A stretch of 64,000 bases of DNA, taken from contig JANBVO010000015.1 in NCBI GenBank assembly GCA_030052745.1, positions 186,001-250,000 on the forward strand, in the 5' to 3' direction. The translations under genes and the position numbers were made by a program. The stretch's first letter is position 1. Every line of letters starts with the position of its first letter. The stretch is from Pleurostoma richardsiae (Eukaryota; Ascomycota; Sordariomycetes; Calosphaeriales; Pleurostomataceae). The notes beneath the pieces are model-generated. The model saw nothing but the letters and a program-made list of their open reading frames with translations, was not told the DNA's origin and did no database searches. Below are positions 1-64,000 of the stretch, one piece after another.

Positions 1-1405
1 GTCATGTAAGAGCCGCCTTGCATCACCAAAGACTGCGGCGAAAGAGCATTTACTATAAAGTTAAGATACATATCTATTCCACACATTGGGACCAGGTCTC
101 ACACAAGGGCAAGGATACAATTTCGTCATCTCAATGAGATTGCCATCACGGTTGCAGGCCGAGCATAGGAAGGTGCCTACCATCGCAGTAAGGACAGCTA
201 CGAATTATCCACTTACATGGGTGCCTTCAGTCCAAGTGATGTTGGCACTGATAGTGGAATACGCTGTTAGTAACGAACCTGGGTTCGAGTGATGGGTCTT
301 GCCGATCTCTTAGGATTCAAAAGCACTTATTCCACACTACGCACTGCGTGAATTTTCCCGTCGGGCTGGCGATTTTGTCGTTTCTCGTACGACAATGGAG
401 GAACGTGGATGGCTAGCGAAGCAAAGCATAGGTGCGAGATTTGCTCTGGCGGCCCGAGTCACCGCAGTGTGCAACACCGAGCCTAGTGCTCCGGATCATC
501 GACCCCAATCCAGGGCCATGCGCTACCAAGAATCTTGTCCCACGAGTAAGCTTTAGCCAAGGGGTTGGCAACGGCCAGGCATATGCTCCGCTTCCATGCC
601 GGTAGGGCGGGATAGTTGAGTCTAGGCGATGGCGTGCGAGGCGCTCATCGAACCAGCTAGGCTTATCCGAGAAGGAGAAACATTCTCCTCTGTGCTCATC
701 AAGGTCGCTTGGAGCCTTTTGCACCTTTTGCTTCCGGCTAGCGGTCAGCGGCGGTAATTGCTGTAGTAGGAAGCCCATAATCCTGCCTGACGCGGCAAAG
801 CGGCATACATACAGGCCGTGAAAACTCGTGCTCAACAGCACCGCAACCGGCCTCTTTTCCCATCCGGGACATCTTCTCGAGGCAGCACGGTGTAGGCCAG
901 TGAGTGGTCGAGTCGAGACAGTTTAGGCCGGCCTTCCATTGGTGGAATAATTGTTGACGCCATACCATCTCCGCCTTGCCTCATCTGCGCCTGTCAGCCC
1001 TTTCCCACCGCCCAAGACAGAGAGCAGCAGCTAATACGGCGGGCCGATAACCACAGCCGGCCCAATGCAGTGGAACTCAACGGCGTGGCAGCGGCGTGGC
1101 TTTCTGTGGCTTTTCGGTACCGCTTCTAGAGTTGCCAACTAATGCGAACCCCTGATGGCTAGTAACCTCATACTAATGCGCGCGTTAAAATGAGGTTTTG
1201 GTAGCAAGCCGTTCTTGGCCTCTTAAGGTATGATTTTGGTTACGATTATGGACTCATTGGTGGGATAGTCAGGAGGAGATTAGGTGTTCACAATTGTCAT
1301 TCGTATGTTCTCTCCGGGCTGGCCTTGCACTACACGTCTACCTATGATTCTCTATAATCTAGGTCCTTGGAGTACTATTCATACCGACTTTAGGAGCGCA
1401 CTGGT
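1..1405. other. Intergenic, no gene supported
   Basis: No reading frame here shows a recognisable domain or a plausible exon chain. The two overlapping minus-strand frames at about 413-968 lack any family signature and look like chance. The last few hundred bases, 3' of the transporter that ends at 1406, are A/T-richer and presumably hold its 3' untranslated region. Confidence 0.5.
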
Positions 1406-3154
1406 TTAGCTGTCAAAGCGGAAGTCAAGCCTCTTGTTGCCCAGATTCTCGTGCTCCTCGAGGTACCGTGCCTTCTCGTCGTTAGACATTGCGTCCCACA
1501 GGGTGCGTTTCTGCTTGTTCCTCCAGGCATAGTAGGCCTTAGCCAGCACGTAGGCGGCGATAGTGGCGACATTAATGGCAATGAGCTGGCTGTTACCGCG
1601 GTGGTACAAGGGTTTGTCATCCTCGCGGTAAATGTTAGAGGAAGCGATGCCGGACAGCTGGATGGTGATGTTGTAGAGGGCGGCGCTGACGGCGCGGGTG
1701 CGTACGGCGTTACTCAGGCGAGAGCACCACGAGACGTGCGCCGCGTGCATGGAAGGCCAGCCTAAGAGGATGAAACTAAGTGCATACTGGCCCCAGTGGT
1801 TGTGGCTGAGAGACTCGCCCATCTTGTACTGGATAATGAGCAGAGGGAGAGTCCACAACTGGGAGAAGACGCCGATGATCGAGATGTCGCGGAACCGCTC
1901 CGTCAGGTAGGTGATCCACAGCAGGTTGATGGAGGCGAACACGGTAACAGGGATTCCCAGCAGGGTGACTTCGAAGGTGCTGAACTTGATCGCCTTGAGT
2001 GAGAGAGTCAGGTACGTCTTTGGCGGCGCTGTCGGAATCTCAAAGAGCATGCCGATGACATAGACTGGCCACAAGTCGTAGTCCTTCAGACTGCGCCAGA
2101 GCATAGGCAGGGTGATGGGCTGTCGGTTGTGCATGCCACCCTTGGAGGGGTCGTCGCGGAGCACACGGTTGACGATAATCTTCTCCTCGCGATCTGTAAA
2201 GTAGCCCTTAGGGTTCCACCATGTCTTGGTTTGGCTGGGACCGGGGATCAAGAACAAGAAGCTGAAGACGCCGATGACAAAGCTGATGAGCGCCTCGATG
2301 AGAAACAGCCATCTCCAGCCCTCCCGGCCGTCGACGCCGCGCATGTGAAGCACGCCATAGGCGATGAACGAGGCGATGACGCCGGACATAGAGTCGACGA
2401 ACCAAAAGAGGGCGAGGCGGATGGGCATCTCGCTCTTCTTGTAGAAGTACGACAGGTACAATATGGAGTCGGGGATGAAGCCGCCCATGAAGAGGCCAAT
2501 AAAGAATCGGCAGGCGAAAAAGCCCGCCCGATTGTGCATGAAGAACTGACCACCGCTTGCCAAGCTCCAAAGAATGATCTGAACGGGAATCCAGCGGTCG
2601 GGGCCGAGCCATTTGCCAATCATTTGGGAGGGGATCTCGGCGATGAGGAAGCCGACGCGGTACATGTTCTGCGCGTTGTTGTAGTCGTTGGTGTTGATGC
2701 CTAAGTCGTCCAAGAGATTGTCCGCCACGGCATTGCCCAGGTTACCGCGGTCAATGTTGAGTCCGAAGAACATGACAAGAATCCAGAGAAAGATCTTCCA
2801 GTCCGTCTTGCGCCGCACTGAGCGCTCCTCGCGGTACGTCCATCGCTCCGACGGATCAAACCGGTGCAAGTTCTCATAGCCTGGATGTGGGTAGTAGTAT
2901 CTGGCCAGGGCGGGATCGTCGAAGACACTTCGGACGGTTGCGATGGCGTCGAGATCCCGAGGACCCTTTGTGCCCTTGAGCAGCTGCAGGAAGCCATGAG
3001 ACTGATCAGGATCTTCAGGCTCGACAAGATCACTAGTGTCAGTGACTGTGACCTCGTACTTGGGAACGGCGTCTGCCTTCTTTTCAATGCTGGGGTCCCT
3101 CTCTGAGGAGGGGTGGCTCTCGCTCCCGGAGGTGATCTCGGAACTGGCAGCCAT
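1406..3154 (-). CDS. MFS transporter, ACS family (allantoate permease Dal5-like)
   Basis: Single-exon gene of 582 residues. The protein matches the anion:cation symporter branch of the major facilitator superfamily, which takes up small organic anions such as allantoate, nicotinate, pantothenate and uronates across the plasma membrane. Visible marks are a long hydrophilic N-terminus, a first helix followed by FFGLNIDRGNLGNA, the EIPSQMIGKWLGPDRWIP segment after helix 2, and GWRWLFLIEALISFVIG near helix 6. About 12 hydrophobic segments are expected, and the C-terminal tail is charged (EKARYLEEHENLGNKRLDF). The start is the ATG at 3154 in a good context (ACAATGG). The frame stays open 45 codons upstream but only from TTG. 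It is divergent from the PL26 lyase at 3865, which suggests uptake of a pectin breakdown product. That substrate is inferred; the family assignment is firm. Confidence 0.88.
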   Translation of the reverse strand: MAASSEITSGSESHPSSERDPSIEKKADAVPKYEVTVTDTSDLVEPEDPDQSHGFLQLLKGTKGPRDLDAIATVRSVFDDPALARYYYPHPGYENLHRFDPSERWTYREERSVRRKTDWKIFLWILVMFFGLNIDRGNLGNAVADNLLDDLGINTNDYNNAQNMYRVGFLIAEIPSQMIGKWLGPDRWIPVQIILWSLASGGQFFMHNRAGFFACRFFIGLFMGGFIPDSILYLSYFYKKSEMPIRLALFWFVDSMSGVIASFIAYGVLHMRGVDGREGWRWLFLIEALISFVIGVFSFLFLIPGPSQTKTWWNPKGYFTDREEKIIVNRVLRDDPSKGGMHNRQPITLPMLWRSLKDYDLWPVYVIGMLFEIPTAPPKTYLTLSLKAIKFSTFEVTLLGIPVTVFASINLLWITYLTERFRDISIIGVFSQLWTLPLLIIQYKMGESLSHNHWGQYALSFILLGWPSMHAAHVSWCSRLSNAVRTRAVSAALYNITIQLSGIASSNIYREDDKPLYHRGNSQLIAINVATIAAYVLAKAYYAWRNKQKRTLWDAMSNDEKARYLEEHENLGNKRLDFRFDS

Positions 3155-3864
3155 TGTGATAGATTGAGCTTCACAAGGAAGGGCAAGGCTTGGGTTCGGT
3201 TCAGATGCTGGCAGCTTAGGACCTGAAGTCCGAAGAGGCTTTCGAGAGTCTTTCGGACCTTTATCAGATTTTCCTCCACGTCCGAGCAAGGATCAGCTTG
3301 GTGAGCAGATCCGCCTCTATGGAAGCGGCCGTGCATTCGCGATCCATGGTATTGGTGATGCGATGGCATAGGTCGGTCACGACGGTCCACCTGGGTAACC
3401 CTGTCGACGGCCGCGCACACACGATTACAACCGACGGATCGTCCCATGTCGGCCACGAATCCTGCCTTATCTACGTTTACTTTAGTCTTCGACCAGGCAT
3501 TTTGGCGTATCCACTACATCGTTCGATGGGGGGTAGGCTGGGCTAAGCGAGGGGACTACTTAAAGGTCGCAGATGTCGCAATTCCCAGGAACGATGAGCA
3601 AATCCCCACCGTTGAGTCTCATATCGCCCGGCACATCTGCAGCCAATGGCTGCGCACTCGGACCCTTGAGAGTCCACGGTCCTTGCAGAGAAGTCAGTCG
3701 CACTCAGCCTGATACTGCGTCCACTGAATAGCTTGCATACAGCTAACAATTTGCTCTCGCCTAGGTTGTCAAGGGTCGGCCCTCACCTATTTTCCTGCAC
3801 TCGGTGTTGTAGGGGCCGAAGTCTCCCCCTCAGTCGTTTGTGTCCGGTGCATTACTCTCCGGTC
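3155..3864. promoter_or_regulatory. Divergent promoter, transporter / PL26 lyase
   Basis: This 710-bp gap lies between the two outward-facing start codons at 3154 and 3865, so it must hold both promoters. I see no further gene in it. The arrangement would allow shared control of lyase and transporter, although I could not name a specific operator. Confidence 0.55.
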
Positions 3865-6624
3865 ATGGCCTCCTCACCCGGCGAAAAGACCGTCTCAGTC
3901 CATTGGCTCGGGGAGAAGAAGCTCTTAAGCCTTGGCGTGACGTTTGGTCTACCCTGGCCTAAAGGCCTCTGTCCTTCGTCTCGGACAACTTTCATCTGTC
4001 GAGACGACGCTGGACACGCGATTCCGCTGCAGTCTTGGACGACTGCCTTCTGGCCAGATGGTTCCGTCAAATGGTCTGCTCACGCAATACCCTCGACCAT
4101 CTCCATCTCCGAGAATTATCACGTTCTGGCAGAGGTCCAAGGGTTAGAGACGCACACCGTGCCAGAGCCTCCTATACCGGACTTTTCCGGACCGGATTCC
4201 CCTAGAGCCACCGTTAGCTCGTCAGACAACTTCATCCTTGTGGATACTGGGAAGGTCGCCGTCTCCTTCCCTAGATCAGGGACATGCGTCCTGGGCAAGG
4301 TTGCTGCGAGTAATGGCTCAATTCTCGGCCAGAACGGACACCTAGTCCTTTTGTCTCAGCCGACAACAGTAGGAGAGGATGGGTTAGGTGGTGGACCCCG
4401 CCAAAGTTTCAAAAGCCTCATTGATGAGGCTGTGGTTGAGCAAAGTGGCCCGGTTCGTGTTGTCGTGGCGTTACGAGGCAAGCACGAGGCAGAAGACAAA
4501 AGTGATCCAGCCAAGAAAATCGGCCAATGGATACCATTTACACTCAGATTCTACCTATACGCCGGCTCGGAGGCCATTCGGATTGTTCACACCTTTGTCT
4601 ACGATGGTGATCCCCAGTCGTCCTTCATCCGCGGACTCGGCATCCGCTTTGAAGTTCCGCTTGAAGGTACCGAGCCTTACAACCGACACTTACGCATTGC
4701 GGGAGTCAATGGCGGCGTGTTCTCAGAGGCTGTGCAGGGAGTCACAGGCCTGTGGAAAGATCCCGGTATCACTGTACGCGATCTGCAGAGACAGGGAAAG
4801 CCGACGCCACCCATTACTACATGGGATTCCGAGTTTTCGCGTCTTCTCCAGTGGGTTCCCTCGTGGAGTGACTATTCTCTGACGCAGCTCTCACCGGATG
4901 GGTTTACTCTCAAGAAGAGAACGAAACGGGGACATAGCTGGGTCAACATACCAGGCGGCACGAGGGCAGCAGGCCTCGCTTACCTTGGGTCAGCCCACAC
5001 CGGCGGGCTGGCGGTTGGCCTTCGGGATTTCTGGGAGAGGTACCCTACTTCGCTCGACATCCGAGACGCTGCCGAAGATATCGGCGAGATCACCCTATGG
5101 CTCTACAGCCCATCCGCCGAACCTATGGACCTCCGACCCTACCATGACGGCCTTGGACAGAAGACATACGACGATCAGCTGGACGCTCTGAAGATTACAT
5201 ACGAGGACTGGGAGGAAGGTCTGGGCTCGCCTTACGGAATAGCTAGGACAAATGAGATATTCGTCTTTGGTCTGAGCCGGACACCATCGCCCACTGAAAT
5301 GTCACAGCTAGCCGACTACATCCGCACTCCACCTGTGCTGGTGGCTGCACCGGAATACATCTATGAAACTGCTGCGCTAGGGCAATACTGGGCCCCCTTA
5401 AGAAGAAGAACCCCGTCTGCACGGAAATCAGACTCCTCATCGGTTATTCAAGATCGTCTCGAGTTCCTCTTCCAGTTCTACCGCAAGCAGATTGACCAGC
5501 GCCGATGGTACGGCTTCTGGGACCACGGCGACGTGATGCACACCTACGACGCGGACCGACACACCTGGCGGTACGACGTCGGCGGCTACGCCTGGGACAA
5601 CTCGGAACTGTCGCCGGACCTGTGGCTATGGCTGTACTTTCTCAGCACAGGCCGCGAGGATGTCTTCCGCGTCGCCGAGGCACTCACGCGGCACACGGGT
5701 GAGGTCGACGCGTATCACCTCGGGCCGTACAGGGGACTCGGAACCAGGCACGGGGTACAGCACTGGGGGGACAGCTGCAAGCAGGCACGCGTCTCCAACG
5801 CGCTGTACCGGCGGGTCTTCTACTTCGTGTCGGGAGGCGACGAGCGGGTCGGTGAACTACTTCAGGAGACGCTGGAGGCAGAGAAGGCCTTCCTGGTGCT
5901 AGACCCATATCGCAAGGTCCGGGCAGACAGGGGCGCGTACTGTCCGGATCCGGAGGCTCTTTCCATTTCCCTGGGTACGGACTGGTCCGGCCTTGCCTCC
6001 TCCTGGTTCATTGAGTGGGAGAGAAACGGGTGTCAGGCGGCAGCGGCGAAGCAAAAGCTCCTGCGAACAATGTCTGGTATTGGAGGCCTCAAGAACGGCT
6101 TTGTTACCGGGCTTGCTTTATATAATATGCATACGGGGGAGATTTCACCTCCCTCGGCTGACCCTGCGAATCAAGGTGTGGTGAAGATCTCGCATCTGTC
6201 AGCCATGTTCGGTCTTGTGGAGATCTGCGCAGAGCTTATTCAATCCTTCGCCGAGGAGCTTCCACAGGGGTTCGAGGATACCTGGCTGGACTACTGCCAA
6301 TACTTCAATGCCCCGGCGGAGGAGCAGCTCCAGCGGTATGGTGTGAGCTTCGGGAAGCTTCAGCTCCGACAGGGGCACTCGCGTCTCACAGCCTATGCCG
6401 CGGCAAGACTCTCTAACACTGCGCTCGCTCACCGTGCCTGGGAAGAGTTCAAGGCCTCGGACGGGTATGACGGTTCGGTAGAGTGGACGACGCAAGAGGT
6501 GCCCTCGAGTGAAGTGCTCACGCAGGTGGATGAAGCCCCGTGGGTCTCTACGAACATCACGTCGCTGTATGGGCTTGCCGCTATTCAGGATCTCGCTTTG
6601 CTGGGGGACATCGAAGGGCCTTAG
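3865..6624 (+). CDS. Exo-rhamnogalacturonan lyase, PL26 (PcRGLX/YetA-like)
   Basis: Single-exon gene of 919 residues. The N-terminal part (residues about 12-90) carries the PcRGLX/YetA signature: VHWLGEK, then GVTFGLPWPKG, IPLQSWTTAFWPDGSVKWSAHAI. The middle has aromatic-rich segments such as RRWYGFWDHGDVMHTYD and YDVGGYAWDNSELSPDLWLWLYFL (about residues 545-600), followed by HWGDSCKQARVSN. These are typical of the large PL26 fold, with a beta-rich N-terminus and an (alpha/alpha) barrel. The known member, from Penicillium chrysogenum, is an exo-lyase that releases unsaturated disaccharide from rhamnogalacturonan I by beta-elimination. The ATG at 3865 was chosen because upstream in-frame codons include only TTG. 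No signal peptide is visible, so an intracellular enzyme acting on imported oligomers is possible. The divergent ACS transporter would fit that role. Family is strong; cellular location is inferred. Confidence 0.85.
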   Translation: MASSPGEKTVSVHWLGEKKLLSLGVTFGLPWPKGLCPSSRTTFICRDDAGHAIPLQSWTTAFWPDGSVKWSAHAIPSTISISENYHVLAEVQGLETHTVPEPPIPDFSGPDSPRATVSSSDNFILVDTGKVAVSFPRSGTCVLGKVAASNGSILGQNGHLVLLSQPTTVGEDGLGGGPRQSFKSLIDEAVVEQSGPVRVVVALRGKHEAEDKSDPAKKIGQWIPFTLRFYLYAGSEAIRIVHTFVYDGDPQSSFIRGLGIRFEVPLEGTEPYNRHLRIAGVNGGVFSEAVQGVTGLWKDPGITVRDLQRQGKPTPPITTWDSEFSRLLQWVPSWSDYSLTQLSPDGFTLKKRTKRGHSWVNIPGGTRAAGLAYLGSAHTGGLAVGLRDFWERYPTSLDIRDAAEDIGEITLWLYSPSAEPMDLRPYHDGLGQKTYDDQLDALKITYEDWEEGLGSPYGIARTNEIFVFGLSRTPSPTEMSQLADYIRTPPVLVAAPEYIYETAALGQYWAPLRRRTPSARKSDSSSVIQDRLEFLFQFYRKQIDQRRWYGFWDHGDVMHTYDADRHTWRYDVGGYAWDNSELSPDLWLWLYFLSTGREDVFRVAEALTRHTGEVDAYHLGPYRGLGTRHGVQHWGDSCKQARVSNALYRRVFYFVSGGDERVGELLQETLEAEKAFLVLDPYRKVRADRGAYCPDPEALSISLGTDWSGLASSWFIEWERNGCQAAAAKQKLLRTMSGIGGLKNGFVTGLALYNMHTGEISPPSADPANQGVVKISHLSAMFGLVEICAELIQSFAEELPQGFEDTWLDYCQYFNAPAEEQLQRYGVSFGKLQLRQGHSRLTAYAAARLSNTALAHRAWEEFKASDGYDGSVEWTTQEVPSSEVLTQVDEAPWVSTNITSLYGLAAIQDLALLGDIEGP

Positions 6625-8150
6625 CAGCCTAGATCGTTGTTCTGATGTAACAAATAAAAGCGAATGCTTCCGGTGCTTTCAGATGACGCTTCGCCTTACG
6701 CCGCTCAGTCACATAGGCCATATCTAGGGAGCTATGCCACCCTAACCATGCTTAAGAAGAGCAGGAGCCTGTATCAAGCCTCAAACGTCTAAATAAGCCT
6801 CGCCACGCCTTGAGCTGCATCAAGAAGCCTGAGATGGCTTGGCTGCACTTGGCACTGGCGCCACTTCCGCCAAGCGTCTATATTGCGAACAACTCATATG
6901 AACTAATGCATGCACTCGTAGCATTCCCATTCAACACCTACTAGTAATGCAGCAAGCCTAACACATCTACAATCCAACAAATGACGCAACGGGACGTATA
7001 ACACATGAGCGTCTACTGTCGCCTTAATTCAACGGATGATAGGTAATAAGTTAGCTTAGTACACAAAGAGGTCAGCAGGAAGAGTGGAAATACTAGTATA
7101 AATAAATACATTCACTGGCATAGCAATGAGCTCTTACGTACACACATGTACTCATATCGAATACTTTACATCCTCATATATAGATGGGAGATAGATACAG
7201 AAGACGCGATGTAGTTGCTTGTTCAGAAGCGAGTTCTTAAGCCAGCTGTCCCTACCGGCCTCCATGCACAGTGACCTCCTTTTGCTGTTAGTATTGATGA
7301 TTGGTTGGGCAAGGTCGCTTGTGGGAGTTATCGAGCTCCTGACCCGAAAAGAACTCAATCTGAATACAACTGCATACAAACCCTGGAAGTATTCCTAGCG
7401 TGTCCGCAACCACACACTCTCTCGCTCGCAGATGGAGGCGCTGTTGACCTTCTAGGTTGTTACATGGCAGGGATACGCGGTTGGACAGATTCTGACTCCT
7501 AACGTTGACCCCGGAGCTGTTGAAGAAAATCACACCCCACAAGGGGTCTCCTGTAAGGCCTCTCCTTTATCCTCCTTTCGGCCCCTAAGAAGTGTTCTCT
7601 ACAACGATCATAAAAGCCTCTGAAAGAGCCTGTATCCCGGCTTCTTTTCTGCAGTCGCGGAATTGGTTTTCACGGGAACCTCGTCGGGGAGAGTTGAAGG
7701 ATATCAATAGGAGACCTGGGACCTTGTGCGATAGACAGGAATTGCAGACAAATAGGTGAAATACACGCAGTGCCAGTTCTTTATTATGCAGAAACGTGCT
7801 GAAAGTGGAACTTAAGAAAGTAAGGGAGTAGTCGTGTCATACGGCACAGTTGTCAATAGTCTGGGAATCGAGGTAATTGACGGACCGCCTTCAACAGCGT
7901 GCTTAAAGACTGGCGAAATACAGATTTGACCTGCGGTTCAGACACTCCCTAAGTACTTGAACATACTAAGAAAGAAGGCGATTGACTTCGGAATGTGACT
8001 CAGAGACAGTCAACGCTGGTGGCACAAAATCCATCTCAGCGAGCGAGCTGGGGGCGAAATTGCTTCTTATATCTATACGGAATTATCATTAGGGCGCCGG
8101 TAGAACATGGTATCTCGCTGGCGGCCAGCTGCAGGTCAAAGGCTAGTCGC
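6625..8150. other. Intergenic, A/T-richer, no gene supported
   Basis: About 1.5 kb between the 3' ends of the PL26 lyase (+) and the first cluster MFS gene (-). The sequence is A/T-richer and has many stops in all frames. I see no coding segment, RNA gene or mobile-element signature. It separates the pectin pair from the 8.1-34.9 kb cluster. Confidence 0.5.
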
Positions 8151-10089
8151 CTATGCAGCTATCGCGTCCCTTTCGTCGTCATTGCCACAGAAACGGAGAG
8201 CATTCTGAATGAATTCGTTCTTGTGCACGGCCAGCCGGATCTGCATGCTACAATTAGCAACCACGAGAAAATCCCAGTCGGCGAAGAAATGACTCGGCCT
8301 ACCTGCTTTCCCCAGACGTAGAGAACAAGGCCATAGATGCACCCAATGATGTGAATGGTTCCGATGACGAAGAAGACCTGAATCGGACCCGACTTGGCCA
8401 GCCAGTCATTGACAAAGAAGGCAATGGCAAAAGTCATGATAGCTTTGATGAAGGTCACAGCCGCGTATGCATCCTGGGCGTACTTCCTGTGACAGTCGAG
8501 TAGATATGTATTCGAAATCAGGGAGAGAATTGAGCCGGAGAAGGCCGCCACGCCAAAGAAAAACACCGGCACGAACCAATGCACCCGGGCGTGGATCGCC
8601 AGCCCGAAACCCCAGTACCCCGCGATTCCGGTAATCAAGGCTGGGATAGAAAGGATGTTGCGGAATTCGGGCTCGTACACGCCGCCGTTCTTTCGCGCCA
8701 TGAAAGTCACAAGCCAGTCAGCGACCGGGCCGGGGACGAAGTTGCCGATGACATTGGCGACGAAGGGAGACAGCACGGTGAGACCCACGGCACTTGTGGA
8801 GAAGTTATATGGTGGCGCGGTGAAGATCTGGGAGAGACTGACGGAGAGCGCGGCGGAAAAGGCAACGGAACAGCCGTACGAGTAGGCCGCCCAGGAAACT
8901 CCTGGTAGGAGGTATGTCGCGAACGGGGATAGGACACCTCGGAGGTAGCTCTCATTGCTGAAGCGACCGTTATAGACCTTTAGAGACTGGATGTACGTCT
9001 GCGGCTTCTCCACGGACGCATCTGGCTCACTGACATCAACGCGAGCCGTCACCTTCTCTTCGCCTGATGCGGCATCGGTGGTGGCGCTTTGCTGGTCGAG
9101 TTCGTCTGCCAGGACCTCGAGGATGTCCGTGTCGTACTTAGTCGCGCGATTGTATGTGGTCTCGGGGGCGAGAAAGAAGAGCGCAACGATGTACGCAGAC
9201 ATGAAGATCATGCTACGCAGGTGGTCAGCATCTCACTTAGTGGCGCCTGAACATCAGAACGGCTATTAGGGAACCTACGCGTAGCGGAACGCCCAGACGT
9301 AGTTCTGGCCCGCTACTATCTGGCTTGCAATGACTTGTCCGAGCGAGTTGCCGCCAGCGAGGGCAAAGTGCCAGATAGCGAGGTGGACGCCGCGTTGGTG
9401 TACGAAGAACAGGTCGCCGACACTCGAGCTGACGAGGTACTCGAGTGCGCTCTGTGCAGCTCCCCACAGTGCGCGGCCAGCATAGATATACTTGATATCG
9501 TGAGGCTTGGCAAGGAGAATACCGTAGCCGATGATGCCCAACAGACCAAGGCCAAGGAAGACTATATCTCTAGTCAGCCACTCCAGAGTAAATCAAGACA
9601 AGGGATAGGCTAGAGTAGCTGTCGGCTCACCAGGGCGCTTGCCGTATATGCGGGCGAGTGGCGTAGTCAGGATGCTGGCGATGCCCATGCACAGCATGAG
9701 GAAGCTGACGGTACGCGACATCTGCGTGACTGTGGTGCCGATCTGCTTTGATATGGCGGTGGCCGACGGGTTGAGAAAGTAGCAAGTACCCGACGCGAGC
9801 CCGGTGCCAAATGACAGCAGGATACTGTGGAAGAACTTCTTTCTCGGTGACCAGTCTATCATTTGAGTCAGCGCCACGGACGGAAGCAGGGGAAGCCCGG
9901 GTGCTGATGCTTACTCAAGGGATCGTTCACCGAATCGGATGGCTGCGGCACTAGAACGATGCCTTCATCGCGACCGGTGCCATGCTTGAGGTTCGCGGTG
10001 AGCGACCGCAGCTGCTCGGTGTCACGCTCAACGTGGACGGTTCCAGGGACCTTCTCGTTGGTCTTCGGCTCGAGCACCCAAAGGCCCAT
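8151..10089 (-). CDS. MFS transporter 1 of cluster (DHA/Hol1-like), five exons
   Basis: Spliced model on the minus strand: exons 10089-9915, 9855-9631, 9561-9279, 9212-8303 and 8240-8151, giving 560 residues. All junctions are GT-AG and the phases close. The N-terminus is a soluble tail (MGLWVLEPKTNEKVPG) leading to the DPLNWSPRKK motif before helix 1. Other marks are LARIYGKRPVFLG after helix 2, ALEYLVSSSVGDLFFVHQRGVHLAIWHFALAGGNSLGQVI, the APETTYNR motif after helix 6, a long central loop, and SLISNTYLLDCHRKYAQDAYAAVTF late. The family comprises proton-coupled plasma-membrane carriers of drugs, metabolites or polyamines. It is divergent from the FAD monooxygenase at 10653 and closely related to the second transporter at 20856-22734, whose exon structure is the same except for one intron. 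Substrate is unknown; export or import of the cluster's compound is likely. Confidence 0.88.
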
Positions 10090-10652
10090 CTTGCCAGTCA
10101 ATTAGCTACAACTAAGGCACGTGTTGCGGTGGCTGTTCGTGACGAGGTTCGAAGCAATGCTGTTGAGTTGGAAACTCTTTGGCTTTGAATCGCTCTCTGT
10201 TTCCCATCTTGTCATGTCGATCATCGCGGTCCTTTTGAAGTGCTATAGAGCTCCCCCAATGCAGCTTCCAAGCAATCACGCAAGAACCCTAGGCGATCGT
10301 CTAAGAGACCAGATCCCGGTCGCTAGCCACCAACGCCGCTACGTTTGAAGGAATGTCGGCGCTTGGCTCTCAAGCCATGGAGAACCACGTTCGGTATTGC
10401 CCATTTTAGGCATCGCCGAGATCCCCGCACGACATCGCCGGCTCCGGGGTGGAGATGAGCGGCACGCTGTTCGGCTGCTCCGGCCGGGACGGCAGACGCT
10501 GCGTCGTACGTTTTTCTGCGCGGAGGTGCGGCGCTAATCGCACATGCTACGGGGGTGCAGTCACATCAGCAGCAGTCCTACACCCTGATAAACCAAGCTG
10601 CGGGCGGGCCAGGGGACTCTCTGTGTGCAATTGCCACAAAGAGACAGCAGCA
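10090..10652. promoter_or_regulatory. Divergent promoter, MFS1 / FAD monooxygenase
   Basis: This 563-bp gap separates two outward-facing starts. It contains two copies of ATCGCCG at 10412-10418 (context TTTTAGGCATCGCCGAGATC) and 10434-10440 (context CATCGCCGGCTCCGG). The same core recurs in other promoters of this cluster, notably in the equivalent MFS2 / A-T-R divergent promoter, so it is a candidate site for the pathway regulator. This is an observation by eye without statistics. Confidence 0.4.
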
Positions 10653-12144
10653 ATGGGCTCAAACGACACCAGTGAGCATGCCAGCCTGCGGGTCGTAGTG
10701 GTCGGGGCGGGCATCGGAGGGTTGACGGCGGCAGTCGGCCTGCGCCTAGACGGGCACGAAGTCGTTGTGCTCGAGCAGGCAGCCGAGTTTGGCGAAGTGA
10801 GTAGCGGTCTTTGTCTGGCCGTCCAGATGAGGACGGCAGACGGTATGTCTATGCCTGCGACTGACTTGCAGCGACATCTAGGTAGGCGCCGGGATGAGAA
10901 TCCCCCCAAACTGCTTCAAGATCTTGCATCGCTGGGGCGTGGACCTCACCTACATGAAGAAGACGTACTCTAACGGGAACCGGTTCCTGCGATACGACGA
11001 CGGCCGGGTGCTCGCGCACATGCCGCATGGCATTCCGGAGTGGGACTTTGGCGGCTCGTACCTCATGGTGCACCGAGCGGACTACCACGCCGTTCTGCTG
11101 CAGAAGGCGCTCGACCTCGGCGCCGACGTGCGGAAAAATAGCAAGGTGGAGGAGTACGACTGGGAGAAGCCGGCCGTGCATCTGCAGAACGGAGAATGGA
11201 TCGAGGGCAACGTGTTGATCGCGGCAGATGGTGAGATAACCAGGGTTTTGTTATGGCGGAGGCATAGAGCTGACTATGACACGACGACATAAGGTGTGCA
11301 GAGCAAGGCTAGAGCGCTGATAGTTGGCCATGAACTCCCGCCCATTGATACCGGTGACTTCTCTTACCGGATCCTTATCCCTGGCAACGTTATCCTAGCA
11401 GATCCAGAGCTGCGCGACCTCGTCTCCGACCCGTGGGTCTCGTCCTGGTGTGGCCCTGACGCCCACGTCATCGGCTACCCTGTCCGCGGCGGCGAGGTCT
11501 ATAACGTCGTGTGCTGCTGCGCCGGACGCTCCATGCAGGATCGACCTTTGGCTGCTAACGAGACCAAGGCTGTCTTCGACAGCAATGCAGAGCTCGTCCG
11601 CCGGTTCAAGGACTGGGAGCCCAGAGTGAGAAAAATTGTCGACTATGCCAAGAACGTGAGCAAAGCTTCTGTCTTCTCATCTCCTTCTGCTAATAGAGGG
11701 AATAAATCACAGGGCTATCTCAAGTGGCGACTGTACGACCTCGACATCGTGGAGCGCTGGGTCCATCCAAGTGGAAGGGCGGCTCTCCTGGGAGACGCAT
11801 GCCATCCGATGCTACCGTACATGGCTTCCGGCGCGGCCATGGCATGTGAAGATGCCGCTGTGCTAAGGCAGGTTCTCAAGACTGCCACACGCCAGAGCGT
11901 CCCTGCGGCACTTCACCAGTATCAGAAGATTCGACAACCGCGCGCTTCAGTCGTGCAGAAGTCGGGTCGGGCACTGCAGCACGCGTACCACCTCGAGGAC
12001 GGTGCGGAACAAGCGCAAAGAGATGAGCTGATGACCAAGGATATGACGGAGAACCCGATCTACTGGGGACATCAGCCGCGGAGGGAGTGGCTCTTTGGAC
12101 ATGATGCAGAAGCCGACGCTAAGGTAACCTCGTTGGCAGCCTAA
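10653..12144 (+). CDS. FAD-dependent monooxygenase, salicylate hydroxylase-like
   Basis: Spliced model: exons 10653-10796, 10882-11230, 11294-11655 and 11713-12144, giving 428 residues with all phases closed. It is a group A flavoprotein monooxygenase (FAD_binding_3 family), which uses NAD(P)H and O2 to hydroxylate or oxidatively decarboxylate phenolic or enol substrates. The dinucleotide motif GAGIGG is at residues 18-23. VGAGMRIPPNCFKILHRWG follows the first junction, the DG motif VLIAADG lies near residue 160, and the GD motif ALLGDACHPMLPYMASGAAMACEDA is about residues 300-325. Length is normal for salicylate or 6-hydroxynicotinate hydroxylases. It is divergent from MFS1 and followed by an SDR, so it likely installs oxygen in the cluster pathway. 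The start ATG at 10653 lies in CAGCAATGG; the restored motifs at each splice make the model secure. The substrate cannot be read from the sequence. Confidence 0.9.
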
Positions 12145-13166
12145 ATAATGTAAAGCGAAGGGGATGTAGCAATATTAGAGATGAAGCAATTAGTTGCTCC
12201 ATGATTAGAGAAAGTCATTGTCTACCAGCTACACGAGTCACTATAGTTAGCAACTTAACGTCCGTACTCAGAGTGAGCTCGGAACTTAATGGTCTCACCG
12301 TCAACCTTGAAGAGAGTGCAGCAACTTGCTACATATACCATCTGCCGCGATACGTCAAATATGCGTGTGACTTTGGTCGATCCCTCACTATACGAGCCCT
12401 CGAGCTCGAACAATCGGGCAGCAAGCCCTCCCGTCCCGCCAATAGCCTATGCTCAGGTCCAGCAACGCGATAAGGCAACGACTGAGACTATCGCTAGGCA
12501 CTCTAATTGGCTCCGGCAGTACAGGGTGGTGACCGTCGCTGATGGCTCTTGCAGCCTGGGCAACCCATTCCTTCACCGGATCTCCGTGGAGCTTAGCCCT
12601 GATAATGGGTGCTGCGACTGCATGGAGACGGCGGTGTTGGGGCACGCTGGGGCCACGCCGGTGAGCTAGAGCGGCGCCAAATACGGCATCGCCGGCTGGA
12701 GGGGGTAACGCCGGACGCGCACCTCATGGACACAACTCTGTAATACGCTATTGGTCCCCGCAGGATGCAGGAGCTCACGGTCGCGGGGCCACGAGCCGCG
12801 GGAGACATGAGCATTCTGTAGTGCAGATGTCGACATCGGCCATCAGGATCAAGCACAGTACCGCACCCGCTCTAGGGTAGGCAAGACCCCCACGGCGTTA
12901 CCGGCTGTTCGGGCAGTAGACGGAAATAGTGGGCAGTGCAGCAAGCTAAGAGTCGCTGTATCGAGATCGTTATGGTTGCTCCATGGCTTACTGATATGTC
13001 GCCATGGAGGTGCTAGCTCGTTTGACCACACTATTATCCCCGTCCATAAGTTGGAGCGTAGTAGCTGACCATAAGCGTAGTAGGCACTCTTGTTTTTTCT
13101 TACAAGGAGGTAGTGCACGATACCGTTCCATCCCACCTTAGACAGCTTGCCACAGTAGCGCCCAAG
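12145..13166. other. Intergenic, promoter of SDR 1
   Basis: About 1 kb with no supported gene. The open frames at 12289-12669 have no domain and shift meaninglessly. An ATCGCCG element stands at 12688-12694 in the context GCATCGCCGGCTGGAGG. It shares the 11-mer CATCGCCGGCT with the site at 10434, consistent with joint control of the monooxygenase and the SDR. Confidence 0.4.
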
Positions 13167-14269
13167 ATGTCTGCAATCGAAATTGCCCCCGACAGCCGGG
13201 TCTTCTCGGATGTTCGTGACAAGGTGGTGATCCTTACAGGTGAGTGGCGGCCGTCTTAGAATCCGAAAGTCACCAGGCAAAACACAGGTTGGACGCAAAC
13301 TGAACGCATTTTTCAATGCAGGCGGTGCAACGGGAATAGGCGCGGCAACGTAAGGAGAGGAGAGACCATTTGAGCCACCAAAAGATTAGTGTTCGCTTAC
13401 AATCTCATTCAGTGTTCGGTTGCTAAACGAGCATGGAGCTATCGTCTCCTTTCTCGACGTCAACAAAGCCGTGGGCGAGGAGCTTGCGGCCGAGCTGGGC
13501 GAGTACGTCGCTGCTGCATGCTGCCTCTATAATACTATAACGTTCACTAACAGACGCGACGTTTAGCAATGTTCACTTTTTCCACGGCTCAGTCACGACA
13601 TGGGAGGACCAGCTAAAGGTCTTTGAGTGGACCGTTGAGAAATACGGCCGCGTAGACATCGTCCTGGCCAACGCGGGCATCGACGAGGTCGTCGAGGACG
13701 CGTTTGCGGACAAGTTTGACGAGAGCGGCAAGCTGCAGGCCCCGACACTCATCGTGCTGGATGTCACGCTACGGGGAGTCATTTTCACTATCAAGCTGGC
13801 ACTCAGCTACTTCAGGCGGTTGAAGATCCGCGGCTCTATCGTCGCTACGGGTTCGGCTGCCTCGTATCTCGACACACCGGGCATTCCGGTATACAACGCG
13901 GCCAAGCACGGCGTTCTTGGCCTAGTCCGGTCACTACGGGACAGCCTGAAGGAGGAGGGCCTAATCCGCGCCAACGTCGTCGCTCCGTCCTTCACGGCGA
14001 CGCCCTTCACAAAGAACCTCATCCATTTCTGGAGGAGGGAGGGGCTGCCCATCAATGAGCCCGAACAGATCGCGCGGGCCATCTTGTTCCTTGCCGTGAA
14101 CCCTGATTATCACGGCAAGTCACTGTACGTCGCGGCTGGCACTTACACCGAGCTTGAAGGGCCTATCTTGGCAACACAGGAGCAATGGCTTGGCAAGCAG
14201 AACACTGCATGGGTCAATCTGCGCAAGACCAAAAACCTGAAGATGGGCAAGCCCGAGGATAACGTATGA
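13167..14269 (+). CDS. Short-chain dehydrogenase/reductase 1
   Basis: Spliced model: exons 13167-13239, 13322-13349, 13413-13502 and 13567-14269, giving 297 residues. Splicing rebuilds the cofactor motif TGGGATGIG (about residues 24-32), which is interrupted by introns in the genomic frame. Further classical SDR marks are FLDVNKA after strand 2 (an Asp there suggests NAD(H)), LANAG, the catalytic YNAAK (Tyr-x3-Lys) and a conserved VVAPSFTATPF segment. The C-terminus is longer than usual (to about residue 297). The classical SDR family interconverts alcohols and ketones. It lies between the FAD monooxygenase and the enol-lactonase-like hydrolase, and plausibly oxidises an alcohol of the pathway intermediate. 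The 28-nt second exon is unusually small but keeps phase. The start is the only ATG preceding the Rossmann motif in frame. Confidence 0.87.
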
Positions 14270-14374
14270 GCAACACTTAGATAGCCTTTCATGTTTTGTA
14301 GCTGAATATAACAAATCATGAGCGACCATGAATTTCATACATCATTATTTCCCATGGGTCTTTGTTCGTAGCCG

Positions 14375-15229
14375 TTATGCCCGGCGCAGAGCCTCCTGCA
14401 CAAGTCTATGAAACCGTTCGGGCTGCTGGATGTTGACAATGTGTCCCGAATCGGGCACGATCACTACTTCAGAGCCAGCGGCGGCCGCCAGACGCCGCGA
14501 ATCCTCTGGTATGTCGGCGTCGTGCTCACCCGCCACAAAAGTAAAACGCTTCCCGTCACCCCTGGCCCCAATGTCGCGCACGACAGGCCATAGGTCCAGC
14601 CGTCTCAGTGCCGCCGCGCTAGCCTCAAACCCTTCGATGCTCTGGCCACCAACTATCTCCTCGACAGCAACCGCCCTCTCCGGGTTGGCTTTAATCCACG
14701 CCTCCGGAAACCAACGGCCAACACTCTGACGGCCCAGGGATTGACTCCCGTGCTCGCGGCCGTAGGCTATGCGAGAGTCGTAGGCGGCGTCGGCGCCAGC
14801 CGGTGGCTGTGCCTTGGTGCCAACTACCAAGACGTGGCCCAAGCGACTGGGATGCTTAGCGCCCGCAATGAGCACAACACCGGCGCCAATACTCAGTCCA
14901 ACGGCTAGGGAGGCCCTGCTGATTCCAAGGTGGTCTAAAAGGAGGATGAGGTCATCGGCAAGGTTGTCCAGTGAGTGACCCGCGGCATAGTTGAAATCTG
15001 CGTCGGCTGAGAGTGGCGACTTCCCATGGAAGCGGGAGTCGTAACGGATGATAGTGTGGGTTGGTCCGAAGTAAGAGGTAAGGCCATCCCAGAGGTGCGT
15101 CGTCGCTGCGAGAGAGTTGGACAAGACTATGGTTGGCCGTGAGCCGTCGAGTGGGCCGTCGACGGAGTAGTAGATACGGATGTCAGGCTTGGCCGACACG
15201 GTTAGGTAACCTTCGAGTTGTGGCGCCAT
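14375..15229 (-). CDS. Alpha/beta hydrolase, 3-oxoadipate enol-lactonase-like
   Basis: Single-exon gene of 284 residues, starting at ATG 15229 in AAGATGG. It has the alpha/beta hydrolase fold with sequence features of PcaD-type enol-lactonases. IVLSNSLAATTHLWD and IIRYDSRFHGKS form the N-terminal part, the nucleophile elbow is GLSIGAG (Ser about residue 113), GEHDAD carries the acid, and DSGHIVNIQQPERF carries the catalytic His. PcaD relatives hydrolyse beta-ketoadipate enol-lactone, but many fungal members open other lactones or esters. Its position in the cluster beside OYE and BVMO genes makes lactone opening attractive. No ring-cleaving dioxygenase is present, so a complete beta-ketoadipate route is not encoded here. 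It converges with SDR 1, with 105 bp between stops. Confidence 0.82.
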   Translation of the reverse strand: MAPQLEGYLTVSAKPDIRIYYSVDGPLDGSRPTIVLSNSLAATTHLWDGLTSYFGPTHTIIRYDSRFHGKSPLSADADFNYAAGHSLDNLADDLILLLDHLGISRASLAVGLSIGAGVVLIAGAKHPSRLGHVLVVGTKAQPPAGADAAYDSRIAYGREHGSQSLGRQSVGRWFPEAWIKANPERAVAVEEIVGGQSIEGFEASAAALRRLDLWPVVRDIGARGDGKRFTFVAGEHDADIPEDSRRLAAAAGSEVVIVPDSGHIVNIQQPERFHRLVQEALRRA

Positions 15230-15729
15230 CTTGATCGCGGTTCAGTTCAATGCAATGTTCTCGCCCAGGCGTTTTAGGTTATAGAAGTGGACTGTGACGT
15301 TCACGAGTCTCTCATATGTGCTAAGACCCGGACGGATTCGGCTCGCCGGCTCCACTAACTCGGCGATCCCGCATGGGGCCTTCCGGGAAGGTGTCAGTAC
15401 CCCGAAAATGAGTTGATTGCTCCCGTTCCACAGGACGGAGCATCCGCATTGTAACTCGGCATCCTGCCGGGAAACCCGTTAAGAACGTCTGGATTCTTTC
15501 CCTTCGCTTCCCGATACGCCGTGCTTCAAGTAGATCACAGCAAGGCAGGTCCCGAACGTCAGCGGACGGTGGCCTCTGTGTATGGAAGTTGACTGCGCTG
15601 GAACACTGATGAGCCTCGATGCTATGCCTAGAGGTGATGTTGTTACGCATCAGTCGGAAAGTAGCATTGCAGATGCTTAAATGGCTAGTGATCTTTTTGG
15701 GTTCTATAACTTGAGAATTTCTACGTGCC
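15230..15729. other. Intergenic, promoter of the alpha/beta hydrolase
   Basis: 500 bp with no gene. Two copies of the cluster element occur together: TCGCCGGCTCC at 15343-15353 on the plus strand and, on the minus strand, ATCGCCG at 15367-15361, both upstream of the hydrolase start at 15229. The 3' end of the Old Yellow Enzyme gene borders the other side. Confidence 0.35.
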
Positions 15730-16941
15730 TCACGCGGCCCCGACTGTTCCTGCTATCGTAGGAGATAGCTGTGTAAGCTCACCACCAACGCCTGCCGCCG
15801 CCGTATCTGATGCTTGTGAGCACCGACCCCCACTTCCTGCCGTTGCTACGGAATGCTGTCCATCCAACTCCCGAATCGGAGGATAATCTGTGTAGCCCTT
15901 TGGCTCAAGAACCTCGTAGAATAAATCCCGGTTGTACTTTGCGAGCGGGAGGTCATGTTGAATGCGGCGAGGCAGATCCGGATTCGAGATGAAGGCTCTG
16001 CCAAAGCCAACAAGAACATCTGAGCCCGAATACACGGTCTCGATGGCCTCCCTGGCGCTGGTCCCGTTGTATCCCCCGGCGACAATCACCGGGCTGGTCT
16101 TGCCCCATATATTCACCAGGAACTTGATAGACTCCCTCCCTTCTGAGTCGGTATTGCCCATGACACGGGCTTCGATGATGTGCAGATACGCCAACTTCAG
16201 CTCACGCAGCTGTGTCACGAGGTATGAAAATTGAGGCACCGGGTCATTCATCCTCATGCTGTGGTGCCGGCTCCAGGGACTGACTCGGTATCCCACGCGG
16301 TCTGCCCCGATGGCGCCTGCGATTGCCTTAGCCACCTCGATCCCGAAGCGCGCACGCTTCTCGACAGAGCCTCCCCAGGCGTCCGTCCTCCTGTTTGACA
16401 CGTCCTGCGTAAACTGGTCCACGAGGTAGCCGTTTGCGCCATGGACCTCGACGCCGTCAAAGCCAGCTTCGATGGCGTTGACCGATGCCGTACGGTAGTC
16501 GTCTATCAGTTGCAGGATCTCTGGCTCGGACAGCGGCCGCGGCACCGGTGCATTTGCGTCCAGCGGTACGTCGCTGGCGGAGACGACCTCGGCGCCGCGC
16601 TTGACGGCACCCGCCCTCGCAGCCCGGCCGCAGATCCACAGCTGGGCGAAGATGTACGAACCCCGCGCGTGCACCGCCGTTGTAATAGGCTTCCACGCCT
16701 CGATCTGTTCAACCGTGAAGAGGCCCGGTGTGTTGGGAAGAGCAGCAGAGCGTGGTGAGACCGAGGTTGCTTCGCTGATCAGCAGCGTGCCGGGCGCAGC
16801 GGCGCGTTGGGCGTAGTATTCGACCATCATGTCGGCCGGGGTGTGGTCATCAAGAGCCCGGCGCCGGGTCATGGGTGCCATGACAACGCGATGCCGCAGG
16901 TGGCACTGCCCGACCTGGATTGGGAAGAAGAGCGCAGACAT
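15730..16941 (-). CDS. Old Yellow Enzyme family ene-reductase (NADH:flavin oxidoreductase)
   Basis: Single-exon gene of 403 residues. It is an FMN-dependent TIM-barrel enzyme that reduces activated C=C bonds of enones and enals using NAD(P)H. Marks in order: VVMAPMTRRRA with the flavin-binding Thr, LLISEATSVSP, FAQLWICGRAARAG, VEVHGANGYLVDQFTQDVSNRRTDAWGGS (the His/Asn substrate pair and the barrel signature, about residues 170-200), GYRVSPWSRHHSMRMNDPVPQF, and VIVAGGYNGTSAREA with VGFGRAFISNPDLPRRI for FMN phosphate binding. The homologous part ends around GYTDYPPIREL; about 40 small and polar residues follow, a low-complexity tail that most relatives lack. The start ATG at 16941 precedes the conserved FFPIQVGQCHLRHRVVMAPMTR. 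It is divergent from the esterase at 17961. Confidence 0.9.
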   Translation of the reverse strand: MSALFFPIQVGQCHLRHRVVMAPMTRRRALDDHTPADMMVEYYAQRAAAPGTLLISEATSVSPRSAALPNTPGLFTVEQIEAWKPITTAVHARGSYIFAQLWICGRAARAGAVKRGAEVVSASDVPLDANAPVPRPLSEPEILQLIDDYRTASVNAIEAGFDGVEVHGANGYLVDQFTQDVSNRRTDAWGGSVEKRARFGIEVAKAIAGAIGADRVGYRVSPWSRHHSMRMNDPVPQFSYLVTQLRELKLAYLHIIEARVMGNTDSEGRESIKFLVNIWGKTSPVIVAGGYNGTSAREAIETVYSGSDVLVGFGRAFISNPDLPRRIQHDLPLAKYNRDLFYEVLEPKGYTDYPPIRELDGQHSVATAGSGGRCSQASDTAAAGVGGELTQLSPTIAGTVGAA

Positions 16942-17960
16942 TTTGCCTTTCTTCCTCGATATCTTGAGGTGAGAGTTAGGCTCCTGCTCCTCTGGATATT
17001 GCCCCCAAGTGTTAACTAGATATCGCTCGCGCCCTGATCAATGAGTGCAAAGGCGAATGCACCGTGCGACTGACTTGTCTGAATACAGGGTAGAGTGTCT
17101 TGCTAATCACATTGCCCACAAGGGTGCTTGCTGTTGCTGCTACCAATCTCGGCGGAGCCGAAAAGGGAAGTTCTTCGGGCTGTCATGAATAACCAGGGAC
17201 GCCGCTGCGGTCGTCAAGACAGAGCGAGCTGTTGCCGGGACCGCGCCGGGCTCCTTTAGCTCGGATTGCACCATCGCCGTCGCCGGGCACTGCACATCCG
17301 CCCTGGGGACTTCTTTGTGCAGGAACAATCTCTGCAATGTGAATGAGGGTATCTTCTCAGATCTACCGTATCGTCTATCCTGGACCAAGAGTTACAGTGG
17401 TGGAGAGTATGCGGAGTACCCTGCATACATGATGGAGAACGTCCAAAGCTCTAGCCCTCTCTCTTCGATACCTGCTTGTGGGTAGACACCGTTCCTGACT
17501 CATAAGCCGTGGTCTGAGAATAACTGTCACATACGACCATACCTAGCAGAATACTCGGGATCCCGTCCGCTCTCCCCTCGATAAGCTGCTAAGGGCCGGA
17601 TTAGTAGTTGGGTCGGTGACGACCAGCGAATACCCGGTGTTGTATGTTTTTCTTTTTTGGCGCCGTTCTCCTATTTCTTTTTTCTTTTTTGGGGGGGCAT
17701 CCGTGTGAAAGCATCTCCACTTAGAGATCGGTATTACTTGTTTAGGCAAGCGCCTCGAGTCTCACTTCTTATGTTTAGCTCCAGGGGACTTGGAATCGGT
17801 GGTTAACCCTCCTTAGCCAGGGGGTCAAGAGCAGAGACTTCACTCAGAGAAATCGATGTTTTGCCGGATTTCTTAGTGCTCTTCACCCTCTTGGCTTCGC
17901 ACAGAAACCCCGCAAGATTTGCGAACGTACGCAGCGGAACTCCTCCGGGAAGCAGCAGAC
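16942..17960. promoter_or_regulatory. Divergent promoter, OYE / HSL esterase
   Basis: About 1 kb between outward-facing starts, with no supported gene. ATCGCCG occurs at 17273-17279, directly followed by TCGCCGGG. A T-rich and G-rich tract (about 17646-17697) lies nearer the esterase. Confidence 0.35.
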
Positions 17961-19141
17961 ATGGCAGACTTCTCGTACCTGTCGGCTCCGTCGTCGGAAT
18001 GGACAGACTTCGAAAAGACCTGGATTCCCCCTTCGCCTCCCGCTACGGCTTCCATCAGGGAAATCCGGGATCTAGCGAATGCCGGAACAGCGAAGCTGTT
18101 TGCCAATGTTCTCGGCCGGCCTGGTTGGTGTGGTGTGGTCTGATATCACTTGCGTCGGAGGCTGACTCGGTGGCGCAGAAGCTGGTTTGGACATTGTCGA
18201 TTACAACATTCCCACCACTGATGGTGTAACCATACCAGTGCGGCTCTACACACCCCGGGGAAGGTCCGGCCGCCTTCCGCTATACATCTCTTTTCATGGC
18301 GGTGGCTACTACATGGGCAACCTGGAGACTGAGGACCCCCACTGCCGGCAAGTCGTGCTCAACACTGGAGCTGCGGTGCTGAACGTCAACTATCGCCACA
18401 CACCTGACTGGACATTCCCGGCGCCCGTGGACGACGCCTGGGCAGCGTTTCAATGGGCTCGTGACTCGGCGGAGCAACACAACCTTGACCCCCAGCGGAT
18501 CTACGTCGGGGGAGTAAGCGCAGGCGGCACTCTGGCTATCACCGTAGCCCTTCGAGCACTTAAGGAGGTAAAGGCGCCGTGGATCCCTGCTCCTGTGTCA
18601 CCAAGAGAACTAATATCTCTCAAATAGGGCATCACTACCGTGAAGGGCCTCTTCCTGGCAACTCCAGCAACTGTCCATCCAGACTACTTCCCGTTCGATC
18701 TGGTGAAGGATGGCCGCAGCTCCTTCCAGGAGAACGCTAATGCCCCGTTCATCAATGCAGCCAAGCTGCGCAACTTTATGAACCTATACCAGCCTGAGCC
18801 GGCAGACCCCGACTGCTCCCCGCTGTTGCTGTCCACAGAGTCATTCTCTGGCCTGTGCCCGACTTGGATTCATGTGGCCGGACTGGACCCGCTGCGGGAC
18901 GAGGGCCTCCTATTCGAGAAGAGACTGAGGGACGCTGGGTTGGTCTAACATCACCTACCCTGTTAAATGCTACAGAGGCTAACTCCGTCATTCCAGAGTC
19001 AAGACAAGTTTGTACACGTATCCTGGTATACCTCATGCGTTCATGTCGCTGCCGAAGCTTCCATCGGCTGCTGTGTATCGTAAGAGACTGTACCGGGACC
19101 TAAAAACTGCCACTTCTAGCTCGGAAAGCCGTTATACTTGA
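17961..19141 (+). CDS. HSL-family alpha/beta hydrolase (esterase/lactonase)
   Basis: Spliced model: exons 17961-18123, 18179-18567, 18628-18938 and 18997-19141, giving 335 residues with closed phases. It belongs to the hormone-sensitive-lipase (alpha/beta hydrolase fold-3) group, which hydrolyses esters and lactones. The oxyanion motif is SFHGGGYYMG (about residues 91-100), the nucleophile elbow is GGVSAGG (Ser about residue 168), the acid is in AGLDPLRDEG, and the catalytic His in PGIPHAFMSLP appears only after the last splice. The elbow has Val where GDSAGG is usual. Bacterial epsilon-lactone hydrolases of cyclic terpenoid catabolism are members of this family, which matters because a BVMO and an OYE are in the same cluster. 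Substrate is inferred, fold is firm. The ATG at 17961 is the first in frame; an upstream extension would need TTG. Confidence 0.87.
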
Positions 19142-19242
19142 CAAAATGGCCCAGATGTTTGCAACCATATAAAAGTGGCTTTCATATTAGGAATAAATTT
19201 AATCCCCTAAGCTGGAATAATAGCGAGATCCTACGAGTTGTC

Positions 19243-20212
19243 CTACATACTATGCGTCCCTCCGTCAACGTAGATCCGCGCCCCAGTCACATAATCACTG
19301 GCCGAGCTAGCAAGGAAGACCGTAACGCCTTTGAAGTCCTGGGGCTTCCCCCACCTACCGGCGGGTACTGCAGCAACGATCCGGTTGCTCAGCTCCTTGT
19401 TCTCGACCGTCTTTTGGGAGAGGGGCGTGTGTATCCATCTAGAAACAGTCAGCTTCAGGAAATAATGACGGCTTCACACATGACGACGTACCCTGGATAC
19501 AGTGCGTTGACTTGAATATTGTAGACGGCGAGCTCATTGGCCAAAGAGTTCGTCAGTTGCCCGACAGCGGCCTTCAGCGGCGCGTAAACAGAAAACCTCG
19601 TCATCGCCCGCTCGGCTGTGAAGGATGAGATATTGATAATCTTGCCTCCGAGTCCTCTGGCTGCCATATGCCGCCCAAAGAGCTGTGACAGGAGGTACAC
19701 CGCGTGGAAGTGTATTTGGGTGACCTGTACATAGTTGTCAGAGATAGGAAGTGGATATGAATAGGGAAGTCCTCGGCGATAAGCAGTGCTCTTCGACTGA
19801 CTAATTCTCGATGTGCGTCCGTCTCCGTGAGAACCGGTACGAAGCCACCAGTGATTCCTGCTACATTGCAGAGGATATCAACGACTCGGCCATCCCGCTC
19901 CAAAATTTCTGAGACCGTTTGTCTGATATTGTCATTGCTGCTCAGGTCGCAGTCGTAGGTAACGACGCGTCGGCCTGTCTGCTCCGCAAGCTGTTTGGGG
20001 AAAGCCGAGGCGTCGCCGGGTATCTGGATGATAATAATGTCAGCGCCGGCCTCAGCCAGACCCCTAGCCATGCCGCTGCCGATCCCGCCGTTTCCGCCTG
20101 TCACTACTGCAGTCTTGCCGCTGAGGTCGAACAGCGCCAAGGCACTCGTCGTTTCGCCGTGGCAGGCGTTTGGGACGGCAGGAAACAGATTGTCGGGCGG
20201 AAATGAAGCCAT
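19243..20212 (-). CDS. Short-chain dehydrogenase/reductase 2
   Basis: Spliced model: exons 20212-19802, 19724-19492 and 19438-19243, giving 279 residues. It is a classical SDR close to the gluconate 5-dehydrogenase/KduD type: LFDLSGKTAVVTGGNGGIGSGMA (cofactor motif about residues 36-44), a long IPGDASAF loop after strand 2, NVAG in place of NNAG, INISSF with the catalytic Ser, YAPLK as the Tyr-x3-Lys pair, and ALYPGW closing the substrate loop. The C-terminus restored by the last exon (AGRWGKPQDFKG, FLASSASDYVTGARIYVDGG) is textbook for the family. It converges tightly with the esterase (about 100 bp between stops). The likely role is an alcohol/ketone redox step on a cluster intermediate. 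The donor TTA|GTCAGT of intron 1 is weaker than the rest, so that junction is slightly less sure. Confidence 0.86.
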
Positions 20213-20855
20213 CTGCGCTTGTTCCTCGCGATGTTCACGTCAAATCTTTCCGAGTGCCCCTTACTGTTAACAACCCTTTAGTTTGGGTGTCCCTCATTCC
20301 AAATTTGGGGGGAGAGGATTGGGTTTCGGTGGTGCTCTATTAGGTCTAGGTGTTGAGCTAGATTACGGCAGATGGCAGTGGCTTTTGTGTGCTGATTTGT
20401 CTTGGCTGCTGGCAATTATTTCATAGAATGTGCTGTCGCCGACCGCAGCATACCTACCGCTCGCGACGTTTTCGTGAGAGTGGATGCAGCCACACCGGTG
20501 GATGACTTCCTGCTAGTGACACTTACGAGTCGCATAGTGAAAGAGAACTAGCAAAGACAGTGGTGCAACGATATACATTCTCCTCTAATGACACCATTTA
20601 GGCATGAGATCTGTTTATACCATGATTGCGCTTGGCGGATTACCTTCCAAGGCAAGGATGCAAGGAGATATGTTTTCTTCGGCGGCTCTTATAGGTGTCT
20701 AATATTAGAACTTCTGAGAGAGCATATCAGATATGGATGACGTTGGTAGTATTCTTGTTATAGGACGTCAAGAACTAGAGTACATTCCGAAGATGTTTCC
20801 ACTATCTCATGTAGGATTTGCCTAGTCTTTAGGTGCTTGTCTCAATACGATCTTC
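20213..20855. other. Intergenic, promoter of SDR 2 and 3' flank of MFS 2
   Basis: 643 bp, A/T-richer than the flanking genes. No gene or repeat is seen. A near match to the cluster element (TGTCGCCGACC, about 20431) is present but not exact. Confidence 0.4.
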
Positions 20856-22734
20856 CTACACCTTGTTTCGTACTGAGCCCAGCTTGCTCTGGATGAACCT
20901 ACTCTTGGAAACAGCAAGACGGACCTGCAAACAAACTTGGCATTAGCACTCTAGAAGATGAAACAGAGCCGCTGGGTCACTTACCCTCTTTCCATACACG
21001 TAGAGAATCATGCCCATGACGCAGCTGAGCCCATGCAACGTGCCGACCCAGAAGTACACGACCTTGTATCCGTCGCGGGCTATCCAGTCATTAATGACGA
21101 ATGTGATAATGAAGGAGAAGATACCCCGCGTGATTGTGACGGCGGCGTAGCCGTCTTGTGCGTGCGCACGGTGGCAGTCAAGCAGGTACGTGTTGGAGAT
21201 GAGCGATTGGATGGAACCGGCGAAGATGGCCAGGCCGTAGAAGAAGACGGGCGCCATCCAGTGTGACTTAGCCTCCAGCGACATGCCAAACCCCCAGAAG
21301 CCCATCAGGCCGAGGATGAAGGCGGGCACTGTCAGCACAATCCGGAACTCGGGCTCGTAGACGCCGTTGTTCTTCTTGGACATGTACTTGACAGTCCAAT
21401 CAGAAATAGGACCCGGGAGGGCGTTACCCAGGGTAGCTCCCACGAAGGAAGACAGGACGGTGAGGCCGACCTGCGCGGTAGTAAAGCCGTAAGGTGGCTT
21501 GGTGAAGATTTGACCCAAGGCCACGGAGAAAGAGGCTGCAAACGCCACCGAGCAACCATAAGCAAAAGAGGCCCAGGACACAGCTGGGAGGAGATATGCG
21601 CTCCAAGGCGTGATTAAAGCGCGGGCAAACGACTCGTCGCTGAATCGACCGTTGTAGACCCTCAAGCACTCCCAGTATGAGCGCTTCTTTTCGGCCACCT
21701 CGCTCGCTTCGAGATCCTGCGCCTCGTCCACGGCCGTACCCTTCTCCTCCGAAGTTACATGGTTTCCGGCCTTGTCGGTTGAAGGGGAGGTCTCTTCATC
21801 AGTGCAGCTGTCGTCGCCCACTTCCTCCCTGATGTCAATGTCAAGGACTCGTGCGCGGTTATACGTAGTCTCCGGACAGGTGAAGAAGAAGATGATAGTA
21901 TATACAGAGATCACAATTACTCTGCATGTTTCCGGTTAGTGACTGAAGAGGGCTTAGGTAACAAGGAGGCTGAACACTCACGTGTAGGTAAAAGGCCAGA
22001 CCCAGGTCTGAGCAGAAACAATCTGACTCCCAATAACCTGCCCGATGGCGTTGCCACCTGAAAGCGCGTAGTGCCATAGGGCCAAGTGAACGCCTCTCTC
22101 ATGCACGAAGAACAGGTCACCAACGCTCGAGCTGACAAGATACTCCAGGGCAGCAATGCCAAGGCCATGGATGGCCCGCCCAACGTAGAGGGCCGTCAGG
22201 CTGTGAGACCTCGCGACGACGATGATATATCCGATGACAGCGATAAGGTTGCCGACGATGATAACGGGTCGCTTACCCCAAATGCGAGCAGCCGGGCTGG
22301 AGATGACAGCGCTGAATCCGAGGGTTAAGAGGACAATGCTCACGCTACGGGATATTTTGGTGATATTGGTGTGGAATAATTTTGCCATCAGAGCATTTGC
22401 CGGGTTGACGAAGTTGTGTGTGCCAGCCATGAGGCCAGTGCCCATGGAGAGGAATATGGAGGTGTACCATTTCCTCGCCGGAGACCAGTCTGAACGGAAG
22501 CATTAGCACACCTAATCATTGACACATCATGGAGTAGAACGGTGATCCCAACTACTTACTTAGCGGGTCATTGGGAGAGTCGGAGGGCTGAGGAGCAAGG
22601 ACGATGTCTGAGTTCCTCCCCGTGCCGTGCTTCAGATGCGCCGTGTTCCGGATGCGGATCTCGGCATCCCGCTGAAGATGCACGGTTCCGGGCACCGGCT
22701 CGTCAGACTTTGGCTCCAGGATCCACAAGCCCAT
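20856..22734 (-). CDS. MFS transporter 2 of cluster (DHA/Hol1-like), paralogue of MFS 1
   Basis: Spliced model: exons 22734-22560, 22489-21982, 21921-20985 and 20924-20856, giving 562 residues. It is colinear with the transporter at 8151-10089: MGLWILEPKSDEPVPGTVHL at the N-terminus, DPLNWSPARKW before helix 1, AARIWGKRPVIIVGN, ALEYLVSSSVGDLFFVHERGVHLALWHYALSGGNAIGQVIGSQIV, CPETTYNR, NGRFSDESFARALITPW, and SLISNTYLLDCHRAHAQDGYAAVTI. The final 22-residue exon (VRLAVSKSRFIQSKLG) confirms the matching tail exon of MFS 1. Splice phases are the same, but the intron of MFS 1 after GKRP is absent here. It shares a divergent promoter with the A-T-R enzyme. The likely role is transport of substrate or product across the plasma membrane; direction is unknown. 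Confidence 0.9.
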
Positions 22735-23467
22735 CGTTGGAGTTTTATATGCAGACAGGCGGAGAGTTTGATGATAGGACTGGACGTAACAGGATGGTGT
22801 CAGTCAAGTGCCTTGGTGATATCGAGACATAGAAGCTCGAAAGTCTGCTGCGGTGACGGGCTCCCTTTTCAACGACGGCACATCACTCTCACCGAGGCGT
22901 GGGCTTTCGCTCGAGCACAGAGACAAGAACTTCATACTATCACGCCTTCGAAATTTGCCGCGAGCCAAGCCGGGCCATTGCTTGGGTTTGCGATCCATTG
23001 ACCGTTTGGGGTTATCCGTTTTGAGTATCGCCGAGACGCAAAAGACAACATCAATTCAGACACGAAGCTTGATAGCCAGCGGCGAGAGCATGGTTCGCTG
23101 AAAGGTTGCTCGCCATATTATAGGGGATTGCGTGACGACGAGCTATCGGAGATGTGGCCCACCCCGAGACTAGCAATCCGGGTCGGCGGTCCAAAAGAGG
23201 CCTGGCTAGGCAGTACCGGTGCCGGACACGGGCTGGAGAGCCAAAGATGGGCCGCAGAAGCCGTGTCCGGTTACCAGGCTCCCGGTAGTGAGATGTGAGA
23301 CTGTCTAGCTGCAGTGGACTCCCGTACCCAGTCCCCCGCCCATCCTCAGTGACAGTCCGCTATCGCCAATCTGACTCTGCACGCACACGTGAAGTGAGAC
23401 ACCTCTAAGGGGTGACAGCGAGTAACGCAGGATCATAAGCGGTCCAACATCACCAGCTGCCATAGCA
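22735..23467. promoter_or_regulatory. Divergent promoter, MFS 2 / A-T-R enzyme
   Basis: 733 bp between outward-facing starts. ATCGCCG stands at 23027-23033 in the context GTTTTGAGTATCGCCGAGAC, closely resembling the context of the 10412 site in the MFS 1 promoter (TTTTAGGCATCGCCGAGATC). No gene is seen in the gap. Confidence 0.4.
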
Positions 23468-26400
23468 ATGGTTCGACATCGTGAGGACGCGGGCCGTCGC
23501 CTGCTACCCCATGTCATTGACGAACTAGCCCGAGAAGAGCCCGAGCGCATCCTCTACGAATTTCCAACAGACAACGACGTCACGCTGCCATACACTAAAG
23601 TCACAGCTCGCCAGTATGCAAACGCGATCAATCGCGCTGCATGGGCGCTTGAAGGCGCTTTGGGAAGGGGTTCGGGCTTCCCGACGGTCGGGTATACGGG
23701 GCCGCAGGATCTACGGTACTTCATATTCGTGATTGCGGCAGTCAAGGCAGGATACAAGATGCTGTACACGTCACTTCGAAACAGCGTCGAGGGAGATCTT
23801 GCGGTGGTCACGGCAGCGGACTGCAAGGCCTGGCTGGTTCCCTACCGAGGCTCCAACATCCAACGTCTTCTGGATCGTGGCGTGTCACTGAAAACAGTCG
23901 CCGTGCCAGACTTGAAAGTTCTTCTAGACTCCAAGTCATCTCCGCCGTACAAATATGAAAAGACCTGGGAGTCGGGTCGACGAGACCCCGTATGGGTGTT
24001 ACACACCAGTGGGAGCACCGGTAACCCAAAACCAGTCTTCCGGTTTCTAGACAGCGTGGCTTCTATTGGAGCCAACACGCTTCTTCCACAAATTAACGGA
24101 CGGCCGCTCCTGCTTCATGACTTCTTCGATACCAGAGTCTATTTGACCTTCCCCTTCTTTCATGTACGTGTCAGACTGGTGATAACATGGAGCTACTGAA
24201 CTGACATACGACAACTCAGGCAGCAGGGCTGGCCAATGGCCTCCTCTGGCCCCTCTTCTTCGGCACTACGGTGATATTTGGACCAGAGAAACCCGTCGCC
24301 CTTGACGTGATGAGGACCGTGATCACGTCGGCGAAGCCGGACGCTGTTTTCACCGCGCCCTCCTTGGTCGAGGAGATATCAAATAACGAAGATTTCCTCG
24401 ACTTGTTAGACACTGTCAACGCTATCGCCTATGGCGGTGGCCCCGTCAGTAAGGAGGCTGGAAGTCGGATCTGGAAGCACACAAAGCTGCGCCTGTCTAT
24501 CGGGACGACGGAGACCGGGTGGCTCCCCTGCCTCGAGACAGACCCCGAAGACTGGAACTACATCCACCTCCACCCTAACGCTGGATTCGAGCTCCAGCCC
24601 CGCGGGATTGGATTGTATGAGCTTGTTGCGGTCCGGCGCCCGGAGCTGCGAGATTGGCAGCCCATATTCTCGACCTTCCCGGATCTACAGGAGTACCATT
24701 TCAAGGATCTTTTCTCACGACACCCGACAAAGCCCGACCTCTACACGTATGAGGGCCGTGCAGACAACGTGATCGTTCTTTCTAATGGCGAGAAGGTGCA
24801 GCCTCACGCCATGGAGCTGACGATCGGAGCGAATCCGCTCGTCGATGCAGTCGTTGTTGCCGGGCAGGGCAGATTCCAGACGGCAGCCATCGTTCAGCTC
24901 GCAGACAAGTCGCAATTCCAGGGCCCGGCTGTATGGGACAAGATCTCAGATCACCTCTGGGCATCCATCGAGGATGCAAACAAGTCCGCATCGGCACATG
25001 CCAAATTACACCGGGATTTCATCGTCATTGCATCCCCGGATAAACCGTTCCTCAAAACGAGCAAGGGCACAGTGCGGCGAGGGCCGACTATCGAGCTGTA
25101 CCAGGAAGAGCTTGACAGAGTCTACTCCGAAGCCGATTCCATCGTGAATGGAACAAGTGACCATTTCGTTGACTTATCGAGTAGGGAGGCATTAAAACAG
25201 TCTCTTCGGAAGATCCTACTCGCTGCTGGGCTGGAATCTGTCGGCGACGACGATGACTTCTTCGCTATTGCAGGCATGGACTCCTTGCAGGTGCTAACAC
25301 TGACGAGACTACTAGCACGGAACTTTGCTGGTCAGGATGGTGATCCTGAGGCTATCAAGCCAGCGCTCATCTATAACAACTGTACACTAAACCTGCTGGC
25401 AAAAGCGTTGATACGGTTGATCAGGCAGCATGTGACTGACACTGAGGAGGCGAGTGCTCAAAGTACAGATGCCGCTCGGAGTCTCTTCGAGAAATATGCT
25501 CGGACGTTGCCAGCGCCAGCAAAAGTTACTCAACCCGCGCTCGCCAGACACAAAGCACAAGGATCGGTAATAATATTGACGGGCAGTACGGGTTCGCTAG
25601 GCTCGTATCTCCTCAAACAGCTCCTCCAGCAGCTCGGAGTACGTGAGCTGTGGTGTCTGAACCGATCGGCAGACGCGCACATTCGGCAGGCCCAGCTCAG
25701 TTTGGCCCGCGGACAAACGCTGGACCTCAGGTCGGGTCGCGTTCATTTCCGCCGTACAGATCTGTCTCAGGATCGCCTGGGGCTAGATACGGCGGATTAC
25801 GAGTATCTGACTGAGAACGTCACGCATATAATACGTAGGCGGCACCATCAATTCGGCGTTTTGAATGAATAAAAACATACGCTGACGGCAAGACAGACAC
25901 GCAATGGCAGGTAGACTTCAACCTTTCCCTCGCGTCTTTCGAGCCGCACATCAAGGGTGTGCGGAACCTGATCGGTCTCGCCGTCGATGCGGCAAACCAC
26001 GGCAAGAAAGCTAAGATAGTTTTCACTTCCTCGGTGAGCGTCGCGAACAAGGTCGGACCGGACGAACCTCAGATTTCCGAGGCCCCGATCACGAACTTCG
26101 CCGTGGCCGGGTCCGGATATGGGGAGTCCAAACTCGTGGCAGAGAATCTGCTGTTGGAGGCGACGGCGCGGGGTGGCGTCGACGTCGTAGTCTGCCGTGT
26201 GGGACAGATTGCAGGGCCTGTCAGAGAGGAGCACAGGGGAGGGTTGTGGAATCGCAAGGAGTGGCTTCCTAGCGTAAGTTGTCTGCCGCGGTCGGCGGCT
26301 CCCGTGGTGTTGTACTCCCTCTCACTGATGTTGCAGATTATTGATGCCTCAGCATACCTGGGCCTGGTCCCCAGATCCCTAGGCCGGAATGAGTGGGTGG

Positions 26401-26831
26401 ACTGGATACCAGTTGACCAGCTCTCTTCCGTAATTGTCGAGCTTGCCGGAATTGAAACCATCGACGAGGAGAAGCACAGTGCTCAGATCTTTCACTGTGT
26501 GAACCCAAACAGAGTCCAATGGCAGGACGCACTGCTGCCGACGGTCAGTTCGCGGCTGCAGCAGAAAGCATCGGGGGGCAAACCCGTCAACACAGTTGAA
26601 CTGGAAGAGTGGATAGGTGCGCTGATGATTGCCGCGGGGGAGGCAAGCAAGACTGATGAAGCCAGAATCTCGGCTTTCAAGCTTGTATCGTTCCTGTCTA
26701 GTCTTGTCCAGGGTTATGCACGGCCGGAGTTCGAAACAATCGAGACGACAAAGCACAGCACGGCGCTGAGGGAGCTGCAAGCGGTTGGTGATGAGTGGAC
26801 GAATACCTGGCTCGATCAATGGGGCTACTGA
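23468..26831 (+). CDS. NRPS-like enzyme, adenylation-thiolation-reductase (A-T-R)
   Basis: Spliced model: exons 23468-24163, 24220-25834, 25897-26273 and 26337-26831, giving 1060 residues. It activates a carboxylic acid as the AMP ester, loads it on a phosphopantetheine arm and releases it reductively as aldehyde or alcohol. The A domain (about 1-530) has core A3 HTSGSTGNPKP (residues 179-189), SIGTTETGWLP and YEGRADNVIVLSNGEKV. The T domain has DDDDFFAIAGMDSLQV with the attachment Ser about residue 587. The R domain begins VIILTGSTGSLGSYLLKQLL (about 682), with HIIHTQWQVDFNLSLASFEPHIKG rebuilt by splicing, FTSSVS, and the catalytic YGESK (about 845). There is no condensation domain. The order is that of fungal alpha-aminoadipate-reductase-like and carboxylic-acid-reductase-like enzymes. 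The last intron (63 bp) is in frame and open, so retention would add 21 residues; splicing gives the better family match. It is divergent from MFS 2 and likely the cluster's signature enzyme. Confidence 0.9.
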
Positions 26832-27246
26832 TTAATTAGATAGACGTAATCCGATCTGCCCTTGCTAGGTTCTTTCTTCTATGATCTATTTTTCTGAGGC
26901 TTGTTATATGAAATCCCGACGAGCAGCGACTTGCTGTCTCCGGTCACAGGTCCTCGCTTTCCCAAAGCTCCCTTCACCGTCCCTATGGGAATCTAAACCC
27001 CCTAGCCGGCACCAACAGTTCTGCCCAGCTGGAGGGACGGCGGGACGATACCATAGTCGTAGTGTGTAAGGCGCAATAGTGGGTCGGGATGTCGCGCTGT
27101 CTCGAAGCCAAGCCCAGAATCGGGCACGCTAAAGGACATCCCAGGCCGTCCGAACACACAACTCAAGGCCCGACCTCTCCCCTGTGCGAAGCTTTTTTGA
27201 CTGCTTGTGCTGATATACACCCCAGCAATCAAAAGCCAGATGCGCA
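26832..27246. other. Intergenic, promoter of the Zn2Cys6 regulator
   Basis: 415 bp between the A-T-R stop and the regulator's ATG. No gene is seen, and I found no exact ATCGCCG element here. Confidence 0.4.
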
Positions 27247-30200
27247 ATGAGCCTCCTCGACATCAACCTCGTCCACGTAGACCCGTCCACCTTCACCAAG
27301 AAGCGGAAGCGCACAACCACCGCGTGTGTGCACTGTCATGAGCGGAAGGTCAAGTGTGATGGCAGTACGTGCTCGGGGAAAGCCCCTCAGTCCTCCGGAC
27401 ATGCCGTTTTCTGACATGGAGATTGTTATCAGAGGATTCGCCGAGCGGGGGGCCGTGCAAGGTAATGAGAGCCCGCCACCCGTGCCTGTCGTCGGATACA
27501 CAAACGCTAACAGACGCTCTCAGAACTGCCTTGCTGCGGGGTTGACGTGCAGGTAGTCGGCCTTGAAGGGAGTACGAGGCTGTTGCTGAGATCGTTGCTA
27601 ATGATGGGGGTGTGCAGGACACATCTTGATGGCCGAGTCAAGGGGAATGGTGCTGCCCAGAATAAGGCCAATCCTACGTGGACAATGTGCGTCACTCTAT
27701 CAAGCACTTCGCAAGCGGCATCATCCTGACAAGTCACACCAGACCTGCAGCAGAGCCCTCGGCACCGGAGAGAACAACCTTGACGCCGGACTCGCTCACT
27801 TCTAACGGGTCTCTTATCATACAGGAGTTACCGGTCTCTGCGAGTGCAGTCGGCTATCCCTCCTCATCGACGTCCTTGACAGAAAGCCCAGGAACGCATA
27901 TGGGCAACAGCCACGATGGCAACGATAGTGAACCCAGCTCGTCTGGTCTGTCGCGGACGATGATGCCGCTCACAATTCAAAGCCCCGTTCCGCGCACACA
28001 AGCACCGCTGGACCGGTTCGAGGCATACATCGAGGACACGCTGGGGCTCTATGCGCCGTCCTTCAAACAGCATAGTGACAAAGCGATCACCACCAACCAG
28101 AGTCCCCATGCTGGACCAGACTTGGAGGGCCTGACTGGGGATTGTCGCCTTGAGGTCGAGATGGCATCACGGCCAACGGTAGAATTGGAAAAGCACATGG
28201 CAAGCCTCGATGCCGCCGACATGGAGCTGCTGAATGCAAAAGGTGCCTTCGACCTCCCACCTAGGAATCTTCAGGAGGAGCTGATCAATGCCTACTTTGC
28301 CGAGGTTCATCCCACCGCACCGGTCATTAACAAGACTGAGTTTTTGTCCGAGTTCCACAGCAATCGTATGCCTAGCAGGCTTCTCCTCTTTGCCATACTC
28401 GCCTCCGGGTCCCGGGCATGCCGGAATCCCGCACTACTAGATGATAAAGGCACAGTTCATTCTAGCGCGCAGCGCTTTTACAAAGCAACTAAGGTGAGTC
28501 TTACTCAACGGATTATCTCAACCGTGTCGTTTTCGAAGAGAGATGGTGCAGTCGCGATATAGAACCATACACGGGATTACTGATAAGATACCGACGTCAA
28601 CGCTATAGGCCTTGTTGGACACAGGCTATGAAATTAGCAAGCTCAAGCGTATTCAGGCCCTCCTGCTCATCACATGGTGGTGGGACAAGAAAGATGACGG
28701 CGGGAGAAACATGAGGTCGTGTGTAGTCGACGCTCTCAACACGGCGCAGAGCATAGGCATGCATAGATGGTGCGTATCGAGATGCATCACTTCGGACACC
28801 AAATCTCTTCATGGAATACCGGGGTTGACACAACTGGCTCAGGGACCACTACCCACAGAACGATCCTGCCACCTTGGGCGTGTGGAAACGTACTTGGTGG
28901 AGCTGCTTTGTATGTTGCCGTTCCCTCTTTCTCCTCGAGCGACTTGATACGACTAGACGTGAGCTAACAACTAGAAAGAACCGTGACGTAGGCGTCGGTG
29001 TTGCCCATGGCCTCCCAAGCACGTTGTCTCTCTCAGAGTTCGACGTGCCTCCGCTATCGCCGGAAGACTTCGACGAGGAGCCTGGCATTCAGAGGGGTCT
29101 GCGGCGATACCCTCATTCGGAAATCGAGATCCGGTTCTTCATGGAGCAGACCCGGGTGATGGAGGCTCTGCACCACATTCACCGCGGCTTCTTCGTCCGC
29201 CAGCGACTGCACGACCACATGACTGGATCCATAGCTCAGCGGGAGGCTTCCTGTAAACGCACAACAGTCACTCCAGGAGCTAGGTCCGACAAAGAATGGT
29301 ACCCGGATTCCTACCAGGATGAAGGACTTCTGCTTTGTAGGGATTGGCTAGAGCAGCTACCCGATATTGTCCAGTACAATGTCGATGATATCCGAGGACA
29401 TAAGTTCTGGCCGGCATTCCTCCACATACTGTATTAGTACGTCGTTACTTATGTGCCCCTGTCATGTTTCTGGTTCACGGAGAACACTAATGGCATTCTG
29501 TAGCACGAACATCATGCTTCGCTTCCGGGAGAAATCCGTCTCGAGACCTAAGACGGGCCGTGCGGCTGCGGAGCGTGAGTACTCTCAAGCTCGCGGCATT
29601 GCTGCTGCAACGATGATCAGCAAGATTATCCGGAATGTGAGGGCGCATGGCCAGGTCCTAAGATGCACAGGACAGTTGTAAGCAGTCGCTCTCAGCATTT
29701 CCACGTCACGCATCGAGTGAGTGATCTTACTGACTCTACTCTTCCGGGAAAGGACCAATTCTATCTTCAACTGCCTCATCTTCTTCCTCGTTGAAGGCCA
29801 GTCCCTTAACGCGGACGTGCGGCGAGATGCACAGCGCAAGTACAGCTTGTGCCTCAACGTGCTCTACGACTTCAGCCAGCTCTGGGTTTCAGCTTCACTC
29901 ATCCACCGCCTCTTCGAGTCACTCCAGGCTCACATGCACGTGTCTTTTACCAGCAAGAGGTCGGCATCGTTGCTCGCTGGCCAGTTGCACTCCCCCCTAC
30001 CCGGTCTTACTGTGTCGAGCGCCATCACAAATTCGTATATGAAGCAGTAAGCCACCCTCCTTGTCCGACTCTATAAGTGCAACTGGTATTTCAGCGCTTG
30101 TGATAACACATGATGCGGTAGACTGCTTGCGACGGACTTCTACTACGATGACAGCAGCGCCGGCGTGCCGAGCTTTGGACACTCAGCGAGTAGCCTAGGG

Positions 30201-30437
30201 AGGTCTACACCACAGACAAACTACATGCTAGATGACATCCCCTCCGACTTCGACCAGGCTCTAGGGTCCGGTCTACCCGACACGCTCAATATTGACCAGT
30301 GGTATGTGCTGAACCACGTTCATGTGCTCTACTCTAGCAGAGGGCTAACTCGCAATCAAAGGGTCAACTTTTTCGGTTTAGGTGATACTGGCCTGACGCC
30401 AGCTGCGCCGGAGACATTCCAGTGGGATGACGCTTAA
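27247..30437 (+). CDS. Zn(II)2Cys6 fungal transcription factor, probable cluster regulator
   Basis: The start is ATG 27247. The binuclear zinc cluster is split over three small exons, 27247-27364, 27433-27461 and 27524-27552. Splicing yields ACVHCHERKVKCDGKDSP...GGPCKNCLAAGLTC, a correct Cys-x2-Cys-x6-Cys-x10-Cys-x2-Cys-x6-Cys array preceded by basic KKRKR. The join after 27552 is uncertain: either straight to 27716 or through a micro-exon near 27618-27636. Later exons are about 27716-28493, 28609-28769, 28843-28909, 28979-29436, 29504-29677, 29753-30046, 30122-30301 and 30362-30437. They encode the fungal-specific regulatory domain, including NAYFAEVHPTAPVINKTEFLSEF, TWWWD..ALNTAQSIGMHRW, and GVWKRTWWSCF followed by a polar stretch. 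Such proteins bind CGG-containing sites in the nucleus and often control the cluster in which they lie. The domain call is strong; exact exon borders in the middle are moderate. Confidence 0.82.
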
Positions 30438-31426
30438 CGTCCTTTCCACAGAGGAACGACTACCAGCCGACATCATCCAGTGTCTTCGAGAGATGGTTGG
30501 TTTCTACCGATGGTAAAGCGGGGGACAGCTATAAGAACTGCAGCCATGGAAACGCGCCGGAGTCAAGTATATCACCTAGACCGACCGTTCTGTGCTGAGA
30601 CGCATGTCACTTTGTGACCTACTATCAAAAATATGAACTATCTCAGTGGGCTTGGTCAATCTGATCAGCGGAGTGTTCAATGGCTCGATAATTCCTGCTA
30701 CTAGCAATGTTCAAAAAGGATGTCGAAAGCTAGGCTTCTCAATAGCCATTACCTCGATCTTCGATCCGTGGACAAGATCCCTCTCTTAATCTGGGCGCCG
30801 TAACTAAGATTTACACCTAACAGCCTTAACTACCTCGTTCGCAAAACATTGGTATCAAGAGGTACCCAGTCGTCTAACCAGATTCCACTGCCGCGGTTAG
30901 CTTGATCAGTAAACCATCGCCGCGAATCCGCATCCAGACTTTATCAGTCGTAATATGAGGACCTACTGACGCGATCAAGCTGCCAAGAGTTAAACCTCAA
31001 AAGTCCGTCTTATATCCCACACTAGTGCAGGCACTAACCCAAAGAGACATCACCGAAACTGCAGGGACCGTTCTCTTCCGATGCGGCGGGACGGTGAACC
31101 ATCGCTCGGCGGTGCTGTTCCGGGAATAGCCACCTTATGAAGGACCTCCATGTTCGGCAACGGCACCGCAGATGAGAGACATCGGCAGAATAGGGCGAGA
31201 AGCCGGCGAAATGGTGCAATCGTGGGGCTGGAAGTCGAACCGTTGTCCGGCTCGGCGTTGGGATATGCGGCAGGCCCGTTATGCCCTAGGCGTTACACAT
31301 CACGCCTACCATCTTGCGCTCCTTATCTAGGATGAGAGCCATGCTCGGAATCGTCAAGGGTCACCGCTCAATTGACCACCTCCATAGCAGTTACAGGGCA
31401 CTAGTGGCTTGTGGCAGGACAAGACC
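30438..31426. promoter_or_regulatory. Intergenic, promoter of the BVMO gene
   Basis: About 1 kb between the regulator's stop and the BVMO start. No gene is supported. ATCGCCG occurs at 30916-30922 (context AACCATCGCCGCGAATCC). Several further CGG/CCG-containing stretches lie at about 31075-31260, including two CGGCGGGAC/TCGGCGGTG-type sequences, which a zinc-cluster protein could bind. Confidence 0.35.
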
Positions 31427-33461
31427 ATGGCCACAGTAAACGGGGCGGAGGGTCGCAATGGCACCTCGACCATAAATGGCACCAAAGATACCGCCAATGG
31501 CATCAAAACCGTAGCGGAATCCCCGATGTCAGCGCCGAAGAGCGCGCTCCTACCCCTCCTTGAAAGCGACATAATCGCTCCTAACTACGTCCATGAGCCC
31601 AAGCCGATCCGGGTGATCTACATCGGCGCGGGCATCTCGGGCATCGCCTTCAGCTACAAGGCGAACCAGGTTGAGAAGCTGACATACACCATCTACGAGA
31701 AGAACTACGACGTTGGCGGCACGTGGCTTGAGTCGCGCTACCCAGGTGTCTCCTGCGATGTGCCGGCCCACGGGTATACCTACACCTGGCGGGCAAACCC
31801 TGACTGGAGTCGGTTCTACGCCGGTGGCGAGGAGATCTGGAGGTGGTACAAGAAGCTCGCCGAGGAGTACGGCGTGTATGAGCATACCAGGTTCAAGCAC
31901 AAGGTCGTCAAGGCGGAGTGGGACGAGGCCACGCAGCTATGGAAGGTCGAGGTCGAGAACCTGGAGACCGGCGAGAGGTTTTGGGACGAGGCCGAGGTGC
32001 TTATCAACGGAGGCGGGCCGTTAAAGTGAGTCACCTCCTTGAGTATACGCCATCAACGAGTTAAGGAGAAGAGGCTGACCTTTAATGCAGCAATTGGAAA
32101 TGGCCTGACATTGAAGGACTGCATGACTTCGAAGGAGATCTTCTACACACAGCAAAGTGGGATGATAGCGTCAAGCTGGAGGGCAAGAGAGTTGCCGTCA
32201 TAGGATCTGGCGCGTCAGGAATACAGATTGTACCTGCGATCCAGCCCAGTATGTAGTGCCAAAACGATAAGTCGTCCCAAGGAGCTGACAGCTTACCTTC
32301 ATAGTTGTGAGCAAGCTCGTCTCGTTCAACCGGTCACCGACATGGGTGGCGCCCGAATTTGCCTGGCAGCTCGCCGCAGATGGCCGAGACACCATCTACA
32401 CGGATGAGCAGCGGGCAGAGTTCCGCAACAACCCCGCAAAACTGACACAGTATCGGAGGGACATTGAGCACGGCATGAACGCCAGGTTCCCCTCCTTCTA
32501 CAAGCACTCGGAGGCCCAGAAGATTGGAAGGCAGTTCGTCGCGGAGGGCATGCGGAAGAGGCTCAAGAACGACCCGGTGCTTTCAGAGAAGCTAGTCCCC
32601 AAGTTTGAGCTGGGATGCAGGCGGTAGGTCATCACAATTGCATCGTGACACCGTTATCCTACCCCCCCATCTAAGTTGCTAGATTTGGACTAACAGAGCC
32701 AACTTATGACAGAGTGACACCGGGCCAGGGCTACCTTGAGGCCCTCACTTCGCCGAATGCCGAAGTTGTTACTGTGGGTATTCAGAAAGTCGTCCCCAGC
32801 GGCATCATCGACAACGACGGGCAGCTGCACGAGGTTGACATTGTCATCACCGCGACTGGGTACGACACCTCTTTCGTCCCGCGATTCCCCATCATTGGAC
32901 TCAAGGGCGTCAACCTGCAGGACAAGTGGAGGACTGAAGGGGCGGCAGCGTACCTCTCGGTAGCGGTGCCTGGCTTCCCTAACTACTTCCTCACCATCGG
33001 ACCCAATGCACCTATCAGCAATGGTTCGCTTGTAGCTGCGATGGAACGGCAACTCGACTACGCCCTGGCGTTTGTGCGCAAGATCCAGACCGAGGACGTA
33101 ACCTCAGCGGTGGTGTCAGATGAGGCCGCCGCCGAGTTCGACGAGTGGAAAAACGAGATTATGAAGGGCATGACCTGGTCAGGCGCGTGCACGAGCTGGT
33201 AAGTGACCCCGGAACAAATGTCTCACCCCGCCACTGGCAGGCACTGACTTGTGAGGTTCCAGGTACAAGAACGGGACTGCGGATGGCAAGGTCACGGGGC
33301 CGTGGCCGGGCTCTGTTAACCACTTCCTGGAGATCATGAAACAGCCGCTCTACGAGGACTTCAAGTACAAGTACAAGACACGGAACCGCTTCAGGTTCTT
33401 CGGCGATGGAAGGGCGCCCGTTGAGGCAAAAGGTGAGCCTCTGGGGTGGTATATGCAGTGA
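31427..33461 (+). CDS. Baeyer-Villiger monooxygenase (FAD, NADPH)
   Basis: Spliced model: exons 31427-32025, 32091-32248, 32305-32623, 32713-33198 and 33263-33461, giving 586 residues. The FAD motif GAGISG is at residues 67-72. [34 protein letters not shown] follows, then the BVMO fingerprint [13 protein letters not shown] (F-x-G-x3-H-x3-W-D, about 213-225), the NADPH motif [20 protein letters not shown], and [11 protein letters not shown] before the flavin domain ends. This is type I BVMO architecture, inserting oxygen beside a ketone to give an ester or lactone. The ATG at 31427 sits in a perfect context (ACCATGG), while an upstream extension needs TTG. The first 55 residues are a polar, low-complexity leader. 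It is tail to tail with SDR 3. Substrate is unknown; the companion OYE and hydrolases suggest a cyclic ketone. Confidence 0.92.
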
Positions 33462-33963
33462 TGGCGATATACCGTCAGTACTGGTCGTGAGGGTAGAATT
33501 CGGGGTTGGAGTGACTTCTCGTCGTGACGTTACCATTGAAATAGACGATACGGACAGTCACTCCGGAGATCCTCTCAGGTAGTATTATTGCGTTAGGTGT
33601 AGATGAGTAATTCCTAGATGCATGCTATCTCCTTGCATCTAGATACTCGACCGGAACCCACATGGAGTGCCGGCTGGTCACTCGTCGCCCGCTTCCAGCA
33701 GTCACCGTCCGAAAGTCGGCAGCAATTAACAGAACAAACGTCTCATACAACCTCAAGGCCATATCTTGGATAGTCCAGCCGTTAGACCTAATATGGCCTC
33801 CTCATAATCCCCGACCCGGTTGTTCTGTAACAGACGCAATGAGCAGACTTCTTACGTGGGTTAATTGCTGCATCATAGGCCCCATTAGTAATACTATAAC
33901 TCCCCGATACTGCCATAGCACGATCAATAACAGCTCAGGGCCCAGAAGGAAAGCTCCAATTGA
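33462..33963. other. Intergenic between convergent BVMO and SDR 3
   Basis: 502 bp between two facing 3' ends, A/T-richer, with no open frame of note. It presumably holds the two terminators and 3' untranslated regions. No repeat is seen. Confidence 0.45.
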
Positions 33964-34924
33964 TTAAAGAAGTGATGATGCTCCGTCAATGGCAGTAGTG
34001 AATAAAGCGCCCTCTGCAACCCGCGTAGCGTTTGCCTTCAGCTCGTCAACATCCCAATTACAGGAAGAAAATTTCCCCTTCAAGAATTCAGCTTCAGGAC
34101 TGGAGACCCAAACAATATAATGAGCGGGAAGCTCGACTAACACTGTGAGCTTGCGGGACAGGGACGTAGGTAGAAGTCTCACGAGATACCTTTATCAGTA
34201 GGGAGGTCCAGCATGCCAGATTTGGTGAACATGTTGGTCTCGACCGTCCCTGGATGAATAGTCGTGAAACGAACATCAGGATGCTCGGCAGCTAGTACCT
34301 CGATGAACTTGATCAAGCCAAGTTTGGAGGCAACGTAGCTCGATACATTGGTTACCATGGAAGCCGGCAAATTCACACCTGCTGTGGAAGTAGCGACAAC
34401 GACTGCATTTTCCCCTTTTGTAGGCAAGAATGCTTGGGCCGTGATGAAAGATCCTTTGATATTGACCTGTTTGACTGTTCGCAGCTATGTTGTGGGCTGT
34501 AGTCTGGAAATCTTACCTCAAAGGCTTTCCACCACTCGTTGACATCAGACTCCATGCTTGGGCCTGGGTTGGACATATAGCCAGCATTCATAACCAAGAC
34601 ATCCCAAGTGCCAATATCAGAGGCAGCCTTGCTCAATACAGCTACATCAGTGACGTCGGCTATGTGAGTTGACACTGTGGCCTTGTACTTGGACTCGATG
34701 GCATCTTTGGTGTCGAGTAGGGGTTGCTCTTTTCGGCCCAAGATCGCAATGGAAGAGGCGCCGGCGATGGCAAAGGCTTCGACGACACCGCGGCCGATGC
34801 CATATCCACCGCCTGTCACCACGATTTTCTTGCTTCTGGCGGACAGCTCTGGACGGGAAGGATCGATAGCGGCATAAGTGTCATTATGCCATTCCTTAGT
34901 CGGCGCGGGGAGAGGAGGCTTCAT
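33964..34924 (-). CDS. Short-chain dehydrogenase/reductase 3
   Basis: Spliced model: exons 34924-34517, 34466-34190 and 34142-33964, giving 287 residues. Classical SDR marks: KKIVVTGGGYGIGRGVVEAFA (about residues 33-53), LGRKEQ after strand 2, IADVTD, MNAG, ATSTAGV with the catalytic Ser, YVASK as Tyr-x3-Lys, and IHPGTVETNMF. The end (LPAHYIVWVSSPEAEFLKGKF) matches the usual SDR close. ATG 34924 lies in ACCATGA; the frame extends upstream only from TTG. It is the last gene of the cluster by content and faces the BVMO. It could supply the ketone for the BVMO by oxidising an alcohol, as in bacterial cyclic alcohol pathways. That role is inferred. The last intron is only 47 bp. Confidence 0.86.
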
Positions 34925-36314
34925 GGTTGATGCGGACAATCTGAGAAGCTTCCAAAACGGCAGATGAACTAGTCGGGTGTAAGGGCAGGCTCAGAGACTC
35001 ATTGAGTTAATGAGGTGAGAAGTGATTGCTGCGACTTTGACATTCTTCTAGCAAGGTACCTAAGGCATTTGGGCTCTTTCTTATAGGTGCCGTTTAGGAA
35101 TATTCACGGCCGACAGCGGTGATAGCTTTGTCAGCATCTACTGCTACAGAACGAAGACTGTATGATCGCGGTTGCTCAAAGTTGATTATGCGATGGTTTC
35201 GTCCGATATTCGGCCGGGCGCTCCCTTTCCCTTAAGCATAGAGTTATGACTTAGGAGACAGTTTTCAAGCCGTAAACTTTGTGTCCGGTCTTTCCATTCA
35301 AGCAAAGCGTATACGAAGAGACAGTAATTTTGATCGGATTTAAATCATGGACGTCGTTAAGCTGGTGCTGGAGAATGAGCGCCTCGGCAGACTAGAGGTA
35401 ATCAATTGGTGGACGAGGTAATGGAGCTGCTTTTACTAGGATAGGGAGTTGTGTTGTTGACATACCTTACCTCGCTACTGTCTAATGTATGATTCAACGT
35501 AAACCTCCTAGCCAAATGCCTCGTTCCCAGGCTGCTAGGTTGAATGCCACCGTCGATTTCTCTCATAGTAGAGGAGGTCGTACGACGTACTCTGTTTTAC
35601 GCATGTTGTTTGCTTGTCTGCCACGGAACCTTACCCGAGACTGCCACACAGCATGGCCGGAAACAGCCTAGACCAGGAACCGTCACAAACACTAAAAAGA
35701 TCGACAGGGCCGATGAGGATCTACTCCGCCCCCGAGGCGTCGGTCCTCCAATGGCCGTGGGCCAGCAAATTAGCTTGGCCCCTTGGCGAGAATCCTTCCT
35801 GACGGGATGCCACATGCAATTGGCTGGAATGTCATGTTGTCACCCGGGGGGATACCCGTCCAGGGGCATGGCTGAAAACTCAGTTGCACAGCGGAGCCGG
35901 GGAACTCCACCTCTGCCAGCCTGGCAGACCTTACTTAAGGGGAACGAAGGCGCCATCATGAACAAATTGCGGAGGAAGTGCACCGGCCACCTTTTACACA
36001 CCTCACTCGGGTGTATCCATTCCTTTCAGGACGACGACGACGACGACGACGACGAGCCGCAGACAGTGGCAGGCCACTCCTTCCTTCACGGGGTTACAGA
36101 CAACTGTCTCTATCGATCTCTAAATATCCAGCTGAAGCCGTCGCACGGCTCAATTCACTCACTCATTCAGTCACCGGCTGGGCAGAACCACTCTCTATCC
36201 CGAGTGTTTACCTCTCATCTTGCGGGAATTCCGGATTCATGCAATCCAGCGACTCAAGACCGACCCCGTATTGTCCCTCCTTGACCTAAAGACGAAGCTA
36301 CGAAGATAGCCAAG
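34925..36314. other. Intergenic, upstream region of the GPI-anchored protein gene
   Basis: About 1.4 kb without a supported gene. An open frame from ATG 35544 to 36284 exists but has no domain, contains a run of Asp from the GAC repeat and sits in the expected 5' leader, so it is not called. The palindrome AGGTACCT occurs at 35054-35061. CT-rich and TC-rich stretches precede the 36315 start. Confidence 0.45.
36030..36053. repeat. (GAC)8 trinucleotide microsatellite
   Basis: Eight perfect GAC units followed by one GAG, about 260 bp upstream of the GPI-protein start. It is probably in the 5' leader or core promoter. Such tracts change length readily between strains. Confidence 0.9.
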
Positions 36315-37589
36315 ATGCGTCTTCTCCATTCTCTACCTGTCCCGACTCTACTCCTCGCCCTCGCGGCGCAGACCGCTGCCGACAGCATATCGGCGACGCC
36401 CCACGACAGCTACTCGTCGTCGGTCGGAGTGCTCGGCTGCAAGATCAACACCGACCGCGTCGCCTACTGGCCCGGCTCGGTGGACTGCGACAACATCTGC
36501 GTCAAGCTGAGCCACGGCGGGCGCTCCGTGCACCTCCTGCGCATCGACCAGTCCGGCGGCGCCCACGACATCAGCTACGACGCCTGGGTGTACCTGCAGA
36601 CCGGCAAGTCCGCGGCCGAAGATCCCATCACGGGCGGCGGTGTCGACATGGAGTACGAGGAGGTCGACGCGTCGGAGTGCGCCGACCTCATCCACACCGA
36701 CGGCGCGAAGCTGCCGCTCAGCGCCTCCAACAGCATCAATTTCCTTACCAGCTGCCTCGCCCAGCCCGACAGCTATGTTGCCAAGAATTTCGTTCTCTAC
36801 AACATCTGCGACGCCATCTGCTCGCTAGGCTACAACGAGGAGTGCGAGCTCGACCTCGACGTCAGCAACCAGCCCAGCTGCCCGCACACCCTCGGCCTGA
36901 CCACGAAGCTGACGACCACCCCCGTCTACAACGTCGAGTACCAGTCCGGCACGACCGTCGAGGCGTCCACGGGCGAGGTCGTGTCTGCGGACGTGGCGGC
37001 GGCCGAGAATGACGATGACGACAGTGACGACAGCGCCGACAGCGCCGAGCAGACGACCTCCGAAGATGCCCAAACGACGACCGCGCCTGCGACAACCACC
37101 ACGACGCCCACAGTAGTGGTTGAATCCACCAGCAGCAGCGATGCGCCCGCCGAGGTCCACAGCACTGCCGCGCCCGTTGCCGCCGTTGCGGAGACTACAT
37201 CGACTACCGTCCCACCCACGACACTGTCCACGGTTACATCTCCTGCCGCCATCCAGAGCACCTCGACTACCACAAGCTCGACGTCGCAGGAGCCGTCACA
37301 TTCTCCGGGCGTCTTCGTCGTCACCAGCGAGACCGTCATCAGCCAGGCCGCCGCCAGCTCGGCAGCCTCGACCGAGAGCGCCACCGCTGCCCAGAGCACC
37401 GAGGCGCCCAACAGCTCAGCCACCACAACGTTCTCGAGGGCCACAGTCTCAAGCAGCCAGTCGACGACCAGCTCGAGTCCCAGCGGCTCGGCTGCAGCGA
37501 ACACCAGCGGCAGCAGCGTGGGTGCCGCGGTATCCGGGAAGATGGCGCTCCTCACGGGCGCCGCGGCGTGCTGGATGCTGCTCGCATGA
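36315..37589 (+). CDS. GPI-anchored Ser/Thr-rich cell-surface protein
   Basis: Single-exon gene of 424 residues. A signal peptide is clear (MRLLHSLPVPTLLLALAAQTAADS, cleavage about 22). Residues about 35-205 form a compact Cys-containing domain (VLGCKINTDRVAYWPGSVDCDNICVKLSHGGRSVHLLRIDQSGGAHDISYDAWVYL), reminiscent of the double-psi beta-barrel/expansin-like domain of other fungal surface proteins. An acidic stretch (ENDDDDSDDSADSAEQ) follows, then about 170 residues rich in Ser, Thr and Ala that are surely O-glycosylated. The C-terminus has small residues and a hydrophobic tail (MALLTGAAACWMLLA), the GPI signal. The product should sit on the plasma membrane or in the wall. Function is not known. 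The domain comparison is tentative; the surface location is well supported. Confidence 0.85.
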   Translation: MRLLHSLPVPTLLLALAAQTAADSISATPHDSYSSSVGVLGCKINTDRVAYWPGSVDCDNICVKLSHGGRSVHLLRIDQSGGAHDISYDAWVYLQTGKSAAEDPITGGGVDMEYEEVDASECADLIHTDGAKLPLSASNSINFLTSCLAQPDSYVAKNFVLYNICDAICSLGYNEECELDLDVSNQPSCPHTLGLTTKLTTTPVYNVEYQSGTTVEASTGEVVSADVAAAENDDDDSDDSADSAEQTTSEDAQTTTAPATTTTTPTVVVESTSSSDAPAEVHSTAAPVAAVAETTSTTVPPTTLSTVTSPAAIQSTSTTTSSTSQEPSHSPGVFVVTSETVISQAAASSAASTESATAAQSTEAPNSSATTTFSRATVSSSQSTTSSSPSGSAAANTSGSSVGAAVSGKMALLTGAAACWMLLA

Positions 37590-38304
37590 TCGTGCGAGAG
37601 GGCAGAGGGCCGTCGCTGGGCACGTCCCCTCCCGCATGCCTCTTTTTCAACTTCACTGTACATATTGATCATGATGATCCCGCCTGCGTGACTCCTGCGG
37701 GAGCAACCTTCTAGAAGAAGCAGGTCCCCGAGAGGGGACACAAGGCGCAGAAGCGGCATCGAGAATTCTATGCATCACGACGTATGAGGATCCATTCTTG
37801 TGTTTCGTTGTCTATCCTCTGTTGTGTTTCCTTAAACATGCGACCACTGTGGTGGCAAGTCCAGTGCCGCCGGCAGGAGGGCCCGATGTTGTGTTTTCCC
37901 GAGACGTGGCGATGCACCCGTTTGACCGGCTTAGCAAGCGCAGGCAGGTTAGAGACTCGGTCACTGCCACCATTTGCCGTTCAGGAGCTTCTCCCCTGAT
38001 TCTCGTAGGAGCGATCGTGTCCCTTCCGGTGATACCTGGGCGCTGCCGAGGCCGGCTTGCACGCGCTTTCACACATCCAATGCGGGCTCTGGGACCAGGC
38101 CATCAGGTCGCGTATTAGGATAAGCCAACGCGTGACAAAGAGCCTGGATGCCTCGTCGGAGTGCCCATCCAAGGATACAACATCAGTCGGGGCTTTCCCG
38201 GTCGCCTCGTTGCCCCATGCGGCATCATCCTTGAGCCATGAACCCGAGACTGGTCGACTGTCGCGAAGGGTCTCGCATCGCCGACCTCATTGTGAGTCCC
38301 GAGC
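37590..38304. other. Intergenic between convergent GPI-protein and F-box genes
   Basis: 715 bp with no independent gene supported. On the minus strand an open stretch (about 38263-37981) could form a further 3' exon of the F-box gene if the AG|GTAAGC at its end is used as a donor; I could not decide this. Confidence 0.35.
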
Positions 38305-39390
38305 TTACCTGTGCCCCCACATGCCCCTACAGCACGTAAACACCTCCTGCAGGAACAGCGGCGGCAGGTCATTGCCGGCGGGTGGTGGTGCCGTGTGTCC
38401 GTCCAGATCAGCCTGTGCAGGGAGCATGTCCTCGTTCAGCGCCTCGACCCGATGGTACATCTCCCGCAGCAGCTGCGTCCACCTCTCGGGTAGCTCACCC
38501 TTCTCTGCATTCTCGTGCTCCACCGTGACCAGCTCCATCCCCTCCAGCCCCTGCGTCTGCACCGCGTTCCACCACACGGCCTGGCACCGCTTGTCCTCGA
38601 AGTCGGGGCCCACGGCGCGCATCACTGGCTCCCAGAGGCGCGCCCACCGGCGGCTGGAGAGGATGTGGTGCAGCGCCACCTGGTCGCCATTGATGCGCTC
38701 GACCTCCCTGTCCTTGCGATAAGGCCCCGAGGGGAGCACCTCGAAACCCTTGTAGCCACCCTCACAGACCCAGTCTGGGATGCAGTACTTGATGAACTCG
38801 ATGCGCACGTCGCGCCCGAAGCGCGGGAGGTTCCTCTCCGGCTCGAGGTGCGCGCGCATGGTGCTGGCGAACAGCTCGCCGTAGATGATGACCTGGAACG
38901 CCGCGCGGTCGGCCTCCGTCTCGATCGTGTACGGCTCGCTGACGCCGCCGGACCAGAAATTCGGGGTCGCGTACCACTGCCGCCCTGCCATCTTGTCGAT
39001 CTTGTCGGCCAGCGGGTTGATGACGCTGAAGCGCGCGAGGTGCAGCCGCCGGACGTCCTCGAGAGTCAGGCCGGCCTTCTCGACGCACAGGGCGTACAGG
39101 CCATCGATGCCGCCACGGAATGCCTCCACGAGCTGTTTCGTCCGCTCCTCGTGGCCGAGTGCCCAGTCGCTGACCTGCCGGGCGGTGGCCATGACGAGGA
39201 AGTGCGGATGTGGGGAGAAGAAGGTGGGCGCTGACGCTGCGGCGAGGCGCAGGACGGTGTTGGGCAGCGTGCCCTCGAATATGGCCCGCAGCGTCCGGCA
39301 GGTCGACCGCATATTGTTGAAGTCTTCGATGTTGCGGAGGTGCGCCGGCAGGCCTGCCAGGAGCTCCCGCGGAAGGTCGAGCAAGTGCAT
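38305..39390 (-). CDS. F-box protein (putative SCF substrate adaptor)
   Basis: The open frame encodes 361 residues. The N-terminus MHLLDLPRELLAGLPAHLRNIEDFNNMRSTCRTLRAIFEGTL is an F-box (Leu-Pro-x-Glu-Leu, then the Cys-Arg helix), the part that binds Skp1 in SCF ubiquitin ligases. The rest (about 320 residues) is a helical region seen in lineage-expanded fungal F-box proteins and has no recognised repeat. The start is ATG 39390. The final codons read GGG CAC AGG TAA GC, a good donor sequence (AG|GTAAGC) that overlaps the stop. A spliced continuation on the minus strand is therefore possible and the C-terminus is uncertain. Substrate is unknown. It is not linked by orientation to neighbours. 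Confidence 0.72.
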   Translation of the reverse strand: MHLLDLPRELLAGLPAHLRNIEDFNNMRSTCRTLRAIFEGTLPNTVLRLAAASAPTFFSPHPHFLVMATARQVSDWALGHEERTKQLVEAFRGGIDGLYALCVEKAGLTLEDVRRLHLARFSVINPLADKIDKMAGRQWYATPNFWSGGVSEPYTIETEADRAAFQVIIYGELFASTMRAHLEPERNLPRFGRDVRIEFIKYCIPDWVCEGGYKGFEVLPSGPYRKDREVERINGDQVALHHILSSRRWARLWEPVMRAVGPDFEDKRCQAVWWNAVQTQGLEGMELVTVEHENAEKGELPERWTQLLREMYHRVEALNEDMLPAQADLDGHTAPPPAGNDLPPLFLQEVFTCCRGMWGHR

Positions 39391-40055
39391 CGCGACTCGC
39401 AGCTATACTGTCGCTGCTTAGACGCTGGAAGAAATGAGGGGGGTTTTGTGTCTCGCTCTCTTTGCGTTGCGGGGGGACAGCTGTCTTTTTATGAAGTTGC
39501 TCCTTGTCTCTCCAACCCACCGTCGCTCAAAGCGGAAGCTCGATTGCCGAGTTCAATGGCGGCCAATACAAAGGCAGATAGATGCACGCGGACCCCTAGC
39601 GTGAGGCGGTGTTGCTCGGTGCCACTGTGGATTGGTAGACGGTCCTGGACGGTCTATGAAGATCGCCGCCGCATGAAAGGCCGGCCGGGTGACTCGATTC
39701 AAACTCCAGATTTGCCATACGTCACCAGGGTTGCGATGGTTGTTGGTACGCAATTACACAGTTCGATCTTGTGTTTGTTGCCTTCCCCTCCGATGATTGA
39801 CGATAGGTGATTGATTGCAGGGTATTAACGCGTTTACTCTACGGCGGAAATTGACCAGGGCTACGTGAGACGCAAGTGCTCTTCACGAGGAAAGAAGGCC
39901 GTTGCACCAGAACCATCCCTGCCAAGAGCATTAGGTTGTAGATGTTGACACTGACATCTTTATTCTAGGTCTCCGGATAGTACGTATCAGTGCTCTCTAT
40001 GCTTTAATTAAGCCTGCACTGCTCCCTGATCGTCACTCGGCCACTGAACCTAGTG
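39391..40055. other. Intergenic, promoter of the F-box gene and 3' flank of the carboxypeptidase
   Basis: 665 bp with no supported gene. Short frames at 39553-39810 lack any domain. Confidence 0.45.
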
Positions 40056-41806
40056 CTAGTATGGCCAGGTAAACGACGTCGAGATGTTGACACTGAACGC
40101 CTCCCCGCTGCTAAGGCTGCCCACCCGCCCCAGAAGATACTCCAGATGCCGAAACGCCGCGCTGGGGGTGTACTCGGGTACCATGTGACCCGCGAGGTTG
40201 ACAGTGACGTGGGTCAGCCCGCGCTCCGCATGCACGGTGCCCTGGTATCCGCCGCCAGCGTAGTTGGGAATGTCGGGGTTGACCGCGGCCGGCAGGATGA
40301 GGTCGTCGCTGGGCGGTGACTGGAAGCCCTGTGCGCCGTTCCACTCGAACATCTGGATCGCAAGGGCCGTGACGTTGGGCTGGATAACCATGTCCTGCTG
40401 GCCGGACCCGATGATGACCTTGTTGGTGTGCTCGACGAGCGTCCGCAACCTCTCGGCGTGCTCGGTGTTGTCGTAGTTGTCGCTGCCGGTGCCTGCGTAT
40501 ACCGGCCCCTGGCACATCGCCCACGACCCGTTATGGTCCGACACATGAATGAGCCGCCTGACATCGTTGTCGTTCCAGTAGATGCTCGCGCCCTCGGCGA
40601 CGTAGACAAAGTTAGGGTAGCCGAGGACGTCCCATAGGGTGGGACACATTTCAGTGATATGATACTCGTTGAAGCAGGGGTTGATGGCGAAGACCTCGGC
40701 CCAAAATGGCGTGAGGACATCACAGTCCGAGTCGTCCATCGCGGGCCACGGCGTCGGTGGCGGCGGGTAACTCAGGTACTTCTGCATATAGGCGTCGTGG
40801 CCGCATGCCGCGCTCATGTCCTCGATCTTCTGCTTGAAGGAGTCTGGCAGTCCAAAGATGCTGTTCCAGTGCCTGATGTACGCGGGGAGACTGCGCTGGT
40901 CGTGGCCAATGCCGTCCGAGCCAGGCAGTACCGCATCGTAGAACAGCGCACCCTGAACGTCAAAGATATCGGTGTCGTTCTGTTCAAGCATTGCGGCCCC
41001 GACGTAGGGGACGTGGACCCCGGCGTAGCTCTCGCCAGTCAGGTAGATCTTCTTGCCCTGCAACTGGAAGGTATCCATGAAGTTGCGCCAGAAGCCGACA
41101 AACTGCTGCGCGGCGTCATCATTGTTCAGTGCCGTTATAGGGCCGCTGCTGAAGCCCGTACCGATCGGATATTCGACCCTAATTGAACGTTGTGGTGAGC
41201 TTCTCAGAATTGCGTAACGCAATTGTCATATCGCACTGCTATCCAAGGATAATCTTAGACGTACCAGATGACGTTCGCTAGCTTGTGCCACGAGTACGCA
41301 TTCTCTATCGGCCTGAAGGTTCCCGGTTTCCACAAGAACGGGCCGTTTTCCTCCAATAGCCCCTCCAGCGAGGAACAGCCGGGCCCGCCATTGAACCAGA
41401 TGACAAGGTCGTCTTTACCTGCCGGGTTTACCGTGGGGAAGAACCAAAAGAACATCTTCTGCATTTCGTCTTCTGGTACGCTGGCGTTGACCGGCATGAG
41501 ACCGGCGTATGACTCGCCTACGTCGAAGGTGACATCCGGTATCCGAGTCCCGGCAATGTAATAGTCTGTAAATTGTGTAAATCTCAAGAAATTGCGATGT
41601 GATTGTTGAAGAGCAGGGTATGCTCAAGGCTTACCAGCAGTAGCGTCTGTGAGATACTGGGCATCTCCCCTGTCAAACCGCTTCTCGAGAGCCTCCCCAT
41701 AGGAAGGGGCGCCGTGCACAGAGGCAATAGGGCCATAGAGGCCCCAGAAGGCAACACTCAGGCACGCCGCTACGAGGGACGCCTTGGTGGAATGTGAGCC
41801 GTGCAT
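40056..41806 (-). CDS. Secreted serine carboxypeptidase, S10 family
   Basis: Spliced model: exons 41806-41635, 41565-41265 and 41178-40056, giving 531 residues. The N-terminus is a signal peptide ([25 protein letters not shown], cleavage about 32). The S10 core shows [23 protein letters not shown], then [12 protein letters not shown] rebuilt by splicing, the nucleophile GESYAG (Ser about residue 208), the acid in [12 protein letters not shown], and the His in [15 protein letters not shown]. The family removes C-terminal residues at acid pH in the vacuole or, as here with a signal peptide and several N-glycosylation sites (NDT, NGS, NVT, NIS), outside the cell. The secreted carboxypeptidase S1 type is the best match. 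The start ATG 41806 is the only one giving the signal peptide. The Asp site is the least certain of the triad. Confidence 0.9.
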
Positions 41807-44800
41807 TATGTCGACGTTATATGCTCCTCAGCGGTCACTCGGAGCGGAAGACCCTGGAGAGAGATGGGCTTCAGAAACACAGGATGCATCCCGGGAACCC
41901 ATAAGGAAGTATATTGCTTAAATAGATTCCTATGTATACGGTTGCATATGGTTATTTGGACTACAATGGAGTACTGCTATTGCCTTGGTGCGGTTATCAT
42001 TATGCTGCTGGCTTAGTGGTTCCACTGTAGATGGTAGGCAAACAGGCATCTGGAGACCTTATCTCGACGCCAAAGCGTGCGAACGAGCTATATATCTGTT
42101 AGCATATCCTAGCCTTATCAAGACCTTGCCAAATTAGTAGGGCGCGGGGCGCTCATCGCAGGGTGAACAAGGCCTGACGATGCCCTGCAAGGAACGTATG
42201 CACAGCTGCGGTGAACCCATGAGCCCGGGCTTGGCATAGTATCAAGTTGCGAACTCGCAGGTCTTGAACTACACGTACACTCCGTACAAACGTCCAAGGC
42301 CAGAAGCAACAAGACTAGGTACGTTAACTGCCCCTTGTGGTGTAGCCTAGCTACTATCGGACCCCAAGATATGCCGACCTTCCTGATAGAAATATCCGTC
42401 TTATCTCTTCATCCCTCCGATACCGCTGATGTGCCATCGGTTTGCAGCGGCAGACCACGGACCGTTGAAGCTAGAGCTGTCGATCGGCTCCTTGTCGATA
42501 ACACTACGGTATAGCTTCCTTCTAGAAGGCTTCCAACGCCGAGATCCCTGGTCCCTTGGCCACCCGTCCCATTCTCGGCCTTAGATCACCCGCATACCAC
42601 AGCTCTCGTCCGTCTAGCTGGGCAGCGAGGATGTAGCAATACGAATGAGGTCTTATCTTAAAGGCATGGAAAACACTGCTAGTTCTAAAGGATTCCTCGG
42701 GGAACTCGGAACACCCCGCAGATTTCCCAAGGATGGGATGCTTCTCGAAGATATGGACAGCGCTAAGGCCTCCTTCCACAAATAGCAAGGTAGAACGAGG
42801 TATTTTCTACCCGATTGAGAAACTTTGACATGGTATCATGCGAGGTCCTCGCCCCTCTTGTGAACCTAGGATAGTAGAATCAGTCGCTCTTAGCCACCCT
42901 TTCGAGGGCACAACTAGGCTAAAGATTCTGGATGACGGTCAGATGTGCGGTTGCGGCCAAGTGAAGAGTACCTTAACTATTTGGTCGCCGTCGTTGCAGA
43001 GACTCGCCACCGACGCCTCCCTGTCAAGCCATAGACCCATTAAAGTGACTTTCATGCCCGCTTTGCTTTTCAATCCAAATTGCGAAGAGCAGTCGTGGAA
43101 TAATTAGGCACCTTCTGCTGTTCCCAAAGAAGTCGCGAGATGTCTTTGACCGCAAAGACTCTCATAAGAAAATGCACTGCTCGATCAAGTGGATTAGCTG
43201 CGGCAAATTCATTGAGCACTGTTACCATGTACCGGCTTCTCCTCCATACGGACATGTCGGATGAGTAGTTGGGCGCGTAGCAGGCAGCGTCTGCCACTGT
43301 ATTCTCACTAATGTCGGAGGAAGCTCACACGCGGCGCTACAGCACGGTGTTTAGGTAGGGAAAAGTAGCAGGGCCGTCCAGATAACTCTCAGACCCACTG
43401 TTATTGCATGCGGTTGTAAATATGACTGGAAGGAAACTGAACGCCGTCGGGTATCTAGGTGAGGATTCTAACGTACGTCAGAGGGGTTTGATACACCACC
43501 TGGGCAGCAAAGGCCGTAATAGCCCTCTCATCTGAAAGCCCATGGCTCCCATACTGTGGTAGCACTAACCTATTTGTCTAGCCGAATTGGCTCTGTCGTC
43601 ACTGATCACTGTGATCAGTATTCTTCGAGTTGCTTCAGTTTAAGAAAGAGGCATATCTCCTAGCTAGTCCCTCCGGCCGTTCCTGCTCCGTTTAACTCTC
43701 GCGGGCGTCGCAATACCCTGTCTACCAAATATCACAGTCTCGCCACGGAAAAGGAAGCTGCGCTTACGTCTATGAAAATCCTTCCCCTACGCTTGATGTC
43801 GGATGTGACCGCAAGTCACTATATTGCCTACCTCGAGTAACGAGCTGACCGTCCCTGGTCATGACTTACAAGTACCTCTGCCTTGTATGAGCATGTCCCT
43901 CAGACAAAAAGTCGTTGTTCCCGAATTTTAGAATTACAAGGCTGATGTTAACCCTGTCTTGAGTTAATTTACATCCGTTTTGATGCTGAGAAAGCAAAGT
44001 ATTTGGAGGATACTATGGGAGTCTAATGTCCCTAAGCAATCGCATCCATCTGCCGGGTATTACACCTGCATCTAACTGGATATTCCTATGTGTTGCTTTC
44101 TCGTCTAGTATAGAACTCTTCCACGTCTTCTGTTTGGCAAAGTTCCCAGGATCAGCACTACATATGCGCCTTGGCTATACATATCATGCGTTAAGGCCGC
44201 CCAAAAGACACTTTCGTAGGCCGGCTGCGCTACGACAGCAGTTCCACATCGTCTCTGTATTTCCCGGGGATTGTCTCGCCAGATGCTTCGTTCTGGGAAT
44301 TTGAGGAAGTGTCGGCATCTCTAGTGATTTCGTCCCGCATCAACACAGAACAGCAGTATCTGGTAGGGCACTCTCCCTCCCCAATAGATTTAGGGACATC
44401 TGCAAATCTGGCTTCCTAGATACTCGCAATCCTGCAGGCCCAGACAGGTTACTTGCATACAGATATGTGATTTCATATCAAAACGCGCCTTGAAAAGCAC
44501 ATTGAGGGGCAGCCATCTCTTCCGGGTTGCCGGGTTAAGGCGGCTAGTGGCCAGCATCGCAGGCTTTTTGAGAGCCTCACCTTCTGGACCTGTTAAGATG
44601 AGCGCCCGTATGACGATACCTTCCTCACTCCTCTCAGATTGTGATGTCCTCTTCTTGGTCACTGTTCAGTATCTACGACTCCAACGGCAAAGCGGGGACA
44701 ATAGCTCCCAGCATCAACTGCGACGACTTGACGGCTGCGGCGGCAGTCTCTAAGTAGGTCATGGTGGTGGCTTTTGTCAACTGTCTGCTGGCACTCGCGT

Positions 44801-46157
44801 ACGGCAGCTCTACTGACAACTTTGTTATGAAGCATTACCTGTCTACGCTAGAAGATGAATCGAAATTACCGCCAACGTCAAGCAGGGTTACAGACATGAA
44901 ATACCTGTCATAAGAGGAGCATAGTAATAAACTAGAAGACTGTTGTAGTCACAGGTGGGCGAGATCAACATCGACATGGCCAAATGGGGATTTCAGAAGA
45001 CATCGACACGGGAGCGGCCCGAAGCTGCTAATCTCACTTCCGATATGTCCACTATTATGTCTCTTTCTCAAACTGAGACCTATAATCCACATAATCAGCT
45101 CACCCCGGGTATCGCGGATATCGCTTGCGCTCACCAGACCCGAGGCATCTAACCCGGCTAATCGGCAACTGTTAAGTCTCAGAGGAATGTCATTTAGCCC
45201 TGACTTGGCGACTGCTCCACCTCATGAAATGTCCTCCTCCGAGTCCTGAGGCGGGCTCAGCTACCAGTGTGCTAGACATCGTTGATGGTCTTAGGAGATC
45301 ATAGACTTATGAGGGACAGGCCACATGTCGGCTGATTAAATCAATGTAACGCCTAGTAGCAAATGAACTATGCGAGACTTTCCGGATGTGAGAATGGTAG
45401 ACGCGGTAGACGCAAGATATGAGGGCGTCTGCGGGTACGCTGACGACAGTAGGTCAAGGAGCATCAAGATGTTTCGAAAGGGAGAACAGATAATACAATG
45501 ATAGCCATTGCGTTGAGCAAACTAATGAAATTGAAAGCGACCATAGTACATCTTTGAAATGCCCTTATGTCTCGCAGGCAAACCCGTGAGTCGGCCCGTA
45601 CCGGGAAAATCATGGTGCCCGATTTGCAGACAACCGGTGCGAACTCCTTCTCAAGCGACAGGGATTCTTTGTATTTGTCGGATAGAAAAGTCGACATAGA
45701 GAGTAAGGAGATCTTTCCGGTGATCAATATCTCAGGTTCCTCCCTCCAGTACTCGGGATGTCCAAAAGTGGGACGCGCTGCTTATCTACCTACTCCGCCG
45801 TTTCCGGGAAAGGGAGTTGGCCTTCGCAATAATTCCCCCCCTCAAACCCCTAGTATTGGCGTGCAAAGGGAGCCCCACCGCGCGTGCTGCGAGCCGTGGC
45901 AGTGGACTGCTGAAGAGAGTTTTGAACGGTGCTGAACTAGCTTCAGCTGTATTGTTGGCGTTGCCCAAACCAGGGACTCGGAGTGAGACACTGACTCGCT
46001 CGACAACCCTTGGCATAATACTCCATCATACCAGCAGCGCCCTGGCTGGAATGGACGCGTACCTTGATGTCCCAAATGGCGATGCCATATATCACAAAAG
46101 AGGTCGCATTCTCTGTTCCTGCAACGCGATGAGGAGCAACTTCACTATACTGCCAAC
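41807..46157. other. 4.35-kb gene-poor stretch
   Basis: The largest stretch without a gene I can support. Short frames occur on both strands (for example 42522-42788 -, 43070-43297 -, 44390-44662 - and 45567-45935 +) but none has a domain, and I could not chain them into a spliced gene. No terminal repeat, transposase or tRNA signature was seen. It may hold non-coding RNA, decayed coding sequence or long promoters for the flanking genes. Confidence 0.45.
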
Positions 46158-47332
46158 ATGGACAAGAACGACGACAAGCGCCCGGTCGACCTTGAGCAGC
46201 AGCCGGTGACCGAGACTAAGGATGCCGGGGCCGACACGGCTGTCGAGTACACCGTCTCTACCAGGTCGAAGCTGATTCATCTAGGATTCTACTTCCTGTT
46301 CAACATATCCCTGACAATCTACAACAAGTTGATCCTCGGGAAGGTAAAGATAGACGTTATCCCCATGACCTGTTCTCGGCGTAAACTAATCAGCGGACAG
46401 TTTCCTCACCCATGGCTCCTCACTGCCATCCACACCGGCTCGGCGTCGGTCGGCTGCTACATCCTAAAGATGAGGGGCCATATCGCGACTACTGAGCTCG
46501 ACGTCCACCAGGAGGGGAAGTTGGTCGCGCTCTCTGTCTTGTTCACCGTCAACATCGCCATCTCTAATGCATCACTGTGAGTTCTCACTCAACCCCGTTG
46601 CTGTCAGCGTGGCCATATACCAGACAGCATGGCTTACAGCACCGAAAATATAGCGCGATGGTCTCGGTGCCCTTCCACCAGATCGTGCGGTCCACGACAC
46701 CCATCTTTACAGCGGCCATCTACCGCGTGCTGTATAGTCGCGTCTACTCAACCGAGACGTACCTCTCTTTGGTGCCCGTCCTCCTCGGTGTCGCGATGAC
46801 CACCTACGGCGAGTACTACTTCACCGCCGCGGGCTTCCTGCTCACTCTCGCCGGCGTCGTCCTGGCGGCTGCCAAGACGGTCGCCACCAACCGCGTCATG
46901 ACCGGGGCGCTCAAGCTCTCCCCCCTCGAGACACTTCTGCGCATGTCGCCGCTGGCCTTCCTGCAGGCGATGCTCATCGCTTGGCTGACCGGCGAGCTCT
47001 CGGACGCCATGGCCGGCCGCGTGACCCCCTCGCCCGACGACGCGCCCACCGGCGCCACTGCACCGGCACTCGCGGTCGTGCTGGCACTCCTGGGCAACGG
47101 CGTGCTGGCGTTCCTGCTCAACGTCTGCTCGTTCTCGGCGAATAAGGTGGCCGGGGCCTTGACCATGACGGTGTGCGGCAATGTTAAGCAGTGCATCACG
47201 GTACTGCTGGGCATCGTGTTGTTCAACGTCACCGTCGGGGTGTTGAACGGCCTGGGCATGCTCATTACGCTGGCTGGCGCGGCGTGGTACAGCGCTGTGG
47301 AGCTGAGCGCTAAGAAGGCGGGCACAAAGTGA
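46158..47332 (+). CDS. DMT-superfamily transporter (TPT / nucleotide-sugar transporter)
   Basis: Spliced model: exons 46158-46343, 46401-46576 and 46654-47332, giving 346 residues. After an acidic cytosolic tail come HLGFYFLFNISLTIYNKLILGKFPHPWLLTAIHTGSASVGCYI, a hallmark of the triose-phosphate-transporter family, and NASLAMVSVPFHQIVRSTTPIFTAAIYRVLY with the conserved pattern rebuilt by splicing. ETYLSLVPVLLGVAMTTYGEYYFTAAGF and a KxxxT-like VCGNVKQCITVLLGIVLFNV near the end follow. About ten membrane helices are expected. Fungal members move nucleotide sugars or phosphorylated sugars into Golgi or ER in exchange for nucleoside monophosphate. Intron 1 (57 bp) is in frame and open, but the protein matches best without it. 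It is tail to tail with a GT92-like glycosyltransferase. Substrate is unknown. Confidence 0.9.
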
Positions 47333-48089
47333 TTGAGATAGCGCCGAAACTGTACTCTAGAGGATGGATATTCCCGGGCTGCGATGGCGTTCGGAATGAT
47401 GGCGTTTTGCATTCTGTTCGCGCTTCACACGGCTCGCGACCTGGTCCTAGCGAAACGCCGCAATCCTCAGTACGCCTCGAGGCGCGTCTTTCTTGCCTCC
47501 TGGAAGTGTCCTGTGTTCGAATTGTTAACTATGATTCCATGGTGTGCCTCTTTACCCCCATACTGCCTTGACTGTCAACTGGGCATGACTCGTGTTCTCG
47601 GCTTGAGAATGCCGATCACGACTGGCGCTTGTGAATACTCATGTTTATCCGCGTCCGGTTAGTAAACTTTAGTGTCCGGATGGTTTGTCTACAAACTTCC
47701 AGTCCGGCAAATTTACTCTGCATCCCTCCACAGATCAAGAGTTCCGACCGCGCTCATTCCGCCATCCCTTGGCCGAAGCGCCCCCACAGACACGTCGAAG
47801 TGCGCATCCCTTCACAGTAAAATTTCCAGAATAAAGCACAAGTGCGTACGCGTCACCCGGTCTTGGCACCTGCAGCTGCGTCAATGGCAGAGAAAGGGCG
47901 CAGATTGTGGTGTCTAAGATGTGTTTTGGTTGCCCTCAAATCCGCCGCGGTATGTCTGTCCCTCGCTATGATGCCTCTAACTTACACCAGAACGCCATCG
48001 TCCCCAGAAACGCAATGATTAGACTTCGGTATGCTATTGTACAATGAAAAGAGAACTCCATGCTATGCTCACCGAACCGGGCGAGGGCC
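47333..48089. other. Intergenic between convergent transporter and glycosyltransferase
   Basis: 757 bp between two facing 3' ends. Frames at 47384-47662 are hydrophobic but lack a domain and start just past the transporter's stop, so they are not called. The region presumably holds 3' untranslated regions. Confidence 0.45.
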
Positions 48090-49079
48090 TCACGGCTTGT
48101 TGGCCCACCGCAGCATCTCCGGGCACGCCTCGTGCGGCAGGTCCTTCTCGATGTGGTCCCAGAACCCCCAGCCCTTGTTGCGCGTCATGGCGCTGCCGCG
48201 GGCCATCTTCTCCTCGTACTCCTGTCTGCTCTTGATGGCGTAGTGGTGCAGCGCCAGCCGCTCCCGCGTGATGGGCTGCCGGAACGCGAAATGGTCCAGG
48301 CGCTCGCCGTACTCGCCCACCGTCACCGCGTTGTTCTTGAGGTGGAACTTGTGCGGGTTGATGGGTCGGTCGTAGTCCTTGACCCGCACGATCGACTTGA
48401 TGTGCTTGTTGTCCGTGCCGGTGCCGTCGTGCTCCGGGTCGTCGTAGATGCACTCGGTGTAGTCGTGCAGCACTGAGTCGGCGCGCTGCAGCCGGCCCCC
48501 GGACGTGTGGATTCGCCAGCTCACGCCCACGGCACCGACGACGCGCACTGGCTCGAAGGCCTCCAGAATCCCTCGCACCGTCTCCTTTCCCGGTGCGTCC
48601 AGGAACTCGTCTGCGTCAAAGAAGGCCATCCAGGTGTTGTTCCGCTTGCGTCCCATGCCAGCGCACAGATTGTACAGCTTGTACTGCATGCTGTCCACGC
48701 GCTGCGAAGCGTTGAAGTAGTGAAACTCAACAGCTTCGCGGGGCACGCTGAGCAACGCATCAGACATGTCGGAGAGCGGTGGGATAGACCCATCGTCCAT
48801 GATGTAGAACTTCCCAACGCCCATGTTGTAGTAGTGGTGGTGCAGCCATTCCGGCAGGTCACGGCCTTGGTTCTTGACCGCCAGGCACATGGCGAGATAC
48901 TCATCTGGAGGTCCGACGAGAGGCGATTCCGGCGAGAAGGAGGACAGGGTGCCCATGATTGTGTCCTTCACGCTAATGCCATCCTCCGTTCTCATGCTCA
49001 CATGATGGTAGAGCAAGATGGCCGGCAGGAAGGTCACGACGACCGCGCCGAAGAGAAGTGGTCGCAGCGAGAAGGGCAT
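48090..49079 (-). CDS. GT92-like glycosyltransferase, type II membrane protein
   Basis: Single-exon gene of 329 residues. A short N-terminal cytosolic tail precedes a signal anchor (LRPLLFGAVVVTFLPAILLYHHV, residues about 6-28), so the enzyme is probably lumenal in the Golgi. The catalytic part opens with YLAMCLAVKNQGRDLPEWLHHHYYNMGVGKFYIMDDGS, carries the metal-binding DxD as FFDADEFL, and has SWRIHTSGGR, KSIVRV and NPHKFHLKN with a final ALHHYAIKSRQEYEEK. This pattern is shared by the GT92/DUF23 and Glyco_tranf_2_4 families. Acceptor and donor are unknown. The DxD suggests a metal-dependent transfer from a nucleotide sugar, and the neighbouring TPT-family transporter could supply that donor. 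ATG 49079 is the only start giving the anchor. Confidence 0.85.
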   Translation of the reverse strand: MPFSLRPLLFGAVVVTFLPAILLYHHVSMRTEDGISVKDTIMGTLSSFSPESPLVGPPDEYLAMCLAVKNQGRDLPEWLHHHYYNMGVGKFYIMDDGSIPPLSDMSDALLSVPREAVEFHYFNASQRVDSMQYKLYNLCAGMGRKRNNTWMAFFDADEFLDAPGKETVRGILEAFEPVRVVGAVGVSWRIHTSGGRLQRADSVLHDYTECIYDDPEHDGTGTDNKHIKSIVRVKDYDRPINPHKFHLKNNAVTVGEYGERLDHFAFRQPITRERLALHHYAIKSRQEYEEKMARGSAMTRNKGWGFWDHIEKDLPHEACPEMLRWANKP

Positions 49080-50057
49080 CGCCGGTATGGGTGAGGCGCG
49101 CTGACTGAATGGTTCGTATCGTATTCAACAGCCACGCCTTGCAAGATCCTGAGAGATCTAAGAACAAGAAAAGGAGGGATGGCCCGCCTGAGAAACCAAG
49201 AATGCTCAGCCATAACTAGAGTTTCGGCACGCTCCACCCCCGGAATGCTGATGCCGTGGCCAAGCCTGAGTAGCGTGCTAACAAGGGGCGTTGCGTGACC
49301 CTCCGCGCCGATCGCTTGCCCTGGAATGCCGCATGCAGACAGAAGGGATGCTCCCGCGCGTTAGTGCTGAACACCATTTTATTAGCGCAGATCCTGGATC
49401 GACGTTAGGGATAAGTCAGTAAACAGGGCAAGTTACAGACCAGCACAACTCGCAGTCGCAATATCCAGGGGAAGCTTGTAATCAGCTGCGATAAGAAGTC
49501 GCCTTACTTGCCGAACGTAGGTTGGTGCGCATCTATGATATCCCGGCTCTTCGCAACGTAGGCCAGTAGCTTGCAGATTTGAGAATATCAACTGTTCGTG
49601 TCAGCAAACAATCAAGAGTCGAATGACAGCACCAAATCTACCTAGGAAGAGAATAGGCGTGTTCATAGGATACTTAGATAGCCTCAAGTGAGGTATTATT
49701 TAGATACTAGGATAGCTTCAGCGAAGTCTTTCACGGTTACACGGCACGTCATCAACAGATAAGCCGAGCAGCATAAGGCCAGCGCCGTTGGCTCTACAAT
49801 ATACGGTGTTGAAAATCTCTATCCCTGTAGGACATTCATGGAAAGTTCCTCGAAAGACCAAACAACATGAACACTGCGAATAAGTTAGAAACGCACGATC
49901 AGTTGCAAATGTCGCAGCGAGCAAGACGTAGCAAGCTAAAATACTCCTCTCGAAAAAGAGATCAGAGATCTATGGTCACAGTTTTCTTGTTCTTCTGTCC
50001 TCCTGCCCACCTTCTTTAGAGACTGATCGAACGACTAGGCCCGGCGATCTGAACCAG
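49080..50057. other. Intergenic, promoter of the glycosyltransferase
   Basis: About 1 kb. No gene is called. A short Cys-rich minus-strand frame (about 49874-49718, preceded by a CTAAC...CAG acceptor-like sequence) was examined but has no ATG-bearing first exon I could find. Confidence 0.4.
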
Positions 50058-51092
50058 CTAGGAAGAGTTTTGCGCGTGTGAACTACAGGAGCAGTCTGGC
50101 CCATGAGGCAGATCGTACGGATAGGCAGTTGCATCGCGAATGGTGCAGACAAGCCAAGGAACTGGTATGCGATGCCGGGGTTAGCATGCTCGGAAAAGGT
50201 AAGGGGAAGATGCACAGAACGGAAAGGTGGGCAGCGACAACTTACAATCGCAATCCTCACACATCTTCATCAGAAGGATATCCCATCTGCCGCTGGCAAC
50301 GGAGTTTACCATGCTCGACATGTTGATAGCGCAGTTGCGAAGGATTATGGCATCCCAGGGGTGGATGGAGCACGTCTCAGGCGGGCCACGAAAGATGCGG
50401 ACGTTGCCAGGGTGGACACCACTGGTGGAGAGGAAGCCCCAATCGAATCCATGTCCAGGGTTGGCCTTGATGTTAACGTTGACTAGGTTAGATGGAGAAG
50501 GAAGATGTCAGCTACGGCTCTGGAGGAATCAGATTTCTAGATTGAAGAATCTGCACGGGGTGGTTGCTTAGTGTGGAAGAGGGATACAACAGCAAGCCAA
50601 CATGGGAGTGGGCGAGGCAATGTCGGAGAAGCTGCAACTTACTTGTCATACAGACGAAAGGGAGCAACGACTCTGCACGGAGGTTGATTCCGATGTTTTT
50701 TGCGCCAGCAACAGAGACGAGGTATTTGCAGCGGACGTCGTTCTCGACCTTCCAATCCAACTGCAAAAAGTGTCAGGTGGTCGTACTCGTGGCGGTGGCG
50801 GATCGTTACCTGTGTGATCAGAATTTAACATACCGTACCCCAGTCGGAGTCTCGCTGCTTGTAATACTAGAGCGGAAAAGCGTTGTCAGAACGGCTAGGA
50901 AGACGGCAGTTCTTGAAAAGGGGGTGAAGGGCTCACAATCTTGCGCAGGTAAGAAGACCTGCCGTACTCGAGCCAGGGCAAAGTCGGAGCGGCCAAGAGA
51001 GCGGCGTCCCTGTCGTCGAGGGGCGATCCGCGAAACCACAGTTGGGGCTTCTCTCTGATCATGCCGAGAGCAACGCGAGCCTTGGGATCCAT
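50058..51092 (-). CDS. Hypothetical protein, five exons, unknown function
   Basis: I do not recognise this protein. The gene shows only when spliced: exons 51092-50937, 50866-50834, 50760-50643, 50482-50246 and 50161-50058, giving 215 residues. Donors are GTGAGC, GTATGT, GTAAGT and GTAAGT, acceptors are all AG, and CTAAC-type branch sites are visible before exons 4 and 5. Every phase closes and the frame runs to TAG. The ATG at 51090-51092 is the first after a CT-rich leader (about 51200-51330). The product begins MDPKARVALGMIREKPQLWF and has no signal peptide or membrane helix. It has segments rich in Trp, Cys and charged residues (for example FRGSPLDDRD, LDWKVENDVRCKYL, NPGHGFDWGFL, MCEDCDFPWL, GPDCSCSSH). 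Intron 3 is long (160 bp), so an extra exon cannot be excluded. The splicing logic is the evidence; function is unknown. Confidence 0.62.
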
Positions 51093-52383
51093 GATCGCCG
51101 AAAGCAGGTTATGTCACGAGGACAAGGGCAGAAGACTCGTCCAGGCGTGTATCACGGCAGATGTAGAACAGGCGGACAGGTCGGGCAACGTTGGACGGGA
51201 TGGTGTCGAACGAGTGGGTGTTGAAGTCGACGAGAGATGGGGATACGAGAGAAGAATCAACAAGAGGAGAAGGAAGAAGAAGACAAAGAAGAGAAGTGTT
51301 GCCTAGAGAGTTACCTGAGATACTTAGGTACCTAGATAACCTAGGGCAGGAAGATCAAATAATTCCTTCCTTCTCTACTTGAGTGTTGCAGGAAAGAGCG
51401 ACAGAAGCGAACAACTCGCTCCTTCTATCCTCAGACAATGACGGCAGCTAAAGGTCAGGAACCTTGGGCAGCTCATCACGGCATTATCTACGAAAGGTAT
51501 ATGTACCTTGTTCTGATGTATCTTGCCTCGTTGCAGTGCTGCAGAAGCAGACCGATGTGGTACCTGAACGGACGTAGCAACACCAACGGGCGAGAAGACG
51601 GGACGGGCCGATGGGCGACAGCCGACCTCGGTTCACGGCTTAGATAATCTGAGGGCATCAAGAATAATTCGATTTACCTAGGTACCTCGCCTAGGCATCT
51701 TAATATACACAAGTTCGTCCCATTGTTTCTAGTAGCAGGGATGCGATGATTGGATTGCGACAGAGGCACGATGAGGTGCAGATTGATTATACACGAAGTG
51801 GTGACCATAACCACCAGTCTCTCTCGCAAAGCACATCTTTCCTATCTTACAATTACTAGCGTCCATTAGTACACGTTCATCTCGGAAATCGAAGGTGACG
51901 GCTGTTTCTTTGAAACAATTCAGCTTTTCACTCCGCAAACTTTTAGCAGGCGATAATGCCTTCTGTAAGATTTATGAGACAGGAATGAAGCTCAAGAAGA
52001 TGATGACTAGGGCACCAAGGGGATCAAGATTGCGTGCAGAATGGGTGTAGTGTCGATTCTTGCTCTGGCTGCATGCTCCATGATGTCCGTGGAAAGCTGC
52101 CGAGACAGGCAGTTGATGCTGGGTGATCAGCTGACTTGATAACATATAGCATGACCTACCTAGGTAAGGTACCTATGTACTGTATTTGCTGCTGCCTGAT
52201 GGATTTATCTGGTCACGCTCGCCAGCCTGCCCGCCTGTCTGCGCGTGTAGCCTTACTTTCTTTTCCTCTTTGCGTCGCCCTCGCAGACAGTCGACACATG
52301 CTTTCGCCAACGGTTAACCTCTGATCGGTGTTTATTCCTCCACGTAAATCTTCTATAACTTGACAAATCCACAAATCCAAGCC
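51093..52383. other. Intergenic, promoters of the orphan gene and the HET gene
   Basis: 1.3 kb between two outward-facing starts (51092 - and 52384 +). Polypyrimidine leader sequence on the minus strand lies at about 51230-51330. Palindromic AGGTACCT is present at 51326-51333, 51680-51687 and 52167-52174, with further CCTAGG sequences around them. No gene is seen. Confidence 0.45.
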
Positions 52384-54391
52384 ATGGACGAAGAAGTGCA
52401 AACCCATGTCAGGAAGCAACGGCGGCGACCCGCGCCCGACAATGCGGACAACCGCCCGGGCCCATCGCAGCCCAAGAGACTCCGGCAAAGCACATCCGAG
52501 CTTCCATGCACGCCATGTACACTCATGTTCTCCCACCAGGGCTTGGAAGACCTAAATTCATCTAGCGGATTCCGTCACCGTTCCCGTGCTGAGTGCATGG
52601 CTTCTGGAACTGCAGGTTGTCGAATGTGCAAGTACATCTTCGTCGCCGTCTGTAAAGAATATGACAAGAACTGGGCGGGCGATGATCGGCTAATATTTCG
52701 AAATTTCCGAAATACACACTCAACGAGAACGGTTTCTGGCACGCGGTTGCGTGGTATCTATGGGCTTAAAGGCAGCTTTGAATCCGCACCCGACAAATAC
52801 ATCGTCACAATCTATCCATTTGCCAAGAAGGGTAAAGTACCCTCTATACCGTCGCCTCGTCAACGACAAAACCTAACAGGATTTAGCAAACCCTATAGGA
52901 GAAATTGTACGCCGAAGACCTCTCCACAGAAACGTGAAAAGCGACAATGTGTTTGCCGCAGCAAAGTCTCTCATCGAAGAGTGTATGAATCCCGAGAAGC
53001 CTCACAAACATTGCCGGTACTCACGAGACACTGTGCTTCCGACGCGTGTTATCGACGTTGGCATACCCGAGGATTCCCATCCAAGAATCAAACTCAGAGT
53101 CAACGAAACAGAAACACATGCGCCGTATCTTGCTTTAAGTTACTGCTGGGGGGAGCAACCCGAGCAGACCTCATCGGTCCAACCGCTTCTGCTACGCAGG
53201 GATACTCTTGAGGACTTGGTGGGCGACATTGAGCTCTCGAGTCTCCAGCAATCGATACAGGATGCTATAACCGTCACTCGCAAATTTGGTTTTCGCTATA
53301 TCTGGATCGATGCGTTGTGCATCATTCAAGACTGCGAGGTCGACAAAGACAAGGAGATTTCACAGATGGCGTCTATCTATAAGAATGCTGCTGTAACCAT
53401 CGCGGCATCGTCTTCTGAAAATGCGAGGGATGGGTTTCTTTCGAAGAGAATCCGGTCCTACTGTCCAGACTATGAGTTCCACATTCCCATGCCAAATGGG
53501 GACAAAGGTATTGTGTATCTTTCGACGGAAACATACAAACTCGAACATCCCCTAGACAAGAGAGGCTGGGCCTTGCAAGAATTCATACTGTCATCAAGGA
53601 TGCTCATATTCTCTGACTACGAGCTTCTGTGGCAATGTAAGGAGGTAGACCTACGCGGCGTTACGGGTAAAGGGCTCGAGTATCTACAACCATTCGAAGC
53701 TCTTCCATGGACTGTCTTTGACGATGATGCGGAGCCCGACTTTGGGAACCTTGACTGCGACAAGATATATCTCTGGAAAGCGATTGTCCAACAGTACACG
53801 GAACGCAAGTTGACGGACCCGGAAGATCGAGTTCGGGCAGTTAAGGGGATAATCTCCGAGCTAGAAATGCTATGGCACGACGCGAATATCTACGGGCTCT
53901 GGAAGAAATGGTTCATAGAGCTCCTGGCATGGTACAAACCACAGGTTGACAGAGAACAACAGCGGTGCCTCAGGCGGGCACCCAGCTGGTCATGGGCATC
54001 TCTCAATGGCGTAATCCACCACGAGGGGGGCGTTTGGACTGAAGATGCCAAAGTCAAGTCACTGACCGTATCGGCCGCAAAGCTAACATGCCGTGTTCTA
54101 GAAGAAGATGATATACGGTATGAGAAGGCTCATACCATCTCGGAGCGGCCAGATCTAGTGGACCCAAGCGCAGAAATTCGGCAGTTAACACACCGAAATA
54201 AAGAGACGGAATATTTGCTTCTAGGTACAGTCGAGATAGATGGAGGCGTTGAGAAAGGTATCGGCTTGCTTGTATTGGACGTAGGCACGGGAGTTTATCG
54301 GAGACTCGGATTGGCCATCTTCGCAGATATGACTCTCTGGAAAGATGCGAAACGACGGGATATCATGTTAGAGCCAAAGCACAAGGGATAG
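52384..54391 (+). CDS. HET-domain protein (heterokaryon incompatibility)
   Basis: Spliced model: exons 52384-52831 and 52887-54391, giving 650 residues. A basic, Arg-rich N-terminus (RKQRRRP) and a Cys-containing segment (CTPCTLMF, GCRMCKYIF) precede the HET domain. The domain shows APYLALSYCWGEQ (about residues 228-240), SIQDAITVTRKFGFRYIWIDALCIIQD, and EISQMASIYKNAAVTIAASSSENARDGFL, followed by RGWALQEFILSSRMLIF and the later APSWSWASL motif. HET proteins trigger growth arrest or cell death when unlike fungal strains fuse, often working with a STAND partner. The gene ends about 170 bp from the end of the NACHT gene, facing it. The splice uses AG|GTAAAG and an acceptor after a CTAAC branch site. 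ATG 52384 lies in GCCATGG. Confidence 0.92.
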
Positions 54392-54561
54392 GACCCGAGA
54401 TAATGGCCTCATTTATTGAGACATATGACACATCTTAGAACCACTCCCATACGCTAATCTGCTTGTTCATATTTCTCTTTTAGTGTCACACCTCCAAACG
54501 TGTCTTCACCGGAGCAAAACTGCCATACCAGAACACCCATTCACAGACAGAGTATATCACA

Positions 54562-57500
54562 TTACGTCTTTTTCCTAGAATGAATCTTCTCATGTCTCTG
54601 ACGGTCATTCAGCCTCGCAAATGCCTTTTCGCAAATTGAGCATGCATACGGACGCTCTCCAAAGTGGCTCCTCATGTGACCCTTAAGATTGTCGTTCCGT
54701 GTAAACGTCTTCGGGCATATGGTGCAGGTAAACGATCTGCGCCCGCTCGTAAGATGCAGAGCCTCAAACATGGACGGTCTTTCACTCAGCTCCGGGTGAT
54801 ACGTCCATACGTGCCTCTCTTTATCCTTGTTGGAGGAGAAACCCGCTGGAGCGAGGTTACAGTTCACAGGACATGGGTACGGCCTGTCGTGGCGGGTGTC
54901 GTGGGCCTCGCGTTCCTCCTTCTTGTCGTAGCCCAAATAGAAGAATTTGCACAGCACGCGCTTGCATTTGAAGAGGTTGGGGCCGTAGTAGTCCTCTATA
55001 GTGTCATTGAGTGTGGCTTTTGAACTAGGCGTGAAGTTCTCTAATATAATTCTGTTTTCTCGTAGAGTGTCGTCGAGCTGAGCGATGCCAATAGTGTTGC
55101 GGATGTCATATGTGCCCTTCTGGTGGGTATAGATATGGTTCCATAGGAAGCAGAGGTTTTCGTAGAATGAGAGTCCTGAGAACTTGGCGAGATCGGAAGG
55201 TGTTTGCTCGAGGTCGGGGTGCGGTTCTCTCGTGAGGTTTTCATGATGCGTGTCGATAAAAGACTTCAAGGCAGAGCTAAACCTCTCTTCGTACTCTTGG
55301 CTATAATTTCCACCGCTAAACAGGTCTCTACATTCCATAAAAAGCGTGGCAATGTGACTGTGCCACTGGGAACAAGCATAGTCTTGGAAGGAGAACCAAC
55401 CGAGCCTGACCTTGTCCTCGCGCTCGTCCTTCCCATAGTGGGCCGACGAGCTTAAAAGACAAAGGTATCTGAGACAGAGGATTGTGAGTTCACACTGAAC
55501 TGCTTGCTTATTGATATGCTCGTTTCGGAGGATGTAGCTGTTGGTTGTTAACAATTGAAAGACAAAGATGGTCCGCTAAGCAATGTGTTACTTACCGCCG
55601 CGCAGTCGAATGAATAATCCGGATATGATCGCCATCTAGGACGTGCACTAATGCCCCGAGGTACTTCTTGGCGGTCTGCCGGAGCATTTTGTTGTCGAAG
55701 TCAACGATTTGATTGATCGGATCATAAGAAAGAATGGACTGCATTTCGTGCCATTTCAGAGGTCGCTTTGCGCAGACCAGCCAGCCCAAGAGGAGCTTAG
55801 CCATTTGCCAATGGGCTTCACCATCGGCAAGTTGCAATAACTCGGCCTTAATTGCTCCCAGAAGCTTTTCATACCTATGAGTAGTGATCAGCTCTGTTCC
55901 TGATCCGTCCATTGACAGGAGTAGATAATAGACACACATCTGCGAGAGGGCCTTGGGTAGCATTTCCTCTTTGATCTTCTCGAGGAGCTTCTCTTTGGTC
56001 GGCTGTTGTAGAAGATACTCGATGGCGAGATGGGCATAGAGAAACATGTCTACAATTCTCGTCGGTCTACATCGATACAACTCATTGTGGTAACTCACCT
56101 TCGCTCCGGTGGCAAATAATACTTTCAAGCTGTGCCCTATCGTCTTCAGAAAGATTGAAGCCACTACTTGTGGCACGTCTCTCGGAAAAGTCCGGGATTC
56201 TCTTTTTCACATAGGCCCTGATGTCGTCTGCATTGTCGGTCGACCTGAGTTCCACACAGGCATCGTCTTTCGGCATGGACCTCTTGACTGGCTCTGGCAT
56301 CGGCTGGCTCATGAAGAGAACCCTCAGTCTGCCCTGCGCGATGTCGTTGTCGCACTTTGTAGCCTGCTCCATGAAGAACTCTGCAGTTTTGCACATCTCT
56401 TCACTTGTTTCACACTCGTCAAGTCCGTCCACGATGACGTACTGCCTGGAATTATACTGAAAGAAGACCTCGATGAGATTTTCGGCAACTTCTGCATTTT
56501 CCAGGGTTGTACATCCACTCGACAAGGCCTTTTCGCTACAGAGGGGTAAAAGTTCTTCGTTGGTATCGACCATCTGGTGGAGGATACCCTTGAGGATATC
56601 AAGATAGGTGCGATGTTCGGAATCTTCTTCCTGGCAGTAGAAGTAGTACGTTTTGCTTTCCCGCGGGACTGCGCGCTTCTTCTTTTCTGTGCAGAGCACA
56701 TTTAGCTCGTCTACGAGGAGCGATGCCAAAACGCTTTTACCTGTATCTCATTAGCTCAATTATTTCCCCGGTCGTATAGACGTCATTAATTACCAAATCC
56801 CTTGCTGCCGTGGAGCCAGATGGCAGATTCCGGAGGCTGGTCTTCTTTCATCCAGTCAGTGATTTCACAATACCTCCTGAACAACCAGCGGCCAGTGTCC
56901 GGACATATTCTCGTCTCTTGAAACCTTTTATGGAGCGACTGCGTCTTCTTCGAGGCTGATATCCACGTCATGACGCTCTTTTTTTCGTCTGCTTTTCTGA
57001 TTCTCTCTGCCTCCTCAAATCCAAGTCGATGTCTCTTCAAGTCTTGGCGATAGTTCTGTAATTCCATCCTAGCATCATCCCAGCCTTGAATAGTATCCGA
57101 CCAAAGTCCCCCGCACACCCAATCGTCGTCGTCTTGCTCCAAGTTCGCTTGACTGTTTCGGAGAGACGATCCATGCGCTTGTATGAACCGCCTGTGTTCT
57201 TCTAGAGAGGCTGCTAAGTGCTCAAACGTACGGCTTAATGAATCCCAAGTGAACCTGTGAAGCTTGTGCCACACTAGAGAACTGATTAGTATTTTTGTCA
57301 CAACTGACGCTATTCCGGTCTCAATCTCACCGCTAGGTCGAAGAGAGAAGAGCTTGTATGCAAGCCGATGGAACGTAAGAACATCCTGGTAGATGTGTAC
57401 CAGACATTCCTCACTCTCTGGCAGTCCGATAAAAAGCCGTGTATACTCGTAAAGCGGTGGTATTATATTTCCGAACTGCTCGTATACGTCGAATACGTTA

Positions 57501-57887
57501 TCAAATGCTCTTTCTGTGAGATTCGTGGCCTACATCACAAACGGTTAGCACGAGATATCCACCCTTGGTATGGCATAGGAGAGTTGAGCACAGGCATACC
57601 TTGAGGAGATATCGGACTGGACCCCAAACGTAGGCCATGACTTTTATGGTGTGTTGAAACTTGATGGCGGCTAACACCCTCTCTAGATGCGCCATGCCGG
57701 TCAGGAAGGGGCTAATTCTCTTCATGTTCATCATAGTCTTTGTTATTTCGCGCTGGGATTGAATGACACCGATGTCGTGACACGCAGCTTCGTAGTTGCT
57801 CGACTCGAAGAATTCCTTGTCCTGGGATTTTAGAAGGTCCCAGGTCCCGAATTCGTCCGCAAGGACAAGCAGCTCATCGATAGCCAT
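54562..57887 (-). CDS. NACHT STAND protein with C-terminal C2H2 zinc fingers
   Basis: Spliced model: exons 57887-57600, 57529-56794, 56740-56099, 56049-55938, 55874-55596 and 55537-54562, giving 1010 residues with every phase closed. N-terminal about 270 residues match the helical DUF7708-like region (VMAYVWGPVRYLLKATNLTERAFDNVFDVYEQFG). The NACHT/NPHP3-like ATPase follows, with Walker A GSKGFGKS restored by splicing (about 337-344) and Walker B YVIVDGLDEC (about 440-450), then winged-helix-like MFLYAHLAIEYLL and WLVCAKRPLKWHEMQSIL. The C-terminus has two good C2H2 fingers, CTICPKTFTRNDNLKGHMRSH and CSICEKAFARLNDRQRHEKIH, plus degenerate ones upstream (CPVNCNLAPAGFSSNKDKERH). It is an NLR-like molecule in which ligand sensing would drive oligomerisation, though fingers replace the usual WD or ankyrin repeats. 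The 63-bp intron at 55937-55875 is in frame and open. Confidence 0.9.
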
Positions 57888-58302
57888 TGTTGCGATTGGT
57901 TGACACTATTACGGGCATTGATATCGAGTTTGATTGACAGAATGAACAATCGAAACGTGCCAGCTTCTGAAGCTATAATATGGCAAAGAAGCGAAGGTTC
58001 ATTGGGGGGGTTGGGGTCAGGCTATGAGTCTTTGGTCAGGCCGGAAAGGCAGCAAGAGGCAGCCATCGGATAACATAGGGGCGGCTCAGGGTAGGTACGT
58101 ACCTCCTTGAATTCACCTTGATTGGATTGTGGAGCGAAGCGCACCAGGCAACAGCGTGCACTGCCACCTCAGCCATGTATGCCCGGCTTTGACGGGCGTA
58201 AATATGTGCTAGTTGGGCTGCAACGTATCTATAGAATATACGAGGCTCCAGATATTTCGCCAAGGTCCCTCGCCGACCACAGAGGATCATCGATTAATCA
58301 CG
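57888..58302. promoter_or_regulatory. Divergent promoter, NACHT gene / SNF2-RING gene
   Basis: Only 415 bp separate the two outward-facing starts, so regulatory sequence is almost certainly shared. No other gene fits. A G-rich tract (GGGGGGGTTGGGG, about 58003-58015) lies on the plus strand. Confidence 0.5.
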
Positions 58303-61300
58303 ATGTCTAACCCTTTGAAGCGAGTTCTGAATCCTATCGAGGAGATAGACCATGTTTCCTCCAACTTCAGTACCTCTGCCATACCCGGCGTCGACTCAAG
58401 CCGACTGTCTCAGCAGGAAGCATGGCATGGCTGTGGTACCTCTCCCGACACACCACGACGGAGTCAATTCCACGGACCGAGTTCTGTAAATTCAAGAAGG
58501 TATGCAGAATATTCGCGCAGTCCCCAGGAGCCCTGCTAAAGAGCCCAGCGACATCCCGGTTATGACAACAGCGGACTCTCTGCCAGATGTGTTTAGCCAA
58601 ATCCTGCATGACCCGGACATCGGCAGCCAAATGTCACTGATGAGTCTCGACGATACAGACTATAATCTAGCGAGCGCGCTCACGGAATGGGGAAATGAGA
58701 TGACCTCGAGAAATCTTGACTCCATCCAGTCGATTTCCATCCCAACCCACGAGACATCGCACTTGTCTTCCGTCGCGCCGGAGTCAGGGAAATCGAGAGT
58801 TGAGTCTTTAACCGTGGCAGACGATGAAGAGACCATATGCTACGGAATGGTGAGTACCACTACACTCGTCTCTGTGACTTCTCTGACTTGGGACACGTTT
58901 CGTTCGCACTAGCTGCATAACGTCGATGTCAAACTAGTAGGCGACATGCAAATCACGAGCTGCAAGCTCGGAAAAATCGAAGCCCGCTACGAGTGCTTCA
59001 AGCTCAACGATAGACAGGACCACATCCTCCTGTGCTTCCAGGATGACGGCGAGGTATTTGGTTACCTACGCTCAGCTGTGGGCAAGACGCTTGCACCGCT
59101 ACTAGCTAAGCCATACGTTGAGTTCGAGCCTATCGTAAATATCTTTGATCTGAGGGATATCATCGGGCGTGCTGAGAAGCCGGCAGAGGCAGTTGCTAAA
59201 ATTGACATCAATGTATACGGCCCGCGGCGAACCGGGACGGAGATTGGTGACACTCTCTCGCGCGGCAAGCTATGGCTGCAGAAGCCTGGCCATGCGACAC
59301 CCGGAGTGGTTTACGACAATCCGCACTTCTTGCATGTCAAGACCAGTGGCGCCCAAGTGCAGTCCGTTCAAACTGCGAGACAAGTCGTTGATGAGGGTCG
59401 TGTGAGCGAGGAGGACCGAGAAAAGCGATTGCGGACGATGGTAGAGGAGGTGTACAAGTCTCTGGACCGCACTCGGCATCTTGACATAGTGGAAGGCGGA
59501 AGTAGGGTTGCCCGGAAACTTCTCAGGTAGGTCTTATATCATTTTGGGTTTGTGTTCCGTGACTTAATAATATGCCGTCGTCAGACACCAACAAGAAGCA
59601 CTAGGCTTTATGCTGGAGAGAGAATCTGGTCATATCAACGACAGGTACAGGCTCTGGAAGAGGGTGGTTTTGGAAGACGGGAGGGAAGAGTGCGTTGCAT
59701 ATCAATTCATTTCAATGTCCACGGTTAACATGATTGCAGGTACCACCATAGAATCACCAGAGCCAAGGCGAAACAAGGTATCGAACCGGACGAGAGAGGC
59801 GGTGGCATTTTGGCCGACGACATGGGCTTGGGGAAGTCCTTGTCCACTCTCGCCCTGATTGCGAAGACTCTTGATAACGGCAAAGAGTGGGCGCAGCAGC
59901 AGAACGGCAGTGCTGAAGGCAAGAAGGCGCTCAACCACTCGGGTTCCACTCTTGTAGTCGTCCCGTTTGCCCGTACGCGGCCCTCCTCCTCTGTTTAGAA
60001 GAAATATCTGAGCTGACTTGGCCAGTTCTCATTCACAACTGGGTGGAGGAAATAAAAAAGTAGCATTCTTCTGATTTTGCAGAGACATCATCACTGACTG
60101 ATTACAGCCACTTGAAAGGAGGCCTGGAGATAGTCAAATACCACGGTCCCGGCCGACCGAAAGACTGCGATACACTCTCAAACTCCGACATAGTCATAAC
60201 CACGTACAACACCCTCACTACTGAGTTCCAAGATAAGACCAGGCGCTCTCCCCTCCACCAAATCGGCTGGTACAGAGTCGTCCTCGACGAAGGCAAGCCG
60301 CGATCTCTGTTTCCACGTCTCATGGGCACATCTGACAACTCTCAGCACACACCATCCGCCGCCCAGCCACAGCCTTCCACCACGCTTGCTGCGGCCTCCA
60401 CGCCCGCTCGCGATGGTGTCTCACGGGTACACCCATTCAAAATAAGCTTGCCGACATCGGTGCGCTCTTCGCCTTCATCCGCGCGGAGCCCTTCTCCAAA
60501 GCCTCTGCCTTCCGCAAATGGATTGAAGTCCCCTTCGAGCACAACTTCGAGAACCCCACAGTGGTCAGGGACCGTCTGGTCATGCTACTTGAGGCATTCT
60601 GCCTGCGCCGCACGAAGGACATCATCCAGCTACCCAAGCTACGGCAGCGGCTACGCATCCTGAAGTTCTCCGCTGCCGAGCGTGAACAATACGTAAATAC
60701 GAAGAGGATTCTGATGCGCGTGATCCGACATCGTGTCGGTGAGGCCGAGAAGATCTCCAAGTTCGGTCTCTTTCAGATGAACTTGCAAATGCGCCTCTTG
60801 TGCAACCACGGCACGTTCCAGCAACCCTTCTCCTGGCGCCGCCCCAGCTGTCAGGACGAACGCGACGCCGTTGTTTCTGCGCTTGGAGAGAACGGCGAGA
60901 TCATCTGCTCCGGCTGCCGGCTGCCCATGCCGATATTAGGGTCGAATTGGCTGAGCAACAGCTTTCGCAAGCAGTGCAATCACGTGTTATGCTCCGAGTG
61001 CATCGAGGAGTCAAACACGCTGGGCAATGTAGCTCAGACACAGCACTGTCCCATCTGTGCGCGGTCGCTTTCTCATGCACGGATCAAGGGCCACGTAGCG
61101 GGAGCGGACGTACCCATGCAAGATTCGCCTGTCAAGGAAGGGACTGGGGACGATACCGCTTATTCTTTCAGGGACGAGGGCCACTCGACAAAGATGCGGG
61201 CGCTGGTCGAGGACGTCAGCAACGACCTGTGGACGACGAAGAGGCATTATCCCTTCTTCCGCTAGAGGGAAAAGATAAACGTCTAACGTGAATAGCATTA

Positions 61301-61828
61301 TATTCTCGTGCTGGACTACCTCGTTGGAGCTACTGTCCAAGCACCTGACCGAAAACAACATTCCATATCTCCGAATCGACGGCGGCTGTCCCCTCCCACA
61401 GCGGCAGGCCAAGCTCGACCAATTTTCGAAAGACAACGGAACGCCTGTGCTCATCATGACGACTGGTACAGGCGGGTTCGGGTACGTCAGCTGCCTTGTT
61501 TCTCCTCTACTCGAGCACATGCGAGATTGACAAGTTCATAGACTGAATCTGATCTCCGCTAACCGCGTCTTCATCGTCGAGCCGCAGTGGAACCCGGGCG
61601 TAGAGAGCCAGGCGATCGCACGCGCCAACCGGCTGGGGCAGGAAAACGACGTGTGCGTTACGCGCTACATGATCCAAGATACCGTAGAAGAGGTTTGTTC
61701 TAGATGGTCCTCGCAGTCTTGCAGCGCATATTGACAACACGTAGGAAATTAGGTCCCAGCAGCAGTGGAAGAAGCAGCTCGCAGCTATTGGATTCGAAGA
61801 GACACCGGATGACCTTAATGATGAATAG
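58303..61828 (+). CDS. SNF2-family helicase with RING finger (Rad5/Rad16-like)
   Basis: Spliced model: exons 58303-58499, 58549-58849, 58913-59526, 59585-59689, 59740-59972, 60026-60059, 60108-60292, 60346-61243, 61296-61481, 61542-61692 and 61745-61828, giving 995 residues. Helicase motif I is GGGILADDMGLGKS (about 427-440) and motif II is DEAH (about 555), formed across an intron. Further motifs are LTGTPIQNKL, LRRTKD, a RING (CSGCRLP..CNHVLCSECI..CPIC, about 744-810), FSCWTTSLELL, TTGTGGFGLNL and VFIVEPQWNPGVESQAIARANRLGQ. Relatives are ATP-dependent chromatin or DNA-damage enzymes that also act as ubiquitin ligases. Two introns begin with GC rather than GT (60293 and 61244); the first has a consensus AG|GCAAGC context, the second is weaker. 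All phases close and the final Walker-type and RING motifs are intact, so I treat the gene as functional. Confidence 0.86.
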
Positions 61829-63190
61829 AAAGCTTTGTGGCAGGTTTCATAGCGACCATGCGGTAACACATGGAGTTCTGGAATCAAGTGGTAGGCTCGA
61901 GAGTGGCTCAAGCAGGTTGATTTAACCTTCAAAGACAGAGGTGCCTCCTTGAAGACCTAGGGCGGCTTTGAAGATGCAGTGTAAGCCACAGTACCTACAT
62001 GAATGGGCTGCGAAAATGCGACCCAACAAGTCAACCCACTAGCTCGCTAAACCCTGCCGGAAGACACACAAAGGTTGCTTTTAAAAATGCTGTGAAAGTG
62101 TGAGGGATTGAATGAAGGCAACTACGCTGCCGCGCAGGCTACGTCACGAGGTAGGTTGACCAATCAAGCAAATCAGTGAATTCTCCACATCAATTGTTCC
62201 CCCACCCCCTACAATGGGCGAGAGTGGCCTTAAAAATGCTGTGAAAGGAGTGCGCTCTGGTAGGTACACACATATGAAGATTGAACCAATCAACCAATTC
62301 TGTCAATTTTCCACACCGATGGTCGCCCCTCCACAAGGGGCGAGAGTGAGTTTAAAAATGCTGTGAATGATACCCTGCGGTATTCATGTGTATGGCAGCA
62401 TGTGCCCCACTCGCGGACCAACGGGTATACCCCACCGAATTCCGCCTCTCCTTGCTGCTCCAACATCCCGTCATGTACTCTGTACATACATCCCTTCAAG
62501 ATCATGACCTTGCAAGTGGTTTGAGGCACTAATTCTCTCACCGACGACTCCTTCGTACACAAATATCCTCAGACCTCACACACTTGGCGTTATGTTCTGG
62601 GGCTTCGATTTCTTTCGGCTCCGTAGCGCACTCATTCTTATTGTAAAACCCAATTGCAGCAAGATAACGACGACGAGGGCTACCGAGGACGCGAAGTACC
62701 TCTTGCCATCGTCGGAAACGGAAACCTGCCCCGAACCATCGTGGCATCACAATTGAGCTGAGGACTCCTCTACGGGGCTCGGTGACCAATTCGAGTCAGG
62801 TTTCGCCCGCCGTATCTAACCTGCAATTCCTTTCCTTGGCTCCAATATTTCCACCATCCCCGCTCCGAAGCGTCGATTTTTTTTTCATCTTCGACAATCC
62901 ATAACGCACCGTAAGCTCGTTCTCTGTTGCCTAAGTGGTAGTCGATCTTCGTCTCCCGCCGGTTGCCTAGAGGAGAGAAAGTGTGGCGACAGGAGTGGTT
63001 GATTCCGTGCCGATTGTCGGCTATCAGGATCGTGGTGGTGACGATATCGGTAGCATCTGTATGAGCCTCCGCCGCCTTGGTATTCAGCACTGCTTTGAGC
63101 GATTTTGGACCCGGATGAGCGAGTCGGAGGTCTCCGAGAGCGTTCTAGGGACTGCGCACACTGCCCCGAACCAGGGCAACGGCACGCCTT
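61829..63190. other. Intergenic between convergent SNF2-RING and permease genes
   Basis: 1.36 kb between facing 3' ends. It contains the three-copy degenerate repeat listed separately. Frames at about 62290-63090 on the minus strand lack domains, and no gene is supported. Confidence 0.5.
62030..62370. repeat. Three degenerate copies of an intergenic repeat ending in TTAAAAATGCTGTGAA
   Basis: The 16-mer TTAAAAATGCTGTGAA appears three times, at about 62081-62096, 62230-62245 and 62352-62367. The second and third copies share about 85 bp of upstream sequence: ACCAATCAA at the start, then an AATT..CCACA block, a C-rich stretch and GGGCGAGAGTG just before the core. The first copy is more divergent (it begins near CCCAACAAGTCAACCC). 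Spacing is about 150 and 122 bp. No coding capacity or terminal inverted repeat is visible. Confidence 0.75.
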
Positions 63191-64000
63191 TCACCGTTCC
63201 AGCCCATCCCTAGTTAGGTCCACACACTTCAGCGGAACCAGCTTGGTCCGGTACCAGATCTTGTAGCCGACATATAGGGCGACAAAGATCATGAGGCTGA
63301 CGTAGCAGGCAAAGAAGTCACTTGTGCTCCAGTCGATGAACACAGTAAAACCATTTGTGAGCAGGATCAGCACGTTGAAGAAGAGTCCGTACCACGACAG
63401 CCATGGCTGCATGGGCGCCACAAAGGGGAGGCTGCCTCCGTCGCGGCGACCCTGGCGGGGGATGCCCTGCGCGGCGAGGGCCCGCTGGAAGCGGATGTGG
63501 CAGGCGCTGATCATGGCCCAGGTGATGAAGCCGGCGACGGAGGTGATGTTGAGCAGCCAGTTGAAGACCTCGGAACCGCTGGCCGAGAGGTTGATGAAGC
63601 CGATTAGACCTAGCACCGACGACAAGGCGACGGCGACGTACGGCGTGCCATGCCGGTTGGTGCGGGTCAGGATGCCCGGGGCGTGGCCCTCGTTAGCCAG
63701 GGCCACCATGATCCGGCTGCTAGAGTAAAGGTTCGAATTGGCAGCTGAGAGCACGGCAGTCAGTAGGACAGCGTTGATTATATGCGCGAGCACGTCGACG
63801 CCAGCGAGATTCGCAACGATGACGAGGGGCGAGGCCGATGCATCGGTCGAGCCGTTCTGGAGGTTGGGGTTGGTGTAAGGCACGTTGATGCCGACGAAAA
63901 AGACGAGAGCAATGAAGAGCACGGTGATGCCCCAGTACGTCCAGCGGATTGCCGATGGGATTGCCTTCTCCGGGTTCGCCGTCTCTCCGGCGCCGACGCC
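63191..64000 (-). CDS. Amino-acid permease (APC family), 5' end outside window
   Basis: The last 269 residues of a fungal amino-acid permease of the YAT/general amino-acid permease type. The start lies beyond base 64000. Visible marks are GVGAGETANPEKAIPSAIRWTYWG near the left edge (the conserved GxTAGEtxNPrkaiP segment), IINAVLLTAVLSAANSNLYSSSRIMVALANEGHAP with the conserved SxxNS motif and TRTNRHGTPYVAV, then GSEVFNWLLNITSVAGFITWAMISACHIRFQRAL. Six or seven membrane helices remain, and the tail is short (TKLVPLKCVDLTRDGLER). It is a plasma-membrane proton symporter for amino acids. Which amino acid cannot be told. It is unrelated by content to its neighbours and read as one uninterrupted exon here. 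Confidence 0.9.
   Translation of the reverse strand, partial: GVGAGETANPEKAIPSAIRWTYWGITVLFIALVFFVGINVPYTNPNLQNGSTDASASPLVIVANLAGVDVLAHIINAVLLTAVLSAANSNLYSSSRIMVALANEGHAPGILTRTNRHGTPYVAVALSSVLGLIGFINLSASGSEVFNWLLNITSVAGFITWAMISACHIRFQRALAAQGIPRQGRRDGGSLPFVAPMQPWLSWYGLFFNVLILLTNGFTVFIDWSTSDFFACYVSLMIFVALYVGYKIWYRTKLVPLKCVDLTRDGLER

Follow-up and report, generated by a model that had tools for sequence, protein, structure and literature searches.

Twelve genes lie between positions 8151 and 34924 of the window, by which we mean the whole 64-kb stretch of Pleurostoma richardsiae DNA that was analysed. They are predicted to encode one regulator, two transporters and nine enzymes (Table 1). The gene models were curated by hand and are predictions from sequence alone. 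The initial gene finder run fused g4 with g5 and g7 with g8, and region-wise runs gave no gene at g12 and lacked the zinc-cluster exons; all of these were corrected manually. Every model is intact from ATG to stop, and the introns (41 of 41) start with GT and end with AG at lengths of 50–160 bases. Pfam matches above the cut-off back the named family for 12 of the 12 genes, and catalytic or binding motifs with the meanings customary for these families are present in the ten proteins checked, which are all but the two MFS carriers. Neighbouring genes are separated by gaps of 101–1022 bases, and divergent promoters are found at g1/g2, g5/g6 and g8/g9. The zinc-cluster motif of g10 reads CX2CX6CX10CX2CX6C after splicing; it is split by two introns, and a third intron lies directly 3' of it. 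The twelve-gene set with its named families, the gene density, the three divergent promoters and the resident Zn2Cys6 regulator had been claimed in an original prediction for this DNA, and all are borne out by the curated models and the Pfam matches. The GC3 of g12 is 0.53, compared with 0.63–0.75 in the other eleven genes; because of this deviation, g12 is a doubtful member and may not belong to the cluster.

Table 1. Predicted genes and divergent promoters of the cluster, with positions in the 64-kb window
Feature	Description	Position	Strand	Basis
g1	MFS transporter, 560 aa, 5 exons	8151..10089	-	gene model, Pfam
g1/g2	divergent promoter, 563 bp, one CGG-N5-CCG at 10472	10090..10652	.	
g2	FAD monooxygenase, 408 aa	10653..12144	+	Pfam, solved relatives, motifs
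g3	SDR1, 297 aa, TGGATGIG and YNAAK	13167..14269	+	Pfam, motifs
g4	alpha/beta hydrolase, 284 aa, 3-oxoadipate enol-lactonase-like	14375..15229	-	Pfam, motifs
g5	old yellow enzyme (OYE), 403 aa	15730..16941	-	Pfam, motifs
g5/g6	divergent promoter, 1019 bp, one CGG-N5-CCG at 17150	16942..17960	.	
g6	HSL-family esterase/lactonase, 335 aa, HGGG, GVSAG, PHAF	17961..19141	+	Pfam, motifs
g7	SDR2, 279 aa	19243..20212	-	Pfam, motifs
g8	MFS transporter, 559 aa, final short exon unsure	20705..22734	-	Pfam
g8/g9	divergent promoter, 733 bp, without CGG-N5-CCG	22735..23467	.	
g9	A-T-R carboxylic acid reductase-like, 1043 aa	23468..26831	+	Pfam, motifs
g10	Zn2Cys6 and Fungal_trans regulator, 801 aa, 12 exons	27247..30437	+	Pfam, motif
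g11	type I Baeyer-Villiger monooxygenase (BVMO), 586 aa	31427..33461	+	Pfam, motifs
g12	SDR3, 285 aa, 2 introns	33964..34924	-	Pfam, motifs

A hallmark of type I BVMOs is the fingerprint FxGxxxHxxxW[PD], flanked by two Rossmann motifs. The product of g11 contains GAGISG at 67, the 12-residue fingerprint at 213 and GSGASG at 238, and scores 50.8 bits for PF00743 (cut-off 22), so that it is a predicted type I BVMO by its motifs. Compared with solved BVMOs, it shows no leaning among cyclic, steroid and aryl ketone enzymes. In a scan for a bacterial relative, 0 of 73 pattern matches were confirmed, which says little about bacteria, as the patterns derive from three fungal paralogues. The OYE signature, HxxN plus a following Tyr, appears in g5 as HGANGYL at 167, and with 302.8 bits for PF00724 the protein is a predicted old yellow enzyme. 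Its closest solved relative is chanoclavine-I aldehyde reductase from ergot alkaloid biosynthesis. An ergot-type cluster, suggested by this match, was rejected, as a Pfam search of the 12 cluster and five flanking models found no DMATS aromatic prenyltransferase. The hydrolase g4 reaches 138.6 bits for the 3-oxoadipate enol-lactonase model TIGR02427, under the cut-off of 255.85, and its closest solved relative is 2xua (2e-22). The cluster SDRs match KR in Pfam, as is usual for SDRs.

The product of g9 scores above the Pfam cut-off for PF00501 (AMP-binding), PF23562, PF00550 (PP-binding) and PF07993 (NAD_binding_4), and the Pfam scan gave no condensation-domain match at E 0.001. The best solved match of its R domain is 8AEP, the Neurospora crassa carboxylic acid reductase (CAR), at 2.6e-63, whereas the bacterial CAR model NF041592 gives 75.4 against a cut-off of 1300. 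From its domains and motifs, g9 is predicted to be a fungal carboxylic acid reductase-like A-T-R enzyme. The A-T-R architecture originally claimed is therefore present, with an R domain closest to fungal CAR. The N. crassa enzyme, a type III fungal CAR and our comparison enzyme on the basis of the available text of its source (PMC10168641), shares the A-T-R order and the R-domain match with g9, while g9 differs in having eleven neighbours in a putative cluster.

The original prediction had described g2 as a salicylate-hydroxylase-type FAD monooxygenase. The protein is an FAD monooxygenase, but it matches the solved proteins 8gsm (1e-82), 8x38 (4e-81) and 8r2t (2e-77) better than the salicylate monooxygenase comparator 4bjy (2e-48). 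A "4-hydroxybenzoate decarboxylase" and a "Decarboxylative Vanillate 1-Hydroxylase" are among the solved proteins closest to it, and it is 37–40% identical to the best solved decarboxylating hydroxylases. By these comparisons, g2 is a predicted enzyme nearer the decarboxylating 4-hydroxybenzoate/vanillate 1-hydroxylases than salicylate monooxygenase. Two bacterial models, weak tests for a fungal protein, gave scores below their cut-offs: TIGR03219 (salicylate 1-monooxygenase) with 133.7 bits against 446.35, and the best NCBIfam model, 3-hydroxybenzoate 6-monooxygenase, with 229.8 against 459. Salicylate hydroxylase proper was thus rejected as the best label for g2, as closer solved relatives lie elsewhere and the TIGR03219 cut-off is missed. 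In a tree of only eight rows, of which one of five inner branches passes both support marks, g2 pairs with a paralogue on contig C1 (support 94/99, short of the required 95) rather than grouping with the solved enzymes. The available text of one source places catabolic MNX1 proteins in the clade of decarboxylating 4-hydroxybenzoate 1-hydroxylases (PMC12915361), and the MNX1 relatives VibMO1 and AtyG are described as acting in biosynthesis (PMC12915361, PMC12356543). g2 resembles the MNX1/VibMO1/AtyG group in that its best solved relatives are decarboxylating hydroxylases, but forms a branch of its own with the C1 paralogue in the eight-row tree; CpMNX1, VibMO1 and AtyG are likened to g2 by description, except where one of them is represented by a PDB chain.

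The element CGG-N5-CCG occurs eight times in the 5.7 kb of the eight core intergenic stretches, against 1.57 expected from shuffles and one occurrence in 12.3 kb of controls. It is present in five of the eight stretches (g1/g2, g5/g6 and those upstream of g3, g4 and g11) and missing from g8/g9, the A-T-R promoter, and from the stretches upstream of g7 and g10. Besides the sites listed in Table 1, it occurs at 12684, 12893 and 31268. Of 39 patterns tested in the promoter search, the top-scoring one was not this element but CGG-N3-CGG (13 matches, family-wise p 0.0005), which also has 12 matches in the control stretches. No element among those tested is common to all three divergent promoters. 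The proposal of shared promoter elements therefore stands as an overall enrichment of CGG-N5-CCG, and falls short where universality is concerned.

Pfam scans of 17 window proteins (12 cluster and five flanking), through which dioxygenase families other than PF00775 were also sought, gave no match to ketosynthase, prenyltransferase, terpene cyclase, P450 or ring-cleavage families. As no skeleton-building family was found among these proteins, a ready-made substrate is expected. PF00775 is found in ten stretches of the genome, none of them in the window, and an intradiol dioxygenase at 188 kb of contig C45 (Dioxygenase_N and Dioxygenase_C) adjoins an Fe-ADH ORF outside the cluster. A complete aromatic ring-cleavage cluster was rejected, since these searches gave no ring-cleavage dioxygenase in the cluster.

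We tentatively favour a metabolic cluster that serves to take up a small aromatic acid or aryl ketone of the plant or lignin type and to convert it peripherally. The substrates reworked would be small acids and ketones, probably aromatic, and the end products of the peripheral pathway would probably be hydroquinones. The MFS carriers g1 and g8 might move the substrate or product, and g10 might switch the cluster genes on. The CAR g9 and the SDRs g3 and g7 would interconvert acid, aldehyde, alcohol and ketone, g5 would saturate a conjugated C=C bond, and g11 would insert oxygen beside a carbonyl to give an ester, formate or lactone that g6 (or g4) could hydrolyse. A para-hydroxybenzoate-type acid would be converted by g2 to a hydroquinone with loss of CO2, and phenols at the hydroquinone level might go on to ring cleavage by genes at other sites of the genome. 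The catabolic direction, as well as the co-regulation, substrate, order of steps and hand-off, is what we infer. Counted for this peripheral aromatic pathway are the 12 intact genes, the one resident regulator and the three divergent promoters, together with the solved relatives of g2, the R-domain match of g9, the Pfam scans without skeleton-building families, the PF00775 stretches outside the window, the salicylate-responsive A. terreus genes described below and the recurrence of paralogues of the cluster families near one another in the genome. Points against aromatic catabolism are the biosynthetic role of VibMO1 and AtyG, the A-T-R promoter without CGG-N5-CCG and the placement of g2 in the tree. 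Carboxylic acid reduction also runs counter to simple catabolism, and according to the available text of one source it occurs in biosynthesis as well (PMC10257657). The gene content and layout originally proposed are right. That the 12 genes form one pathway is no more than plausible, as the promoter element is not universal and the GC3 of g12 deviates.

A comparable neighbourhood is described in Aspergillus terreus, where a BVMO, an SDR and an aryl-CoA ligase gene in synteny with an aromatic catabolic cluster are upregulated on salicylate, as is a salicylate-monooxygenase-like gene nearby (PMC7842363). The neighbours of this 3-hydroxyanthranilate catabolic cluster resemble ours in having a BVMO, an SDR, an AMP-forming enzyme and a salicylate-monooxygenase-like gene close together. 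They differ in that an aryl-CoA ligase stands in place of the A-T-R enzyme, a ring-cleaving 3HAO is present, and no OYE or HSL hydrolase is named in the available text (PMC7842363). Each part of the P. richardsiae cluster is of a known kind, and we did not come across the combination in our search of the open-licence literature; the earlier claim that no described cluster has this exact gene set is thus not contradicted. If the genes form one pathway, a single fungal cluster would combine the reduction of carboxylic acids with ene reduction and Baeyer-Villiger oxidation; the known peripheral aromatic (or small-phenolic) pathways would gain another member, and the enzymes would be candidate biocatalysts.

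The main rival to aromatic catabolism, possible but less probable in our view, is biosynthesis of a small product in the manner of asperpentyn or vibralactone. The A-T-R enzyme would prime an aromatic acid, g2, the OYE, the SDRs, the BVMO and the hydrolases would tailor a secreted phenolic, epoxyquinoid or lactone, and the MFS carriers would export it. The biosynthetic MNX1-type relatives VibMO1 and AtyG fit this, as does the ergot alkaloid pathway in which the nearest solved relative of g5 acts. As described, the asperpentyn (aty) cluster also has a decarboxylating FAD monooxygenase and an SDR acting on benzoate; it differs in its PAL, UbiA prenyltransferase, P450 and cupin epoxidase, which have no match here (PMC12356543). 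The vibralactone pathway resembles our cluster in its CAR, aldehyde reductase and monooxygenase, which there act on a 4-hydroxybenzoate skeleton, and it employs the cyclase VibC; according to the available text, however, its genes are unlikely to be clustered, prenyltransferases are used, and VibO is phenol-hydroxylase-like, unlike g2 and g11 (PMC10257657). The relatives of g6 include vibralactone cyclase 6kd0 (9e-37), but ten solved esterases and hydrolases outscore it. Prenyltransferase, P450, ketosynthase, cupin and PAL families have no Pfam match in the 12 cluster genes, which argues against biosynthesis. Both the asperpentyn and vibralactone clusters were rejected as identities of this one, as their defining enzymes are without match in the Pfam scans.

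It is unlikely that two or more unrelated modules stand side by side here, for example g1–g6 and g7–g11 with g12 as a bystander; the region would then simply add to the undescribed redox-gene stretches of fungi. The GC3 of g12 and the stretches that lack CGG-N5-CCG (g7 upstream, g8/g9 and g10 upstream) agree with such a split, but the short gaps, the single resident regulator and the recurrence of family pairs elsewhere in the genome argue against it. Paralogues are neighbours for BVMO and SDR1-like (C95), BVMO and HSL (C68, 5.1 kb apart), BVMO and g2-like (C49, 4.6 kb), BVMO, MFS and SDR2-like (C45), and g2-like, SDR2-like and OYE (C56). Different-family pairs within 15 kb number 12, against 2.8 expected from uniform placement; the significance is overstated, since genes of these kinds tend to cluster in general, which uniform placement disregards; in addition, exon rows were joined by visual inspection, and the pairs are non-independent (the C45 group supplies four of the 12). 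On C1, a span of about 36 kb contains the best paralogues of g2, g4 and g7; the SDR2-like and g2-like genes there are 27 kb apart, separated by unrelated models. When nine of the 12 proteins (g1–g7, g9 and g11) were searched against the genome itself, no second copy of the cluster came to light.

We also consider a cyclic ketone route improbable. The OYE and an SDR would reduce a quinone-derived or terpenoid cyclohexenone, the BVMO would expand the ring to a lactone, g6 or g4 would open this to a hydroxy acid, and the CAR and SDRs would process the acid; such a route makes a ring-cleaving dioxygenase unnecessary and suits a window without PF00775. The degradation of carvone and limonene in Rhodococcus follows such a logic of SDR, OYE, BVMO and HSL-type lactone hydrolase, and our cluster, likened by enzyme set alone, has the same four; we know of no CAR or decarboxylating hydroxylase in that degradation. 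The BVMO and HSL paralogues at C68 point the same way, and two Grosmannia clavigera BVMOs are implicated in limonene detoxification, according to the available text of a review (PMC8120277). However, a terpenoid route offers no evident role for g2 and the CAR, and g11 is no closer to cyclic ketone enzymes than to those for steroid and aryl ketones. Very improbable is the dismantling of an aromatic acid under one regulator without a ring-cleaving dioxygenase, in which g2 would give a hydroquinone, the SDRs and OYE a cyclohexenone or cyclohexanone, g11 would expand the ring, g6 or g4 would open the lactone, and the CAR and SDRs would process the acid reductively.

The MFS carriers g1 and g8 are 55% identical. 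In the approximately 40 kb around an MFS paralogue near 261.6–263.6 kb of contig C43, no other cluster homologue was found at 1e-8. Recent tandem duplication of g1 and g8 was rejected because g1 is closer to the C43 carrier than to g8, with 67% identity in one comparison and 62–77% by piece in another.

All twelve predicted gene models (g1-g12) are complete and Pfam backs the family assignment of each. The twelve-gene set of the original prediction is real and intact, and its outline reading was correct. The models were obtained from stop-to-stop frames, a basic gene finder for which the window served as training set, and manual frame reading; comparisons drew on solved structures, profile libraries, open-licence papers and the fungus's own genome (39.43 Mb in 136 contigs, the window being C44:186001-250000). 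The 41 introns are all GT-AG and 50-160 bases long, and 101-1022 bases separate adjacent genes. Two introns split the zinc cluster of the regulator g10, which reads CX2CX6CX10CX2CX6C once spliced, and a third follows immediately downstream. At least 150 scored Zn2Cys6 matches occur in the genome, which marks it as fungal. Active- or binding-site motifs were found in all ten proteins checked.

The FAD monooxygenase g2 had been described as of the salicylate-hydroxylase type. It is an FAD monooxygenase, but one nearer to decarboxylating hydroxylases than to salicylate hydroxylase: the best solved matches are 8gsm ("4-hydroxybenzoate decarboxylase", 1e-82, 37% identity), 8x38 ("Decarboxylative Vanillate 1-Hydroxylase", 4e-81, 40%) and 8r2t ("FAD-binding domain-containing protein", 2e-77, 40%), with salicylate monooxygenase 4bjy far behind (2e-48, 32%). 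In an eight-row tree, g2 pairs with a genome paralogue on contig C1 (support 94/99) beside, not within, the solved enzymes. Judged from sequence, g2 therefore likely performs a decarboxylating hydroxylation. Published reports place TvMNX1, CpMNX1 and VibMO1 together (PMC12915361) and give AtyG 38% identity to VibMO1 (PMC12356543); set against this group, g2 has decarboxylating hydroxylases as its best solved relatives.

We tentatively read the cluster as a peripheral aromatic pathway. As no skeleton-building domain was matched by Pfam in the cluster and two carriers (g1 and g8) are present, we think it more likely that the enzymes act on a preformed small molecule. From these gene families we infer the following steps. 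The carboxylic acid reductase-like A-T-R enzyme g9 and an SDR would connect acid, aldehyde and alcohol states, and the old yellow enzyme (OYE) g5 would reduce a conjugated double bond. The Baeyer-Villiger monooxygenase (BVMO) g11 and the esterase g6 could cleave off an acyl or formyl side chain, or else bring about ring opening, and g2 would swap a carboxyl group for a hydroxyl. With an aromatic acid or aryl ketone as substrate, the steps would converge on hydroquinones. The R domain of g9 best matches 8aep (2.6e-63), the R domain of the Neurospora crassa carboxylic acid reductase (PMC10168641). The hydrolase g4 is closest to 3-oxoadipate enol-lactonase among solved structures (2e-22) and scores 138.6 bits on that family's model, under the cut-off of 255.85.

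Biosynthesis of a small product is the main alternative and somewhat less likely. The best solved match of g5 is chanoclavine-I aldehyde reductase (2e-110; runner-up 9e-84), a structure that PMC8954901 took as its template for fungal OYEs of class II, and the match therefore probably reflects OYE class, not substrate. No ergot-type prenyltransferase was matched by Pfam in the 12 cluster genes and five flanking models. Among the many HSL-family hydrolases matched by g6, ten outscore vibralactone cyclase. A cyclic-ketone route, quinone-derived or terpenoid, is unlikely; OTEMO, steroid, cyclohexanone and phenylacetone monooxygenases match g11 about equally, a pattern that gives no clue to its substrate.

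The enzyme kinds are well known. Their combination was not met in searches of open-licence full texts, where no title or abstract opening among the matches listed names a cluster or pathway of this content. The nearest parallels are salicylate-responsive Aspergillus terreus genes close to the 3-hydroxyanthranilate cluster (PMC7842363), two BVMOs to which a part in limonene detoxification is ascribed in Grosmannia clavigera (PMC8120277), and an OYE of A. oryzae that is strongly induced on toxic wheat-straw condensate (PMC9394295). The review PMC8120277 adds that fungi often keep their detoxification genes in clusters, for unclear reasons.

For the aromatic reading, we looked at ring cleavage. 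A genome profile search gave 10 PF00775 stretches, none in the window. One intradiol dioxygenase (C45, ~188 kb; Dioxygenase_N and Dioxygenase_C) adjoins an ORF for an iron-containing alcohol dehydrogenase, a family that includes maleylacetate reductases; a lower hydroxyquinol-type pathway, unlinked to the cluster, is therefore possible. NCBIfam gave no model at cut-off for either ORF, and maleylacetate reductase was not among the matches listed. An ORF resembling shikimate dehydrogenase by eye also lies beside this dioxygenase.

That the twelve genes are unrelated modules is improbable: the single regulator, three divergent promoters and short gaps argue for one cluster. The shared promoter elements also proposed stand in part. 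Among CGG patterns of thirteen spacings in three orientations, CGG-N5-CCG has eight copies in eight core intergenic stretches totalling 5.7 kb, where dinucleotide shuffles predict 1.57 (a fraction of 0.0005 of the shuffles reach eight), and one copy in 12.3 kb of control stretches. Counting against one cluster, it is present in five of the eight stretches and absent upstream of g9. The top-scoring pattern, CGG-N3-CGG (13 copies against 3.07 expected, family-wise p 0.0005), also has 12 copies in the controls; some of the enrichment of these patterns may therefore be region-wide rather than cluster-specific. The third SDR gene, g12, has a GC3 of 0.53 against 0.63-0.75 in the other eleven and is perhaps a bystander.

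Own-genome searches with nine of the proteins (g1-g7, g9 and g11) found no second copy of the gene set. Pairs of paralogues from different families number 12 within 15 kb (2.8 expected) and 22 within 40 kb (7.4 expected), counts reached in 0 of 5000 simulations each, under a uniform-placement null that is lenient because such genes generally cluster; the lists give minimum numbers at E-value limits that are not uniform, their rows were merged by eye, and the pairs depend on one another, the C45 group alone supplying four of the 12. C56 is a second place grouping three cluster families.

Features flanking the cluster and groups of cluster-gene paralogues elsewhere in the genome
Feature	Content	Position	Basis
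Flanking model	MFS protein, adjoins PcRGLX-type lyase gene	window 3865-6624 and 1406-3154 (pair)	Pfam
Flanking model	exo-rhamnogalacturonan lyase-like, PcRGLX-type	window 3865-6624 and 1406-3154 (pair)	Pfam; proposed intron not included in translation
Flanking model	Ser/Thr-rich, secreted-looking protein	window 36315-37589	cerato-platanin match below threshold (19.9 bits, cut-off 24.4)
Flanking model	serine carboxypeptidase		Pfam
Flanking model	triose-phosphate-type transporter		Pfam
C45 group	two BVMO-like genes, MFS-like, SDR2 (g7)-like	C45:475970-497484, ~21 kb	own-genome search
C56 group	g2-like monooxygenase, g7-like SDR, OYE	C56:186279-202339, ~16 kb	own-genome search
C95 close pair	BVMO, g3-like SDR		own-genome search
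C68 close pair	BVMO, HSL		own-genome search
C49 close pair	BVMO, g2-like gene		own-genome search
C76 and C2 close pairs	MFS, g3-like SDR		own-genome search
C1 close pair	g2-like, g4-like		own-genome search

On C1, a stretch of ~36 kb holds the top-scoring paralogues of g2, g4 and g7; three of nine best paralogues fall so close in 2 of 10,000 cases under the same uniform-placement null. The order at C1:873.8-882.6 kb is g2-like gene, MFS-like gene (assigned by eye; no tblastn match to g1 or g8 at 1e-6), Fungal_trans regulator and g4-like hydrolase, with the g7-like gene 27 kb off beyond unrelated models. Rather than a copy, this locus seems to be an incomplete and diverged counterpart of one section of the cluster. 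Near this group (C1:861266-882590) lie 2-oxoadipate dioxygenase (HGLS), class II aldolase, Asp/Glu racemase and DAO-family genes, possibly another catabolic cluster.

By Pfam, the five flanking models suggest no extension of the pathway. The lyase and MFS genes immediately left of the cluster are probably an unrelated pectin-use pair. Gene models at window ~50000-58000 are sparse and low-scoring, one being NACHT-like by eye.
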